NCBI GenBank assembly: GCA_947172415.1
Contig: OX359197.1
Span: forward strand, 7,255,673 to 7,319,672
Length of the DNA: 64,000 nt
From: Chondrosia reniformis
Taxonomy: Eukaryota; Porifera; Demospongiae; Chondrillida; Chondrillidae
Direction: 5' to 3'
Positions 1-64,000 of this stretch are shown one piece after another; within the stretch, counting starts at the first letter, position 1, and each line of letters opens with the position of its first letter. The notes beneath the pieces are model-generated. The model did no database searches, was not told where the DNA came from, and saw only the letters and a list, made by a program, of their open reading frames with translations. A program made the translations under genes and the position numbers.

Positions 1-51
1 ATAGCTCTTCGCTCGTATGTCAGTGTGCACATATGAAATGGACCAACATAC

Positions 52-287
52 CGAACTGTGTCGTTATCCTTTAGCAGATGAATGTCTTCTTGAGGGAGCA
101 GCGCACAGTCGTCCATTGTGAGGTCCAGTTTGACGCCACGCAGATCTTCAAAGAACCTCTTCTTGATGGCGCCACACAGATCAGCAATGATGGAACAGGA
201 TGTCAGATTCATGAGAAACCAAACGAACTGCGGACAAGCAGGAGGAGGGTTGACGAACAATAACTTCAACTTTACCGAGTCGGCCAT
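52..287 (-). CDS. Coilin N-terminal exon, unit U0 (partial gene, continues off the left edge)
   Basis: Begins MADSVKLKLLFVNPPP and ends in a phase-2 donor (CG followed by gtatgt). The 78 codons match the coilin N-terminal domain: a basic beta strand followed by a PPP motif, a central helix (IADLCGAIKKRFFED), then the LLPQEDIHLLKDND segment that corresponds to LLPP...LVRDND in vertebrate coilin. In other animals this ubiquitin-like domain drives coilin self-association in Cajal bodies. The remaining exons lie outside the window, so it cannot be decided whether this is the full coilin gene or one more chimera. The start lies 117 bases downstream of the T0 TRIM stop. Confidence 0.7.
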
Positions 288-404
288 TTTATCTATAGAC
301 TATTGAACTACGTAGATCTAAATATTCTTTGCGAAAATTCAATTAACATTAAATAATTTTGAAGTTATTACAAAGCAATGATCTATAAAGTATATCTCGT
401 TATA

Positions 405-2635
405 TCAGTCAGAGTACAGTACAACAATTCTCTTGTTTCCACTGTCAGCAATATATAGATTTCCTTCATCACTGATAGCAAGACTATAAGGACGGTCCAA
501 CCAAAGATTATCAACTTCACCAACACACTGTAGGCCATCTGGTCTGAAGATGGAGATTTTATTAGAAAGTGATGCAACTATTATGTGTCCATCACTTGTG
601 ACGGCTATACCAGTGGGGCTCTTGACAATGTCTTCACCAAACTGTCGGATGTACCGTCCATCCTGATCATGTACTTTGATGCAATGATTGTTATAATCTG
701 TGATGTACACTAATCCATCTAGTAATATACAGAGTTGCCAGGGAAATGCAAAACAACCTGCTCCACTGCCATATGAACCAAAGCACCTTAGGAACTGACC
801 ATTCTCTGTAAATACAGATATTCTATCATTGACACTTTCTGCTATAAAAAGGTGTCCCTCATCATTGACTGCCACTCCCATAGGACCATCTAATTGACCT
901 TGCTTTGACCCTTGACCTCCAAACTGTCTTACTAGTTGACCAGTTGGTGTGTAGATCTTGATAACATGGTTGCTATAGTCACTAATGACAATGTTACCAG
1001 ATTTGCTGAAAGTTATCCCATAGACATAGCCACAATCATTCTTAAATCTTCTTGCAATTTGACCTGCCCTATTAATAACAAGGATTTCTTTGGTGTTGCA
1101 ATTTGCAGCATACAACATTCCATCTGATCCACAAGCTACTGCAAAGCATTCTCCACCAATATTAATCTCTTTTTGGATTTCATTCATTTTCTTAATATCC
1201 AATGGCTTAGCAACCTTCACCTCTACTGGACTGCCAGCTATGTGGTGACCTCCGATGGTCACACTCAGCATACACTCGAGTGATGGAACGCTCTTAAAGT
1301 GTACCTCATATGTGCCATCTCTCTTGTCTGTTACCTTACCTCTCAGAGGAACACCTGCTGTCACAGGACAAAGGACAGCCGACACCTTTTCTCCTCCTCT
1401 GCACTCATTGCCTCTCTCATCTCTTGTGGTGACTTTGAAGGAAAATTCTTTCTTCTTCTGTATGTGAACAAAGGCAGCACCATCTTTGTTCTTCTTCAAC
1501 CCTCTAATACTGCAGTTTGGTGGATGTGCCTGCAAGCAGACTCCTCCAAATGAAGACAATGTCTTCTCTGTTTCGGATTGCTTGGAAGAGATAAACTGGA
1601 CAGATGGGTGAATGTAGGAAGATGGCTGAGGAGTATGTCCAGTAAGTTTGTACACTCGTTTGACCACCATCTTGGTCAAGTACAGCTGTTCTTCTCTTCT
1701 TCCATTTGAAAAGATGTCTTCTGAAAAGGAAAGAAACTCCTCCCATTTCTTCATTTTAACTTGAAGCACTTTTCTCCGCTTGACAAGAGCTTTTCTTCCG
1801 ATTTTTCCGTTTTCCTCACTTCACTAACAAGACTATCACATCTTCTAGTTACCATGGCAATTAGCTGTTCCTTGATTCCAACGACCTCTCCTACAGCATC
1901 AGCGGACTGCTGTTGGAGACTAGCTTCACTGGCCTCCACTTCCTGAAGGGCATTGCTCAATGCCTTTGTCTGTCCCCTGGCAGACAGCACACACTGTGTC
2001 AGAGTGCTCCTGTTTAGCTCTCCCAGTTTGTCATTGATGAAGGCCACACTGTGAGTCTTGTGGCCACCAACAGAATGATATATGGCACAGACCATCTGTT
2101 GACAGTCGTGACAGTATAGCTTCTTCTTTTCATTGTGTTCTTCACATCGGAATAGACTGTTGGATTGAAGAATGCTATCAACTTCATGAACACCTTTCTT
2201 CAAGATTTCTTTTACTGACTGAATTTGGTGTTTCTTTAATATCTTATTGGATTTATGAAGATCAGTACACTCCTGACATATGAAGGTATCACAGTCTGAG
2301 CAGTAGCTCACGGCTGCCCTCTTCTCTTCGTGGTCCTCTTGACAGACCACTCCTTCCTTCTGATACTGACTGCTCACTGTCTTCCTCAGAGCAAAGGGAT
2401 GGCTCGGAAGACCACCAGGAGGGATGGAGAATACTTCATCACAGATCTCACAGGACACTCCTTGTTGGAGCATCTTCTCCTGACACTCCACCTTCTCACA
2501 CAAGGCCAGGGAGTGCAGACAAGGTAGACATTTAAGCTCTTCTACTCTCACTTCACAACTGACACAAGAGAGACTTAGATTAGTTGATGGAAAAGAAGAA
2601 CTAGAAGTGGGTGGAACCTCTGGAAGTTCAGCCAT
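405..2635 (-). pseudogene. TRIM-NHL copy T0, frameshifted
   Basis: One-exon RING/B-box/coiled-coil/filamin/NHL gene starting MAELPEVPP. The first frame runs to the coiled coil and is lost near position 1,804, where one C is missing from a run that reads gatttcttccg in T1 (gattttccg-type here). The second frame resumes at about 1,769 and continues through the filamin-type Ig and six NHL repeats to the normal C-terminus (NKRIVVLYSD). A second lesion is the replacement of a B-box2 cysteine by tyrosine (AIYHSVGG instead of AICHSVGG). Two independent changes favour a real pseudogene, but a single-base assembly error at the frameshift cannot be excluded. B-box1 is of the TFICQECTDLHKSN type, as in T1 and T5. 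Confidence 0.8.
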
Positions 2636-2643
2636 TTTGGAAA

Positions 2644-2715
2644 TACTTGGGATCATGTGACTTTGAAATTAGGGAGGAGCTAAATATATCAAACTATTCG
2701 TTATGTAAACAGTCC
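2644..2715 (-). promoter_or_regulatory. Conserved TRIM upstream block (class A)
   Basis: Immediately upstream of the T0 start, and of T4, T4b, T5 and T6 (variant in T2 and T3), the same roughly 70 bases are kept. On the minus strand the order is a forkhead-like TGTTTACATAA, an AT-rich ATATATTTAG, a CTCCTCCC box, then TCAAAGTCACATGATCCC about 15 bases before ATG, containing a non-canonical E-box. Conservation across copies may reflect recent duplication as much as selection, so the promoter call is inference. Confidence 0.4.
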
Positions 2716-2934
2716 AAACTTATATATAACACCTACGTACATTTATAATCTGGGTTGAACAGTAAATTGGCAATGTAAATTTCAGTTTCTAAAAACTAAA
2801 GTACTTTCAATGAATTCATTTAGTGAGTTAGCAAGGTTTTCAACTTAAGAATGGAAATTAATAATTAATAGAAAAATTAATGATAGCCTCCTTCTAGTAT
2901 ATTAGACTGCCAAATTATACAACACATATACAGT

Positions 2935-2992
2935 GTTACTATAGAGTGTCTCCATCACTGATAGCAATACCATATATAGGACCATTCAATCT
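2935..2992 (-). pseudogene. Decayed NHL-repeat relic in the spacer
   Basis: On the minus strand the spacer reads, in translation, roughly NGPIYGIAISDGDT, resembling the last NHL repeat of the intact TRIM genes (LDLPYGLAISDEGN). In unit U2 the similarity extends into a TLYIAD-like stretch (10,480-10,545). Equivalent relics lie near 16,248-16,310, 21,048-21,110, 28,898-28,955, 34,345-34,480 (two) and 39,995-40,050. They sit between the supervillin-derived 3' end and the TRIM promoter in each unit. The rest of the 2,636-3,226 spacer shows no gene. Confidence 0.55.
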
Positions 2993-3226
2993 CCCTGGTC
3001 AGCAACCTATTATATTCAGAGGTGGTCTCTCTATCTATGGGTTAAGGCTCAGAAAAGGTCTCCCTATTAATCCACTACGTACATGGGTTCTCACTATATA
3101 CGACCTGTATCTGCAGTTGAACAGATAGACAGAATACTATACTCCCTTCTGATACAAGAAACATGCAAAATCAAATTATACTATAATATGTACAATAATT
3201 AATATAACAAAAGTGCATTCAGTCCA

Positions 3227-5497
3227 TCAAAATAGTCCAGCGTCCTTTTTCAGTGAAGTCTGCTTCCAAGGAGGCAGAGATGAGAAGTCCGTCCGTGACA
3301 TATTAAACACGTTCTACATAAGGCACATACAATTATGTTTTGCTATGCAGACAATAACAAAATACTAAATTAGTATACATTAAGCCAAGTATGACACTGG
3401 TAGGAGAAGGGACACATGGAATCCACCAAGTATTTACCTTAAAGTCCTCATCTCCAAGGTAGGTTTCTAATTTCTTTGGATCAACTCCCTCGGGGAGAGG
3501 CTTCTTTTTCAGCTCAGCCAGCGAGTATCTGTCTCTGCTCAGCTTCTTCAGCTCCTCTGAAGCATCTGATCGATGAGGACTCTTGATGATCACAAAAGGT
3601 CTGTTAGCCTCGGCCACCTTCTTATCACTCTCCCAGGATGGAAAGAGATTGGTGAACCGCTGGTGTTCAAAACCAGCAGAGACAACGTAAACATGAGGCT
3701 CCACAATGCGACCAGTAGCTACACACAGGAAGACCAATTAATCATATCAATACATAAGAATTAAAAAGTTTATAGATGATAATTGAGAATGATTACCAAT
3801 GGTTCGATTATCGCTTCATAGATTTTAACTGATAATTATGTTACATGTTATATTTGTAAGCACAACAAAATATTATATATTTATTGAGAGCAGTCATTAG
3901 TTAGGAAGGCAAATGATTCAATATTAAGCATTTATGAACTAAAGAAGTTAATTGCACTCAGCTGTGCAGAGGCTATGATGATAAGCACATAATCACTGGA
4001 AATATACGTATTACACCAAACCAGCCAAGTGATATAAGCCATTTATGTTCACTGATATCAGTAAAATGTAAATAAAATCTCAGATGCCAAATCAAGTGTA
4101 CTCACCCTTGGAGTAGTTGACAGCAGTCTCCAGTGCTAATCTTTTGTCTCTTATGAATCTGACTTGAGCATCTCCAGTAAACTGGTTCTTTTCTCTGAAA
4201 CGTGGATCCGACTGCACCGGCCACCAGCCAGACCACACATAGATCTCATATTGAGCGTCCAATAGGAAGAGAGCTGAGGGTGATGGGGCAGGCAGACTGT
4301 AAACAGGAGACCATTACAGCAAGGGGGAGTACCTGTGTTGTAGTGGCTTACCAGGTTGTTCACAAGAGTATAAGTCCGTTTGTAGGAAGGGAAAGGCTTC
4401 CGGCTCTCCTGTCCTGCAAGGATAGAGGATCTCTGTTGGGAGGAACTCTCCTGTAGACTCCACACTTGGAGCCAAATTACATTATCTAGTTATATAGCAC
4501 TGTACAGTTGGGATGCTACACCAACTCACTCTTAGCAGTAGTTGGGTTCTTTGTATTTGTCACTTTAGCTGTTGTTTGTGTGGATGGAGTGACTTTAGCT
4601 GTTGACACGTTAGTTGGTTCTTTGGAAACTGCACTGTCTTCACAACTTGAAGACATGGACGATTGAGAATGTCTCTTTGAAGCATTCCCTTTCTTGTTGG
4701 ATAACTTGATTTTGTGTGGAGAAGATTGAAGGGTCTTCTGAGATTTAGTGGTACTTGTCTCTGTGGACATGTGCTTGGGCTTCTTGGGTTTAGAAGTGAC
4801 TTCAACTTCAGTTGTATTTTTCTTTTTTCCTTTTGACTGGTCACATTGAACAACAGTGCATTTGACTCTAACACACAAAAGAACTACAAACGTACAACAT
4901 TCTTAAATAGGAACTGTGTGACTGAAGGTATATAATATAGGGTATGGCAGGTAATCTTATTTAGACTGGGAAGGCTATTATTACTGGACTACTATTAAGG
5001 CACAAGTGATAATGAAATATCTATACATTCCTAGCTTCACCATTTAATACAACACTAATACCAAATATTACTTGTGGATATACTGTATTGGTCCTTAAGA
5101 CATGTTTAGTATACATCATTTATATTATTAGTTGTGGTACTACACAACATCAGAAAGTACATCTATAATGTCAATGTTAGGTACAACCTACTATAGACAT
5201 ACTGCAAAGCATTGCTCTTCGTTCATATGTCAGTGTGCACATATGAAATGGACCAACATACCGAATTGTGTCGTTATCCTTTAGCAGATGAATGTCTTCT
5301 TGAGGAAGCAGCGCACAGTCGTCCATTGTGAGGTCCAGTTTGACGCCACGCAGATCTTCGAAGAACCTCTTCTTGATGGCGCCACACAGATCAGCAATGA
5401 CGGAACAGGATGTCAGATTTATGAGAAACCAAACGAACTGCGGACAAGCAGGAGGAGGGTTGACGAACAATAACTTCAACCTTATGGAGTCGGCCAT
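3227..5497 (-). CDS. Coilin-N / supervillin-C chimeric gene, unit U1 (frame intact)
   Basis: Six exons on the minus strand: 5262-5497, 4530-4867, 4352-4450, 4106-4273, 3438-3718 and 3227-3313. Phases match at every junction (2, 1, 1, 1, 0), giving a 402-residue frame. Exon 1 is the coilin self-association domain and exon 2 the Ser/Thr/Lys linker (CTVVQCDQSKGKKK). Exon 3 opens in the middle of a supervillin exon (EFLPTEILYPCRTGEPEAFP). Exon 4 is the last gelsolin-like repeat (ALFLLDAQYEIYVWSGWW). Exons 5-6 are its end (FTNLFPSWE) and the villin headpiece ([19 protein letters not shown] ... KKDAGLF). The exon 3 acceptor is TCTACAG, retained here and in U7 only. If exon 3 is skipped or unspliced, exon 2 runs into a stop after KSELV, leaving a truncated coilin. 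Whether the gene is transcribed is unknown. Confidence 0.6.
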
Positions 5498-5587
5498 TTT
5501 ATATCTTAGACAATCTAAATATCAAATGCGAAACATTTTGAAGTTATTACAAAGCAATAATCTATAAAGTATATCTCGTTATATCTG

Positions 5588-7807
5588 TCAGAGTACTAGT
5601 ACAACAATTCTCTTGTTTCTACTGTCAGCAATATATAGATTTCCTTCATCACTGATAACAAGACTATAAGGAAGGTCCAACCCAACTTCACCAACACACT
5701 GTCCATCTGGTGTGAAGATGGAGATTTTGTTAGAACTAGATGATGCAACTATTATGTGTCCATCACTTGTGACAGCTATACCAGTGGGGTGCTTGACAAT
5801 GTCTTCACCAAACTGTCGGATGTACCGTCCATCCTGATCATGTACTTTGATGCAATGATTATTATAATCTGTAATGTACACTAATCCATCTGGTGATATA
5901 CAGAGGTACCAGGGATATGCAAAGTGACCTGCTCCATTGCCACGTGAACCAAAGGATCTTAGGAACTGACCATTCTCTGTAAATACAGATATTCTATGAT
6001 TGCTATTTTCTACTATGAAAAGGTGTCCCTCCTCATTGACTGCCACTCCTGTAGGACTACTTAATTGACCTTGTTTTGACCCTTGACCTCCAAACTGTCT
6101 TACTTGCTGACCAGTTGGAGTGTAGATCTTGATAACATGGTTGCTACAGTCACTAATGACAATGTTACCAGATTTGATGAAAGTTATCCCATAGACATAG
6201 CCACAATCATTCTTAAATCTTCTCGCAATTTGACCTGTCCCATTAATAACAAGGATTTCTTTGGTGTAGTCATTTGCAGCATACAACATTCCATCTGATC
6301 CACAAGCTACTGCATAGCATTCTCCACCAATCTTTATCTCATTTTGGATTTCGTTCATCTTCTTTATATCCAATGTCTTAGCAACCTTCACCTCTACTGG
6401 ACTTCCCACTACGTAGTGACCTCCGATGGTCACACTCAGCATACATTCGAGTGATGGAACACTCTTAAAGTGTACCTCATATGTGCCATCTCTCTTGTCT
6501 GTTACTTTACCTCTCAGAGGAACACCTGCTGTCACAGGACAAAGGACAGCCGACACCATTTCTCCTCCTCTGCACTCATTGCCTCTCTCATCTCTGGTGG
6601 TGACTTTGAAGAAAAATTCTTTCTTCTTCTGTATTTGAATGATGGCAGCACCATCTTTGTTCTTCTTCAACCCTCTAATACTGCAGTTTGGTGGATGTGC
6701 CTGCAAGCAGACTCCTCCAAATGAAGACAATGTCTTCTCTGTTTCGGATCGCTTGGAAGAGATAAACTGGACAGATGGGTGAATGTAGGAAGATGGCTGA
6801 GGACTATGTCCAGTAAGTTTGTACACTCGTTTGACCATCATCTTGGTCAAGTACAGCTGTTCTTCTCTTCTTCCATTTGAAAAGATGTCTTCTGAAAAGG
6901 AAAGAAACTCCTCCCATTTCTTCATTTTAACTTGAAGCACTTTTCTCCGCTTGACAAGAGCTTTTCTTCCGATTTCTTCCGTTTTCCTCACTTCACTAAC
7001 AAGACTATCACATCTTCTAGTTACAATGGCAATTAGCTGTTCCTTCATTGTAAGGATCTCCCCTACAGCATCAGTGGACTGCTGTTGGAGACTAGCTTCA
7101 CTGGCCTCCACTTCCTGAAGGGCATTGCTCAATGCCTTTGTCTGTCCCCTGGCAGACAGCACACACTGTGTCAGAGTGCTCCTGTTTAGCTCTACCAGTT
7201 TGTCATTGATTAAGGACACACTGTGAGTCTTGTGGCCACCAACAGAATGACATATGGCACAGATCATCTGTTGACAGTCGTGACAGTATAGCTTCTTCTT
7301 TTCATTGTGTTCTTCACATTGGAAAAGAGTGTTGGATTGAAGAATGCTATCTACTTCATGAACACCCTTCTTCAAGATTTCTTTCACTGACTGAATCTGG
7401 TGTTTCTTTAATATCTTATTGGATTTATGAAGATCAGTACACTCCTGACATATGAAGGTATCACAGTCTGTGCAGTAGCTCACGGCTGCCCTCTTCTCTT
7501 CGTGGTCCTCTTGACAGACCACTCCTTCCTTCTGATACTGACTGCTCACTGTCTTCCTCAGTGCAAAGGGATGGCTCGGAAGACCACTGGGAGGGATGGA
7601 GAACACTTCATCACAGATCTCACAGGTCACTCCTTGTTGGAGCATCTTCTCCTGACACTCCACCTTCTCACACAAGGCAAGGGAGTGCAGACAAGGTAGA
7701 CATTTAAGCTCTTCTACTCTCACTTCACAACTGACACAAGAGAGACTGAGATTAGTTGATGGAAAAGAAGAACTAGAAGTGGGTGGAACCTCTGGAAGCT
7801 CAGCCAT
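5588..7807 (-). CDS. TRIM-NHL protein, copy T1 (739 aa)
   Basis: Intact single exon. Order: RING-like zinc finger (about 24-65), B-box1 (98-136), B-box2 (164-195), coiled coil (205-330), filamin-type Ig (375-490) and six NHL repeats (500-739). This is the class VII TRIM layout (TRIM2/3/32/71 relatives), cytoplasmic E3 ligases or RNA regulators in other animals; activity here is not shown. The start is set at MAELPEVPP because all copies share it. An in-frame ATG at 7930 would add 41 residues, but only T1 and T7 are open there and the sequence is promoter-like. The NHL block around 5,930-6,120 is nearly identical to that of T4, although T1 has the other B-box1 type. The upstream region is of class B (ends CCACCATTACCAAATC), shared only with T7. 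Confidence 0.9.
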   Translation of the reverse strand: MAELPEVPPTSSSSFPSTNLSLSCVSCEVRVEELKCLPCLHSLALCEKVECQEKMLQQGVTCEICDEVFSIPPSGLPSHPFALRKTVSSQYQKEGVVCQEDHEEKRAAVSYCTDCDTFICQECTDLHKSNKILKKHQIQSVKEILKKGVHEVDSILQSNTLFQCEEHNEKKKLYCHDCQQMICAICHSVGGHKTHSVSLINDKLVELNRSTLTQCVLSARGQTKALSNALQEVEASEASLQQQSTDAVGEILTMKEQLIAIVTRRCDSLVSEVRKTEEIGRKALVKRRKVLQVKMKKWEEFLSFSEDIFSNGRREEQLYLTKMMVKRVYKLTGHSPQPSSYIHPSVQFISSKRSETEKTLSSFGGVCLQAHPPNCSIRGLKKNKDGAAIIQIQKKKEFFFKVTTRDERGNECRGGEMVSAVLCPVTAGVPLRGKVTDKRDGTYEVHFKSVPSLECMLSVTIGGHYVVGSPVEVKVAKTLDIKKMNEIQNEIKIGGECYAVACGSDGMLYAANDYTKEILVINGTGQIARRFKNDCGYVYGITFIKSGNIVISDCSNHVIKIYTPTGQQVRQFGGQGSKQGQLSSPTGVAVNEEGHLFIVENSNHRISVFTENGQFLRSFGSRGNGAGHFAYPWYLCISPDGLVYITDYNNHCIKVHDQDGRYIRQFGEDIVKHPTGIAVTSDGHIIVASSSSNKISIFTPDGQCVGEVGLDLPYSLVISDEGNLYIADSRNKRIVVLVL

Positions 7808-8124
7808 TTGATTTGGTAATGGTGGGATGATGTGACTTTGAAATAAGAAAGGAGCTAAATATATCAAACTATATGCTGTGTATACAGTACGTACACGTAA
7901 ACATTCTATATAATCTAGGAACTCTGCCATGGATATAGTTTAGTTTCATTTAGTAAGTTTCTTTTCAATTTCAAGAATGAGAATAATAGAAAATTTCGTT
8001 TCTAGTGTCGACATCAGCATTATGAAAAAGAGTGTCTCCCTATCACTGATAGCAATACTCTATTATATGTGCATGCATATGCATATATAGTTGTTGGCTG
8101 ATTTTGAGTTTTATCAATTAATTA

Positions 8125-10230
8125 TTAATTAATTAACCAAAGATTATCAACTTCACCAACACACTGTCCATCTGGTGTGAAGATGGAGATTTTGTTAGAA
8201 CTGTATGATGAAACTATTATGTGCCCATCACTTGTGACTGCTATACCATTGGGGCTCTTGACAATGTCTTCACCAAACTGTTGGATGTACCGTCCATCTT
8301 GATTGATATTGTCAGTGATGTACACTAATCCATCTGGTGATATACAGTGATGCCAGGGAAATGTAAAGTGTTCTGCTCCAATGCCACGTGAACCAAAGCA
8401 CCTTAGAAACTGACCATTCTCTGTAAATACAGATATCCTATCATTGCCATATTCTGCTATAAAAAGGTGTCCCTCCTCATTGACTGCCACTCCTATAGGA
8501 CCACTTAATTGACCTGGCTTTGACCCTTGACCTCCAAACTGTCTTACTAGTAGACCAGTTGGAGTGTAATTCTTGATAACATGGTTGCTAAAGTCACTAA
8601 TGACAATGTTACCAGATTTGCTGAAAGTTATCCCATTGACATGGCCACAATCATGCTCAAATCTTCTTGCAATTTGACCTGCCATGTTGATAACAAGGAT
8701 TTCTTTGGTGTCGTGATTTGGAGCATAAAACATTCCATCTGATCCACAAGCTAATGCATAGCATGTTCCACCAATCTTAATCTCTTTTTGGATTTCGTAA
8801 ATCTTCTTAATATCCAATGGCTTAGCATCATTCACCTCTACTGGACTGCCCGCTATGTGGTGACCTCCGATGGTCACACTCAGCATACATTCAAGTGATG
8901 GAACACTCTTAAAGTGTACCTCATATGTGCCATCTCTCTTGTCTGTTACCTTACCTCTCAGAGGAACACCTGCTGTCACAGGACAAAGGACAGCCAACAC
9001 CTTTTCTCCTCCTCTGCACTCATTGCTTCTCTCATCTCTTGTGGTGACTTTGAAGGAAAATTCTTTCTTCTTCTGTATCTGAATGATGGCAGCACCATCT
9101 TTGTTCTTCTCCAACCCTCTAATACTGCAGTTTGGTGGATGTGCCTGCAAGCAGACTCCTCCAAATGAAGACAATATCTTCTCTGTTTCGGATTGCTTGG
9201 AAGAGATAAACTGGATGGATGGGTGAATGTAGCAAGATGGCTGAGGACTATGTCCAGTAAGTTCATACACTCGTTTGACCACCATCTTGGTCAAGTACAG
9301 CTGTTCTTCTCTTCTTCCATTTGAAAAGATGTCTTCTGAAAAGGAAAGAAACTCCTCCCATTTCTTCATTTTAACTTGAAGCACTTTTCTCTGCTTGACA
9401 AGAGCTTTTCTTCCGATTTCTTCCGTTTTCCTCACTTCACCAACAAGACTATCACATCTTCTAGTTACCATGGCAATTAGCTGTTTTTTCAGTGCAAGGA
9501 TCTCTCCTACAGCATCAGAGGACTGCTGTTGGAGACTAGCTTCACTGGCCTCCACTTCCTGAAGGGCATTGCTCAATGCCTTTGACTGGCCCCTGGCAGA
9601 CAGCACACACTGTGTCAGAGTGCTCCTGTTTAGCTCTCCCAGTTTGTCATTGATTAAGGACACACTGTGAGTCTTGTGGCCACCAACAGAATGACATATG
9701 GCACAGATCATCTGTTGACAGTCGTGACAGTATAGCTTCTTCTTTTCATTGTGTTCTGAACATTGGAAAATATCTTCTTTTGTAGAGCCACATTTTAAGG
9801 TTTCATTAATCGATTGGATTTGATGTCTCTTAAGCATTTTCTTTGATCTGTGAAGATCTACACACTCTTGGCAAATAAAGAAATCACAGTCTGAGCAGTA
9901 GCTCACGGCTGCCCTCTTCTCTTCGTGTTCCTCTTGACAGACCACTCCTTCCTTCTGATACTGACTGCTCACTGTCTTCCTCAGAGCAAAGGGATGGCTT
10001 GGAAGACCACCGGGAGGGATGGAGAACACTTCATCACAGATCTCACAGGTCACTCCTTGTTGGAACATCTTCTCCTGACACTCCACCTTCTCACACAAGG
10101 CCAGGGAGTGCAGACAAGGTAGACATTTAAGCTCTTCTGCTCTCTCTCCACAACTGACACAAGAGAGACTTAGATTAGTTGATGGAAAAGAAGAACTAGA
10201 AGTGGATGGAACCTCTGGAAGCTCAGCCAT
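8125..10230 (-). pseudogene. TRIM-NHL copy T2, C-terminally truncated
   Basis: The frame is open from MAELPEVPS for 701 residues, with RING, both B-boxes, coiled coil, Ig and about five NHL repeats. The sixth NHL repeat is lost: after VGEVDNLWL the frame meets an AT-rich TTAATTAATTAATT sequence and stops. A nine-residue deletion in the fifth repeat (DNINQDGRYIQQ) removes the segment that reads HCIKVHD in the other copies. An NHL propeller closes by pairing its first and last blades, so loss of the last blade probably prevents folding; it could still be expressed. T2 follows T1 with no chimera between them, the only such adjacency. Confidence 0.75.
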
Positions 10231-10777
10231 TTTATTTGGTAATGTAATGGGGATCATATGACTTTAAATTGAGGGAGGAGCTAACTAGTTTCTATTAAAC
10301 TATTAAACAGTCCAAATTTATATGTGCAAAGACGTTTGTGAGTTATAAATTGCAATTTCAAATGGCTTTGTAAATTTCAGTATTTAGGAACTAAAGTACT
10401 TTCACTGAATTCATTCAGTTACTTTGGTTTTAAACTTAAAGAATGGAAATTAGAGAAGTTCAATGACAGCCTCCTTTCTAGTGTCAGCAATATATAAAGA
10501 GTGTCTCCATCACGGATAGCAATACCATATATAGGACCATTCAATCTCCCGGGCCAGCAACCTATTTCTATTTGAAGTGGTCTCTCTATCTATGGGTTAG
10601 GGCTCGGAGAAAGTCTCCCTATTAATCCACTACATGGGTTCTCACTATATACGACCTGTATCTGCAGTTGAACAGATATAGAGAATACTGTACTCCCTTC
10701 TGATACAAGAAACATGCAAAATCAAATTATACTATAATATGTACAATAATTAATATAACAAAAGTGCATTCAGTCCA

Positions 10778-13060
10778 TCAAAATAGTCCAGCGTCCTTTT
10801 TCAGTGAAGTCTGCTTCCAAGGAGGCAGAGATGAGAAGTCTGTCCGTGACATTTTAAACACGTTCTACATAAGGCACATACAATTATGTTTTGCTATGCA
10901 GACAATAACAAAATACTAAATTAGTATACATTAAGCCAAGTATGACACTGGCAGGAGAAGGGACACATGGAATCCACCAAGTATTTACCTTAAAGTCCTC
11001 ATCTCCAAGGTAGGTTTCTAATTTCTTTGGATCAACTCCCTCGGGGAGAGGCTTCTTTTTCAGCTCAGCCAGCGAGTATCTGTCTCTGCTCAGCTTCTTC
11101 AGCTCCTCTGAAGCATCTGATCGATGAGGACTCTTGATGATCACAAAAGGTCTGTTAGTCTCAGTCACCTTCTTATCACTCTCCCAGGATGGAAAGAGAT
11201 TGGTGAACCGCTGGTGTTCAAAACCAGCAGATATAACGTAAACATGAGGCTCCACAAGCGACCAGTAGCTACACACAGGAAGACCAATTAATCATTTCAA
11301 TACATAAGGATTCAAAAGTTTATAGATGATGAATGATTATCAATGGTTTGATTATCGCTTCATAGATTTTAACTGATATTAACATTGCATTATATATTTA
11401 AAAGTGCAACAAAATATTATTTATTTATTGAGAGCAGTCATTAGTTAGGAAGGCAAATGATCCAATATTAAGCATCTATGAACTAAGGGAGATAATTGCA
11501 CTCAGCTGTGCAGAGGCTATGATGATAAGCACATAATCACTGGAAATGTATTACACCAAACCAGCCAAGTGACATAAGCCATTTATGTTCACTGATATCA
11601 GTAAAATGTTAATAAAATCTAAGATGCCAAATCAAGTGTACTCACCCTTGGAGTAGTTGACGGCAGTCTCCAGTGCTAATCTTTTGTCTCTTATGAATCT
11701 CACTTGAGCATCTCCAGTAAACTGGTTCTTTTCTCTGAAACGTGGATCCGACTGCACCGGCCACCAGCCTGACCACACATAGATCTCATATTGAGCGTCC
11801 AATAGGAAGAGAGCTGAGGGTGATGGGGCAGACAGACTGTAAACAGGAGACCATTACAGCACGGGGGAGTACCTGTGTTGTAGTGGCTTACCAGGTTGTT
11901 CACAAGAGTATAAGTCCGTTTGTAGGAAGGGAAAGGCTTCCGGCTCTCCTGTCCTGCAAGGATAGAGGACCTCTGTTGAGAGGAACTCTCCCGTAGACTC
12001 CACACTTGGAGCCAATTACATTATCTAGTTATATAGCACTGTACAGTTGGGATGCTACACCAACTCACTCTTAGCAGTAGTCGGGTTCTTTGTATTTGTC
12101 ACTTTAGCTGTTGTTTGTGTGGATGGAGTGACTTTAGCTGTTGACATGTCATGACACGTCAGTTGGTTCTTTGGAAACTGCACTGTCTTCACAACTTGAA
12201 GAACTGGACGATTGAGAATGTCTCTTCGAAGCATTCCCTTTCTTGTTGGATAATTTGACTTTGTGTGGAGAAGATTGAAGAGTCTTCTGCGATTTAGTGT
12301 TACTTGTCTCTGTGGACATGTGTTTTGGCTTCTTGGGTTTAGAAGTGACTTCAACTTCAGTTGTATTTTTTCTCTTTTTTCCTTTTGACTGGTCACATTG
12401 AACAACAGTGCATTTGACTCTAACACACAAAAGAACTACAAACGTACAACATTCTTAAATAGGAACTGGGTGACTGAAGGTATATAATATAGGGTATGGC
12501 AGGTAATCTTATTTAGACTGGGAAGGCTATTATTAACTGGACTACTATTAAGGCACCAGTGATAATGAAATATCTATACATTCCTAGCTTCACCATTTAA
12601 TACAATACTAATACCAAATATTACCTGTGGATGTACTGTATTGGCCCTTAAGACATGTTTAGTATACATCACTTATATCATTAGTTGTGGTACTACACAA
12701 CATCAGAAAGTATATCTATAATGTCAATGTTAGGTACAACCTACTGTAGATATACTGCAAAGCATAGCTCTTCGTTCATATGTCAGTGTGCACATATGAA
12801 ATGGACCAACATACCGAATTGTGTCGTTATCCTTAAGCAGATGAATGTCTTCTTGAGGAAGCAGCGCACAGTCGTCCATTGTGAGGTCCAGTTTGACGCC
12901 ACGTAGATCTTCAAAGAACCTCTTCTTGATGGCGTCACACAAATCAGCAATGATGGAACAGGATGTCAGATTCATGAGAAACCAAACGAACTGTGGACAA
13001 GTAGGAGGAGGGTTGACGAACAATAAATAACTTCAACCTTATAATTACCGAGTCGGCCAT
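10778..13060 (-). pseudogene. Coilin/supervillin chimera, unit U2 (disrupted)
   Basis: Exon equivalents: 12815-13060, 12069-12419, about 11892-11987, 11646-11813, 10989-11268 and 10778-10864. Three independent lesions break the frame. Ten extra bases lie in exon 1 just after the start (normal length 236, here 246). A short duplication in exon 2 (gacatgtcatgacacg) shifts the linker. One base is missing at the start of exon 5 (ccacaagcgacc versus ccacaatgcgacc elsewhere). The headpiece and gelsolin-like exons are otherwise well preserved. Confidence 0.8.
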
Positions 13061-13179
13061 TTTATACCCTATTTGAGTACGTTTAAGACTATTGAATAGA
13101 AAATCAATTAAAAATTCATTAACATTAAAAATTTTGAAGCTATTACAAAGCAGTAAAGTAAAGCCCGTTATATCAGTCA

Positions 13180-13226
13180 GAGTACTAGTACAACAATTCT
13201 TTTGTTTCCATAGTCAGTAATATATG
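13180..13226 (-). pseudogene. TRIM-NHL C-terminal relic
   Basis: The minus strand reads YITDYGNKRIVVLVL then stop, the normal TRIM C-terminus, but upstream it joins TRIM promoter-like sequence at about 13,230. The 13,230-13,799 spacer contains a second promoter-like stretch and another degraded SDR-type NHL relic near 13,600, and no gene. This is what remains of a deleted TRIM copy. Confidence 0.7.
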
Positions 13227-13799
13227 TGGAAAGACATTTGTGAGTTATAAATTGCAATTTCAAATGGCTTTGTAAATTTCAGTATCTAGGAACTAAAGTA
13301 CTTTCACTGAATTCATTCAGTGAGTTTGGTTTTCAACTTTAAGAATTGAAATGAGACAATTAGACAAATTAGACTCTTAAAGTGTATGCGTATATACTTG
13401 TCATGTGTCTGTATGTGGCTTGTACAGTTAATTGGCAGTATAAAGTATTTCAGTATATATCAGTATATATCTAGGAATTAATGGAACTATGTCACTGATT
13501 TAGTTTTGTTTCATTTAGTGAGTTTGGTTTCAATTTCAAGAATGAGAATAATAGAAAAGTTCAATGATAACCTCATGTCTAGTGTTAGCATTATAAAGAG
13601 TGTATTCCCATCACTGATAGCAATACTCTATCAGATGTGTACGTATTTGATGGTTATTATCTGATTTAGATTTTTTAGCAATTAAGGTTTAAATTAAATT
13701 TTAAGTTTACAAAGTTATATATAAAATAGAAGCTATTACAAAGCAAGGATCTATGAAGCTCATTATATCAGTCAGAGTAGTAATAAGTAAAGCATATCT

Positions 13800-16016
13800 T
13801 TACAATAGGGGTAAGAATACAACAATTCTCTTGTTTCCTAAGTCAGCAATATATACATTTCCTTCATAACTGATAGCAAGACCGCGAGGACGATCCAACC
13901 CAAGATTATCAACTTCACCAACACACTGTCCATCTGGTGTGAAGATGGAGATTTTGTTAGCACTGTATGATGAAACTATAATTATGTGTCCATCACTTGT
14001 GACTGCTATACCAGTGGGGTACTTGACAACGTCTTCGCCAAACTGTCGGATGTACCGTCCATCCTGATCATGTACTTTGATGCAATGATTATTATAATCT
14101 GTGATGTATACTAATCCATCTGGTGATATACATAGGTACCAGGGAAATTTAAAGCAACCTGCTCCACTGCCACATGAACCAAAGCACCTTAGGAACTGAC
14201 CATTCTCTGTAAATACAGATATTCTATGATTGCCACTTTCAGCTATAAAAAGGTGTCCCTCCTCATTGACTGCCACTCCTATAGGACCACTTAATTGACC
14301 TTGCTTTGACCCTCGACCTCCAAACCCTCTTACTAGTCGACCAGTTGGAGTGTAGATCTTGATAACATGGTTGCTAAAGTCACTAATGACAATGTTACCA
14401 GATTTGCTGAATGTTATCCCATGGACATAGCTACAATCATTCTTAAATCTTCTTGCAATTTGACCTGTCCCATTAATAACAAGGATTTCTTCGGTGTTAT
14501 CATTTGCAGCATACAACATTCCATCTGATCCACAAGCTACTGCATAGCATCTTCCACCAATCTTAATCTCTTTTTGGATTTTGTTCATTTTCCTAATATC
14601 CAATGGCTTGGCAACCTTCACTTCTACTGGACTGCCCACTACGTGGTGACCTCCGATGGTCACACTCAGCATACACTCAAGTGATGGAACACTCTTAAAG
14701 TGTACCTCATATGTGCCATCTCTCTTGTCTGTTACCTTACCTCTCAGAGGAACACCTGCTGTCACAGGACAAAGGACAGCCAACACCTTTTCTCCTCCTC
14801 TGCACTCATTGCCTCTCTCATCTCTGGTGTTGACTTTGAAGGAAAATTCTTCCTTCTCCTGTATCTGAATGATGGATGCACCATCGTTGTTCTTCTTCAA
14901 CCCTCTAATACTGCAGTTTGGTGGATGTGCCTGCAAGCAGACTCCTCCAAATGAAGACAATGTCTTCTCTGTTTCGGATTGCTTGGGAGAGATAAACTGG
15001 ACAGATGGGTGAATGTAGCAAGATGGCTGAGGACTATGTCCAGTAAGTTTGTACACTCGTTTGACCACCATCTTGATCAAGTACAGCTGTTCTTCTTTTC
15101 TTCCATTTGAATAGATGTCTTCTGAAAAGGAAAGAAACTCCTCCCATTTCTTCATTTTAACTTGAAGCACTTTTCTCTGCTTGACAAGAGCTTTTCTTCC
15201 CTTTTCTTCCGTTTTCCTCACTTCACCAACAAGACTATCACATCTTCTAGTTACCATGGCAATTAACCGTTCCTTCATTGCAAGGATCTCTCCTACAGCA
15301 TCAGCGGACTGCTGTTGGAGACTAGCTTCACTGGCCTCCACTTCCTGAAGGGCATTGCTCAATGCCTTTGTCTGTCCCCTGGCAGACAGCACACACTGTG
15401 TCAGAGTGCTCCTGTTTAGCTCTCCCAGTTTGTCATTGATGAAGGACACACTGTGAGTTTTGTGGCCACCAACAGAATGACATATGGCACAGATCATCTG
15501 TTGACAGTCGTGACAGTATAGCTTCTTCTTTACGTTGTGTTCTACACATTGGAAAATATCCTCTTTTGTAGAGCCACCTTCTAAGGTTTCATTAATCAAT
15601 TGGATTTGATGTCTCTTAAACATTTTCTTTGATCTGTGAAGATCTACACACTCTTGGCAAATAAAGAAATCACAGTCTGTGCAGTAGCTCATGGCTGCCC
15701 TCTTCTCTTCGTGGTCCTCTTGACAAACCACTCCTTCCTTCTGATACTGACTGCTCACTGTCTTCCTCAGAGCAAAGGGATGGCTCAGAAGACCACTGGG
15801 AGGGATGGAGAACACTTCATCACAGATCTCACAGGTCACTCCTTGTTGGAACATCTTCTCCTGACACTCCGCCTTTTCACACAAGGCCAGGGAGTGCAGA
15901 CAAGGTAGACATTTAAGCTCTTCTGCTCTCCCTCCACAACTGACACAAGAGAGACTGAGATTAGTTGATGGAAAAGAAGAACTAGAAATGGATGGAACCT
16001 CTGGAAGCTCAGCCAT
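13800..16016 (-). CDS. TRIM-NHL protein, copy T3 (738 aa)
   Basis: Intact frame from MAELPEVPSIS. Same domain order as T1. B-box1 is of the FFICQECVDLHRSK type, followed by the shorter inter-box linker (NETLEGGSTKEDIFQC). Copy-specific changes cluster in the NHL part, e.g. NDNTEEILVINGTG, GRLVRGFGGRG, GLDRPRGLAISYEG, and a one-residue insertion (HIIIVSSYSANK). Ends NKRIVVFLPLL, unlike the VVLVL/VVLIF of its neighbours. The basic residues of the coiled coil and the Ig domain are almost invariant against other copies. Confidence 0.88.
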   Translation of the reverse strand: MAELPEVPSISSSSFPSTNLSLSCVSCGGRAEELKCLPCLHSLALCEKAECQEKMFQQGVTCEICDEVFSIPPSGLLSHPFALRKTVSSQYQKEGVVCQEDHEEKRAAMSYCTDCDFFICQECVDLHRSKKMFKRHQIQLINETLEGGSTKEDIFQCVEHNVKKKLYCHDCQQMICAICHSVGGHKTHSVSFINDKLGELNRSTLTQCVLSARGQTKALSNALQEVEASEASLQQQSADAVGEILAMKERLIAMVTRRCDSLVGEVRKTEEKGRKALVKQRKVLQVKMKKWEEFLSFSEDIYSNGRKEEQLYLIKMVVKRVYKLTGHSPQPSCYIHPSVQFISPKQSETEKTLSSFGGVCLQAHPPNCSIRGLKKNNDGASIIQIQEKEEFSFKVNTRDERGNECRGGEKVLAVLCPVTAGVPLRGKVTDKRDGTYEVHFKSVPSLECMLSVTIGGHHVVGSPVEVKVAKPLDIRKMNKIQKEIKIGGRCYAVACGSDGMLYAANDNTEEILVINGTGQIARRFKNDCSYVHGITFSKSGNIVISDFSNHVIKIYTPTGRLVRGFGGRGSKQGQLSGPIGVAVNEEGHLFIAESGNHRISVFTENGQFLRCFGSCGSGAGCFKFPWYLCISPDGLVYITDYNNHCIKVHDQDGRYIRQFGEDVVKYPTGIAVTSDGHIIIVSSYSANKISIFTPDGQCVGEVDNLGLDRPRGLAISYEGNVYIADLGNKRIVVFLPLL

Positions 16017-16544
16017 TTTATTTGGTAATGGAGATCATATGACTTTAAATTGAGGGAGGAGCTAACTAGTTTCTATTAAACTATTAAACAGTCCAAATTT
16101 ATATGTGCAAAGACGTTTGTGAGTTATAAATTGCAATTGCATATTTGGTTTTGGAAATTTCAATATCTAGGAACTAAAGTACTTTCACTGAATTCATTCA
16201 GTTTTCAACTTAAAGAATGGCAATGGCAAGTTCAATGCCTCCTTTCTAGTGTCAGCAATATTTAAAGAGTGTCTCCATCACTGATAGCAATACCATATAT
16301 AGGACCATTCAATCTCACAGGCCAGAATCTATTGTATTTAGAGGTGGTCTCTCTATCTATGGGTTAGGGCTCGGAGAAGGTCTCCCTATTAATCCACTAC
16401 ATGGGTTCTCACTATATACGACCTGTATCTGCAGTTGAACAGATAGACAGAATACTATACTCCCTTCTGATACAAGAAACATGCAAAATCAAATTATACT
16501 GAAATATGTACAATAATTAATATAACAAAAGTGCATTCAGTCCA

Positions 16545-18338
16545 TCAAAATAGTCCAGCGTCCTTTTTCAGTGAAGTCTGCTTCCAAGGAGGCAGAGATG
16601 AGAAGTCCGTCCGTGACATTTTAAACACGTTCTACATAAGGCACATACAATTATGTTTTGCTATGCAGACAAATAACAAATACTAAATTAGTATACATTA
16701 AGCCAAGTATGACACTGGCAGGAGAAGGGACACATGGAATCTACCAAGTATTTACCTTAAAGTCCTCATCTCCAAGATAGGTTTCTAATTTTTTTGGATC
16801 AACTCCCTCGGGGAGAGGTTTCTTTTTCAGCTCAGCCAGCGAGTATCTGTCTCTGCTCAGCTTCTTCAGCTCCTCTGAAGCATCTGATCGATAAGGACTC
16901 TTGATGATCACAAAAGGTCTGTTAGCCTCGGTCACCTTCTTATCACACTCCCAGGATGGAAAGAGATTGGTGAACCGCTGGTGTTCAAAACCAGCAGACA
17001 CAACATAAACATGAGGCTCCACAATGCGACCAGTAGCTACACACAGGAAGACCAATTAATCATATCAATACATTAGGAGTCAAAAGTTTGATAGATTGAG
17101 AATGGTTTGATTATCGCTTCATAGATTTTAACTGATAATTACATTATATATTTATAAGCACAACTGTGTTGTAGTGGCTTACCAGGTTGTTCACAAGAGT
17201 ATAAGTCTGTTTGTAGGAAGGGAAAGGCTTCCGGCTCTCCTGTCCTGCAAGGATAGAGGACCTCTGTTGGGAGGAACTCTCCCGTAGACTCCACACTTGG
17301 GGCCAATTACACTATCTAATTATATAGCACTGTACAGTTGGGATGCTACACCAACTCACTCTTAGCAGTAGTCGGGTTCTTTGTATTTGTCACTTTAGCT
17401 GTTGTTTGTGTGGATGGAGTGACTTTAGCTGTTGACACGTTAGTTGGTTCTTTGGAAACTGCACTGTCTTCACAACTTGAAGAACTGGACAATTGAGAAT
17501 TAATGTCTCTTCGAAGCATTCCCTTTCTTGTTGGATAATTTGATTTTGTGTGGAGAAGATTGAAGGGTCTTCTGAGATTTAGTGTTACTTGTCTCTGTGG
17601 ACATGTGCTTTGACTTCTTGGGTTTAGAAGTGACTTCAACTTCAGTTGTATTTTTTCTCTTTTTTCCTTTTGACTGGTCACATTGAACAACAGTGCATTT
17701 GACTCTAACACACAAAAGAACTACAAACGTACAACATTCTTAAATAGGAACTGTGTGACTGAAGGTAGCATATAATATAGGGTATGGCAGGTAATCTTAT
17801 TTAGACTGGGAAGGCTATTATTACTGGACTACTATTAAGGCACCAGTGATAATGAAATATCTATACATTCCTAGCTTCACCATTTAATACAACACTAATA
17901 CCAAATATTACTTGTGGATATACTGTATTGGTCCTTAAGACATGTTTAGTATACATCACTTATATCATTAGTGGTGGTACTACACAACATCAGAAAGTAT
18001 ATCTATAATGTCAATGTTAGGTACAACCTACTGTAGACATACTGCAAAGTATAGCTCTTCGCTCGTATATCAGTGAGCACATATTAAATGGACCAACATA
18101 CCGAATTGTGTCGTTATCCTTAAGCAGATGAATGTCTTCTTGAGGAAGCAGCGCACAGTCGTCCATTGTGAGGTCCAGTTTGACGCCACGAAGATCTTCA
18201 AAGAACCTCTTCTTGATGGCGCCACACAGATCAGCAATGACGGAACAGGATGTCAGATTCATGAGAAACCAAACGAACTGTGGACAAGCAGGAGGAGGGT
18301 TGACGAACAATAACTTCAACCTTAACCGAGTCGGCCAT
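16545..18338 (-). pseudogene. Coilin/supervillin chimera, unit U3 (exon deleted)
   Basis: Exon equivalents: 18102-18338, 17360-17704, about 17183-17278, 16756-17036 and 16545-16631. The gelsolin-like exon 4 and its flanking introns are missing; the deletion point is near 17,166, where intron 4 runs straight into intron 3 sequence. Exon 1 has one extra T after the start (GGTTAAGG for GGTAAGG), and exon 2 carries an insertion near 17,500 that shifts the frame and stops after NASKRH. Headpiece exons 5-6 stay intact. Confidence 0.82.
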
Positions 18339-18551
18339 TTTATCTATATTGAACTACGTAGATCTAAATATCCATTGCGAAAATTCAATTAACATTAAAA
18401 ATTTTACAAAATACAAAAAGTAATCTATAAATATGTTTGATATTATCTGATTTCGAGTTTTTATCAATAAATTAAATATAAACTTTACAAAGTTACATAT
18501 AATATTGAAGCCATTACAAAGTGATCTATAAAGCATATCTTGTTATATCAG

Positions 18552-20759
18552 TCAGAATACTAGTACAACAATTCTCTTGTTTCCACTGTCAGCAATATAT
18601 AGATTTCCTTCATCACTGATAGCAAGACCATGAGGACTGTCCGACCCAAGATTATCAACTTCACCAACACACTGTCCATCTGGTGTGAAGATGGAGATTT
18701 TGTTAGAACCGTATGATGCAACTATTATGTGTCCATCACTTGTGACTGCTATACCAATGGGGCTCTTGACAATGTCTTCACCAAACTGTCGGATGTACCG
18801 TCCATCCTGATCATGTACTTTGATGCAATGATTGCTATGGTCAGTGATGTACACTAATCCATCTGGTGATATACAGAGGTACCAGGGATATGCAAAGTGA
18901 CCTGCTCCATTGCCACGTGAACCAAAGGATCTTAGGAACTGACCATTCTCTGTAAATACAGATATTCTATGATTGCTATTTTCTACTATAAAAAGGTGCC
19001 CCTCCTCATTGACTGCCACTCCTGTAGGACTACTTAATTGACCTTGTTTTGACCCTTGACCTCCAAACTGTCTTACTTGCTGACCAGTTGGAGTGTAGAT
19101 CTTGATAACATGGTTGCTACAGTCACTAATGACAATGTTACCAGGTTTGCTGAAAGCTATCCCATAGACATGGCCACAGTCATTCTTAAATCTTCTTGCA
19201 ATTTGACCTGCCCTGCTAATAACAAAGATTTCTTTGGTGTCGTGATTTGCAGCATACAACATTCCATCTGATCCACAAGCTACTGCATAGGATGCTCCAC
19301 CAATCTTAATCTCTTTTTGGATTTTGCTCATCTTCTTAATATCCAATGGCTTAGCAACCTTCACCTCTACTGGACTGCCCACTACGTGGTGACCTCCGAT
19401 GGTCACACTCAGCATACATTTGAGTGATGGAACACTCTTAAAGTGTACCTCATATGTGCCATCTCTCTTGTCTGTTACCTTACCTCTCAGAGGAACACCT
19501 GCTGTCACAGGACAAAGGACAGCCAACACCTTTTCTCCTCCTCTGCACTCATTGCCTCTCTCATCTTTTGTGGTGACTTTGAAGGAAAATTCTTTCTTCT
19601 TCTGTATCTGAACAAAGGCAGTACCATCTTCGTTCTTCTTCAACCCTCTAATACTGCAGTTTGGTGGATGTGCCTGCAAGCAGACTCCTCCAAATGAAGA
19701 CAATGTCTTCTCTGTTTCGGATTGCTTGGAAGAGATGAACTGGACAGATGGGTGAATGTAGCAAGATGGCTGAGGACTATGTCCAGTAAGTTCATACACT
19801 CGTTTGACTACCATCTTGGTCAAGTACAGCTGTTCTTCTCTTCTTCCATTTGAAAAGATGTCTTCGGAAATGGAAAGAAACTCCTCCCACTTCTTCATTT
19901 TAACTTGAAGCACTTTTCTCTGCTTGACAAGAGCTTTTCTTCCACTTTCTTCCGTTTTCCTCACTTCACTAACAAGATTATCACATCTTCTAGTTACCAT
20001 GGCAATTAGCTGTTCCTTCATTGCAAGGATCTCTCCTACAGCATCAGCGGACTGCTGTTGGAGACTAGCTTCACTGGCCTCCACTTCCTGAAGGGCATTG
20101 CACAATGCCTTTGTCTGTCCCCTGGCAGACAGCACACACTGTGTCAGAGGGCTCCTGTTTAGCTCTCCCAGTTTGTCATTGATGAAGGACACACTGTGAG
20201 TCTTGTGGCCACCAACAGAATGACATATAGCACAGATCATCTGTTGACACTCTTGACAGTATAGCTTCTTCTTTTCATTGTGTTCTGAACATTGGAAAAT
20301 ATCTTCTTTTGTAGAGCCACCTTCTAAGGTTTCATTAATGGATTGGATTTGATGCCTCTTGAGCATTTTCTTTGATCTGTGAAGATCTACACACTCTTGG
20401 CAAATAAAGAAATCACAGTCTGTGCAGTAGCTCACGGCTGCCCTCTTCTCTTCGTGGTCCTCTTGACAGACCACTCCTTCCTTCTGATACTGACTGCTCA
20501 CTGTCTTCCTCAGAGCAAAGGGATGGCTCGGAAGACCACCAGGAGGGATGGAGAACACTTCATCACAGATCTCACAGGTCACTCCTTGTTGGAGCATCTT
20601 CTCCTGACACTCCACCTTCTCACACAAGGCCAGGGAGTGCAGACAAGGTAGACATTTAAGCTCTTCTACTCTCACTCCACAACTGACACAAGAGAGACTG
20701 AGATTAGTTGATGGAAAAGAAGAACTAGAAGTGGATGGAACCTCTGGAAGCTCAGCCAT
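18552..20759 (-). CDS. TRIM-NHL protein, copy T4 (735 aa)
   Basis: Intact frame from MAELPEVPSTS; class A upstream block at about 20,770-20,845. B-box1 is of the VDLHRSK type. B-box2 has HDCQQ changed to QECQQ (LYCQECQQMICAIC), keeping all zinc ligands. From IYTPTGQQVRQFGG through GNGAGHFAYPWYLC the protein is identical to T1, while flanking segments are not, which looks like gene conversion. Ends NKRIVVLVF. Expected role as for the family: ubiquitin ligase scaffold or NHL-dependent binder, not demonstrated. Confidence 0.9.
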   Translation of the reverse strand: MAELPEVPSTSSSSFPSTNLSLSCVSCGVRVEELKCLPCLHSLALCEKVECQEKMLQQGVTCEICDEVFSIPPGGLPSHPFALRKTVSSQYQKEGVVCQEDHEEKRAAVSYCTDCDFFICQECVDLHRSKKMLKRHQIQSINETLEGGSTKEDIFQCSEHNEKKKLYCQECQQMICAICHSVGGHKTHSVSFINDKLGELNRSPLTQCVLSARGQTKALCNALQEVEASEASLQQQSADAVGEILAMKEQLIAMVTRRCDNLVSEVRKTEESGRKALVKQRKVLQVKMKKWEEFLSISEDIFSNGRREEQLYLTKMVVKRVYELTGHSPQPSCYIHPSVQFISSKQSETEKTLSSFGGVCLQAHPPNCSIRGLKKNEDGTAFVQIQKKKEFSFKVTTKDERGNECRGGEKVLAVLCPVTAGVPLRGKVTDKRDGTYEVHFKSVPSLKCMLSVTIGGHHVVGSPVEVKVAKPLDIKKMSKIQKEIKIGGASYAVACGSDGMLYAANHDTKEIFVISRAGQIARRFKNDCGHVYGIAFSKPGNIVISDCSNHVIKIYTPTGQQVRQFGGQGSKQGQLSSPTGVAVNEEGHLFIVENSNHRISVFTENGQFLRSFGSRGNGAGHFAYPWYLCISPDGLVYITDHSNHCIKVHDQDGRYIRQFGEDIVKSPIGIAVTSDGHIIVASYGSNKISIFTPDGQCVGEVDNLGSDSPHGLAISDEGNLYIADSGNKRIVVLVF

Positions 20760-21331
20760 TTTATTTGGTATTCTTGGGATCGTGTGACTTTGAAATTAGG
20801 GAGGAGCTAAATATATCAAACTATTCGTTATGTAAACAGTCCAAACTTACATTTATAATTTGGGTTGAACAGTAAATTGGCAATGTAAATTTCAGTTTCA
20901 GAAACTAAAGTACTTTCAATGAATTCATTTAGTGAGTTAGCATGGTTTTCAACTAAAGAATGGAAATTAATAATTAATAGAAAAGTTAATGATAGCCTCC
21001 TTCTAGTATATTAGACTGCCAAATTATACAACACACATACAGTGTTACTATAGAGTGTCTCCATCACTGATAGCAATACCATATATAGGACCATTCAATC
21101 TCCCTGGTCAGCAACCTATTATATTCAGAGGTGGTCTCTCTATCTATGGGTTAGGGCTCGGAGAAGGTCTCCCTATTAATCCACTACATGGATTCTCACT
21201 ATATACGACCTGTATCTGCAGTTGAACAGATATACAGAATACTATACTCCCTTCTGATACAAGAAACATGCAAAATCAAATTATACTATAATATGTACAA
21301 TAATTAATATAACAAAAGTGCATTCAGTCCA

Positions 21332-22650
21332 TCAAAATAGTCCAGCGTCCTTTTTCAGTGAAGTCTGCTTCCAAGGAGGCAGAGATGAGAAGTCTGTCCG
21401 TGACATTTTAAACACATTCTACCAAAGGCACATACAATTATGTTTTGCTATGTGGACAAATAACAAAATACTAAATTAGTATACATTAAGCCAAGTATGA
21501 CACTGGTAGGAGAAGGGACACATGGAATCCACCAAGTATTTACCTTAAAGTCCTCATCTCCAAGGTAGGTTTCTAATTTCTTTGGATCAACTCCCTCGGG
21601 GAGAGGCTTCTTTTTCAGCTCAGCCAGCGAGTATCTGTCTCTGCTCAGCTTCTTCAGCTCCTCTAAAGCATCTGATCGATGAGGATTATTTGATTATCGC
21701 TTCACAGATTTTAACTGATAATTACGTTACATGTTATATTTGTAAGCACAACAAAATATTATTTACTTATTGAGAGTCATTAGTTAGGAAGGCAAATGAT
21801 CCAATATTAAGCATCTTTGAACTAAGGAAGTTAATTGCACTCAGCTGTGCAGAGGCTATGATGATAAGCACATAATCACTGTATTACACCAAACCAGCCA
21901 AGTGACATAAGCCATTTATGTTCACTGATATCAGTAAAATGTAAATAAAATCTCAGATGTCAAATCAAGTGTACTCACCCTTGGAGTAGTTTACGGCAGT
22001 CTCCAGTGCTAATCTTTTGTCTCTTATGAATCTCACTTGAGCATCTCCAGTAAACTGGTTCTTTTCTCTGAAACGTGGATCCGACTGCACCGGCCACCAG
22101 CCAGACCACACATAGATCTCATATTGAGCGTCCAATAGGAAGAGAGCTGAGGGTGATGGGGCAGACAGACTGTAAACAGGAGACCATTACAGCACGGGGG
22201 AGTGCCTGTGTTGTAGTGGCTTACCAGGTTGTTCACAAGAGTATAAGTCCGTTTGTAGGAAGGGAAAGGCTTCTGGCTCTCCTGTCCTGCAAGGATAGAG
22301 GACCTCTGTTGGGAGGAACTCTCCCGTAGACTCCACACTTGGAGCCAATTACATTATCTAGTTATATAGCACTGTACAGTTGGGATGCTACACCAACTCA
22401 CTCTTAGCAGTAGTTGGGTTCTTTGCATTTGTCACTTTAGCTGTTGTTAGTGTGGATGGAGTGACTTTAGCTGTTGTTTGTGTGGATGGAGTGACTTTAG
22501 CTGTTGACACGTCAGTTGGTTCTTTGGAAACTGCACTGTCTTCACAACTTGAAGAACTGGATGATTGAGAATGTCTCTTCAAAGCATTCCCTTTCTTGTT
22601 GAATAACTTGACTTTGTGTGGAGAAGATTGAAGAGTCTTCTGTGATTTAG
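21332..22650 (-). pseudogene. Coilin/supervillin chimera, unit U4 (both ends broken)
   Basis: Remaining pieces: end of exon 2 (22402 to about 22650), exon 3 (about 22225-22320), exon 4 (21979-22146), the 3' half of headpiece exon 5 (21544 to about 21685) and exon 6 (21332-21418). Exon 1 and intron 1 are gone, cut where the inverted TRIM fragment T4b begins. The 5' half of exon 5 and part of intron 4 are deleted at about 21,685 (gatgagga joined to ttatttgattatcg). Exon 2 carries two copies of the AKVTPST repeat. Confidence 0.82.
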
Positions 22651-22752
22651 TGGTACATATTTTACATATTTTACAGTTTAGACTGTTTACATAGAAACTA
22701 GTTAACTCCTTCCTCATTTCAAAGTCACATGATCCCAAGCATACCAAATAAA

Positions 22753-23802
22753 ATGGCTGAGCTTCCAGAGGTTCCATCCACTTCTAGTTCTTCTTTTCCA
22801 TCAACTAATCTCAGTCTCTCTTGTGTCAGTTGTGGAGTGAGAGTAGAAGAGCTTAAATGTCTACCTTGTCTGCACTCCCTGGCCTTGTGTGAGAAGGTGG
22901 AGTGTCAGGAGAAGATGCTCCAACAAGGAGTGACCTGTGAGATCTGTGATGAAGTGTTCTCCATCCCTCCCGGTGGTCTTCTTGGCCATCCCTTTGCTCT
23001 GAGGAAGACAGTGAGCAGTCAGTATCAGAAGGAAGGAGTGGTCTGTCAAGAGGAACACGAAGAGAAGAGGGCAGCCGTGAGCTACTGCACAGACTGTGAT
23101 TTCTTTATTTGCCAAGAGTGTGTAGATCTTCACAGATCAAAGAAAATGCTTAAGAGGCATCAAATTCAATCGATTAATGAAACCTTAGAAGGTGGCTCTA
23201 CAAAAGAAGATATTTTCCAATGTTCAGAACACAATGAAAAGAAGAAGCTATACTGTCACGACTGTCAACAGATGATCTGTGCCATATGTCATTCTGTTGG
23301 TGGCCACAAGACTCACAGTGTGTCCTTCATCAATGACAAACTGGGAGAGCTAAACAGGAGCACTCTGACACAGTGTGTGCTGTCTGCCAGGGGACAGACA
23401 AAGGCATTGAGCAATGCCCTTCAGGAAGTGGAGGCCAGTGAAGCTAGTCTCCAACAGCAGTCCGCTGATGCTGTAGGAGAGATCCTTGCAATGAAGGAAC
23501 AGCTAATTGCCATGGTAACTAGAAGATGTGATAGTCTTGTTGGTGAAGTGAGGAAAACGGAAGAAAGTGGAAGAAAAGCTCTTGTCAAGCAGAGAAAAAT
23601 GCTTCGAATTAAAATGAAGAAATGGGAGGAGTTTCTTTCCTTTTCAGAAGACATCTTTTCAAATGGAAGAAAAGAGGAACAGCTGTACTTGACAAAGATG
23701 GTGGTCAAACGAGTGTACAAACTTACTGGACATAGTCCTCAGCCATCACTGATAGCAATAATACCATTATCAATCTCACAGGCCACAATCTATTGTATTT
23801 GA
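22753..23802 (+). pseudogene. Inverted, truncated TRIM fragment T4b
   Basis: The only TRIM copy on the plus strand. It carries its own class A promoter block (about 22,680-22,752), then MAELPEVPS, RING, B-box1 (VDLHRSK type), B-box2 and coiled coil, about 340 residues. At position 23,740, after GHSPQPS, the frame leaves TRIM sequence and ends 17 codons later in spacer sequence. The Ig and NHL parts are absent. The join falls in cagccatcactgatag, a microhomology between the TRIM Ig region and the NHL relic of the spacer. The open frame could give a RING-B-box-coiled-coil protein able to dimerise with full-length copies; this is inference. Confidence 0.8.
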
Positions 23803-24004
23803 GGTGGTCTCTCTATCTATGGGTTAGGGCTCAGAAAAGGTCTCCCTATTAATCCACTACATGGGTTCTCACTATATACGACCTGTATCTGCAGTTGAAC
23901 AGATATACAGAATACTATACTCCCTTCTGATACAAGAAACATGCAAAATCAAATTATACTATAATATGTACAATAATTAATATAACAAAAGTGCATTCAG
24001 TCCA

Positions 24005-26276
24005 TCAAAATAGTCCAGCGTCCTTTTTCAGTGAAGTCTGCTTCCAAGGAGGCAGAGATGAGAAGTCTGTCCGTGACATTTTAAACACATTCTACCAAAG
24101 GCACATACAATTATGTTTTGCTATGTGGACAAATAACAAAATACTAAATTAGTATACATTAAGCCAAGTATGACACTAGTAGGAGAAGGGACACATGGAA
24201 TCCACCAAGTATTTACCTTAAAGTCCTCATCTCCAAGGTAGGTTTCTAATTTCTTTGGATCAACTCCCTCGGGGAGAGGCTTCTTTTTCAGCTCAGCCAG
24301 CGAGTATCTGTCTCTGCTCAGCTTCTTCAGCTCCTCTAAAGCATCTGATCGATGAGGACTCTTGATGATCACAAAAGGTCTGTTAGCCTCGGCCACCTTC
24401 TTATCACTCTCCCAGGATGGAAAGAGATTGGTGAACCGCTGGTGTTCAAAACCAGCAGACACAACGTAAACATGAGGCTCCACAATGCGACCAGTAGCTA
24501 CACACAGGAACACCAATTAATTATATCAATATATTAGGATTCAAAAGTTTATAGATGATGATTGAGAATGATTACCAATGGTTTGATTATCGCTTCATAG
24601 ATTTTAACTGATAATTACGTTACATGTTATATTCATAAGCACAACAAAATATTATTTATTTATTGAGAGCAGTCATTAGTTAGGAAGGCAAATGATCCAA
24701 TATTAAGCATTTATGAACTAAGAGAGATAATTGCACTCAGCTGTGCAGAGGCTATGATGATAAGCACATAATCACTGGAAATGTATTACACTAAACCAGC
24801 CAAGTGACATAAGCCATTTATGTTCACTGATATCAGTAAAATGTTAATAAAATCTCAGATGCCAAATCAAGTGTACTCACCCTTGGAGTAGTTGACAGCA
24901 GTCTCCAGTGCTAATCTTTTGTCTCTTATGAATCTCACTTGAGCATCTCCAGTAAACTGGTTCTTTTCTCTGAAACGTGGATCCGACTGCACCGGCCACC
25001 AGCCAGACCACACATAGATCTCATATTGAGCGTCCAATAGGAAGAGAGCTGAGGGTGATGGGGCAGACAGACTGTAAACAGGAGACCATTACAGCAAGGG
25101 GGAGTACCTGTGTTGTAGCGGCTTACCAGGTTGTTCACAAGAGTATAAGTCTGTTTGTAGGAAGGGAAAGGCTTCCGGCTCTCCTGTCCTACAAGGATAG
25201 AGGACCTCTGTTGGGAGGAACTCTCCCGTAGACTCCACACTTGGAGCCAATTACATTATCTACTTATATAGCACTGTACAGTTGGGATGCTACACCAACT
25301 CACTCTTAGCAGTAGTTGGGTTCTTTGTATTTGTCACTTTAGCTGTTGTTTGTGTGGATGGAGTGACTTTAGCTGTTGACACGTCAGTTGGTTCTTTGGA
25401 AACTGCACTGTCTTCACAACTTGAAGAACTGAACAATGGAGAATGTCTCTTCGAAGCATTTCCTTTCTTGTTGGATAATTTGACTTTGTGTGGAGAAGAT
25501 TGAAGAGTCTTCTGTGATTTAGTGGTACTTCTCTCTGTGGACATGTGTTTTGGCTTCTTGGGTTTAGAAGTGACTTCAACTTCTTCAGTTGTATTTTTTC
25601 TCTTTTTTCCTTTTGACTGGTCACATTGAACAACAGTGCATTTGACTCTAACACACAAAAGAACTACAAACGTACAACATTCTTAAATAGGAACTGTGTG
25701 ACTGAAGGTATATAATATAGGGTATGGCAGGTAATCTTATTTAGACTGGGAAGGCTATTATTACTGGACTACTATTAAGGCACCAGTTATAATGAAATAT
25801 CTTACATTCCTAGCTTCACCATTTAATACAACACTAATACCAAATATTACCTGTGGATGTACTGTATTGGTCCTTAAGACATGTTTAGTATACATCACTT
25901 ATATCATTAGTTGTGGTACTACACAACATCAGAAAGTATATCTATAATGTCAATGTTAGGTACAACCTACTATAGACATACTGCAAAGCATAGCTCTTCG
26001 TTCGTATGTCAGTGAGCACATATGAAATGGACCAACATACCGAATTGTGTCGTTATCCTTTAGCAGATGAATGTCTTCTTGAGGAAGCAGCGCACAGTCG
26101 TCCATTGTGAGGTCCAGTTTGACGCCACGAAGATCTTCAAAGAACCTCTTCTTGATGGCGCCACACAGATCAGCAATGACGGAACAGGATGTCAGATTCA
26201 TGAGAAACCAAACGAACTGTGGACAAACAGGAGGAGGGTTGACGAACAATAACTTCAACCTTACCGAGTCGGCCAT
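24005..26276 (-). CDS. Coilin-N / supervillin-C chimeric gene, unit U5 (frame intact, weak exon 3 acceptor)
   Basis: Exons 26041-26276, 25304-25647, about 25127-25222, 24881-25048, 24217-24497 and 24005-24091. Exon 1 starts MADSVRLKLLFVNPPP. All exons are open and in phase (403 aa) provided exon 3 starts after the GGGAG of TCTACGGGAG; the TCTACAG acceptor used in the U1 model is TCTACGG here. No pyrimidine tract precedes either choice. A stronger downstream acceptor, TATCCTTGCAG, would put the gelsolin-like part out of frame. So either a chimeric or a coilin-only product is possible. Headpiece residues ([25 protein letters not shown]) are intact. Confidence 0.5.
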
Positions 26277-26396
26277 TTTATCTATAGACTATTAACTACG
26301 TAGTCCTAAATATCCTTTGCGAAAATTCAATTAACATTAAATAATTTTGAAGTTATTACAAAGTAATGATCTATAAAGCATATCTCGTTATATCAG

Positions 26397-28625
26397 TCAA
26401 AGTACTAGTACTACAATTCTCTCGTGTACAAAGTCAGCAATATATAGATTTCCTTCATAACTGATAGCAAGATTATAAGGATGGTTCAACCAAAGATTAT
26501 CAACTTCACCAACACACTGTCCATCTGGTGTGAAGATGGAGATTTTGTTAGAACTGTATGATGCAACTATTATGTGTCCATCACTTGTGACTGCTATACC
26601 AGTGGGGTGCTTGACAATGTCTTCACCAAACTGTCGGATGTACCGTCCATCGTGATCATGTACTTTGATGCAATGATTGTTATGGTCATTGATGTACACT
26701 AATCCATCTGGTGATATACAGAGCTGCCAGGGATATGCAAAGTGACCTGCTCCAATGCCACGTGAACCAAAGCACCTTAGGAACTGACCATTCTCTGTAA
26801 ATACAGATATTCTATAATTGCCACCTTCTGCTATAAAAAGGTGTCCCTCCTCATTGACTACCACTCCTATAGGACTACTTAATTGACCTTGCTTTGACCC
26901 TTGACCTCCAAACTGTCTTACTAGCTGACCAGTTGGAGTGTAGATCTTGATAACATGGCTGCTACAGTCACTAATGACAATGTTACCGGATTTGCTGAAA
27001 GTTATCCCATAGACTTCATCACAATCATGTTTAAATCTTCTTGCAATTTGACCTGCCCTGTTAATAACAAGGATTTCTTTCTTATCGTGGTTTGCAGCAT
27101 ACAACATTCCATCTGATCCACAAGTTACTGCATAGCATGCTCCACCAATCTTAATCTCTTTTTGGATTTCATTCATCTTCTTAATATCCAATGTCTTAGC
27201 AATCTGCACCTCTACTGGACTGCACGCTACGTGGTGACCTCCGATGGTCACATTCAGCATACATTCGAGTGATGGAACACTCTTAAAGTGTACCTCATAT
27301 GTGCCATCTCTCTTGTCTGTTACCTTACCTCTCAGAGGAACACCTGCTGTCACAGGACAAAGGACAGCCAACACCTTTTCTCCTCCTCGGCACTCATTGC
27401 CTCTCTCATCTCTTGTGGTGACTTTGAAGGAAAATTCTTCCTTCTTCTGTATGTGAACAAAGGCAGTACCATCTTTTTTCTTCTCCAACCCTCTAATACT
27501 GCAGTTTGGTGGATGTGCCTGCAAGCAGACTCCTCCAAATGAAGATAATGTCTTCTCTGTTTGGGATTGCTTGGAAGAGATAAACTGGACAGATGGGTGA
27601 ATGTAGCAAGATGGCCGAGGAGTATGTCCAGTAAGTTTGTACACTCGTTTGACCACCATCTTGGTCAAGTACAGCTGTTCTTCTCTTCTTCCATTTGAAA
27701 AGATGTCTTCTGAAAAGGAAAGAAACTCCTCCCACTTCTTTATTTTAACTTGAAGCACTTTTCTCTGCTTGACAAGAGCTTTTCTTCCCCTTTCTTCCGT
27801 TTTCCTCACTTCACCAACAAGACTATCACATCTTCTAGTTACCATGGCTATTAGCTGTTCATTGATTGCAAGGATCTCTCCTACAGCATCAGCAGACTGC
27901 TGTTGGAGACTAGCTTCACTGGCCTCCACTTCCTGAAGGGCATTGCTCAATGCCTTTGTCTGTCCCCTGGCAGACAACACACACTGTGTCAGAGTGCTCC
28001 TGTTTAGCTCTCCCAGTTTGTCATTGATGAAGGACACACTGTGAGTCTTGTGGCCACCAACAGAATGACATATGGCACAGACCATCTGTTGACAGTTGTG
28101 ACAGTATAGCTTCTTCTTTTCATTGTGTTCTTCACATCGGAATAGAGTGTTGGATTGAAGAATGCTATCTACTTCATGAACACCTTTCTTCAAGATTTCT
28201 TTTACTGACTGAATTTGATGTTTCTTTAATATCTTATTGGATTTATGAAGATCAGTACACTCCTGACATATGAAGGTATCACAGTCTGTGCAGTAGCTCA
28301 CGGCTGCCCTCTTCTCTTCGTGGTCCTCTTGACAGACCACTCCTTCCTTCTGATACTGACTGCTCACTGTCTTCCTCAGAGCAAAGGGATGGCTTGGAAG
28401 ACCACCGGGAGGGATGGAGAACACTTCATCACAGATCTCACAGGTCACTCCTTGTTGGAGCATCTTCTCCTGACACTCCACCTTCTCACACAAGGCCAGG
28501 GAGTGCAGACAAGGTAGACATTTAAGCTCTTCTACTCTCACTCCACAACTGACACAAGAGAGACTGAGATTAGTTGATGGAAAAGAAGAACTAGAAGTGG
28601 GTGGAACCTCTGGAAGCTCAGCCAT
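26397..28625 (-). CDS. TRIM-NHL protein, copy T5 (742 aa)
   Basis: Intact and the longest canonical copy. Zinc ligands read off: RING C24, C27, C36/C39, H41, C46, C51, C62, C65; B-box1 C98, H102, C112, C115, C120, C123, H127; B-box2 C164 to H195. B-box1 is of the TDLHKSN type, with the longer linker ILKKGVHEVDSILQSN to B-box2. The Ig region has a copy-specific GGHHVACSPVEVQIAK. NHL differences include HDKKEILVINRAG, KHDCDEVYG and a divergent terminal strand (FVHERIVVLVL). Confidence 0.9.
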   Translation of the reverse strand: MAELPEVPPTSSSSFPSTNLSLSCVSCGVRVEELKCLPCLHSLALCEKVECQEKMLQQGVTCEICDEVFSIPPGGLPSHPFALRKTVSSQYQKEGVVCQEDHEEKRAAVSYCTDCDTFICQECTDLHKSNKILKKHQIQSVKEILKKGVHEVDSILQSNTLFRCEEHNEKKKLYCHNCQQMVCAICHSVGGHKTHSVSFINDKLGELNRSTLTQCVLSARGQTKALSNALQEVEASEASLQQQSADAVGEILAINEQLIAMVTRRCDSLVGEVRKTEERGRKALVKQRKVLQVKIKKWEEFLSFSEDIFSNGRREEQLYLTKMVVKRVYKLTGHTPRPSCYIHPSVQFISSKQSQTEKTLSSFGGVCLQAHPPNCSIRGLEKKKDGTAFVHIQKKEEFSFKVTTRDERGNECRGGEKVLAVLCPVTAGVPLRGKVTDKRDGTYEVHFKSVPSLECMLNVTIGGHHVACSPVEVQIAKTLDIKKMNEIQKEIKIGGACYAVTCGSDGMLYAANHDKKEILVINRAGQIARRFKHDCDEVYGITFSKSGNIVISDCSSHVIKIYTPTGQLVRQFGGQGSKQGQLSSPIGVVVNEEGHLFIAEGGNYRISVFTENGQFLRCFGSRGIGAGHFAYPWQLCISPDGLVYINDHNNHCIKVHDHDGRYIRQFGEDIVKHPTGIAVTSDGHIIVASYSSNKISIFTPDGQCVGEVDNLWLNHPYNLAISYEGNLYIADFVHERIVVLVL

Positions 28626-30369
28626 TTTGGGATCATGTGACTTTGAAATTAGGGAGGAGCTAAATATATCAAACTATTCGTTATGTAAACAGTCCAAACA
28701 TTTATAATTTGGGTTGAACAGTAAATTGGCAATGTAAATTTCAGTTTCTAGAAACTAAAATACTTTCAATGAATTCATTTAGTGAGTTAGCATGGTTTTC
28801 AACTTAAGAATGGAAATTAATAATTAATAGAAAGGTTAATGATAGCCTCCTTTCTCTTATATTAGACTGCTAAATATGCAACATATACAGTGTTACTATA
28901 GAGTGTCTCCATCACTGATAGCAATACCATATATAGGACCATTCAATCTCCCTGGCCAGCAACCTATTTCTATTTGAGGTGATCTCTCTATCTATGGGTT
29001 AGGGCTCGGAGAAGGTCTCCCTATTAATCCACTACATGGGTTCTCAGTATATACGACCTGTATCTGCAGTTGAACAGATATACAAAATACTATACTCCCT
29101 TCTGATACAAGAAACATGCAAAATCAAATTATACTATAATATGTACAATAATTAATATAACAAAAGTGCATTCAGTCCATCAAAATAGTCCAGCGTCCTT
29201 TTTCAGTGAAGTCTGCTTCCAAGGAGGCAGAGATGAGAAGTCCGTCCGTGACATTTTAAACACGTTCTACATAAGGCACATACAATTATGTTTTGCTATG
29301 CAGACAAATAACAAAATACTAAATTAGTATACATTAAGCCAAGTATGACACTGGCAGGAGAAGGAACACATGGAATCCACCAAGTATTTACCTTAAAGTC
29401 CTCATCTCCAAGGTAGGTTTCTAATTTCTTTGGATCAACTCCCTCGGGGAGAGGCTTCTTTTTCAGCTCAGCCAGCGAGTATCTGTCTCTGCTCAGCTTC
29501 TTCAGCTCCTCTGAAGCATCTGATCGATGAGGACTCTTGATGATCACAAAAGGTCTGTTAGCCTCGGCCACCTTCTTATCACTCTCCCAGGATGGAAAGA
29601 GATTGGTGAACCGCTGGTGTTCAAAACCAGCAGAGACAACGTAAACATGAGGCTCCACAATGCGACCAGTAGCTACACACAGGAAGACCAATTAATCATA
29701 TCAATACATTAGGATTCAAAAGCTTATAGATGATGATTGAGAATGATTACCAATGGTTTGATTATCGCTTCATAGATTTTAACTGATATTAACATTACAT
29801 TATATATTTAAAAGTGCAACAAAATATTATTTATTTATTGAGAGCAGTCATTAGTTAGGAAGGCAAATGATCCAATATTAAGTTTTTTATGAACTAAAGG
29901 AGTTAATTGCACTCAGCTGTACAGAGGCTATGATGATAAGCACATAATCACTGGCAATGTATTACACTAAACCAGCCAAGTGACATAAGCCATTTATGTT
30001 CACTGATATCAGTAAAATGTTAATAAAATCTAAGATGCCAAATCAAGTGTACTCACCCTTGGAGTAGTTGATGGCAGTCTCCAGTGCTAATCTTTTGTCT
30101 CTTATGAATCTCACTTGAGCATCTCCAGTAAACTGGTTCTTTTCTCTGAAACGTGGATCTGACTGCACCGGCCACCAGCCAGACCACACATAGATCTCAT
30201 ATTGAGCATCCAATAGGAAGAGAGCTGAGGGTGATGGGGCAGGCAGACTGTAAACAGGAGACCATTACAGCACGGGGGAGTACCTGTGTTGTAGTGGCTT
30301 ACCAGGTTGTTCACAAGAGTATAAGTCTGTTTGTAGGAAGGGAAAGGCTTCCGGCTCTCCTGTCCTGCA

Positions 30370-30526
30370 ACCCGTATACTGTAGACATACTAGATATACT
30401 GCGAAGCAACACTCGTATGTAGCTCTTCGTTCGTATGTCAGTGTGCACATATGAAATGGACCAACATACCAAATTGTGTCGTTATCCTTTAGCAGATGAA
30501 TGTCTTCTTGAGGAAGAGAGGTGATA
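30370..30526 (-). repeat. Coilin exon 1/intron fragment inserted into supervillin exon 3 of U6
   Basis: Between gtcctgcaa and tagaggacc, adjacent in all other units apart from a few bases, lie about 157 bases matching the 3' end of coilin exon 1 (LLPQEDIHLLKDND coding) and the start of its intron, in the same orientation as the host gene. It looks like a templated insertion copied from a neighbouring unit at a repaired break. Confidence 0.75.
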
Positions 30527-30654
30527 AATAGAGGACCTCTGTTGGGAGGAACTCTCCCGTAGACTCCACACTTGGAGCCAATTACATTATCTAGTTATAT
30601 AGCACTGTACAGTTGGGATGCTACACCAACTCACTCTTAGCAGTAGTCGGGTTC

Positions 30655-30800
30655 TTTGTATTTGTCACTTTAGCTGTTGTTAGTGTGGATGGAGTGACTT
30701 TAGCTGTTGTTTGTGTGGATGGAGTGACTTTAGCTGTTGTTAGTGTGGATGGAGTGACTTTAGCTGTTGTTTGTGTGGATGGAGTGACTTTAGCTGTTGA
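30655..30800 (-). repeat. 30-base coding minisatellite in the coilin linker
   Basis: Unit TTTAGCTGTTG...GTGGATGGAGTGAC (plus strand), 30 bases, encodes AKVTPSTQTT or AKVTPSTLTT. Copy number varies between units: one in U1, U2, U3 and U5, two in U4 and U7, four in U6. The length is a multiple of three, so the frame is preserved. Confidence 0.85.
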
Positions 30801-31816
30801 CACGTTAGTTGGTTCTTTGGAAACTGCACTGTCTTCACAACTTGAAGAAATGGACGATTGAGAATGTCTCTTTGAAGCATTCCCTTTCTTGTTGGATAAC
30901 TTGACTTTGTGAGGAGAAGATTGAAGGGTCTTCTGTGATTTAGTGGTACTTGTCTCTGTGGACATGTGCTTTGGCTTCTTTGGTTTAGAAGTGACTTCAA
31001 CTTCAGTTGTATTTTTTCTCTTTTTTCCTTTTGACTGGTCACATTGAACAACAGTGCATTTGACTCTAACACACAAAAGAACTACAAATGTACAACATTC
31101 TTAAATAGGAACTGTGTGACTGAAGGTATATAATATAGGGTATGGCAGGTAATCTTATTTAGACTGGGAAGGCTATTATTACTGGACTACTATTAAGGCA
31201 CCAGTGATAATGAGATATCTTACATTCCTAGCTTCACCATTTAATACAACACTAATACCAAATATTACCTGTGGACATACTGTATTAGTCCTTAAGACAT
31301 AATTTAGTGACATCACTTATATCATTAGTTATGGTACTACACAACATCAGAAAGTATATCTATAATGTCAATGTTAGGTACAACCTACTATAGACATACT
31401 GCAAAGCATAGCTCTTCGTTCGTATGTCAGTATGCACATATGAAATGGACCAACATACCGAATTGTGTCGTTATCCTTTAGCAGATGAATGTCTTCTTGA
31501 GGAAGCAGCGCACAGTCGTCCATTGTGAGGTCCAGTTTGACGCCACGCAGATCTTCAAAGAACCTCTTCTTGATGGCGCCACACAGATCAGCAATGACGG
31601 AAATGGATGTCAGATTCATGAGAAACCAAACGAACTGTGGACAAGCAGGAGGAGGGTTGACGAACAATAACTTCAACCTTATGGAGTCGGCCATTTTTTA
31701 TCTTATTTGAAATCGACGTACATCTAAATATCCAATGCGAAATTCAATTAATATTAAAAAAAATTGAAGCTATTACAAAGCAGTAATGATCTATAAAACA
31801 TAGCTCGTTATATCAG

Positions 31817-34021
31817 TCAGAATATTAGTACTACAATTCTCTTGTTTCCACTGTCAGCAATATATAGATTTCCTTCATCACTGATAGCAAGTCCATAAGG
31901 AAGGTCCAACCCAAGATTATCAACTTTACCAACACACTGTCCATCTGGTGTGAAGATGGAGATTTTGTTAGCACTGTATGATGAAACTGTTATGTGTCCA
32001 TCACTTGTGACTGCTATACCAGTGGGGTGCTTGACAATGTCTTCACCAAACTGTCGGATGTACTGTCCATCCTGATCATGTACTTTGATGCAATCGTTGT
32101 TACAGTCACTGATGTACACTAATCCATCTGGTGATATACAGAGCTGCCAGGGATATTTAAAGCAACCTGCTCCACTGCCACGTGAACCAAAGCATTTTAG
32201 GAACTGACCATTCTCTGTAAATACAGATATTCTATGATTGCCACTTTCTGCTATAAAAACGTGTCCCTCCTTATTGACTGCCACTCCTATAGGACCACTT
32301 AACTGACCTTGCTTTGACCCTTGACCTCCAAACTGTCTTACTAGTTGACCAGTTGGAGTGTAGATATTGATAACTTGGTTGCTATAGTCACTAATGACAA
32401 TGTTACCAGATTTGCTGAAAGTTATCCCATGGACTTCATCACAATCATTCTTAAATCTTCTCACAATTTGATCTGCCCTGTTAATAACAAGGATTTCTTT
32501 GGTGTCGTGATTTGCAGCATACAACATTCCATCTGATCCACAAGCTACTGCATAGCATCTTCCACCAATCTTAATCTTCCTTTGGACTTTGTTTATCTTC
32601 TTGATATCCAATGTCTTAGCATCCTTCACCTCTACAGGACTGCCTACTACATGGTGACCTCCGATGGTCACACTCAGCATACACTCGAGTGATGGAGCAC
32701 ACTTAAAGTGTACCTCATATGTGCCATCTCTCTTGTCTGTTGCCTTACCTCTCAGAGGAACACCTGCTGTCACAGGACAAAGGACAGCCGACACCTTTTC
32801 TCCTCCTCGGCACTCATTGCCTCTCTCATCTTTTGTGGTGACTTTGAAGGAAAATTCTTTCTTCTGTATGTGAACAATGGCAGCACCATCTTCGTTCTTC
32901 TCCAACCCTCTAATACTGCAGTTTGGTGGATGTGCCTGCAAGCAGACTCCTCCAAATGAAGACAATGTCTTTTCTGTTTCAGATTGCTTGGAAGAGATAA
33001 ACTGGACAGATGGGTGAATGTAGCAAGAAGGCTGAGAACTATGTCCAGTAAGTTCATACACTCGTTTGACCACCATCTTGGTCAAGTACAGCTGTTCTTC
33101 TCTTCTTCCATTTGAAAAGATGTCTTCTGAAAAGGAAAGAAACTCCTCCCATTTCTTCATTTTAACTTGAAGCACTTTTCTCTGCTTGACAAGAGCTTTT
33201 CTTCCACTTTCTTCCGTTTTCCTCACTTCACCAACAAGACTATCACATCTTCTAGTTACCATGGCAATTAGCTGTTCCTTCATTGCAAGGATCTCTCCTT
33301 CAGCATCAGCAGACTGCTGTTGGAGACTAGCTTCACTGGCCTCCACTTCCTGAAGGGCATTGCTCAATGCCTTTGTCTGTCCCCTTGCAGACAGCACACA
33401 CTGTGTCAGAGTGCTCCTGTTTAGCTCTCCCAGTTTGTCATTGATGAAGGACACACTGTGAGTCTTGTGGCCACCAACAGAATGACATATGGCACAGATC
33501 ATCTGTTGACAGTCGTGACAGTATAGCTTCTTCATTTCATTGTGTTCTGAGCATTGGAAAATATCTTCTTTTGTAGAGCCACCTTCTAAGGTTTCATTAA
33601 TCGATTGGATTTGATGCCTCTTAAACATTTTCTTTGATCTGTGTAGATCTACACACTCTTGGCAAATAAAGAAATCACAGTCTGAGCAGTAGCTCACGGC
33701 TGCCCTCTTCTCTTCGTGGTCCTCTTGACAGACCACTCCTTCCTTCTGATACTGACTGCTCACTGTCTTCCTCAGAGCAAAGGGATGGCTTGGAAGACCA
33801 TCGGGAGGGATGAAGAACACTTCATCACAAATCTCACAGGTCACTCCTTGTTGGAGCATCTTCTCCTGACACTCCACCTTCTCACACAAGGCCAGGGAGT
33901 GCAGACAAGGTAGACATTTTAGCTCTTCTACTCTCTCTCCACAACTGACACAAGAGAGACTGAGATTAGTTGATGGAAAAGAAGAACTAAAAGTGGGTGG
34001 AACCGCTGGAAGCTCAGCCAT
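31817..34021 (-). CDS. TRIM-NHL protein, copy T6 (734 aa)
   Basis: Intact frame from MAELPAVPPT. The track-length frame has a further in-frame ATG seven codons upstream (34042), not chosen because the shared start is MAEL. Copy-specific residues: EVFFIPPDG in the RING tail, EHNEMKKLYC in B-box2, DAEGEILAMK in the coiled coil, and NQVINIYTPTG, NKEGHVFIAES and CNNDCIKVHDQDGQ in the NHL region. The last about 45 residues (GLDLPYGLAISDEGN to KRIVVLIF) are identical to T7. Class A upstream block follows at about 34,030-34,105. Confidence 0.9.
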   Translation of the reverse strand: MAELPAVPPTFSSSFPSTNLSLSCVSCGERVEELKCLPCLHSLALCEKVECQEKMLQQGVTCEICDEVFFIPPDGLPSHPFALRKTVSSQYQKEGVVCQEDHEEKRAAVSYCSDCDFFICQECVDLHRSKKMFKRHQIQSINETLEGGSTKEDIFQCSEHNEMKKLYCHDCQQMICAICHSVGGHKTHSVSFINDKLGELNRSTLTQCVLSARGQTKALSNALQEVEASEASLQQQSADAEGEILAMKEQLIAMVTRRCDSLVGEVRKTEESGRKALVKQRKVLQVKMKKWEEFLSFSEDIFSNGRREEQLYLTKMVVKRVYELTGHSSQPSCYIHPSVQFISSKQSETEKTLSSFGGVCLQAHPPNCSIRGLEKNEDGAAIVHIQKKEFSFKVTTKDERGNECRGGEKVSAVLCPVTAGVPLRGKATDKRDGTYEVHFKCAPSLECMLSVTIGGHHVVGSPVEVKDAKTLDIKKINKVQRKIKIGGRCYAVACGSDGMLYAANHDTKEILVINRADQIVRRFKNDCDEVHGITFSKSGNIVISDYSNQVINIYTPTGQLVRQFGGQGSKQGQLSGPIGVAVNKEGHVFIAESGNHRISVFTENGQFLKCFGSRGSGAGCFKYPWQLCISPDGLVYISDCNNDCIKVHDQDGQYIRQFGEDIVKHPTGIAVTSDGHITVSSYSANKISIFTPDGQCVGKVDNLGLDLPYGLAISDEGNLYIADSGNKRIVVLIF

Positions 34022-34699
34022 TTTGGAAATACTTGGGATCATGTGACTTTGAAATTAGGGAGGAGCTAAATATATCACACTATTCGTTATGTAAACAGTC
34101 CAAACCCATATTATGTATAACAGTATATTGTGTATAACATGTATGAACAGAAAATTGGCAATGCAATGTAAATTTTAGTTTCTAGAAGCTAAAATACTTT
34201 CAATGTATTCATTTAGTGAGTTAGCATGGTTTTCAACTTAAGAATGGAAATTAATAATTAATAGAAAAGTTAATGATAGTCTCCTTTCTATTATATTAGA
34301 CTGCCAAATTATACAACACATACAGTGTTACTATTATATATATATAGAGTATCTCCATCACTGATAGCAATACCATATATAGGACCATTCAATCTCACAA
34401 TAAAGTACTTTCACTGAGTTCTTTAGTTAAGTTTCAACTCCATCACTGATAGTAATACCATTATCAATCTCACAGGCCAAAATCTATTGTATTTAGAGGT
34501 GGTCTGTCTATCTATGGGTTAGGGCTCGGAGAAGGTCTCTCTATTAATCCACTACATGGCTTCTCACTATATACGACCTGTATCTGCAGTTGAACAGATA
34601 GACAGAATACTATACTCCCTTCTGATACAAGAAACATGCAAAATCAAATTATACTATAATATGTACAATAATTAATATAACAAAAGTGCATTCAGTCCA

Positions 34700-37075
34700 T
34701 CAAAATAGTCCAGCGTCCTTTTTCAGTGAAGTCTGCTTCCAAGGAGGCAGAGATGAGAAGTCCGTCCGTGACATTTTAAACACGTTCTACATAAGGCACA
34801 TACAATTATGTTTTGCTATGAAGACAATAACAAAATACTAAATTAGTATACATTAAGCCAAGTATGACACTGGTAGGAGAAGGGACACATGGAATCCACC
34901 AAGTATTTACCTTAAAGTCCTCATCTCCAAGGTAGGTTTCTAATTTCTTTGGATCAACTCCCTCGGGGAGAGGTTTCTTTTTCAGCTCACCAAGCGAGTA
35001 TCTGTCTCTGCTCAGCTTCTTCAGCTCCTCTGAAGCATCTGATCGATGAGGACTCTTGATGATCACAAAAGGTCTGTTAGCCTCAGTCACCTTCTTATCA
35101 CTCTCCCAGGATGGAAAGAGATTGGTGAACCGCTGGTGTTCAAAACCAGCAGAGACAACGTAAACATGAGGCTCCACAATGCGACCAGTAGCTACACACA
35201 GGAAGACCAATTAATCATATCAATACATTAGGATTCAAAAGTTTATAGATGATGATTGAGAATGATTACCAATGGTTTGATTATCGCTTCATAGATTTTA
35301 ACTGATAATTACGTTACATGAAAAATCTAATATACCATTTTCCTACATGCTATATGCCTATTCTGTAAAAAGAGCCTATAGGGGAACTAAACCTAAAGAG
35401 AGCTTTAGATGAAGATACAGGAGTCTTTTCTTCCTTCTTTCATCTTCTTCTCCACTGGGTCAGACAGCCGTTTCTGGGAATTCCACCCTTCATCAGTGAT
35501 CCTGGGAGTCTTTGTCTTTTTCTTTATCTTGATCTTCTAACATGTTATATTTATAAGCACAACAAAATATTATTTATTTATTGAGAGCAGGCATTAGTTA
35601 GGAAGGCAAATGGTCTAACATTAAGTTTTTTATGAACTAAAGGAGTTAATTGCACTCAGCTGTGCAGAGGCTATGATGATAAGCACATAATCACTAGAAA
35701 TGTATTACACTAAACCAGCCAAGTGACATAAGCCACTTATGTTCACTGATATCAGTAAAATGTTAATAAAATCTCAGATGTCAAATCAAGTGTACTCACC
35801 CTTGGAGTAGTTGACAGCAGTCTCCAGTGCTAATCTTTTGTCTCTTATGAATCTCAATTGAGCATCTCCAGTAAACTGGTTCTTTTCTCTGAAACGTGGA
35901 TCCGACTGCACCGGCCACCAGCCAGACCACACATAGATCTCATATTGAGCGTCCAATAGGAAGAGAGCTGAGGGTGATGGGGCAGGCAGACTGTAAACAG
36001 GAGACCATTACAGCACGGGGGAGTACCTGTGTTGTAGTGGCTTACCAGGTTGTTCACAAGAGTATAAGTCCGTTTGTAGGAAGGGAAAGGCTTCCGGCTC
36101 TCCTGTCCTGCAAGGATAGAGGACCTCTGTTGGGAGGAACTCTCCTGTAGACTCCACACTTCGAGCCAATTACATTATCTAGTTATATAGCACTGTACAG
36201 TTGGGATGCTACACCAACTCACTCTTAGCAGTAGTCATGTTCTTTGTATTTGTCACTTTAGCTGTTGTCTGTGTGGATGGAGTGACTTTAGCTGTTGTTT
36301 GTGTGGATGGAGTGACTTTAGCTGTTGACACGTTAGTTGGTTCTTTGGAAACTGCACTGTCTTCACAACTTGAAGAACTGGACGATTGAGAATGTCTCTT
36401 TGAAGCATTTCCTTTCTTGTTGGATAACTTGTCTTTGTGTGGAGAAGATTGAAGAGTCTTCTGTGATTTAGTGTTACTTGTCTCTGTGGACATGTGTTTT
36501 GGCTTCTTGGGTTTAGAAGTGACTTCAACTTCAGTTGTATTTTTTCTCTTTTTTCCTTTTGACTGGTCACATTGAACAACAGTGCATTTGACTCTAACAC
36601 ACAAAAGAACTACAAACGTACAACATTCTTAAATAGGAACTGTGTGACTGAAGGTATATAATATAGGGTATGGCAGGTAATCTTATTTAGACTGGGAAGG
36701 CCATTATTACTGGACTACTATTAAGAAAGAAAGTATATCTATAATGTCAATGATAGGTACAACCTACTGAATAGATATACTGCAAAGTATAGCTCTTCGT
36801 TCGTATGTCAGTGTGCACATATGAAATGGACCAACATACCGAATTGTGTCGTTATCCTTTAGCAGATGAATGTCTTCTTGAGGAAGCAGCGCACAGTCGT
36901 CCATTGTGAGGTCCAGTTTGACGCCACGCAGATCTTCAAAGAACCTCTTCTTGATGGCGCCACACAGATCAGCAATGACGGAACAGGATGTCAGATTCAT
37001 GAGAAACCAAACGAACTGTGGACAAGCAGGAGGAGGGTTGACGAACAATAACTTCAACCTTACCGAGTCGGCCAT
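34700..37075 (-). CDS. Coilin-N / supervillin-C chimeric gene, unit U7 (frame intact)
   Basis: Exons 36840-37075, 36223-36593, 36046-36144, 35800-35967, 34911-35191 and 34700-34786; phases agree throughout, giving 413 aa. It keeps the TCTACAG acceptor of exon 3, as in U1. Exon 2 has two AKVTPST repeats. Intron 1 is shortened to about 246 bases (roughly 395 in U1) by a deletion near 36,725, and intron 4 carries a 220-base insertion (35,316-35,538). U7 lies closest to the parent supervillin gene, with only T7 between. Coilin's self-association domain would be joined to an actin-binding headpiece; expression and localisation are unknown. Confidence 0.6.
35316..35538 (-). mobile_element. SINE/MITE-like insertion in intron 4 of U7
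   Basis: About 220 bases absent from every other unit, flanked by a repeated acatg (ttacatg left, aacatg right) where other copies have a single one, which fits a 5-base target duplication. The minus strand has an A/G-rich head (AAAGAAAAAGACAAAG) and a tail containing TTCCCCTATAGGCT and AGGAAAATGGTATATTAGA. The tail recurs at 42,930-43,075, 54,334-54,430 and 60,415-60,490, so it belongs to a dispersed family. No coding capacity seen. Confidence 0.65.
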
Positions 37076-37193
37076 TTTATCTATAGACTATTGAACTACG
37101 TAGATCTAAATATCTTTTGCGAAAATTCAATTAACATTAAATAATTTTGAAGTTACGAAGCAGTAATCTATAAAGCATATCTCGTTATATCAG

Positions 37194-39398
37194 TCAGAAT
37201 ATTAGTACTACAATTCTCTTGTTTCCACTGTCAGCAATATATAGATTTCCTTCATCACTGATAGCAAGTCCATAAGGAAGGTCCAACCCAAGATTATCAA
37301 CTTCACCAACACACTGTCCATCTGGTGTGAAGATGGAGATTTTGTTAGCACTGTATGATGAAACTATTATGTGTCCATCACTTGTGACTGCTATACCAGT
37401 GGGGCGCTTGACAATGCCTTCACCAAACTGTCGGATGTACCGTCCATCCTGATCATGTACTTTGATGCAATTGTTGTTATAATCTGTGATGTATACTAAT
37501 CCATCTGGTGATATACATAGGTACCAGGGAGATCTAAAGCAACCTGCTCCACTGCCACGTGAACCAAAGCACATTAGGAACTGACCATTCTCTGTAAATA
37601 CAGATATTCTATGATTGCCACTTTCTACTATAAAAAGGTGTCCCTCTTCATTGACTGCCACTCCCATAGGCCTACTTAATTGACCTTGCTTTGACCCTTG
37701 ACCTCCAAACTGTCTCACTAGTTGACCAGTTGGAGTGTAGATCTTGATAACATGGTTGCTATAGTCACTATTGACAATGTTACCAGATTTGCTGAAAGTT
37801 ATCCCATAGACATAGCCACAATCATTCTTAAATCTTCTCACAATTTGACCTGTCCTGTTAATAACAAGGATTTCTTTGGTGTTGTATTTTGCAGCATACA
37901 ACATTCCATCTGATCCACAAGCTACTGCATAGCATGCTCCACCAATCATAATCTCTTTTTGGATTTCGTTCATCTTCTGAATATCCAATGTCTTAGCAAC
38001 CTTCACCTCTATCGAACTGCCCACTACGTGGTGACCTCCGATGGTCACACTCAGCATACACTCGAGTGATGGAACACTCTTAAAGTGTACCTCATATGTG
38101 CCATCTCTCTTGTCTGTTGCCTTACCTCTCAGAGGAACACCTGCTGTCACAGGACAAAGGACAGCCAACACCTTTTCTCCTCCTCTGCACTCATTGCCTC
38201 TTTCATCTTTGGTGGTGACTTTGAAGGAAATTTTTTTCTTCTGTATGTGAACAAAGGCAGCACCATCTTTGTTCTTCTCCAATCCTCTAATACTGCAGTT
38301 TGGTGGATGTGCCTGCAAGCAGACTCCTCCAAATGAAGACAATATCTTCTCTGTTTCGGATTGCTTGGAAGAGATAAACTGGATGGATGGGTGAATGTAG
38401 CAAGATGGCTGAGGAGTATGTCCAGTAAGTTCAAACACTCGTTTGACCACCATCTTGGTCAAGTAAAGCTGTTCTTCTCTTCTTCCATTTGAAAAGATGT
38501 CTTCTGAAAAGGAAAGAAAGTCCTCCCACTTCTTCATTTTAACTTGAAGCACTTTTCTCTGCTTGACAAGAGACTTTCTTCCGATTTCTTCTGTTTTCCT
38601 CACTTCACCAACAAGACTATCACATCTTCTAGTTACCATGGCAATTAGCTGTTCCTTCATTGCAAGGATCTCTCCCACAGCATCAGCGGACTGCTGTTGG
38701 AGACTAGCTTCACTGGCCTCCACTTCCTGAAGGGCATTGCTCAATGCCTTTGTCTGTCCCCTGGCAGACAGCACACACTGTGTCAGAGTGCTCCTGTTTA
38801 GCTCTCCCAGTTTGTCATTGATGAAGGACACACTGTGAGTCTTGTGGCCACCAACAGAATGACATATGGCACAGATCATCTGTTGACAGTCGTGACAGTA
38901 TAGCTTCTTCTTTTCATTGTGTTCTGCACATTGGAAAATATCTTCTTTTGTAGAGCCACCTTCTAAGGTTTCATTAATCGATTGGATTTGATGCCTCTTG
39001 AGTATTTTCTTTGATCTGTGAAGATCTACACACTCTTGGCAAATAAAGAAATCACAGTCTGAGCAGTAGCTCACGGCTGCCCTCTTCTCTTCGTGGTCCT
39101 CTTGACAGACCACTCCTTCCTTCTGATACTGACTGCTCACTGTCTTCCTCAGAGCAAAGGGATGGCTTGGAAGACCACCGGGAGGGATGGAGAACACTTC
39201 ATCACAGATCTCACAGGTCACTCCTTGTTGGAGCATCTTCTCCTGACACTCCACCTTCTCACACAAGGCCAGGGAGTGCAGACAAGGTAGACATTTTAGC
39301 TCTTCTACTCTCACTCCACAACTGACACAAGAGAGACTGAGATTAGTTGATGGAAAAGAAGAACTAGAAGTGGGTGGAACCTCTGGAAGCTCAGCCAT
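37194..39398 (-). CDS. TRIM-NHL protein, copy T7 (734 aa)
   Basis: Intact; nearest to the supervillin gene. B-box1 of the VDLHRSK type. Distinctive residues: KKWEDFLSF in the coiled coil, HIQKKKISFKV in the Ig domain, VVGSSIEVKVAK at the Ig end, YNTKEILVINRTG and GNIVNSDYSN in the NHL region. An in-frame ATG at 39542 would add 48 residues with a hydrophobic stretch (YSLIYLAPFLF); rejected because only T1 and T7 are open there and the segment aligns with promoter sequence of other copies. Upstream sequence is of class B, almost identical to that of T1 for about 280 bases. Confidence 0.9.
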   Translation of the reverse strand: MAELPEVPPTSSSSFPSTNLSLSCVSCGVRVEELKCLPCLHSLALCEKVECQEKMLQQGVTCEICDEVFSIPPGGLPSHPFALRKTVSSQYQKEGVVCQEDHEEKRAAVSYCSDCDFFICQECVDLHRSKKILKRHQIQSINETLEGGSTKEDIFQCAEHNEKKKLYCHDCQQMICAICHSVGGHKTHSVSFINDKLGELNRSTLTQCVLSARGQTKALSNALQEVEASEASLQQQSADAVGEILAMKEQLIAMVTRRCDSLVGEVRKTEEIGRKSLVKQRKVLQVKMKKWEDFLSFSEDIFSNGRREEQLYLTKMVVKRVFELTGHTPQPSCYIHPSIQFISSKQSETEKILSSFGGVCLQAHPPNCSIRGLEKNKDGAAFVHIQKKKISFKVTTKDERGNECRGGEKVLAVLCPVTAGVPLRGKATDKRDGTYEVHFKSVPSLECMLSVTIGGHHVVGSSIEVKVAKTLDIQKMNEIQKEIMIGGACYAVACGSDGMLYAAKYNTKEILVINRTGQIVRRFKNDCGYVYGITFSKSGNIVNSDYSNHVIKIYTPTGQLVRQFGGQGSKQGQLSRPMGVAVNEEGHLFIVESGNHRISVFTENGQFLMCFGSRGSGAGCFRSPWYLCISPDGLVYITDYNNNCIKVHDQDGRYIRQFGEGIVKRPTGIAVTSDGHIIVSSYSANKISIFTPDGQCVGEVDNLGLDLPYGLAISDEGNLYIADSGNKRIVVLIF

Positions 39399-39693
39399 TT
39401 GATTTGGTAATGGTGGGATGATGTGACTTTGAAATAAGAAAGGAGCTAAATATATCAAACTATATATGCTGTGTATACAGTACGTACACGTAAACATTCT
39501 ATATAATCTAGGAACTCTGCCATGGATATAGTTTAGTTTCATTTAGTAAGTTTCTTTTCAATTTCAAGAATGAGAATAATAGAAAATTTCCTGGTTTCGA
39601 GTGTCGACATCAGCATTATGAAGAAGAGTGTCTCCCTATCACTGATCTATTATATGTGCATGCATATGCATATATAGTTGTTGGCTGATTTTG

Positions 39694-39725
39694 AGTGGAA
39701 CCGCAGGAAGCTCAGCCATTTTGGA
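39694..39725 (-). pseudogene. TRIM start-codon relic
   Basis: About 30 bases corresponding to MAELPAVP plus a complete class A upstream block (39,726-39,800) remain; the rest of that gene is missing, and the sequence joins the T7 upstream region at ttttgag|tgg. In T1/T2 the same junction region is followed by a nearly full TRIM gene, so T7 once had a T2-like neighbour that was deleted. Confidence 0.75.
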
Positions 39726-40274
39726 AATACTTGGGATCATGTGACTTTGAAATTAGGGAGGAGCTCAATATATCAAGCTATTCATTATGTAAACAGTCCA
39801 AACCAATATTGTGTATGACAATGTAAATTTTAGTTTCTAGAAGCTAAAATACTATCAATTAATAATTCATTTAGTGAGTTAGCATGGTTTTCAACTTAAG
39901 AATGGAAATTAATAATTAATAGAAAGGTTAATGATAGTCTCCTTTCTATTATATTAGACTGCCAAATTATACAACACATATACAGTGTTACTATAGAGTG
40001 TCTCCATCACTGATAGCAATACCATATATAGGACCATTCAATCTCCCGGGCCAGCAACCTATTTCTATTTGAGGTGGTCTCTCTATCTATGGGTTAGGGC
40101 TCGGAGAAGGTCTCCCTATTAATCCACTACATTGGTTCTCACTATATACGACCTGTATCTGCAGTTGAACAGATAAACAGAATACTGTACTCCTTTCTGA
40201 TACAAGAAACATGCAAAATCAAATTATACTATAATATGTACAATAATTAATATAACAAAAGTGCATTCAGTCCA

Positions 40275-43200
40275 TCAAAATAGTCCAGCGTCCTTTTTCA
40301 GTGAAGTCTGCTTCCAAGGAGGCAGAGATGAGAAGTCCGTCCGTGACATTTTAAACACATTCTACATAAGGCACATACAATTATGTTTTGCTATGCAGAC
40401 AATAACAAAATACTAAATTAGTGTACATTAAGCCAAGTATGACACTGGTAGGAGAAGGGACACATGGAATCCACCAAGTATTTACCTTAAAGTCCTCATC
40501 TCCAAGGTAGGTTTCTAATTTCTTTGGATCAACTCCCTCAGGGAGAGGTTTCTTTTTCAGCTCAGCCAGCGAGTATCTGTCTCTGCTCAGCTTCTTCAGC
40601 TCCTCTAAAGCATCTGATCGATGAGGACTCTTGATGATCACAAAAGGTCTGTTAGCCTCTATCACCTTCTTATCACTCTCCCAGGATGGAAAGAGATTGG
40701 TGAACCGCTGGTGTTCAAAACCAGCAGACACAACATAAACATGAGGCTCCACAATGCGACCAGTAGCTACACACAGGAAGACCAATTAATCATATCAATA
40801 CATTAGGAGTCAAAAGTTTGATAGATTGAGAATGGTTTGATTATCGCTTCATAGATTTTAACTGATAATTACATGTTATATTTATAAGCAAAACAAAATA
40901 TTATTTATTTATTGAGAGCAGTCATTACTATTTACTTAGAAGGCAAATGATCCAATATTAAGTTTTTTATGAACTAAAGAAGTTAATTGCACTCAGCTGT
41001 GCAGAGGCTATGATGATAAGCACATAATCACTGGAAATATATTACACTAAACCAGCCAAGTGACATTAGCCATTTATGTTCACTGATATCAGTAAAATGT
41101 AATAAAATCTAAGATGTCAAATCAAGTGTACTCACCCTTGGAGTAGTTGATGGCAGTCTCCAGTGCTAATCTTTTGTCTCTTATGAATCTCACTTGAGCA
41201 TCTCCAGTAAACTGGTTCTTTTCTCTGAAACGTGGATCCGACTGCACCGGCCACCAGCCTGACCACACATAGATCTCATATTGAGCGTCCAATAGGAAGA
41301 GAGCTGAGGGTGATGGGGCAGACAGACTGTAAACAGGAGACCATTACAGCACGGGGGAGTGCCTGTGTTGTAGTGGCTTACCAGGTTGTTCACAAGAGTA
41401 TAAGTCCGTTTGTAGGAAGGGAAAGGCTTCCGGCTCTCCTGTCCTGCAAGGATAGAGGACCTCTGTTGGGAGGAACTCTCCCGTAGATGAACTTAGCTGC
41501 CACAGTCGAGGAGTAAATTCCATTGGTCTAGAGTCTGTGAGAGAAGGAAGGACACAAACAATGCTTTGAGCTCTTAGCCATCAAGGAATGCCCATGCTTA
41601 ATATGAATCAGATAATCCCAGAATGACACTCCCTGTTTCACGTGGTAGACATGAATGCATATGTATATATAGATTAGGTAGGTAGGTACATATATGTACA
41701 TGACTTACTGGCTAACATAGACAGGTAGTCTTCTTTTCCAGCGAGAAGATTCCAGAATTCCTTACTTTCTGATCCTTCATTAATGTTTTCAACAGCTGCC
41801 CTGCTGAACCAGACTCTTAATCTTATTACTGCCCTCTTGGTTACCTTCCTTAGCAGATCAGTAGCTTTTACGCCATGCCATACGTAGATCTTGTTACCAG
41901 CAATGTGATGCAGCACATAGCATCCTCTAGACCTCAGTGAAGTAGCCATACTCCCATTCCTGCATGGGACAGATACATAGCACCAAATGCTATTAGCTAG
42001 CAAGCTCAAGCTAGCTAGTAGATTGGGTGCCTAAAAACAGGCCAACAAGTGGATACGTGCTTACTTCTTCCATGGGACCTCCAAGAGACAGGCCTCACTC
42101 TTCTTCTGGCCTCTCACCACAAACAGTCTAAAAGGCTTTAGCTTGTCACTTATCATCAAAGGATTCATGTCAGACCTTCAGAAACACAACACATAAAGAC
42201 AATTTAAACCTTTAAAAATCCTCCTTAGGTAGGTAGCTTCTAGACACTAGACACTGCTTACTTTCCATCCAAAACAATCATGCCCCCATTAAACATGTTC
42301 AAGAAGGCTGGCACCTCTTCCCCTTGGGGAACCCTAACTTGAGGTCCTCTCTCTTCGTCCAGTTCCACAGTCATAAGAGCAGCCGCTCCCTTCTCTGTGA
42401 TGGTGCAGCCTTTACCCTGCCAGAAGAAGTATGCCACACGCTCAGGACCTCCAGACTCCACTGCAGGCTCCTTGGAGGCCTCCTCATCCTCGCTGTCCTC
42501 CAGGAAGGTGATACCACTGCAGGCACCCTCCATTTCCGAGGTATCACTGATGTGCCAGGTAAGTGGTCTCTTCTTGGTACATTTCCTTTCTGAGGGATCC
42601 CTCACCAGACCCTCCAGCCTCCTGATCACTCCTGCTCGATAGGCCCATCTGATGACATATCCCTCTGCACTGTGGAACACTCCATTTTGCTCCTCTGGTA
42701 GGAGACTGTGCTCATATTCCTTGATCCACCACTTCTTGATGGCAGTAGTGGTCACGTTGGTGCCACGTACGTCTTCAGGTCTCATTCTGCCTCTTCCACG
42801 GAACACATTTTCCCCTTCCAATATCAGACCTCGATACACCTCTTGAGGCTTCAGTAGCACTTCGGGCTTAATGGCCACTGGATCTGGCATAGGGCCAATC
42901 TAATAGACAACAAACATACAATGTGAATAATGTGTACGTATATATCCTCATCCAAAGCGTTCTACATATAGGCTTGCCCTCCCTAAGTCTCTGTATGTGT
43001 TTTAGTCTATTATATTGTTTATGTTTCCAGTCTCATATTATCATGTAGGAAAATGGCAATTTGGATTATTCATGGAATTATGGTGATGTTTTCAATGATA
43101 TTCTAACTTTCATCACTTCTCCACTGGATTCGTGTCCTTTCATTTTTATGATGCGAGAGGGGTCTGGCCAGTCTGAAAATTTCTCCTTGAAAAGGATGGT

Positions 43201-46200
43201 TTCAGAATCTTCATTAAGTCTGTTGAAGATGGCCCAGGATGGCCTCGAATGAAACGTTCTCTCCACTCCCAGGCCGCCAGTAACACTGGCTGCCAAACCC
43301 TTAGAGGTGACACTGGATTTCCTTTCAGCTTTTGGTGACACATTTGTGCTAGTTTTCGCGTCTGCTTTGCTGGATCTGCGACCACTTGATCTACTTGCAT
43401 CCTTGCTACCTCTCCTCCCACTGGCCCTACTTGCATCCTTGCTACCTCTCCTCCCGCTGGACCTACTCGCATCCTTGCTACTTCTTCTGCCACTCCCACC
43501 AGACCTCGCCTCTCCTTTGCTGCTTCTTCTTCCAAAAGAAGCAAGCAATCCGCTGCCTCTTCTAGCTCCCGAATGCCTCCTTTCCAAAGGCGAGGCAATG
43601 CAGCCTGCATCAAATATTTCTCTGGCTAGAACCTGAGCCCTCTTTCTAAGAGAAATTGATGACTGTTTACCAACCCACAGATAGAGTTCATTCACAAAAT
43701 CAAACACAAAAATCTGCAGAGAGAACATGAGTTTGAAACAGTAGCTAAGGGGAGAGGATTGGCTGCAACCTATCCATTGTACAGGACACAGATCTTACTG
43801 ATTTAGTACACATACATACACATACATACATATACTATATAGTTATAGTAGAAAATGAAGTAGGCTCACCTTTTTAGAATCCAACATTTTGATACTGGGC
43901 ATTTGTTGACAGTTTTCTCTAATCACTGTCATGGATGCCTTCTCTCCCTCTCCCTGCAGCTCATACATGATAGTGAGGGAAGGAATGGTCTTCTCGTACA
44001 CCTCATCCTTTGCTACCTGATCAGCAGCTACGAAAGAGACATTCACATTATCACCCTTTAATATGTACATTAGTATATACATACAATACAATATAATACA
44101 ATACAATACAATACAATACAATACAATACAATACAATACAATACAATACAATACAATACAATACCCATGAATACAATTTTGTATTTATACACAATTCAGT
44201 CATGCTATCTACATATAAAAATACCTTTTGGTTTCTGTCTTCCTCCCAAGATTTCCCAGAAAATGTCTTCTTTTCTGTCAACCTTCCTGTCCTCTAGAGT
44301 GAAACCAGTGGTACAGCGACAACCCAACTCATTCTTTCTACTGATCTTCTGTAACAATTCAGCTCCCTTCAGAAAAAGAACATTCACAAGTCACTTCCAC
44401 TCCCCTACCCTGCACCCCTGGGGTACCATCAGTCACTCTACACTCCCCTACCCTGCACCGCTGGGGTACCATCAGTCACTCTACACTCCCCTACCCTGCA
44501 CCGCTGGGGTACCATCAGTCACTCTACACTCCCCTACCCCGCATCCCTGGGGTATCATCAGTCACTCTACACTCCCCTACCCCGCATCCCTGGGGTACCA
44601 TCAGTCACTCTACACTCCCCTACCCCGCATCCCTGGGGTACCATCAGTCACTTTACACTCCCCTACCCCGCATCCCTGGGGTACCATCAGTCACTTTACA
44701 CTCCCCTACCCCGCACCGCTGGGGTACCATCAGTCACTCTACACTCCCCTACCCCGCACCCCTGGGGTACCATCAGTCACTCTACACTCCCCTACCCCGC
44801 ACCCCTGGGGTACCATCAGTCACTCTACACTCCCCTACCCCGCACCCCTGGGGTACCATCAGTCACTCTACACTCCCCTACCCCGCACCCCTGGGGTACC
44901 ATCAGTCACTCTACACTCCCCTACCCCGCACCCCTGGGGTACCATCAGTCACTCTACACTCCCCTACCCCACACCCCTGGGGTACCATCAGTCACTTTAC
45001 ACATACTACAACACAAGACTGCACACAACTCACCCGAGCCTTCTCCATGATGTTGGCTTTGGAGCCTACCCATTGGAACAGCTCCTTGTTGGTGACCAGA
45101 ATAAAGACATCACCAGAATTAACAGAAGTACCCTTTGGTTCAATGAGGACAGTTTGTAAGCGTTTACGCCCTAACAACAACACAGATGATAGACACTATA
45201 TTACTACATGCAAATGTATTATGTACATATACCAGTACCCAATGATATATGTAGTGTATATACGTATATACAACAGTTGTAGCTCAGTGGCAGAGCAACT
45301 GGTGGTCATAACCAGCTGTCCTGGGTTCGATTCCCAGCAATTGCTTCTTTCGTGTTTTTCCCTCTTTATGATGTTTCATTGATTATTACTTGTGGTTTGA
45401 TTATCACATCGATTATTCATATATATATAGCACACTTACAGGTATAGCCTGGGCTACCCTTTACACATATCTACACATACATTATCATGTGTGCATATAT
45501 AAACCTTTAATGTGGATGAGATAAACTGGAGGATTGTTAAATTCCACAGATCCGACATTAGGTGCATCCTCAGCTAAGGACAAGGCACCCTCAACACTGA
45601 TTGTCTTCTTCAATTTCACTGCACTAAAGTCAATCGTGGAAAGCAAGCCGGCCTTTGCTGTCGAGTCCATGTTCTGTTGCGCCAAATAGGAAGACCAGGA
45701 GGCGTTGTCAAAAGTCATGTGACGTCGTGGCTTGGGAGACGATGTCTTTTTTATCTCTGAGGATATGTCCTCTCTGTCCAGCAGCTGCCGGAGGTGAGAT
45801 GTGGAGGGAGGCTTGCGCAACTTTGGTCTGACAGTTATCTTGTGTGTCTGATGACTCAACCTAGGCAATCAATAACATTATGCAATCAGGCAGAGTAAAA
45901 GCGTTTGTGCAGTGCAGTTCAAGTGTATTTCTTAAGAGCTCTAGTTGATCACCCCCAGCAACTCACTTTGATGTTCCTTCTCCAATTTCATCAAATTCTT
46001 GCAAAGACTCTGCAGATTTGAGTAATGCTGGCGATGACACCATTTTAGAGGGTTCTTTAGCTTCGCTGGATGATCTCACTACTGCAGCAGTTTCAGGAGG
46101 TTTACTAAAAGAAGACAAAAAAGAGTTTAGGACCCGGTAGAATGAGTGTACTACATAAACCACTTGTGTACCCAATGGAGAGCCCTGGTAAAAGGAATAC

Positions 46201-49200
46201 AATAACTCATCCAGCGCTGTACAGGTTATACTTTGTGCATATATAGTTGTACGTATGTTCGCTGTTACACATACGGAGGTTTGTGAAAATGATACTTAAG
46301 TAATTTTTTGTATATTTCAACACTACTTGATACTGTAGAAGTTAGGTAGAACATGATAAAGATGATAGTTTATCTACTACGTAGGTCACTTTACAACCCA
46401 CTTTGATTTCACTTCTTCTTCAACTTGATCAGGTTTCTGAGGAGGCACTGCAGATTTGAGTGATGATGTGGATGAAGACTTCACTTTAGCTGTTTCCCTT
46501 CCTTCACTGGATGACCTTCTCCTTCGAGCAGTTCCAGTTAGCTTGCTGGCAGAAGACACTAAAAAGTCTTTGATTCCTTCAAAGCTGGACTTCCGTCTTC
46601 TCACTCCAGGTTTGGACTCTCCCTCAGCTTCATCTGACTCGGGAATGTCTAGCTCAAAGGATGGCCGCTTGCTGTACGAGGACCTTCTCCCTACAGTACT
46701 GGCACCGCCTGTGGCTTCCATGGCAGACATTCTTCTTGGGGCCACTCTACCCATTGTCTGACTCTTGCCTGCTTTGGTATTCTCAGTCGAGGATTGCCTT
46801 CTGGATGAGAGAAACTTCCTTGAAGGAGAGACCTGAGGACTAGCAGATGGAGACTTCAATTTTTGCTTTCCTGGTGCCCTATGAGTGAAGGTACATACAT
46901 GTACATATATGTATAAGTATACTTATGCTTATACAATACGTGGAATATGGTAGCATTGAATATATGAACCATTCCTACTTACGCAGTTGCTTTCTCTACT
47001 GTCTTGTGGGAAGGAGAGGAGGTTGGTGTCTTGCTCTTTTTAGATGCTGAGCCGGGTCTGTTTGAAGCTACTGTCTTGGAAGATGACTGCCCATCAACCT
47101 GTTCAGACTTTAGCTCCTCTTCTTCCTCCAAAACTGATTCAAGAAGAGAACTAGAAGATGCCTTTTTCTGTTTAGCTTCTTCTGTGACTGCCTCCTCTTG
47201 CTTAACTGGCAAATCAGTAGCGACTTCAACTACTGCCATGGGAGAAGGTCCCAATTCCGGTGAATCTTCAGCAACCCTCTTTGAAGTCTTTGCATTGGTA
47301 TACACCTTGGCAACCTCATCTCCGATTGCCATGAAATACGAGGGCCTCCTCCTGGCTGTGGTGGAGGGATCGGGTGGGGGCTTGCTAGCAGTGAAGGAAG
47401 ACGGTTTGGTGGAGGCAGTCTTGGCAGAACTAGCTGCAGTTTTAGGTTTGGAGACAGACTTTGCTGTTTCTGTAGTTGTCTTTGCTGAAGTGCTGGACTT
47501 TCCAAACAGTCCAGTGGATTTGGCTTTCCTCTCGGGTGTAGGAGAGGCTGTCTTCTTGATGCCAGATAGAGATGTGGTTGATTTGGACTTTCCAGATGAT
47601 TCAGCTGTTTTGCTAATTGCAGATTTATTTGCGGTAGCAGATTTGGCTTGTTTTGTGGATTCTCTTGAGGAAGTTGATGCTGCTGAAGTGGGTCTTTTGG
47701 AGAGAGAGGTGTTTGAATGCGAAGTCTTCATGAGTGACCCCTTTGCAGAGGAGAGAGAGGACACTGAGGCTGACTTCAGAGAGTCACTGTCGTTTGACTT
47801 TCTGCTTCCAACACTAGACCCAGATCCAGTTCTTCTCATTGTCACACTAGATGCAGACTTGGATTTGCCCTTGCCCATACTCGTACTAGTCTTGTTTGTA
47901 ATAGTCTTGTCTGTACTAGTCTTGTTCGCACTGGACTTGTCTGTAGATTTGGCTGTACTGGACTTGCTTGTACTAGTCTTGTTCGTAATGGACTTGTTCG
48001 TAATGGATTTGGCTGTACTAGACTTGTTCGTAATGGACTTGGCTGTACTGGACTTGGTTGTACTAGTTTTGGATGAAGGTATTTCAGTTCGCTTTGAAGG
48101 AGCACTAGATTTGGCATCAGTTACTCTCTTTTTGTCTTTAGATTTTGATTTAAGATCTGTTGACTCCGCCTTGCCTAATCTGGTGGGAGTAGATGTACGA
48201 GAGGATGTTGAAGAGGCTGGAGATTTGGTGCGGGAAAAGGAAGGAGGTGGTTTTATTGCTTCATACATGCTGCCCCTCCTACCTCTGGTAGGTCTTACCA
48301 CATCCTCTGAGGGGGCATCAACTGGAAGAGGTTTCTCCTTGACTACCCTCACGCTAGGCCCCAAAACATTTCCACTCTCCTCTGCCCCTTCCACGTGACC
48401 AGTCTGGTGAGGTAACTTGGTAACAGATGAGGATGTCCTCAAAGGAGAGACTGGTGGACTTGTTGCACTGTTGTCTACTAAATCTGCCGAGCTCTTTGCT
48501 TTCCGCATGTTTAAAGTGTCTATTGGATCCATATTATAAGTAAGAGCACCTACACTGGCATGAAATGGGCGTTGACGTCCTCCATACTCCTCAGCAGTTG
48601 TCAAGGGCTCCACTGACTTACTTTTGCTGTCCTTCCTCAGCCAACCAGCCAGCTTGCCAGAGAGACCTTTGCGCTTTGGACTGGCCTCCTCGTCTGACCT
48701 GATGGGACTTGTGAGAGATCTTGTCTTCCTCGGAGAGTCACTGGGGCTCGGTGACTCTTCTGACGTGCTCTTATTGCTCTTCCTCCTGAACCAGGAGAAG
48801 TGTTTGCCTCTGCTGGGAGACTGAGCAGGGGACACTGTCCGAGCTCTTCTAGTTCTCCCTGCTGAAGTCTCTTCAAGAGTAGCCTGTTCGGGAGGAGCAC
48901 TAAAAAGATCTCTTACTCTTTCTTTTTCTGGTGGTCCATCTTCCTCTTCTTTGATGAGTCCGGAATTTGTTTGTTTCAGAAGGGAAGGTTCTGTTTTTGT
49001 GCTTTGAATGACTATGGAACGTCTTCTTCCTTTGGACACAGGAGGTGTGACCTCCGTGTGGGATGGACCGTTCATTGTAAGAGGTTTAGGGAAGTCCCCA
49101 GAGGAACCATTTAGAATGGGTGTGTCCTTTTCAGTGGGTGTGTCCTGCCTCTTAGTTTCCAGGTCTTCCAATTCTATTTTTGTAGCGGAACTATAAAATG

Positions 49201-50126
49201 GAATACACAATCACACATGTAGCATATTGCAAAATGATGCACAGTATAGGTCAATACAGTATAACATTAATAATTATCTCTAACTATAGATAGGTTGACA
49301 TATATGAGGCTAAGGAACATGAAAATATACTAATATAGTATAAAACTTTCCTAACATTCTTAATCTGTGGAGTTATGTAGAATATTATCAGCCAATCTTT
49401 CTTTCTCTATTGTACTGTATGCATAGCTTATGTATTCAGAGTTCATCACAAAATCTGGTATTACGCAATAATATCAGCTTATTATGCAATAGCTTACTAG
49501 TCAAGGCCATTGGTCATGCCATTGGAAGTGATGGCAGTTGATGTGGTCCGCTGATTAGACTGGCTCTTCTGCATCTCGGCACTTATTTTATCGGATAAGA
49601 ACTTCTTAGCAAATAAGGGTGATTTGGAGGGAGGGGAGGTAACTAGGGGAGATGTCACTGGGGAGGGTGGGTTCAGGGATGAATCAACACTCTTTTGTCT
49701 GAAGAATGTCGTAGGGCTCGTATCTCCGTTTACTTTGGGTGTCTTGGGAGAGCTTAATTCTTTCTCTCTGGACTGCTGTGCCTCGATCTTTGAAGTGAGG
49801 AATAATCTAATGGAGAGGGGTGATCGTGGTGGATTGTGACTAGGAGGCTGGGAGGTGCTTCTGGTCTTTATTATTTGTGAAGTGGCCTCATTTGATGAAG
49901 TCTGAGCTGGCTGGGTGGAAGCACGATCCTTCCTTTCAAGCAAAGGACTATTCTGTTTCTTCTCCAGAAGAGGTGTAGATTTAATTTCAAAAGACAAAGA
50001 TGGCTGCCTCTTGACTCTTCCTAATTTGGGACTGTAAGGAGCTTCTGAGGGTATGTAGTCAGTAGCAGTGAAATGATTTTCTGAGGAGATATCGATTGAG
50101 TGGATTTTGGAGTTTACATTAATTTT
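40275..50126 (-). CDS. SVIL: Supervillin-like actin-binding protein (16 of at least 17 exons)
   Basis: Exons: 49498-50126, 46983-49190, 46402-46878, 45967-46104, 45505-45860, 45034-45170, 44225-44366, 43870-44027, 43108-43713, 42262-42899, 42065-42175, 41709-41959, 41382-41534, 41136-41303, 40486-40766, 40275-40361. All phases agree; 2,179 residues from the first exon listed. The N-terminal 1,200 or so residues are low-complexity Ser/Lys/Thr (runs of KSSTAKSITNKS). Then come five or six gelsolin-like segments: GRKRLQTVLIEPKG...QWVGSKANIMEKAR, FVFDFVNELYLWVGKQ, AYFFWQGKGCTITEKGAAAL, NKIYVWHGVKATDL and ALFLLDAQYEIYVWSGWW. The protein ends in a villin headpiece ([35 protein letters not shown]). 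Vertebrate supervillin, about 2,200 aa, links F-actin and myosin II to the membrane. The start of the 43,870-44,027 exon was set at the TTTCGTAG acceptor because the upstream AG breaks the frame. This is the donor of the supervillin part of all seven chimeras. Confidence 0.92.
42930..43075. repeat. Diverged copy of the dispersed repeat
   Basis: Within a supervillin intron. Shares tatcctcatccaaagc at one end and gtaggaaaatgg plus attattcat at the other with the copies at 54,334-54,430 and 60,415-60,490; the middle is not similar. Confidence 0.5.
43375..43525 (-). repeat. 36-base coding repeat in supervillin exon
   Basis: Encodes three to four copies of SGRRGSKDASRA or SGRRSSKDASRS inserted between gelsolin-like strands. 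The motif RRxSK is basic and Ser-rich, resembling basophilic-kinase sites. Vertebrate supervillin has no such repeat here as far as I recall. Confidence 0.85.
44080..44165. repeat. ATACA microsatellite
   Basis: About 17 copies of a 5-base unit (atacaatacaatac) in the supervillin intron between exons 43,870-44,027 and 44,225-44,366, close to the splice acceptor, where it replaces a normal pyrimidine tract for the upstream AG. Confidence 0.95.
44397..45003. repeat. GC-rich 43-base minisatellite, about 14 copies
   Basis: Unit ctcccctaccccgcacccctggggtaccatcagtcactctaca-like (43 bases), nearly identical copies, filling a supervillin intron (44,367-45,033). Contains a KpnI-type GGTACC palindrome per unit. 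The period is not a multiple of three; long open frames across it are artefacts. Confidence 0.95.
45273..45345 (+). tRNA. tRNA-like sequence, probably tRNA pseudogene or tRNA-derived SINE head
   Basis: In a supervillin intron, on the opposite strand. Has a Pol III A box (TAGCTCAGTGGCAGAGCA) and a perfect B box (GGTTCGATTCC). The acceptor stem ACAGTTG/CAATTGC pairs 6 of 7, D stem GCTC/GAGC 4 of 4, T stem CTGGG/CCCAG 5 of 5. The anticodon arm is aberrant: CTGG/CCAG stem with a nine-base loop TGGTCATAA. If normal, the anticodon would be CAT (Met), but the loop size and the A1-C72 mismatch argue against a working tRNA. A T-run (gtttttccc) follows. Confidence 0.5.
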
Positions 50127-50185
50127 CTAAAGTGGGAAAGGTAGTGCAAAGTAAATAAATACGTATGTACAGAATTATAAAACTG

Positions 50186-50342
50186 TAAGTATATGTGCAT
50201 ATGTCAAGTATATGTGCATATGTTAAGTATATGTGCATATGTCAAGTATATGTGCATATGTTAAGTATATGTGCATATGTCAAGTATATGTGCATATGTT
50301 AAGTATATGTGCATATGTTAAGTATATGTGCATATGTTATGT
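50186..50342. repeat. 20-base minisatellite
   Basis: About eight copies of aagtatatgtgcatatgtta (T/C variant at the end) just upstream of the supervillin exon at 49,498-50,126. Confidence 0.93.
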
Positions 50343-50559
50343 ACGTATATGGTTGTATGCTACATATATGTGTATATGGGTTAGCAATACATTACCCATT
50401 TGCAAATATATAAATATAATACAGATTCGAGCCCAAAAGGGGAATCTGTCAAACATACTTTGAAAAGTGGGTATTTTATAAGTTGGTGAGTAAACTATCA
50501 AATGTTCAAACTCCTTGTATGTATGTTTGTTAGAGTAACTGTCAAACAAATTGTTGTTT

Positions 50560-51093
50560 TCATTGAATTGGTGACTGACAATTGGGAAAGACTACCCCAT
50601 TCTGGGACAACAGTGAAAAGATGCTGTCTTTTCCAGGTATTATTGGTAAATAACAACAGATCCCCAAGGCCTTACCTATACAAGAATAGTATACTATTGT
50701 GAGTATGTACTTTGAACCCAAAATGTTTATCTAGTGACAGTCCCATTTTACCAACTAACATCACTATCAGACAAATAGTAAACCACAACTATTACCCTAC
50801 AAACCTAAAGTGGTTGTAGACTAGACACCAATATACGTAGAGGAGAATATCTCTCAGAGTTGGAGAAGCTATTATCTGATGGTTGTACTCCAGAGACACT
50901 AGGTAGGCGAGGACTCACACAAAATCTATACCTGTGGGATAATACTCACTTAAAGGAGCTGGGTTTGAGAAAGACTCCATACTTTACTTCAAATATTTCA
51001 CAACTATTTAACAAAAAACACTACTTGGCTCTTTCAGGCAGAACTATAGAGAAGTGTCTCTGCCCAGGAATTCACTTGAATGAGTTTAAGTGA
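50560..51093 (+). pseudogene. Possible decayed coding sequence of unknown family
   Basis: Three overlapping plus-strand open stretches in different frames read like protein: TDNWERLPHSGTTVKRCC (ends 50,702), NPKCLSSDSPILPTNITIRQ (about 50,715-50,825) and TNIRRGEYLSELEKLLSDGC to HLNEFK (about 50,830-51,093). Amino-acid composition is ordinary and not repeat-driven, and the last piece is 88 codons long in AT-rich DNA. Family not recognised; a transposon or host-gene fragment is possible. Could be chance. Confidence 0.3.
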
Positions 51094-51132
51094 AAGGGGA
51101 TAGACCTTAAATATGCAGTGACATTCAGCCCC

Positions 51133-51178
51133 AACCTTGGCCCCTCCCCTTGGCCCCTCCCCTTGGCCCCTCCCTTCC
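51133..51178. repeat. Short 14-base tandem repeat
   Basis: Three copies of cttggcccctcccc, a locally GC-rich patch in AT-rich DNA. Confidence 0.85.
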
Positions 51179-52939
51179 AGCACCACACTGTACACTGAGA
51201 GCATGTTAGATAAGATAAGAGACATTTATTAGGATCAATCAGGCAGTCCTGTCAATCAAAGTGGGGGGGTAACATCTTGTGTAGGGGGACATTCCACAGC
51301 TAGTGTTATGCAACCCAATATTGATCAGTGTCACATTACAGACATACTGAAGACCTGACACTGAGCGGCACTGACACAATGGCACAGCCATTTCTGGTCA
51401 ATAGGCCTGGTACATTAATCACAGTACTGTATTTCAATACTTCACATGAAGCAGTAGGAGTGTAAATATATTTTCCATTAGCTATACAAGCTAAAACATA
51501 TTATACTAACACAATTATATCATGAATATAAGAGAAAGTCTATTGTCCAATGTACATAGCAGCTGTTAATGATTATCACTGGACCTAGGATGACTGTTAG
51601 CTTAGGGTTGACTGTGCAATATTCACAACTTCAGCTACAACAATACAATACAATAGGTTGTCTCCCAATCAACCAATCACTTCACATAGCAAGTGCAAGA
51701 CTGAACAAATTCTTGTAATAACTAATATTACAGCCTGTCGCACTCCGCCCACACTAACAGGACATCATCTTTGAACTGCTACCAATTACAAAAGACATAA
51801 TTATTCCAGGTTCACTGTCTCTTATGCACAACTGCAGTTCAACAGGACTTGATACCTAATTACAATATAATGATTGGAAGACGCACAGACGATGTCTTTG
51901 ATGTACTGATTAACGCTCTGAGCTGCAGCATTCAGAATGGAACAATTAGTTTTGTCTGAACTACACAATACATCCCATCACTTCAGTTCTCAGCAAAAAG
52001 ATATACAAATATACATACTGTACATAATACAAAGGTAAAATGCATTTATACATAAATCAGGTAATCATGGTAACAAATTAATGGCAGGTAGCCATGGTAA
52101 CTAAATAGTGACCTCTTCCACAAGATAGCTAATACTAAGGGTATCTGTTATGTCAATACTTCATTGATTTTCTACTGATGCTTAAAACTACATTCTTAAC
52201 CATTAGCAGTTAATAAACACTAGTTTGAATGACAACATCCATTTGCTGCCAATTAGAACATGACACTCAGGGAAAGAGTTACATTTCAACTGAACTACTA
52301 CCTAAGCACACTGCAGGTTGTACAGTACCTTAGCAACCGTACCTTAGCAACCGTACCTTAGCAACAATAGAGATAGAGTGATTGATGATACATTAAATAC
52401 TAAATGCGACAGATAAACTTTATATACAAAAGTTTAATAACAATATAACAAGACAACCTAACAGTACACTCGAAACAATGTCATACATATACATATACTA
52501 TTCACATGCTTGTACACTTTATATTACACACAACCCCACTGTATCATGTATAAATTCAGTGTTATGGTGCCTGCCCTCATAATGTCAATCAGATGCTTCA
52601 CATACCAGACAAGGCTACTCATCAATCACAAACTAACCCACAAGGCAGTAATCACCTCTAGTGGTTATAATCAGATAGTCTCATCTAGTATGGACTGTTA
52701 CCAAATCAAACTTACCTATTTTAGAAAACCACCAATCTATATATTAAAACTGAAATAATAATCTATTGCAAATGACCAATCACTTGTGAGTGCCTTCATT
52801 TCCTGTTCAAATTGTATGGACTCAATTTACAAACAATCTTCCTGTCTCTGAAATTCAAATTTAATTCATGATATAATCTATCCATCCATAAGCATAAATT
52901 TCTCATGACACAAGATACTGTTTGTATACTCAATATCAT

Positions 52940-53315
52940 AGGATCTTCACATAGGATCTTCACATATAGAGGTCTTCACATAGGATCTTCACATATAGAG
53001 GTCTTCACATAGGATCTTCACATATAGAGGTCTTCACATAGGATCTTCACATAGGATCTTCACATAGGATCTTCACATAGGATCTTCACATAGGATCTTC
53101 ACATATAGAGGTCTTCACATAGGATCTTCACATAGGATCTTCACATAGGATCTTCACATATAGAGGTCTTCTTATATAGAGGTCCTCTTATATAGAGGTC
53201 CCTTATATAGAGGTCCTCTCATATGGAGGTCCTCTCATATAGAGGTCCTCTCATATAGAGGTCCTCTCATATAGAGGTCCTCTCATATAGAGGTCCTCTT
53301 ATATAGAGATCCTCA
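52940..53315. repeat. Compound 13/16-base minisatellite
   Basis: The first half alternates a 13-base unit (cttcacataggat) with a 16-base variant (cttcacatatagaggt); the second half is a 16-base unit (cctctcatatagaggt). Units share the core and probably arose from each other. Confidence 0.92.
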
Positions 53316-54333
53316 TAACCAATTCTTGGAAAAGAATTACAAAGAAATATTTCAGTAGGTGACCTCAGTTGCCCCTAGCAACAGAACTGGTTCAAATTAA
53401 GTGTCAGACAGGTTCCTAGATTAGATACTTATGACATTATAACATTGTGCAGGTTCTGGACTGCCAACATCATATAGTGTTTACATCATCACTTTGAATG
53501 CACATTCTACTGAAGTGTCACCTGAAAATTAACGATTAGGAAATGGCATTCATAATTACACAAAGCATGCGAAACTTCTCACCAAAGATGAAAGGACATC
53601 AAAGTGCAGAGTACTACACTACAATACCCAGCCAATGTTCTTGTAAGGTCTGAGAGACAGGAACTAGTACATGTCTACAGATCATTGAGCGGAGAAGCTC
53701 AACTAATTTGTGCTCCTGCACACAAGAGCGCTCACACCAAATCGGCCAATAAGACAACATTGTGTTCACAAATTGCTCTCCAATAAATTGGAAGGATTCC
53801 CATAATAGGGGAGAGGCTATTCAATAGTGTTGCTAGGCAACCACTTCTGTTGTTAGGTTACTGTTTACAAGGCTAACACAAAGTATACGTACGTACACCC
53901 ACAAAGATACAACAGTCAGTGAAGAGCCTGACTGCGTCATTTAACCTTAAACTTCAAAGAGAGGAACATGAAAGAGTGCTACAAATGATTCTTGTACATC
54001 TGAGACAGGAGATATGGCTTTAATGGCTTCCATGCACACACCATTCACTCACTGAAGCCCCTTTCTCAATGTGAATGAATTAGCATCATTATCTTAATGG
54101 AGTACTCAATAAGAGCAGTACTTTAGCCATTCCACCCACACCCAGAGACTACACACATCCATACAGTGGGCTTCATAGAAACAATGTTGACATACATACA
54201 TACATACATCAGTCAACAGTCTACATTTGTATGCTTTCTAGTGTCATATGAATATACATAGAAATGCCATTTTAGATCATTCATTCATACATGGATATTA
54301 CAAGTGATAATCCATTACATACATATATACGTA

Positions 54334-54430
54334 TCTTCATCCAAAGCTCTCTCCAAGTTTAGTTCCCTATAGGCTTTTTATTTTATGGCATAGTATGTAG
54401 GAAAATGGTATATTAGATTATTCATAAGTT
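54334..54430 (+). repeat. Dispersed repeat copy (SINE/MITE-like tail)
   Basis: Contains tcttcatccaaagctctc, agttccctataggctttt and gtaggaaaatggtatat, matching the reverse complement of the 35,316-35,538 insertion tail almost base for base. Confidence 0.7.
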
Positions 54431-54462
54431 TACAGACCAAATTTACTGATTTATTTGCTTAT

Positions 54463-54730
54463 CAAGTCACAACTATAGGTAGGTACATTGAGTATATCTT
54501 CTTATATTTTGAGTATATATTAAGCCACAACTATAGGTAGGTACATTGAGTATATCTTCTTATATTTTGAGTATATATTAAGCCACAACTATAGGTAGGT
54601 ACATTGAGTATATCTTCTTATATTTTGAGTATATATTAAGCCACAACTATAGGTAGGTACATTGAGTATATCTTCTTATATTTTGAGTATATATCAAGCC
54701 ACATCTATAGGTAGGTACATTGAGTATATT
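54463..54730. repeat. 58-base tandem repeat, about 4.5 copies
   Basis: Unit begins aagccacaactataggtagg and ends gagtatatatt; copies nearly identical, the last one diverging. Confidence 0.95.
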
Positions 54731-56449
54731 TTCCTGCCATCTCAACTAACAGATTAGTTAGCTGTACCAACTCTCCCATTCATTCTTACTTTCTCGCCTC
54801 TTCTGGTTATCACAATGACAGCCATTCTAGCAGGCACCACGCCATGGTTTACCAGAGCTACCATAACGCTGAGATCTAGCAGCTACAGTGTACACATTCT
54901 AACTGTCCAACATGTACACAAATACGCTGTACACACGAATGGACACAATCACCAGGTGGGGATGTCTGGCATTCATTAAAATATGACTAATTATAGACCA
55001 TTGTTAATAAGACCTTCCCACCATCCAATTTATAGTAATTACAATGTCTATGTAATTACATAAATTATACACAGTAGGATGGTGTTTGGTAAACATTAAT
55101 CTGCTGATATAAACTTTGAAAATGTGTCCTCCTAATGCATGGCCATTAAGGCACCATAATATATTGCGCAATCACAACCAAAGGTTGCGTAATCAATAAC
55201 AGTCCATCCCTTATTACCATCAAAGTATAAATATACAACTACAGTTTAGTGTATAATAACTTGGCACTACCTACAATACATTTTAACATATAATAACTAT
55301 CTAACTTTAATAAACTAATATGTTTGTCTAATCCATACTAGTTATAACATTAACTTGGTATAGTGTATATTTTCCCAATTATTATTCAATTGCAAATGAA
55401 AAAATGAGTAGTGAGGCTACAATACAATCTCCATATTCCAGCACGGTCCACCTAGCTCTCTGCGTACTGCCCAGGGGTAGATGACACAAATACAATGTGT
55501 TATGTATCTGTAGACAAACGCCAGTTTACACTCAATTAACTCAAACAAATAAGCTCCAATGAACCTGTTTATTGAGCAGTCGCTACCACCACACCGGCCT
55601 GTTGCATGCATGGGATAGATAGCTCTGGGAGGTGGGCAATGGAGCGGTTTCACTGACATGTAGAAAAGGCCATTTTCAATTTCAGTTTACGATGTTGAAA
55701 TAGCCAAATATGTGTCAGCTGATACAACTACTGCCATCCCAATTTCTTAAGCGGCTGCCAAGGGCAACCCACAACATGGCACACAAATATGATACTCAAA
55801 TAGTCATATATTCATTTCAAACACATCTTTGAGAACGGAGTCACAAACTGGTTGAATGTCACGTAGGATGAACTAACAATTGATTGACACTCCACTGATA
55901 GGGTTGAAGTTGCTATACACATAGAGACAGATTCTCTAGCTAGCAGTTTTGCATAAATATCTGTAAATTCCAGAGTATCAAGACATCATTGAATGGATGG
56001 GTAGCATTAAGAAGTTCATCTTACAACATCAGGATAAAGTACAATACATAATTGGAACTACTACTAAATTTCACATTTAACAACAAATACTGTACAACCT
56101 TGTTCATCTAAATATTCTGTAACTAGACCTCCAACAAGTATGCAAATTAGGTCCTCAACTTCACATGCAGTCATTCAAAGATCACAGATTATCTAATACC
56201 GTCCAAATTAATGAGTTTATAATGTCTACTCATCTGTTTTCAGTGATAAGAGCAATTCACAAAACAACGTCATATTAAGAGTGGTAAGGTCTTTCTAAAT
56301 TAGTCATGAAATTATACACTAAATACTAATTCATTCCACAAATTAATATGGATTATTGAAGGCTGCCAATGATTGTGGTCACATTTATCAAAACCACTTT
56401 TCACTTAGAATCTGAATAATTAGCAGCAAGTTCTGCAACCTGGCAGCTT

Positions 56450-57000
56450 TTGCAGGAATGCTAGTGAAAGCGACAGACTACTTTACGCGACACAGAGTTG
56501 GAAAGGCTTCCTACACGTCCAGGTTACCCATCACACGTCACCCTTTGCGTAGACCCGAGTGACAAAGATACGGTCCATCCATCCCACAAAGACCTCTCCC
56601 TACTAGAGTACTATTCATGTACTTTAATGCGTGCCACAGCACACGATTAGCGCTTCTACCACTACTCCCCGAAATATGGTGGACATACGTATCTAGTCAC
56701 AGCCGGACTAGAGGCGTAACGCTTCGACCCTCAGCGTGTGTTATGACAATACACCCCATAAACTCACCATGTCAACGGCGGGTCGATCAGTTGGGCCTTT
56801 ACGGTACACGCCGACACTGGCCATTCTTCTAATTAGCTACAATAAAACAATGAAATGTTGTGATACTCTATAGTTGTGACACTCGGTGATATAGTACAGC
56901 TCTTGTCTATCGACATGTCGCGATTATACCGCTTAATGAGGACTAACCTTAACTTTGAGTCGACAACCAAATTATGCTGCTGATCTGCTGTAGTTGCTTG
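56450..57000 (-). promoter_or_regulatory. CpG-retaining patch, candidate supervillin promoter
   Basis: CpG dinucleotides are conspicuously more frequent here (acgcgacacag, cgtaacgcttcgacc, acggcgggtcgatc) than in the flanking AT-rich DNA, where they are rare. In methylated animal genomes such patches tend to mark active promoters. It surrounds the candidate first supervillin exon. Judged by eye, not counted. Confidence 0.4.
56768..56824 (-). CDS. SVIL: Candidate first coding exon of supervillin
   Basis: Reads MASVGVYRKGPTDRPAVDM then a strong phase-0 donor (gtgagttt). The next known supervillin exon at 50,126 begins in phase 0 (KINVNSKIHS), so the join is legal. The start context AGAAGAATGG is acceptable. 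The peptide matches no family I know, and the implied intron of 6.6 kb is long, so it could instead belong to an unrelated transcript or be followed by missed exons. Confidence 0.4.
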
Positions 57001-57477
57001 TATAATTGCCCCCTATATCAAAACTTGTACGTACCGTCCCAGTCAGCTATAATAATGAGATGGGAAGTGATGACGTCAATATCAGGAAATCGATACACAC
57101 ATAAGACCTTGTAATCATAGTAATTATCTAAATTTCTTGGTTTCAATTCTTACCTTCCGACTCAGCCCAGCCCCATATATATGGGACACATATTCTACTG
57201 TAGACACTCAAATTAAACTATACAGTTCTATGGGTTGCTTCAAGTGAGATCAATGTTTATGGTATATCATCAGACATCAGATGTCATCATGAAGTGGAGC
57301 ACCATTTATATGCCAATGGATGCATTCATACAAGTAATTCTGTACACTGCTGTTCTCTATTTATACAGAAAGTGTGTGTGACTATCTCTATTAATGAAAT
57401 TATTGTATATAGTTCGTGATCCATACTGAATAGAGTGTATATTAAATACATAAAATACATATGTTATAAAATGTGTA

Positions 57478-58274
57478 TTATCCAATAAATTTGGTTTGTC
57501 TTCCTTGAGCGACAACCTCTCCAGTGTCTTTATTGACGATGTCAGCTATGGCAAAGGCTAATATTTTACCAGCTCGGACCAGTTTTGCATCAATAGTGAC
57601 TACAGTTCCGGCCTTGACTGCCTTCATATAACTGCACACAAAAGTCATTCAAGGAATACAATGAAAATGGAAATATCAGAAATAAAGACTCTATAATAAT
57701 TATACTGATTGCTTATTGTTATTTTGCTTCACTGTACTTTTATATCTTAGGATACCACTGAGTTATCGGACTACTTCATTGGGTAAGACCAATATAGGGA
57801 AATTGGGGGAGTAACTCTCAGTACTGTATATGTATGTATAGGACATGGGCATCCTGTATACGGACCACGGACTACGGACCATAAACATCTCCATCCTTCA
57901 TAGTGACGTACAAAGTGTGCCACTGGAGTGTGGACTTACGACACCGATAGGTCTGTGGACACCCCTGGAGGTTTTTCTGCAGTAAGAATGGCCATTGTTG
58001 TAAAGTTGTCCACTAGGGTGGCTGTAAATCCTCCGTGCAGATATCCGTTTACATTCAAATGTTCCTCGTCGACTGTGAGTTCGCAGACACAAGAACCGTT
58101 ACCGGCGGATATTATGTGGACCTACAAGGAATGGGCAAGCAGTCGGGAATACGAGGGAAAACGAGACAACCCTACGTATGTGGAATTAAGTATTACCTTT
58201 TGCAGAACTCGATCAAATCCTTTATAATTTGATTCAACAAATAACTGAAATATTCGACGAGCTGCAGCGGCCAT
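57478..58274 (-). CDS. ACOT13: Acyl-CoA thioesterase 13 (hotdog fold, THEM2-like), 137 aa
   Basis: Exons 58197-58274, 57940-58121 and 57478-57631, with phases 0 and 2; donors GTAATA and GTAAGT, acceptors TTGTAG and GTGCAG. Starts MAAAARRIFQLFVESNYKGF and ends RQTKFIG. The hotdog signature VNGYLHGGFTATLVDN is complete: Asn49, His55, Gly56 and Asp64 align with Asn50, His56, Gly57 and Asp65 of the human enzyme as I recall them. Members hydrolyse medium and long acyl-CoA to fatty acid and CoA as tetramers in cytosol and mitochondria. Full length for the family (human 140 aa). CpG-bearing DNA around the start probably holds its promoter. The 56,829-57,477 spacer downstream holds no gene I can see. 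Confidence 0.92.
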
Positions 58275-58936
58275 TTTGCTAATCAATAGTAATTGACACA
58301 AACGTATGCGAATCTCGAATATCTTGCATCTGCTAACATCTACCGTACACGCCCCAATGCGCTATTCCATGCATGGTGAAGTAAGGATACAAAAACACAC
58401 AGTATTACAAGCTAATGAAAAGTGTGTTAAAATATAAGAATTGCTGTCATTGCAACAAACTGTTCAGTAATACCTCTTCCCCTTGTACCTAGGTGGTAGA
58501 GATGACATAAAGTATTATGTATGCACAGACAGACATATGAGCAGTTATATGATCTACTACATACACACTCCACTGACGAACAAAATCCAATGGAATGTCT
58601 GCATGCACATCTCAAACAAACAACCATGTTATCCTTAGGTATGCAGAGATAACATAATGACATTCATATACATATATGAATATCATTACTACATTGTGAC
58701 AATTGTGACACAAAATGTGTAGTTACAACTGTGTATGTGTACATATGTACTTACGATTACTCAATTTCCAAAGTTTGTAAAAATCTAAATTTTTGTGTGA
58801 TGTAATATGTAATTTAAGGATATCAAATTTTATTTTGAATAGTAATCTTTCAAAAGTTATTAATCTCTACCCATCTGTACCTGTTCTACATGGGAAGGTA
58901 CACATGAATGTACAGATAAACTTACTGACAGAATGT
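58275..58936. other. Intergenic spacer between ACOT13 and MAK
   Basis: The first 60 bases upstream of ACOT13 contain several CpG and are its likely promoter. The rest is AT-rich with short open frames that look random. Nothing else recognised. Confidence 0.5.
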
Positions 58937-58979
58937 ATATTGAGGCTTATCAATAATAATTATTGATAAGCCTCAATAT
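58937..58979. repeat. Perfect palindrome at the MAK 3' end
   Basis: Arms of 21 bases (58937-58957 and 58959-58979), containing ttgaggcttatcaataat, around a single central base, ending 17 bases beyond the MAK stop codon. A transcript would form a very stable hairpin in the 3' UTR; it could also be a miniature foldback element. Confidence 0.9.
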
Positions 58980-58996
58980 GTTTTCTGTTTCATTAT

Positions 58997-61900
58997 TTAA
59001 GAATCAACATACTTTGAGGTCCAATCAGTTCTTCCTGAGAAAGTGGTCTTCCTGTTTGCACTGCCAGTAGACTGATAGGATCCTTCCCACATCTTCCTCC
59101 CCGAGGTACAATAGTTACCGACTACACTGTCTACCTGCTTCTTCTCCGGCTGCATTATAGAGGGCAGCAAGTTCTTTGTGACAGGCTGTCTCCTAAGGGC
59201 ACTGGATGACGTGTTGCCTAGGAAACCAAACCGAGGCACCCCTGAGCCAAAGGGAGCTCGATTGTGACCCGAGTGTCTGGAGGCTGATTCCTTGGTGCTG
59301 ACAAGCGGTGAGTACCTGGCCTTGCTGAGGTATGCTTGGGCAGCGCTTGGCTGCCCAGGGACTTTCCCCGACTTGTCCCTCTTGGGAGGGTAACTCCCCT
59401 CAGTGACCTTGTCGTGATGTGGTTTTGAGGGAGGGCTGACCTCTTGAGTCTGCAGCTGCAGCCAGTTTGGTTTAGTAGTCAACCTAAAGTGGCACAGACA
59501 GAAGACTCATACATAACTTGGATAGAGTGTCAAGAGGCTATTAATAGTCTTCAGGCTGCATACATTCTTAATTGACTTTAGAGCTCCAAATCCTGAAAGG
59601 TTACCTTACATTACTATTACACATATTATGTGTGTCCATAACAGTTATACATATTTATGTACATATATAGTATGTGATTAAAGACTCACTTTGAGGGAAA
59701 TAGTGAAACATCTGATTTTTGCACTTTCTTGACCGAGAGAAAGTTGTTCAATTCTTCCTTCTTCTGATGTGGTTTACTTTGCAGGGTAAAATTATCTTCC
59801 GTGATCCATCCTGGTTGATCCAGATGGAGCTTCCTTTCGCCAACCACTGGTGTCTCCTGGCCTCTGGCTGACATGTGCAGAGATGTCGTAGACCCTCCAT
59901 CTGGGTCCGCCCTCCGGACAGGCTGGGCGGCGTGCTGAGGTGACAGGGTCAAACCTTCCAGGGCACTGGAGGCAGCTGCCATTGAGAGTTGGGAAGAAGA
60001 CTTGTGCAGGCCCTTGTGCTCAGCAGGCTTGTGGGGGGGCGGAGCAAGTGGCTGTCTTCTCACTTCTCCAGTTCTACCGACAGCTGGAGTAGGCTGGGCC
60101 AGAGAAGAGCCAACTTTGAAATAAGGATATTGAAGGGACTGAGTGGGAGAGAGACAGGGAGAAGAGATAGTCTAATCCTGCTAAACACACACACACACAC
60201 ACTCACTTGAGCAGCCGTAGGCCTTTTCTGCGGGTCCCACATGAGGAGGTCTTGCATTAATCTGATACCCTCCGCTCCAGCGTTTCTGACAATAGACTTT
60301 AAGTTTGTGGTAACCATTGAGGGGAACTTGAAGTGCATCTGGTTAGCCAGTGTCACGCCCTCCGGCCACACCTCCTGCAGAACAAGACAGTATTGCCAGT
60401 AATTATACATATAACATTAGTTCCCTATAGGTTTTTTACAGAGAAGGCATAGCATATAGGAAAATGGTCTATTACATTTTTCATTTATGTAACCACCAGT
60501 GTAAGATAATATGTCTTAAGCAATCAGAGCCTGTTGTTGCACAATAAGGAAACTTCTTGTTTCACCTTGGTTGGAGTTCCCAGAATACTTGTTATTTTGA
60601 ACAAAGTGTCCACTTCACTGTTGCCAGGAAACAGAGGTCTGAAGGAATACGTCTCTGCCATAATACACCCCACCGCCCACAAGTCAATGGGACTGCTATA
60701 GTAGGTTGACCTCAGCATCACCTCTGGCGCTCGGTACCTGAACAGATATACACATACACTAGCTACATATACACATACACTAGCTACATATACACATACA
60801 CTAGCTACATATACACACACACTAGCTACATATACACATACGTACACTAGCTACATATACACATACACTAGCTACATATACACATACACTAGCTACATAT
60901 ACACATACACTAGCTACATATACACTTACACTAGCTACATATACACATACACTAGCTACATATACACTAGCTACATATACACTAGCTACATATACACATA
61001 CACTAGCTACATATACACTTATACTAGCTACATATACACTAGCTACATATACACTTACACTAGCTACATATACACTTATACTAGCTACATATACACTTAC
61101 ACTAGCTACATATACACACACACTAGCTACATATACACATACACTAGCTACATATACACATACACTAGCTACATATACACATACGTACACTAGCTACATA
61201 TACACACACACTAGCTACATATACACATACACTAGCTACACAGTGATACTACCCTAATTCCCAGTGGTGCCCTTACCATCGTGTTGATATGTAGTCGGTG
61301 TGTGGAGGTTTAGATCGGATCTCCTTGGCTAATCCGAAATCTGCTATCTTGACGAGCTCTGGTCCATTACAGAGCAAGTTCTCCGGTTTGAGGTCCCTGT
61401 GGAAGAAGCCATGTTTGTGCATAAAGGCCAACCCATTGAGCAGCTGGTATGAAATGTTCCTGACAACAGACTCCGGGAATAGCTTGGTTCTGAGAATAAG
61501 GAAGAGATCCAACAACAGTAGGAAACGATTACAGGGACAGTTGTGTAAGTATAATAACTATACACTAAAACATTAGAGACATTTGTGAAAGAAATAACTT
61601 AAATACTTTGTAATAATAAATATGTACAAAGTGGTTAGTTCTAAGAAAAGAATTAATATTAATAAATATGGATAGCTACCCACCTATGCCAACTAATACA
61701 CATATATGTGTACGTATGTATTACCACCTCCCACAGGTATGGATATTTGAAATATACTACTGTACTTTAATTACTAACTCAGTTCTGCCGATATATATAT
61801 ACATACATATGTAGGCCACAGGTACAATGTAGTAAATGTATCTACGTAATTCTCTTCAGTGGTTCATCTTAAGATTTTGGACCATCTAGAGATGTAGTTG

Positions 61901-62994
61901 GCTTTCTTCTCAGGGTTGAAACGTTCGCAGAAAAGAAACACAATTGCATCTCTAGATGGTCCAAAATCTTAAGATAAACTATTTAAGAGATAAGTTAGAA
62001 GTTAGAAGGTATCCTTATCATTTAATGTATCTAATTCTATAATATCTGATGTACGTAAGTCCATATATACACATACGTACGAAGGTAAAATGTATCTAAT
62101 TGTTATATGTGTCCTCACCCTCTTCTCTGCATCAGTTCGTAGAGGTTTTCCTGCATGTACTCAAAGACAAAGTACAGCTTGTTCTCCTCTCTAATGACCT
62201 CCTTTAATCTGACGACATTCGGGTGCTTCAACTTCATCAGAGACTATTAAAGAGGACACAGATAGGAACTGATCTAAAGTACATCACACAAACTTGCAAA
62301 GCAACAGTAGTAATTGAACACACATTATCACTTACATATGTATCTATGTACAAACATATCATACTCCAATACACACAGTCTAGGAACTTATTTACAGTGA
62401 AACTGCTAATTAAAGATAGTCAAGCTACTTAGCTATTTATTTGGTATACAAACAATAACATATGTAGAAGCTACTATTTTGAATAAAGTATTGTCCATAT
62501 TCTATTCTATCTATATTGTATTATAGTTTATGTGTGTATATATCATTATACTGTATAGTCTGTTAGCACACAAGTATAAACTGTCTGTTCTCCACTGCCA
62601 AGTGCTGTTGTGCATTAGCATGTAACATGTTACAGTACTTCACACAAGTATTACAATACAAAGAGGAGGTTGCTAGGAAACCAACCTTCACTTCTCTGAG
62701 ACTCATGCATTCCTTCCAAGTTTTGTAATCTCTCTTCATTCTAACAGACATTAGAACAAAAGTACATATAATTATGTGGGTAATGTATATATATTTACTG
62801 TGCATTGTATATGTACTGTATAGTATATATGTACTGTATATGCACTGTATGTGTCCTGAAAATGTAGTCATAGGATATATATTGCATATGTACTTTTTAA
62901 TTGCCAGTTGCTCTCCAGTTTCTGCATTCTTCGCCAGATGAACCGACCCATACGAGCCATCTCCTAATTGCTTCACAAATTGGTACTTTTGCAT
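58997..62994 (-). CDS. MAK: MAK/CILK1-type ciliary Ser/Thr kinase, 589 aa
   Basis: Eight exons: 62894-62994, 62686-62740, 62119-62243, 61277-61489, 60566-60737, 60207-60374, 59690-60138, 58997-59483; all phases agree. Starts [18 protein letters not shown]. Visible kinase elements: Gly loop 11-16, Lys33, Glu50, HRD 124-126, DFG 144-146, activation motif Thr158-Asp-Tyr160 (TDY, as in MAK and CILK1; MOK has TEY), then WYRAPE. The kinase domain ends about residue 282 (YPYFKVGSS). A disordered basic tail follows and ends [12 protein letters not shown], resembling the conserved C-terminal GRTDW motif of MAK/CILK1. Relatives control cilium length and intraflagellar transport turnaround. MAK versus CILK1 cannot be separated; one ancestral gene is plausible. 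Intron 4 is filled by a 21-base satellite. Confidence 0.93.
60415..60490 (+). repeat. Dispersed repeat copy in a MAK intron
   Basis: Carries agttccctataggttttt and ataggaaaatggtctatta, the same tail as 54,334-54,430; the 5' part is missing. Confidence 0.65.
60740..61245. repeat. 21-base minisatellite, about 24 copies
   Basis: Unit cactagctacatatacacata with shortened variants fills the MAK intron between exons 60,566-60,737 and 61,277-61,489. The 21-base period yields artefactual open frames of VASVCVY repeats. Confidence 0.95.
61490..62118 (-). other. MAK intron 3, AT-rich
   Basis: Apart from the 29-base inverted repeat at 61,866-61,975, only AT-rich sequence without further structure. Confidence 0.6.
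61866..61975. repeat. 29-base inverted repeat (foldback hairpin)
   Basis: Perfect arms 61866-61894 and 61947-61975 (containing ttttggaccatctagagatg) around a 52-base loop. Intronic in MAK. Compatible with a small foldback transposon or with a hairpin RNA precursor; no flanking target duplication was recognised. Confidence 0.88.
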
Positions 62995-63149
62995 AACTGA
63001 AACTAAGGGTCAAAACACAGGGTATTCAAGCTATAACAATGGAACGATTATTCAGTTTCACATGAAACTGGCTACTACTGGTATACAAGAATATGCTAAG
63101 AATTTAGTTCTTAATGGAGGCTACTACAGACAGAAGTCAAATTCGACCT

Positions 63150-63330
63150 TAGGAGGTCATGGATTATTTGCGATCGCAAGTTATGCAGACTGCCTTTAAT
63201 GGATAAAGATTCTGAAACAACGTACCCCTCGAATACTTGATCTATTCAGCACAGCCAGTCTCTTCTTTAGAATTAACTGAAGAAAATGGACGTCGACGTA
63301 TACACAACACAAGCGTTGCCATAGTGATCA
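63150..63330 (-). promoter_or_regulatory. CpG-bearing patch upstream of MAK, candidate promoter
   Basis: Includes tgcgatcgcaag, ctcgaatac and gacgtcgacgtat within otherwise CpG-poor DNA, 150-340 bases upstream of the MAK start. May serve MAK. The remaining DNA to 63,669 shows no gene. Confidence 0.35.
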
Positions 63331-63669
63331 CTGCATCAAAAGGAAAAAAGAAAAAAATGCATGAATGATGAAAGATGGATGAATAAAAATATCTCGATGC
63401 CTTGGAAATAACGGATTTACAAACCAATCATAATATTGTATTTCACAAACAGTGTGTCCATGCATATATACAATTTAAAGTAGTGCTCCATAAATTCAAG
63501 TATAGTCTGTACAAAGAGAATATATTACATATACATATTGAGATTATTTACATATGTATAATGAAAGTATATATAAATGCTCCATCACTATGAAAAGGAT
63601 AAAGTCAATTGTATAGAGTTTAGTGGCTGGTGGCTCTGTATACAGCATAGATTCAACAAAAAGCCACAT

Positions 63670-64000
63670 CTAAAAGCATTTCCACTTCCTTCTTCTTCTT
63701 GCATTTTGACTTTGCCTATTGTCATCAGCTGGGTTAAGTGTTGTAGTAGTAGTATGTACTGTCTCTGGAAGATTCTGCAGGAGAAGGTTGAAAGATATTG
63801 ATTCTATCACTGCCATTTCAAAAACGCTCCCTTAGTAACATGTCTTATACATAATATATCAAAACCCTCTAACTGACCAGCCGAGGCATCTTAATTACTA
63901 TAATAATTATAATCTATATAATTGTCCATCTATCTATATATCTTACACACCTTCTCCAAAAGTAGCTCTGTTATCTTTAAGAAAGAACTGTCTATATTTA
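63670..64000 (-). CDS. Possible 3' end of an unidentified gene (partial)
   Basis: Terminal exon 63670-63774 follows a good acceptor (TTCTCCTGCAG) and reads NLPETVHTTTTTLNP then a basic tail RRRRKWKCF and stop. A preceding exon would be 63951-64000 (NIDSSFLKITELLLEK) with donor GTGTGT; both are phase 0, so the join is open. The family is not recognised. Two short exons can match by chance, so the call is tentative. Confidence 0.35.

Follow-up and report, generated by a model that had tools for sequence, protein, structure and literature searches.

The Sdic chimera of Drosophila melanogaster joins sw and AnxB10 and arose from a segmental duplication over these two adjacent genes (PMC7475035). 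There, fusion by duplication was followed by tandem expansion into an array flanked by both parents, with gene conversion and non-allelic recombination between the copies. In Drosophila yakuba, a population survey lists 76 chimeric genes among 1116 duplications and describes tandem duplication as making chimeric genes via exon shuffling (PMC5460883).

A 64,000-nucleotide stretch of chromosome 9 of the sponge Chondrosia reniformis (the window) holds part of an array of this type: the 5′ part of one gene is joined to the 3′ part of a neighbour, the parents stand at the array ends, and one shared junction has been amplified in tandem. Putative exchange between copies, as in Sdic, is counted as a further likeness. 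Set against Sdic, the sponge array differs in having a TRIM-NHL gene between the parents that is itself amplified, in its parts (coilin 5′ and supervillin 3′), in its copies on other chromosomes, and in the many broken copies; in contrast to the population-sample duplications of D. yakuba, it is a single high-copy array. Searches of the open-licence literature found no paper on a coilin–supervillin fusion and, for coilin with a villin headpiece, a single paper that its entry marks as unrelated; for TRIM-NHL expansion in sponges, nothing to the point stood among the 6 of 385 matches listed, judged by title.

The array and its parental genes

An earlier note on the window described seven units joining coilin exons 1-2 to the last exons of supervillin. 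The recurrent joining is confirmed (all units lie on the minus strand), but the count was incomplete and the seven units are a subset of a bigger array: on chromosome 9 there are 22 units that extend from exon 1 of coilin as far as the headpiece exon and one that is partial, with TRIM-NHL genes scattered among them. Further copies are on chromosomes 3 and 7, and the idea that the seven were the entire family was rejected. The 23 units range from open to badly broken; the three frames reported as open in the earlier note, U1, U5 and U7, do read through, at 402, 404 and 413 aa (Table 1).

Table 1. Parental genes, chimeric units and neighbouring features; positions are those of the window, or of chromosome 9 where prefixed C9, and E1 to E6 are exons 1 to 6
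Feature	Position	Strand	Remarks
Parental coilin	C9:7160715-7157925		full, with Tudor domain (2.8e-14); left array end
Exon 1 of next unit leftwards	52..287	-	its E6 at C9:7253737, outside the window
U1 E6	3227..3313	-	end of villin headpiece and stop
U1 E5	3438..3718	-	supervillin, up to headpiece start
U1 E4	4106..4273	-	last gelsolin-like repeat of supervillin
U1 E3	4352..4450	-	3′ portion of a supervillin exon; alternative acceptor CAACAG/AG 18 nt inside
U1 chimeric intron 2	4451..4529	-	coilin intron 2 to about CTCCAA, then junction with supervillin exon
U1 E2	4530..4867	-	end of coilin N-domain and basic linker; ends at native coilin intron-2 donor AAGA/GTGAGT
U1 E1	5262..5497	-	coilin N-domain
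TRIM-NHL gene of the repeat	5588..7810	-	B-box, filamin, NHL
U2	10778..13060	-	broken; frameshifts in E1, E2, E5
U3	16545..18338	-	broken; E4 deleted, frameshifts in E1, E2
U4	21332..22656	-	partial; without E1, E2 in part, E5 short by 137 nt; then inverted TRIM fragment
U5	24005..26276	-	open; E1 26276-26041, E2 25647-25304, E3 25225-25127, E4 25048-24881, E5 24497-24217, E6 24091-24005
U6	29180..31694	-	broken; E3 with 155-nt insertion holding a second E1/I1 piece; coilin part open
U7	34700..37075	-	open; E1 37075-36840, E2 36593-36223, E3 36144-36046, E4 35967-35800, E5 35191-34911, E6 34786-34700
Parental supervillin gene	40275..49997	-	C-terminal exons clear; N-terminal part, up to about 49997, probable

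Both parents are kept at the array ends on the same strand, full-length coilin at the left and the supervillin gene, within the window, at the right. Taking the Ser/Lys-rich long frames up to about 49997 as the probable N-terminal exons of supervillin, the order and strand of the intact parents match the prediction of a tandem duplication. A TRIM-NHL gene separates U7 from the parental supervillin, and another stands to the right of the parental coilin. That parent genes bound the array was absent from the earlier note. A supervillin-only piece (C9:7163719-7164304) is the leftmost such sequence, and stray fragments are present on chromosome 3. A scan of prokaryote genome contigs gave no contaminating relatives, and a search for repeats around the inverted TRIM fragment next to U4 led nowhere.

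The predicted spliced U1 protein matches the Pfam domains Coilin_N (3.6e-24) and VHP (3.2e-17), both above cut-offs. With respect to coilin, the chimera has the N-domain and the basic linker and is without the exons preceding the C-terminal Tudor domain and that domain itself, for which U1 gives no match although the parent does. With respect to supervillin, it retains a complete headpiece and a last gelsolin-like repeat whose beginning is missing, as are the N-terminal region and the remaining gelsolin repeats. In a phmmer search, residues 209-402 align with a villin C-terminus, the best match being the solved supervillin headpiece (2.4e-17). The gelsolin part scores 13.8 bits, below the cut-off of 21, but the same repeat of the parent does no better, at 13.7 bits, and a score this low is by itself no proof of repeat loss; it is at the join that the repeat start is lost. 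The headpiece of the earlier note stands, its whole last repeat does not, and its reading of the supervillin tail as an actin-binding module is weak.

The junction and its splice sites

One junction is common to all 26 aligned units of chromosomes 9 and 3, the unit at 7253737 having a 10-nt deletion there; the alignments took in these units and left out the two chromosome 7 units, the supervillin-only piece and the stray chromosome 3 fragments. Each unit matches coilin as far as a point within intron 2 and then switches to a supervillin exon, the breakpoint lying inside that exon, so that the join omits PRLWQLSSSTG. The E3 acceptor proposed earlier (4450, 36144) has its AG in U1 and U7 but in only four of the 26 units, the other two lying outside the window, and U5 (25222) would have to use GGGAG, a poor acceptor. 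A cryptic in-frame acceptor 18 nt further downstream, CAACAG/AG, is present in 26/26; exon 3 would then begin at 4432 in U1, 25207 in U5 and 36126 in U7. A first model of the E3/E4 boundary, CACAG/GTACTC, was rejected; CCTG/GTAAGC with CTCAG/CTCTC gives EQPALFLLDAQYEIYVW, the parent having GC at the first site.

Chromosome 3 holds three units with the chromosome 9 junction and chromosome 7 two with a different one, out of frame in both. The chromosome 7 copies retain part of coilin exon 3, which the chromosome 9 units are without, and supervillin exon 3, which those units keep, is not seen in them; derivation from the chromosome 9 junction was rejected on this content, which therefore points to two duplications, or to one longer chimera followed by two deletions.

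Origin of the units

Because the parents flank the array at both ends, the units seem to have formed at the junctions of a duplicated [coilin 5′ - TRIM - supervillin 3′] segment, and they are very probably chimeric gene copies born at a tandem-duplication junction. The ancestral order would have been coilin, a TRIM-NHL gene and supervillin, all on the same strand, and a duplicated segment reaching from coilin intron 2 into a late supervillin exon would have placed the first exons of coilin before the last exons of supervillin. Unequal crossing over and gene conversion may then have multiplied the segment together with its TRIM genes; same-junction copies would have reached chromosome 3, chromosome 7 holding copies with another junction. 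If transcription began at the coilin start, splicing would run from the intron-2 donor inherited from coilin to a cryptic acceptor in the old supervillin exon, with the CAACAG/AG of all 26 aligned units or the newer ACAG/G of four as candidates. The predicted product of about 400 aa would comprise the coilin N-domain, the basic linker, a truncated gelsolin-like repeat and the complete headpiece.

Selection and possible products

Selection tests used the 22 E1-to-E6 units and U4, the three chromosome 3 units being left out but for one part. Variants were counted as distinct, against the majority base and without a tree, with the units' own introns as neutral spectrum; for the supervillin-part expected counts and the omega values with parent alleles dropped, this spectrum was rounded and CpG transitions were set by hand to 0.5, and the tests of indel rates took hand-entered counts. 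On that footing the supervillin part has 39 synonymous, 43 missense and 1 nonsense variants, the neutral expectation being 92 missense and 8.3 nonsense. Once alleles of the parent are removed and units that are almost identical are merged, omega is 0.51 (p 0.008), falling to 0.23 (p 0.004) for variants in at least two units; as several variant classes were tested, p values near 0.01 are weak. Omega is also low for shared coilin-N variants (6 synonymous, 2 missense), the supervillin part being the better conserved. The substitutions suggest coding constraint, chiefly on the supervillin part; 8 of the 14 variants found there in at least three units match the parental allele, and conversion by the parental gene may therefore imitate it. 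No Met precedes exon 6 in the supervillin part of the ten open translations, so that constraint there, if real, would mean that translation starts in the coilin exons.

Judging by the frames, a hybrid protein could still be encoded by many of the copies: 10 of the 23 chromosome 9 units are open with matching phases, the cryptic acceptor is present in all 26 aligned units, and shared variants show low omega in both parts. That a functional family of coilin-N/headpiece fusion proteins is expressed from the array, made and used, is less likely than not. The other 13 units and all three on chromosome 3 are broken, and both chromosome 7 copies are out of frame at their junction. Coilin exon 1 has 8 frame-breaking indels in 236 nt, the intron rate (p 0.67); the share of in-frame indels is no higher in exons (6/23) than in introns (9/39); and the scarcity of indels from E3 to E6 is not significant against short introns alone (p 0.21). 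Singleton variants are indistinguishable from neutral (p 0.86, 0.43, 0.21), and among variants confined to open units no constraint is seen on the coilin parts (omega 1.60 and 1.15). Private supervillin-part variants give similar values in broken (omega 0.55, p 0.08) and open units (0.47, p 0.09), which counts against selection on the fusion, as this would predict a difference.

Otherwise the chimeras would be passengers of the TRIM-NHL expansion or make truncated coilin only. Functionless passengers, in which conversion by the intact parents and common ancestry would have produced the apparent constraint, have about an even chance of being the right account: besides the broken frames, the out-of-frame chromosome 7 copies, the indels in exon 1, the undiminished constraint in broken units and the recurrence of parent alleles, 28 of 45 MAELP-starting frames in the stretches examined are TRIM ORFs of >600 aa. 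Yet supervillin-part omega stays below 1 when parent alleles are dropped, and nonsense variants are depleted there. A product ending at KSELV, the supervillin tail being untranslated, could act as a dominant-negative or assembly modulator; retention of intron 2 would give this stop directly, since KSELV is read-through into native coilin intron 2, and the GTGTAG form of the stop is found in the 26 aligned units. The mostly synonymous shared coilin-N variants would fit, but exon 1 breaks its frame at the intron rate and the better conservation is in the supervillin part; this product is improbable. Taken together, the observation made earlier is confirmed and its interpretation partly supported.

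Perspectives

If the fusion were used, the array might amount to some ten expressed hybrids, each linking the self-association domain of the coilin N-terminus with a villin headpiece, with a newly made acceptor and with selection at the level of the array while single copies decay, a rather unlikely outcome. This sponge has preserved, side by side, the two parents and the intervening gene, the exact junction, 23 sister copies and, on a different chromosome, a second junction. With all of them available, one can study how chimeric introns gain an acceptor, and whether selection acts on the array or on single copies.

Chimeric units and their junction

The earlier note proposed seven units in which coilin exons 1-2 (E1-E2) run into supervillin-derived exons (E3-E6). 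All seven (U1-U7) are present on the minus strand of the window, and the frames described as open in U1, U5 and U7 encode 402, 404 and 413 aa. In the spliced U1 protein, a domain search identifies Coilin_N (3.6e-24) and the headpiece, VHP (3.2e-17); the gelsolin match is under the cut-off, and the same stretch is aligned by phmmer to a villin C-terminus.

Positions of U1 exons and TRIM-NHL genes in the window
Feature	Window position	Strand
U1 E1	5497-5262	minus
U1 E2	4867-4530	minus
U1 E3	4450-4352	minus
U1 E4	4273-4106	minus
U1 E5	3718-3438	minus
U1 E6	3313-3227	minus
TRIM-NHL (two frames)	405-2656	
TRIM-NHL	5588-7930	
TRIM-NHL	8125-10257	
TRIM-NHL	13800-16016	
TRIM-NHL	18552-20759	
TRIM-NHL	26397-28625	
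TRIM-NHL	31817-34042	
TRIM-NHL	37194-39542	

The units match coilin as far as ...GGCTCCAA in intron 2, beyond which most read ...GTGTGGAGTCTACGG/GAGAGTTCC where supervillin has ...GACTGTGGCAGCTAAGTTCATCTACGG/GAGAGTTCC; set against the two parental sequences, the breakpoint thus lies in the coilin intron and inside a supervillin exon. The units lack the acceptor of this exon together with its initial residues (PRLWQLSSSTG), and the KSELV ending is read-through into coilin intron 2. The base preceding the acceptor AG is C or T in each of nine modelled introns of the parent genes. The two bases preceding E3 are AG in four of 26 units, GG in 21 and TG in one. The motif CAACAG followed by AG, 18 nt downstream of the E3 start and in the same phase, occurs in all 26 and in the parent exon. 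We regard CAACAG as the likelier putative E3 acceptor and the ACAG of U1, U7 and two other units as a candidate newer one.

A different junction is found on chromosome C7 (2944593-2952475; L023 and L024), where both copies extend past coilin exons 1-2 and intron 2 to reach coilin exon 3, which is joined out of frame to the middle of supervillin exon 4. Either the join has two separate origins, or a single longer chimera was cut back in two different ways.

Parent genes and extent of the array

The coilin parent lies at the left end of the array (C9:7160715-7157925), where exons 1-2 are followed by their own intron 2 and four further modelled exons; the modelled product of 507 aa carries Coilin_N and the coilin Tudor domain. 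At the right end (window 40275 upwards), exons 3-6 run on into a larger gene with one further gelsolin repeat above the cut-off of 21 bits (28.7) and another slightly below (19.3), followed by long Ser/Lys-rich frames on the same strand; from its headpiece match and gene layout we call it supervillin. A repetitive frame (HSPTPHPWGTISHSTLPYPAPLGYHQSLYTPLP and similar) occupies the opposite strand of this region at window 44167-45159. Between the two parents lie TRIM-NHL genes with B-box, filamin and NHL domains. Tandem duplication of a segment comprising coilin 5′, TRIM and supervillin 3′ would join supervillin 3′ to coilin 5′ at each junction and leave intact parents outside the duplicated segment, which is the layout observed.

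In most units the coilin ATG sits shortly after a TRIM stop, and the 5′ flank of the coilin parent (upstream of C9:7160715) is unlike that of most units; the promoters may differ.

Scans of the genome (117,379,552 bases, 15 contigs) gave at least 33 headpiece and at least 29 coilin-N stretches, lower bounds that also take in headpieces encoded by other genes, located on C10 and C11. The window corresponds to C9:7255673-7319672. Across C9 7.157-7.297 Mb, E1 and E6 are both present in 22 units (U3 without E4, 7170381 without much of E5); to these are added the partial unit U4, a left-hand piece of supervillin alone and, on the right, the parental supervillin. The 199,672 joined bases of C9 contain no N. 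The fetched C3 stretch holds three units and stray fragments, that of C7 two units. Two unit pairs, C9:7175157-7177492 with 7222862-7225197 (100% identical) and 7180681 with 7228386 (99.6%), are each 47,705 bases apart, which suggests that a portion of the array was duplicated recently.

Frame integrity and selection

An end-to-end open frame is retained in 10 of 23 C9 units, including 7180681, whose linker is scrambled by compensating shifts, and 7253737, in which the E5 donor is missing and 10 nt are deleted at the junction. None of the three C3 units keeps such a frame. Taken by itself, the supervillin part has no interruption before its full-length stop in 16 of the 23 C9 units, and it is the best conserved region of the chimera. 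Under a mutation spectrum derived from intron sequence of the units, omega for all variants of the 23 units was 0.69 for coilin N (p 0.21), 0.66 for the linker (p 0.09) and 0.44 for the supervillin part (p 0.0003), and for variants in at least three units 0.11, 0.24 and 0.22. After parent alleles were removed and near-identical units merged (21 of 23 kept), the values were 0.68, 0.62 and 0.51 (p 0.20, 0.07, 0.008) for all variants and 0.15, 0.51 and 0.23 (p 0.012, 0.09, 0.004) for shared ones. Nonsense variants numbered one against 8.3 expected in the supervillin part (p 0.002) and three against 6.8 in the coilin part (p 0.09).

Singletons are indistinguishable from neutral in every part, and variants private to open units show no constraint in either coilin part (omega 1.60 and 1.15); supervillin-part omega is similar for variants private to broken (0.55) and open (0.47) units. 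Out-of-frame indels number 8 in 236 nt of E1, 6 in 338 nt of E2, 3 in 635 nt of E3-E6 and 30 in 1062 nt of introns. The rate in E1 is at the level of introns, the scarcity in E3-E6 is not significant against short introns alone (p 0.21), and the in-frame share is about equal in exons (6/23) and introns (9/39). All ten open translations lack a Met upstream of E6 in the supervillin part, so that this part is either translatable only via the coilin exons or kept alike by conversion from the parent. The parent's allele is present in 8 of 14 supervillin-part variants common to at least three units, which makes such gene conversion a real possibility.

TRIM-NHL genes

Among 45 frames starting MAELP in the fetched stretches, 28 are longer than 600 aa; for these, weighting transitions by a plain factor of 2 gave an overall omega of 0.75, with 0.35 across the B-box stretch (columns 100-200) and roughly 0.95 across the NHL stretch. 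Beside the broken U4, an inverted TRIM 5′ half (window 22699-23802; open frame 357 aa) is 91-97% complementary to direct copies. The TRIM-NHL array is a candidate diversifying recognition family, and it is plausible that its constrained B-box and freely varying propeller drove the amplification, the chimeras being passively carried.

Overall, the chimeric gene array is real and, as the Drosophila melanogaster system is outlined in PMC7475035, of the Sdic kind; the evidence of its origin is unusually full.
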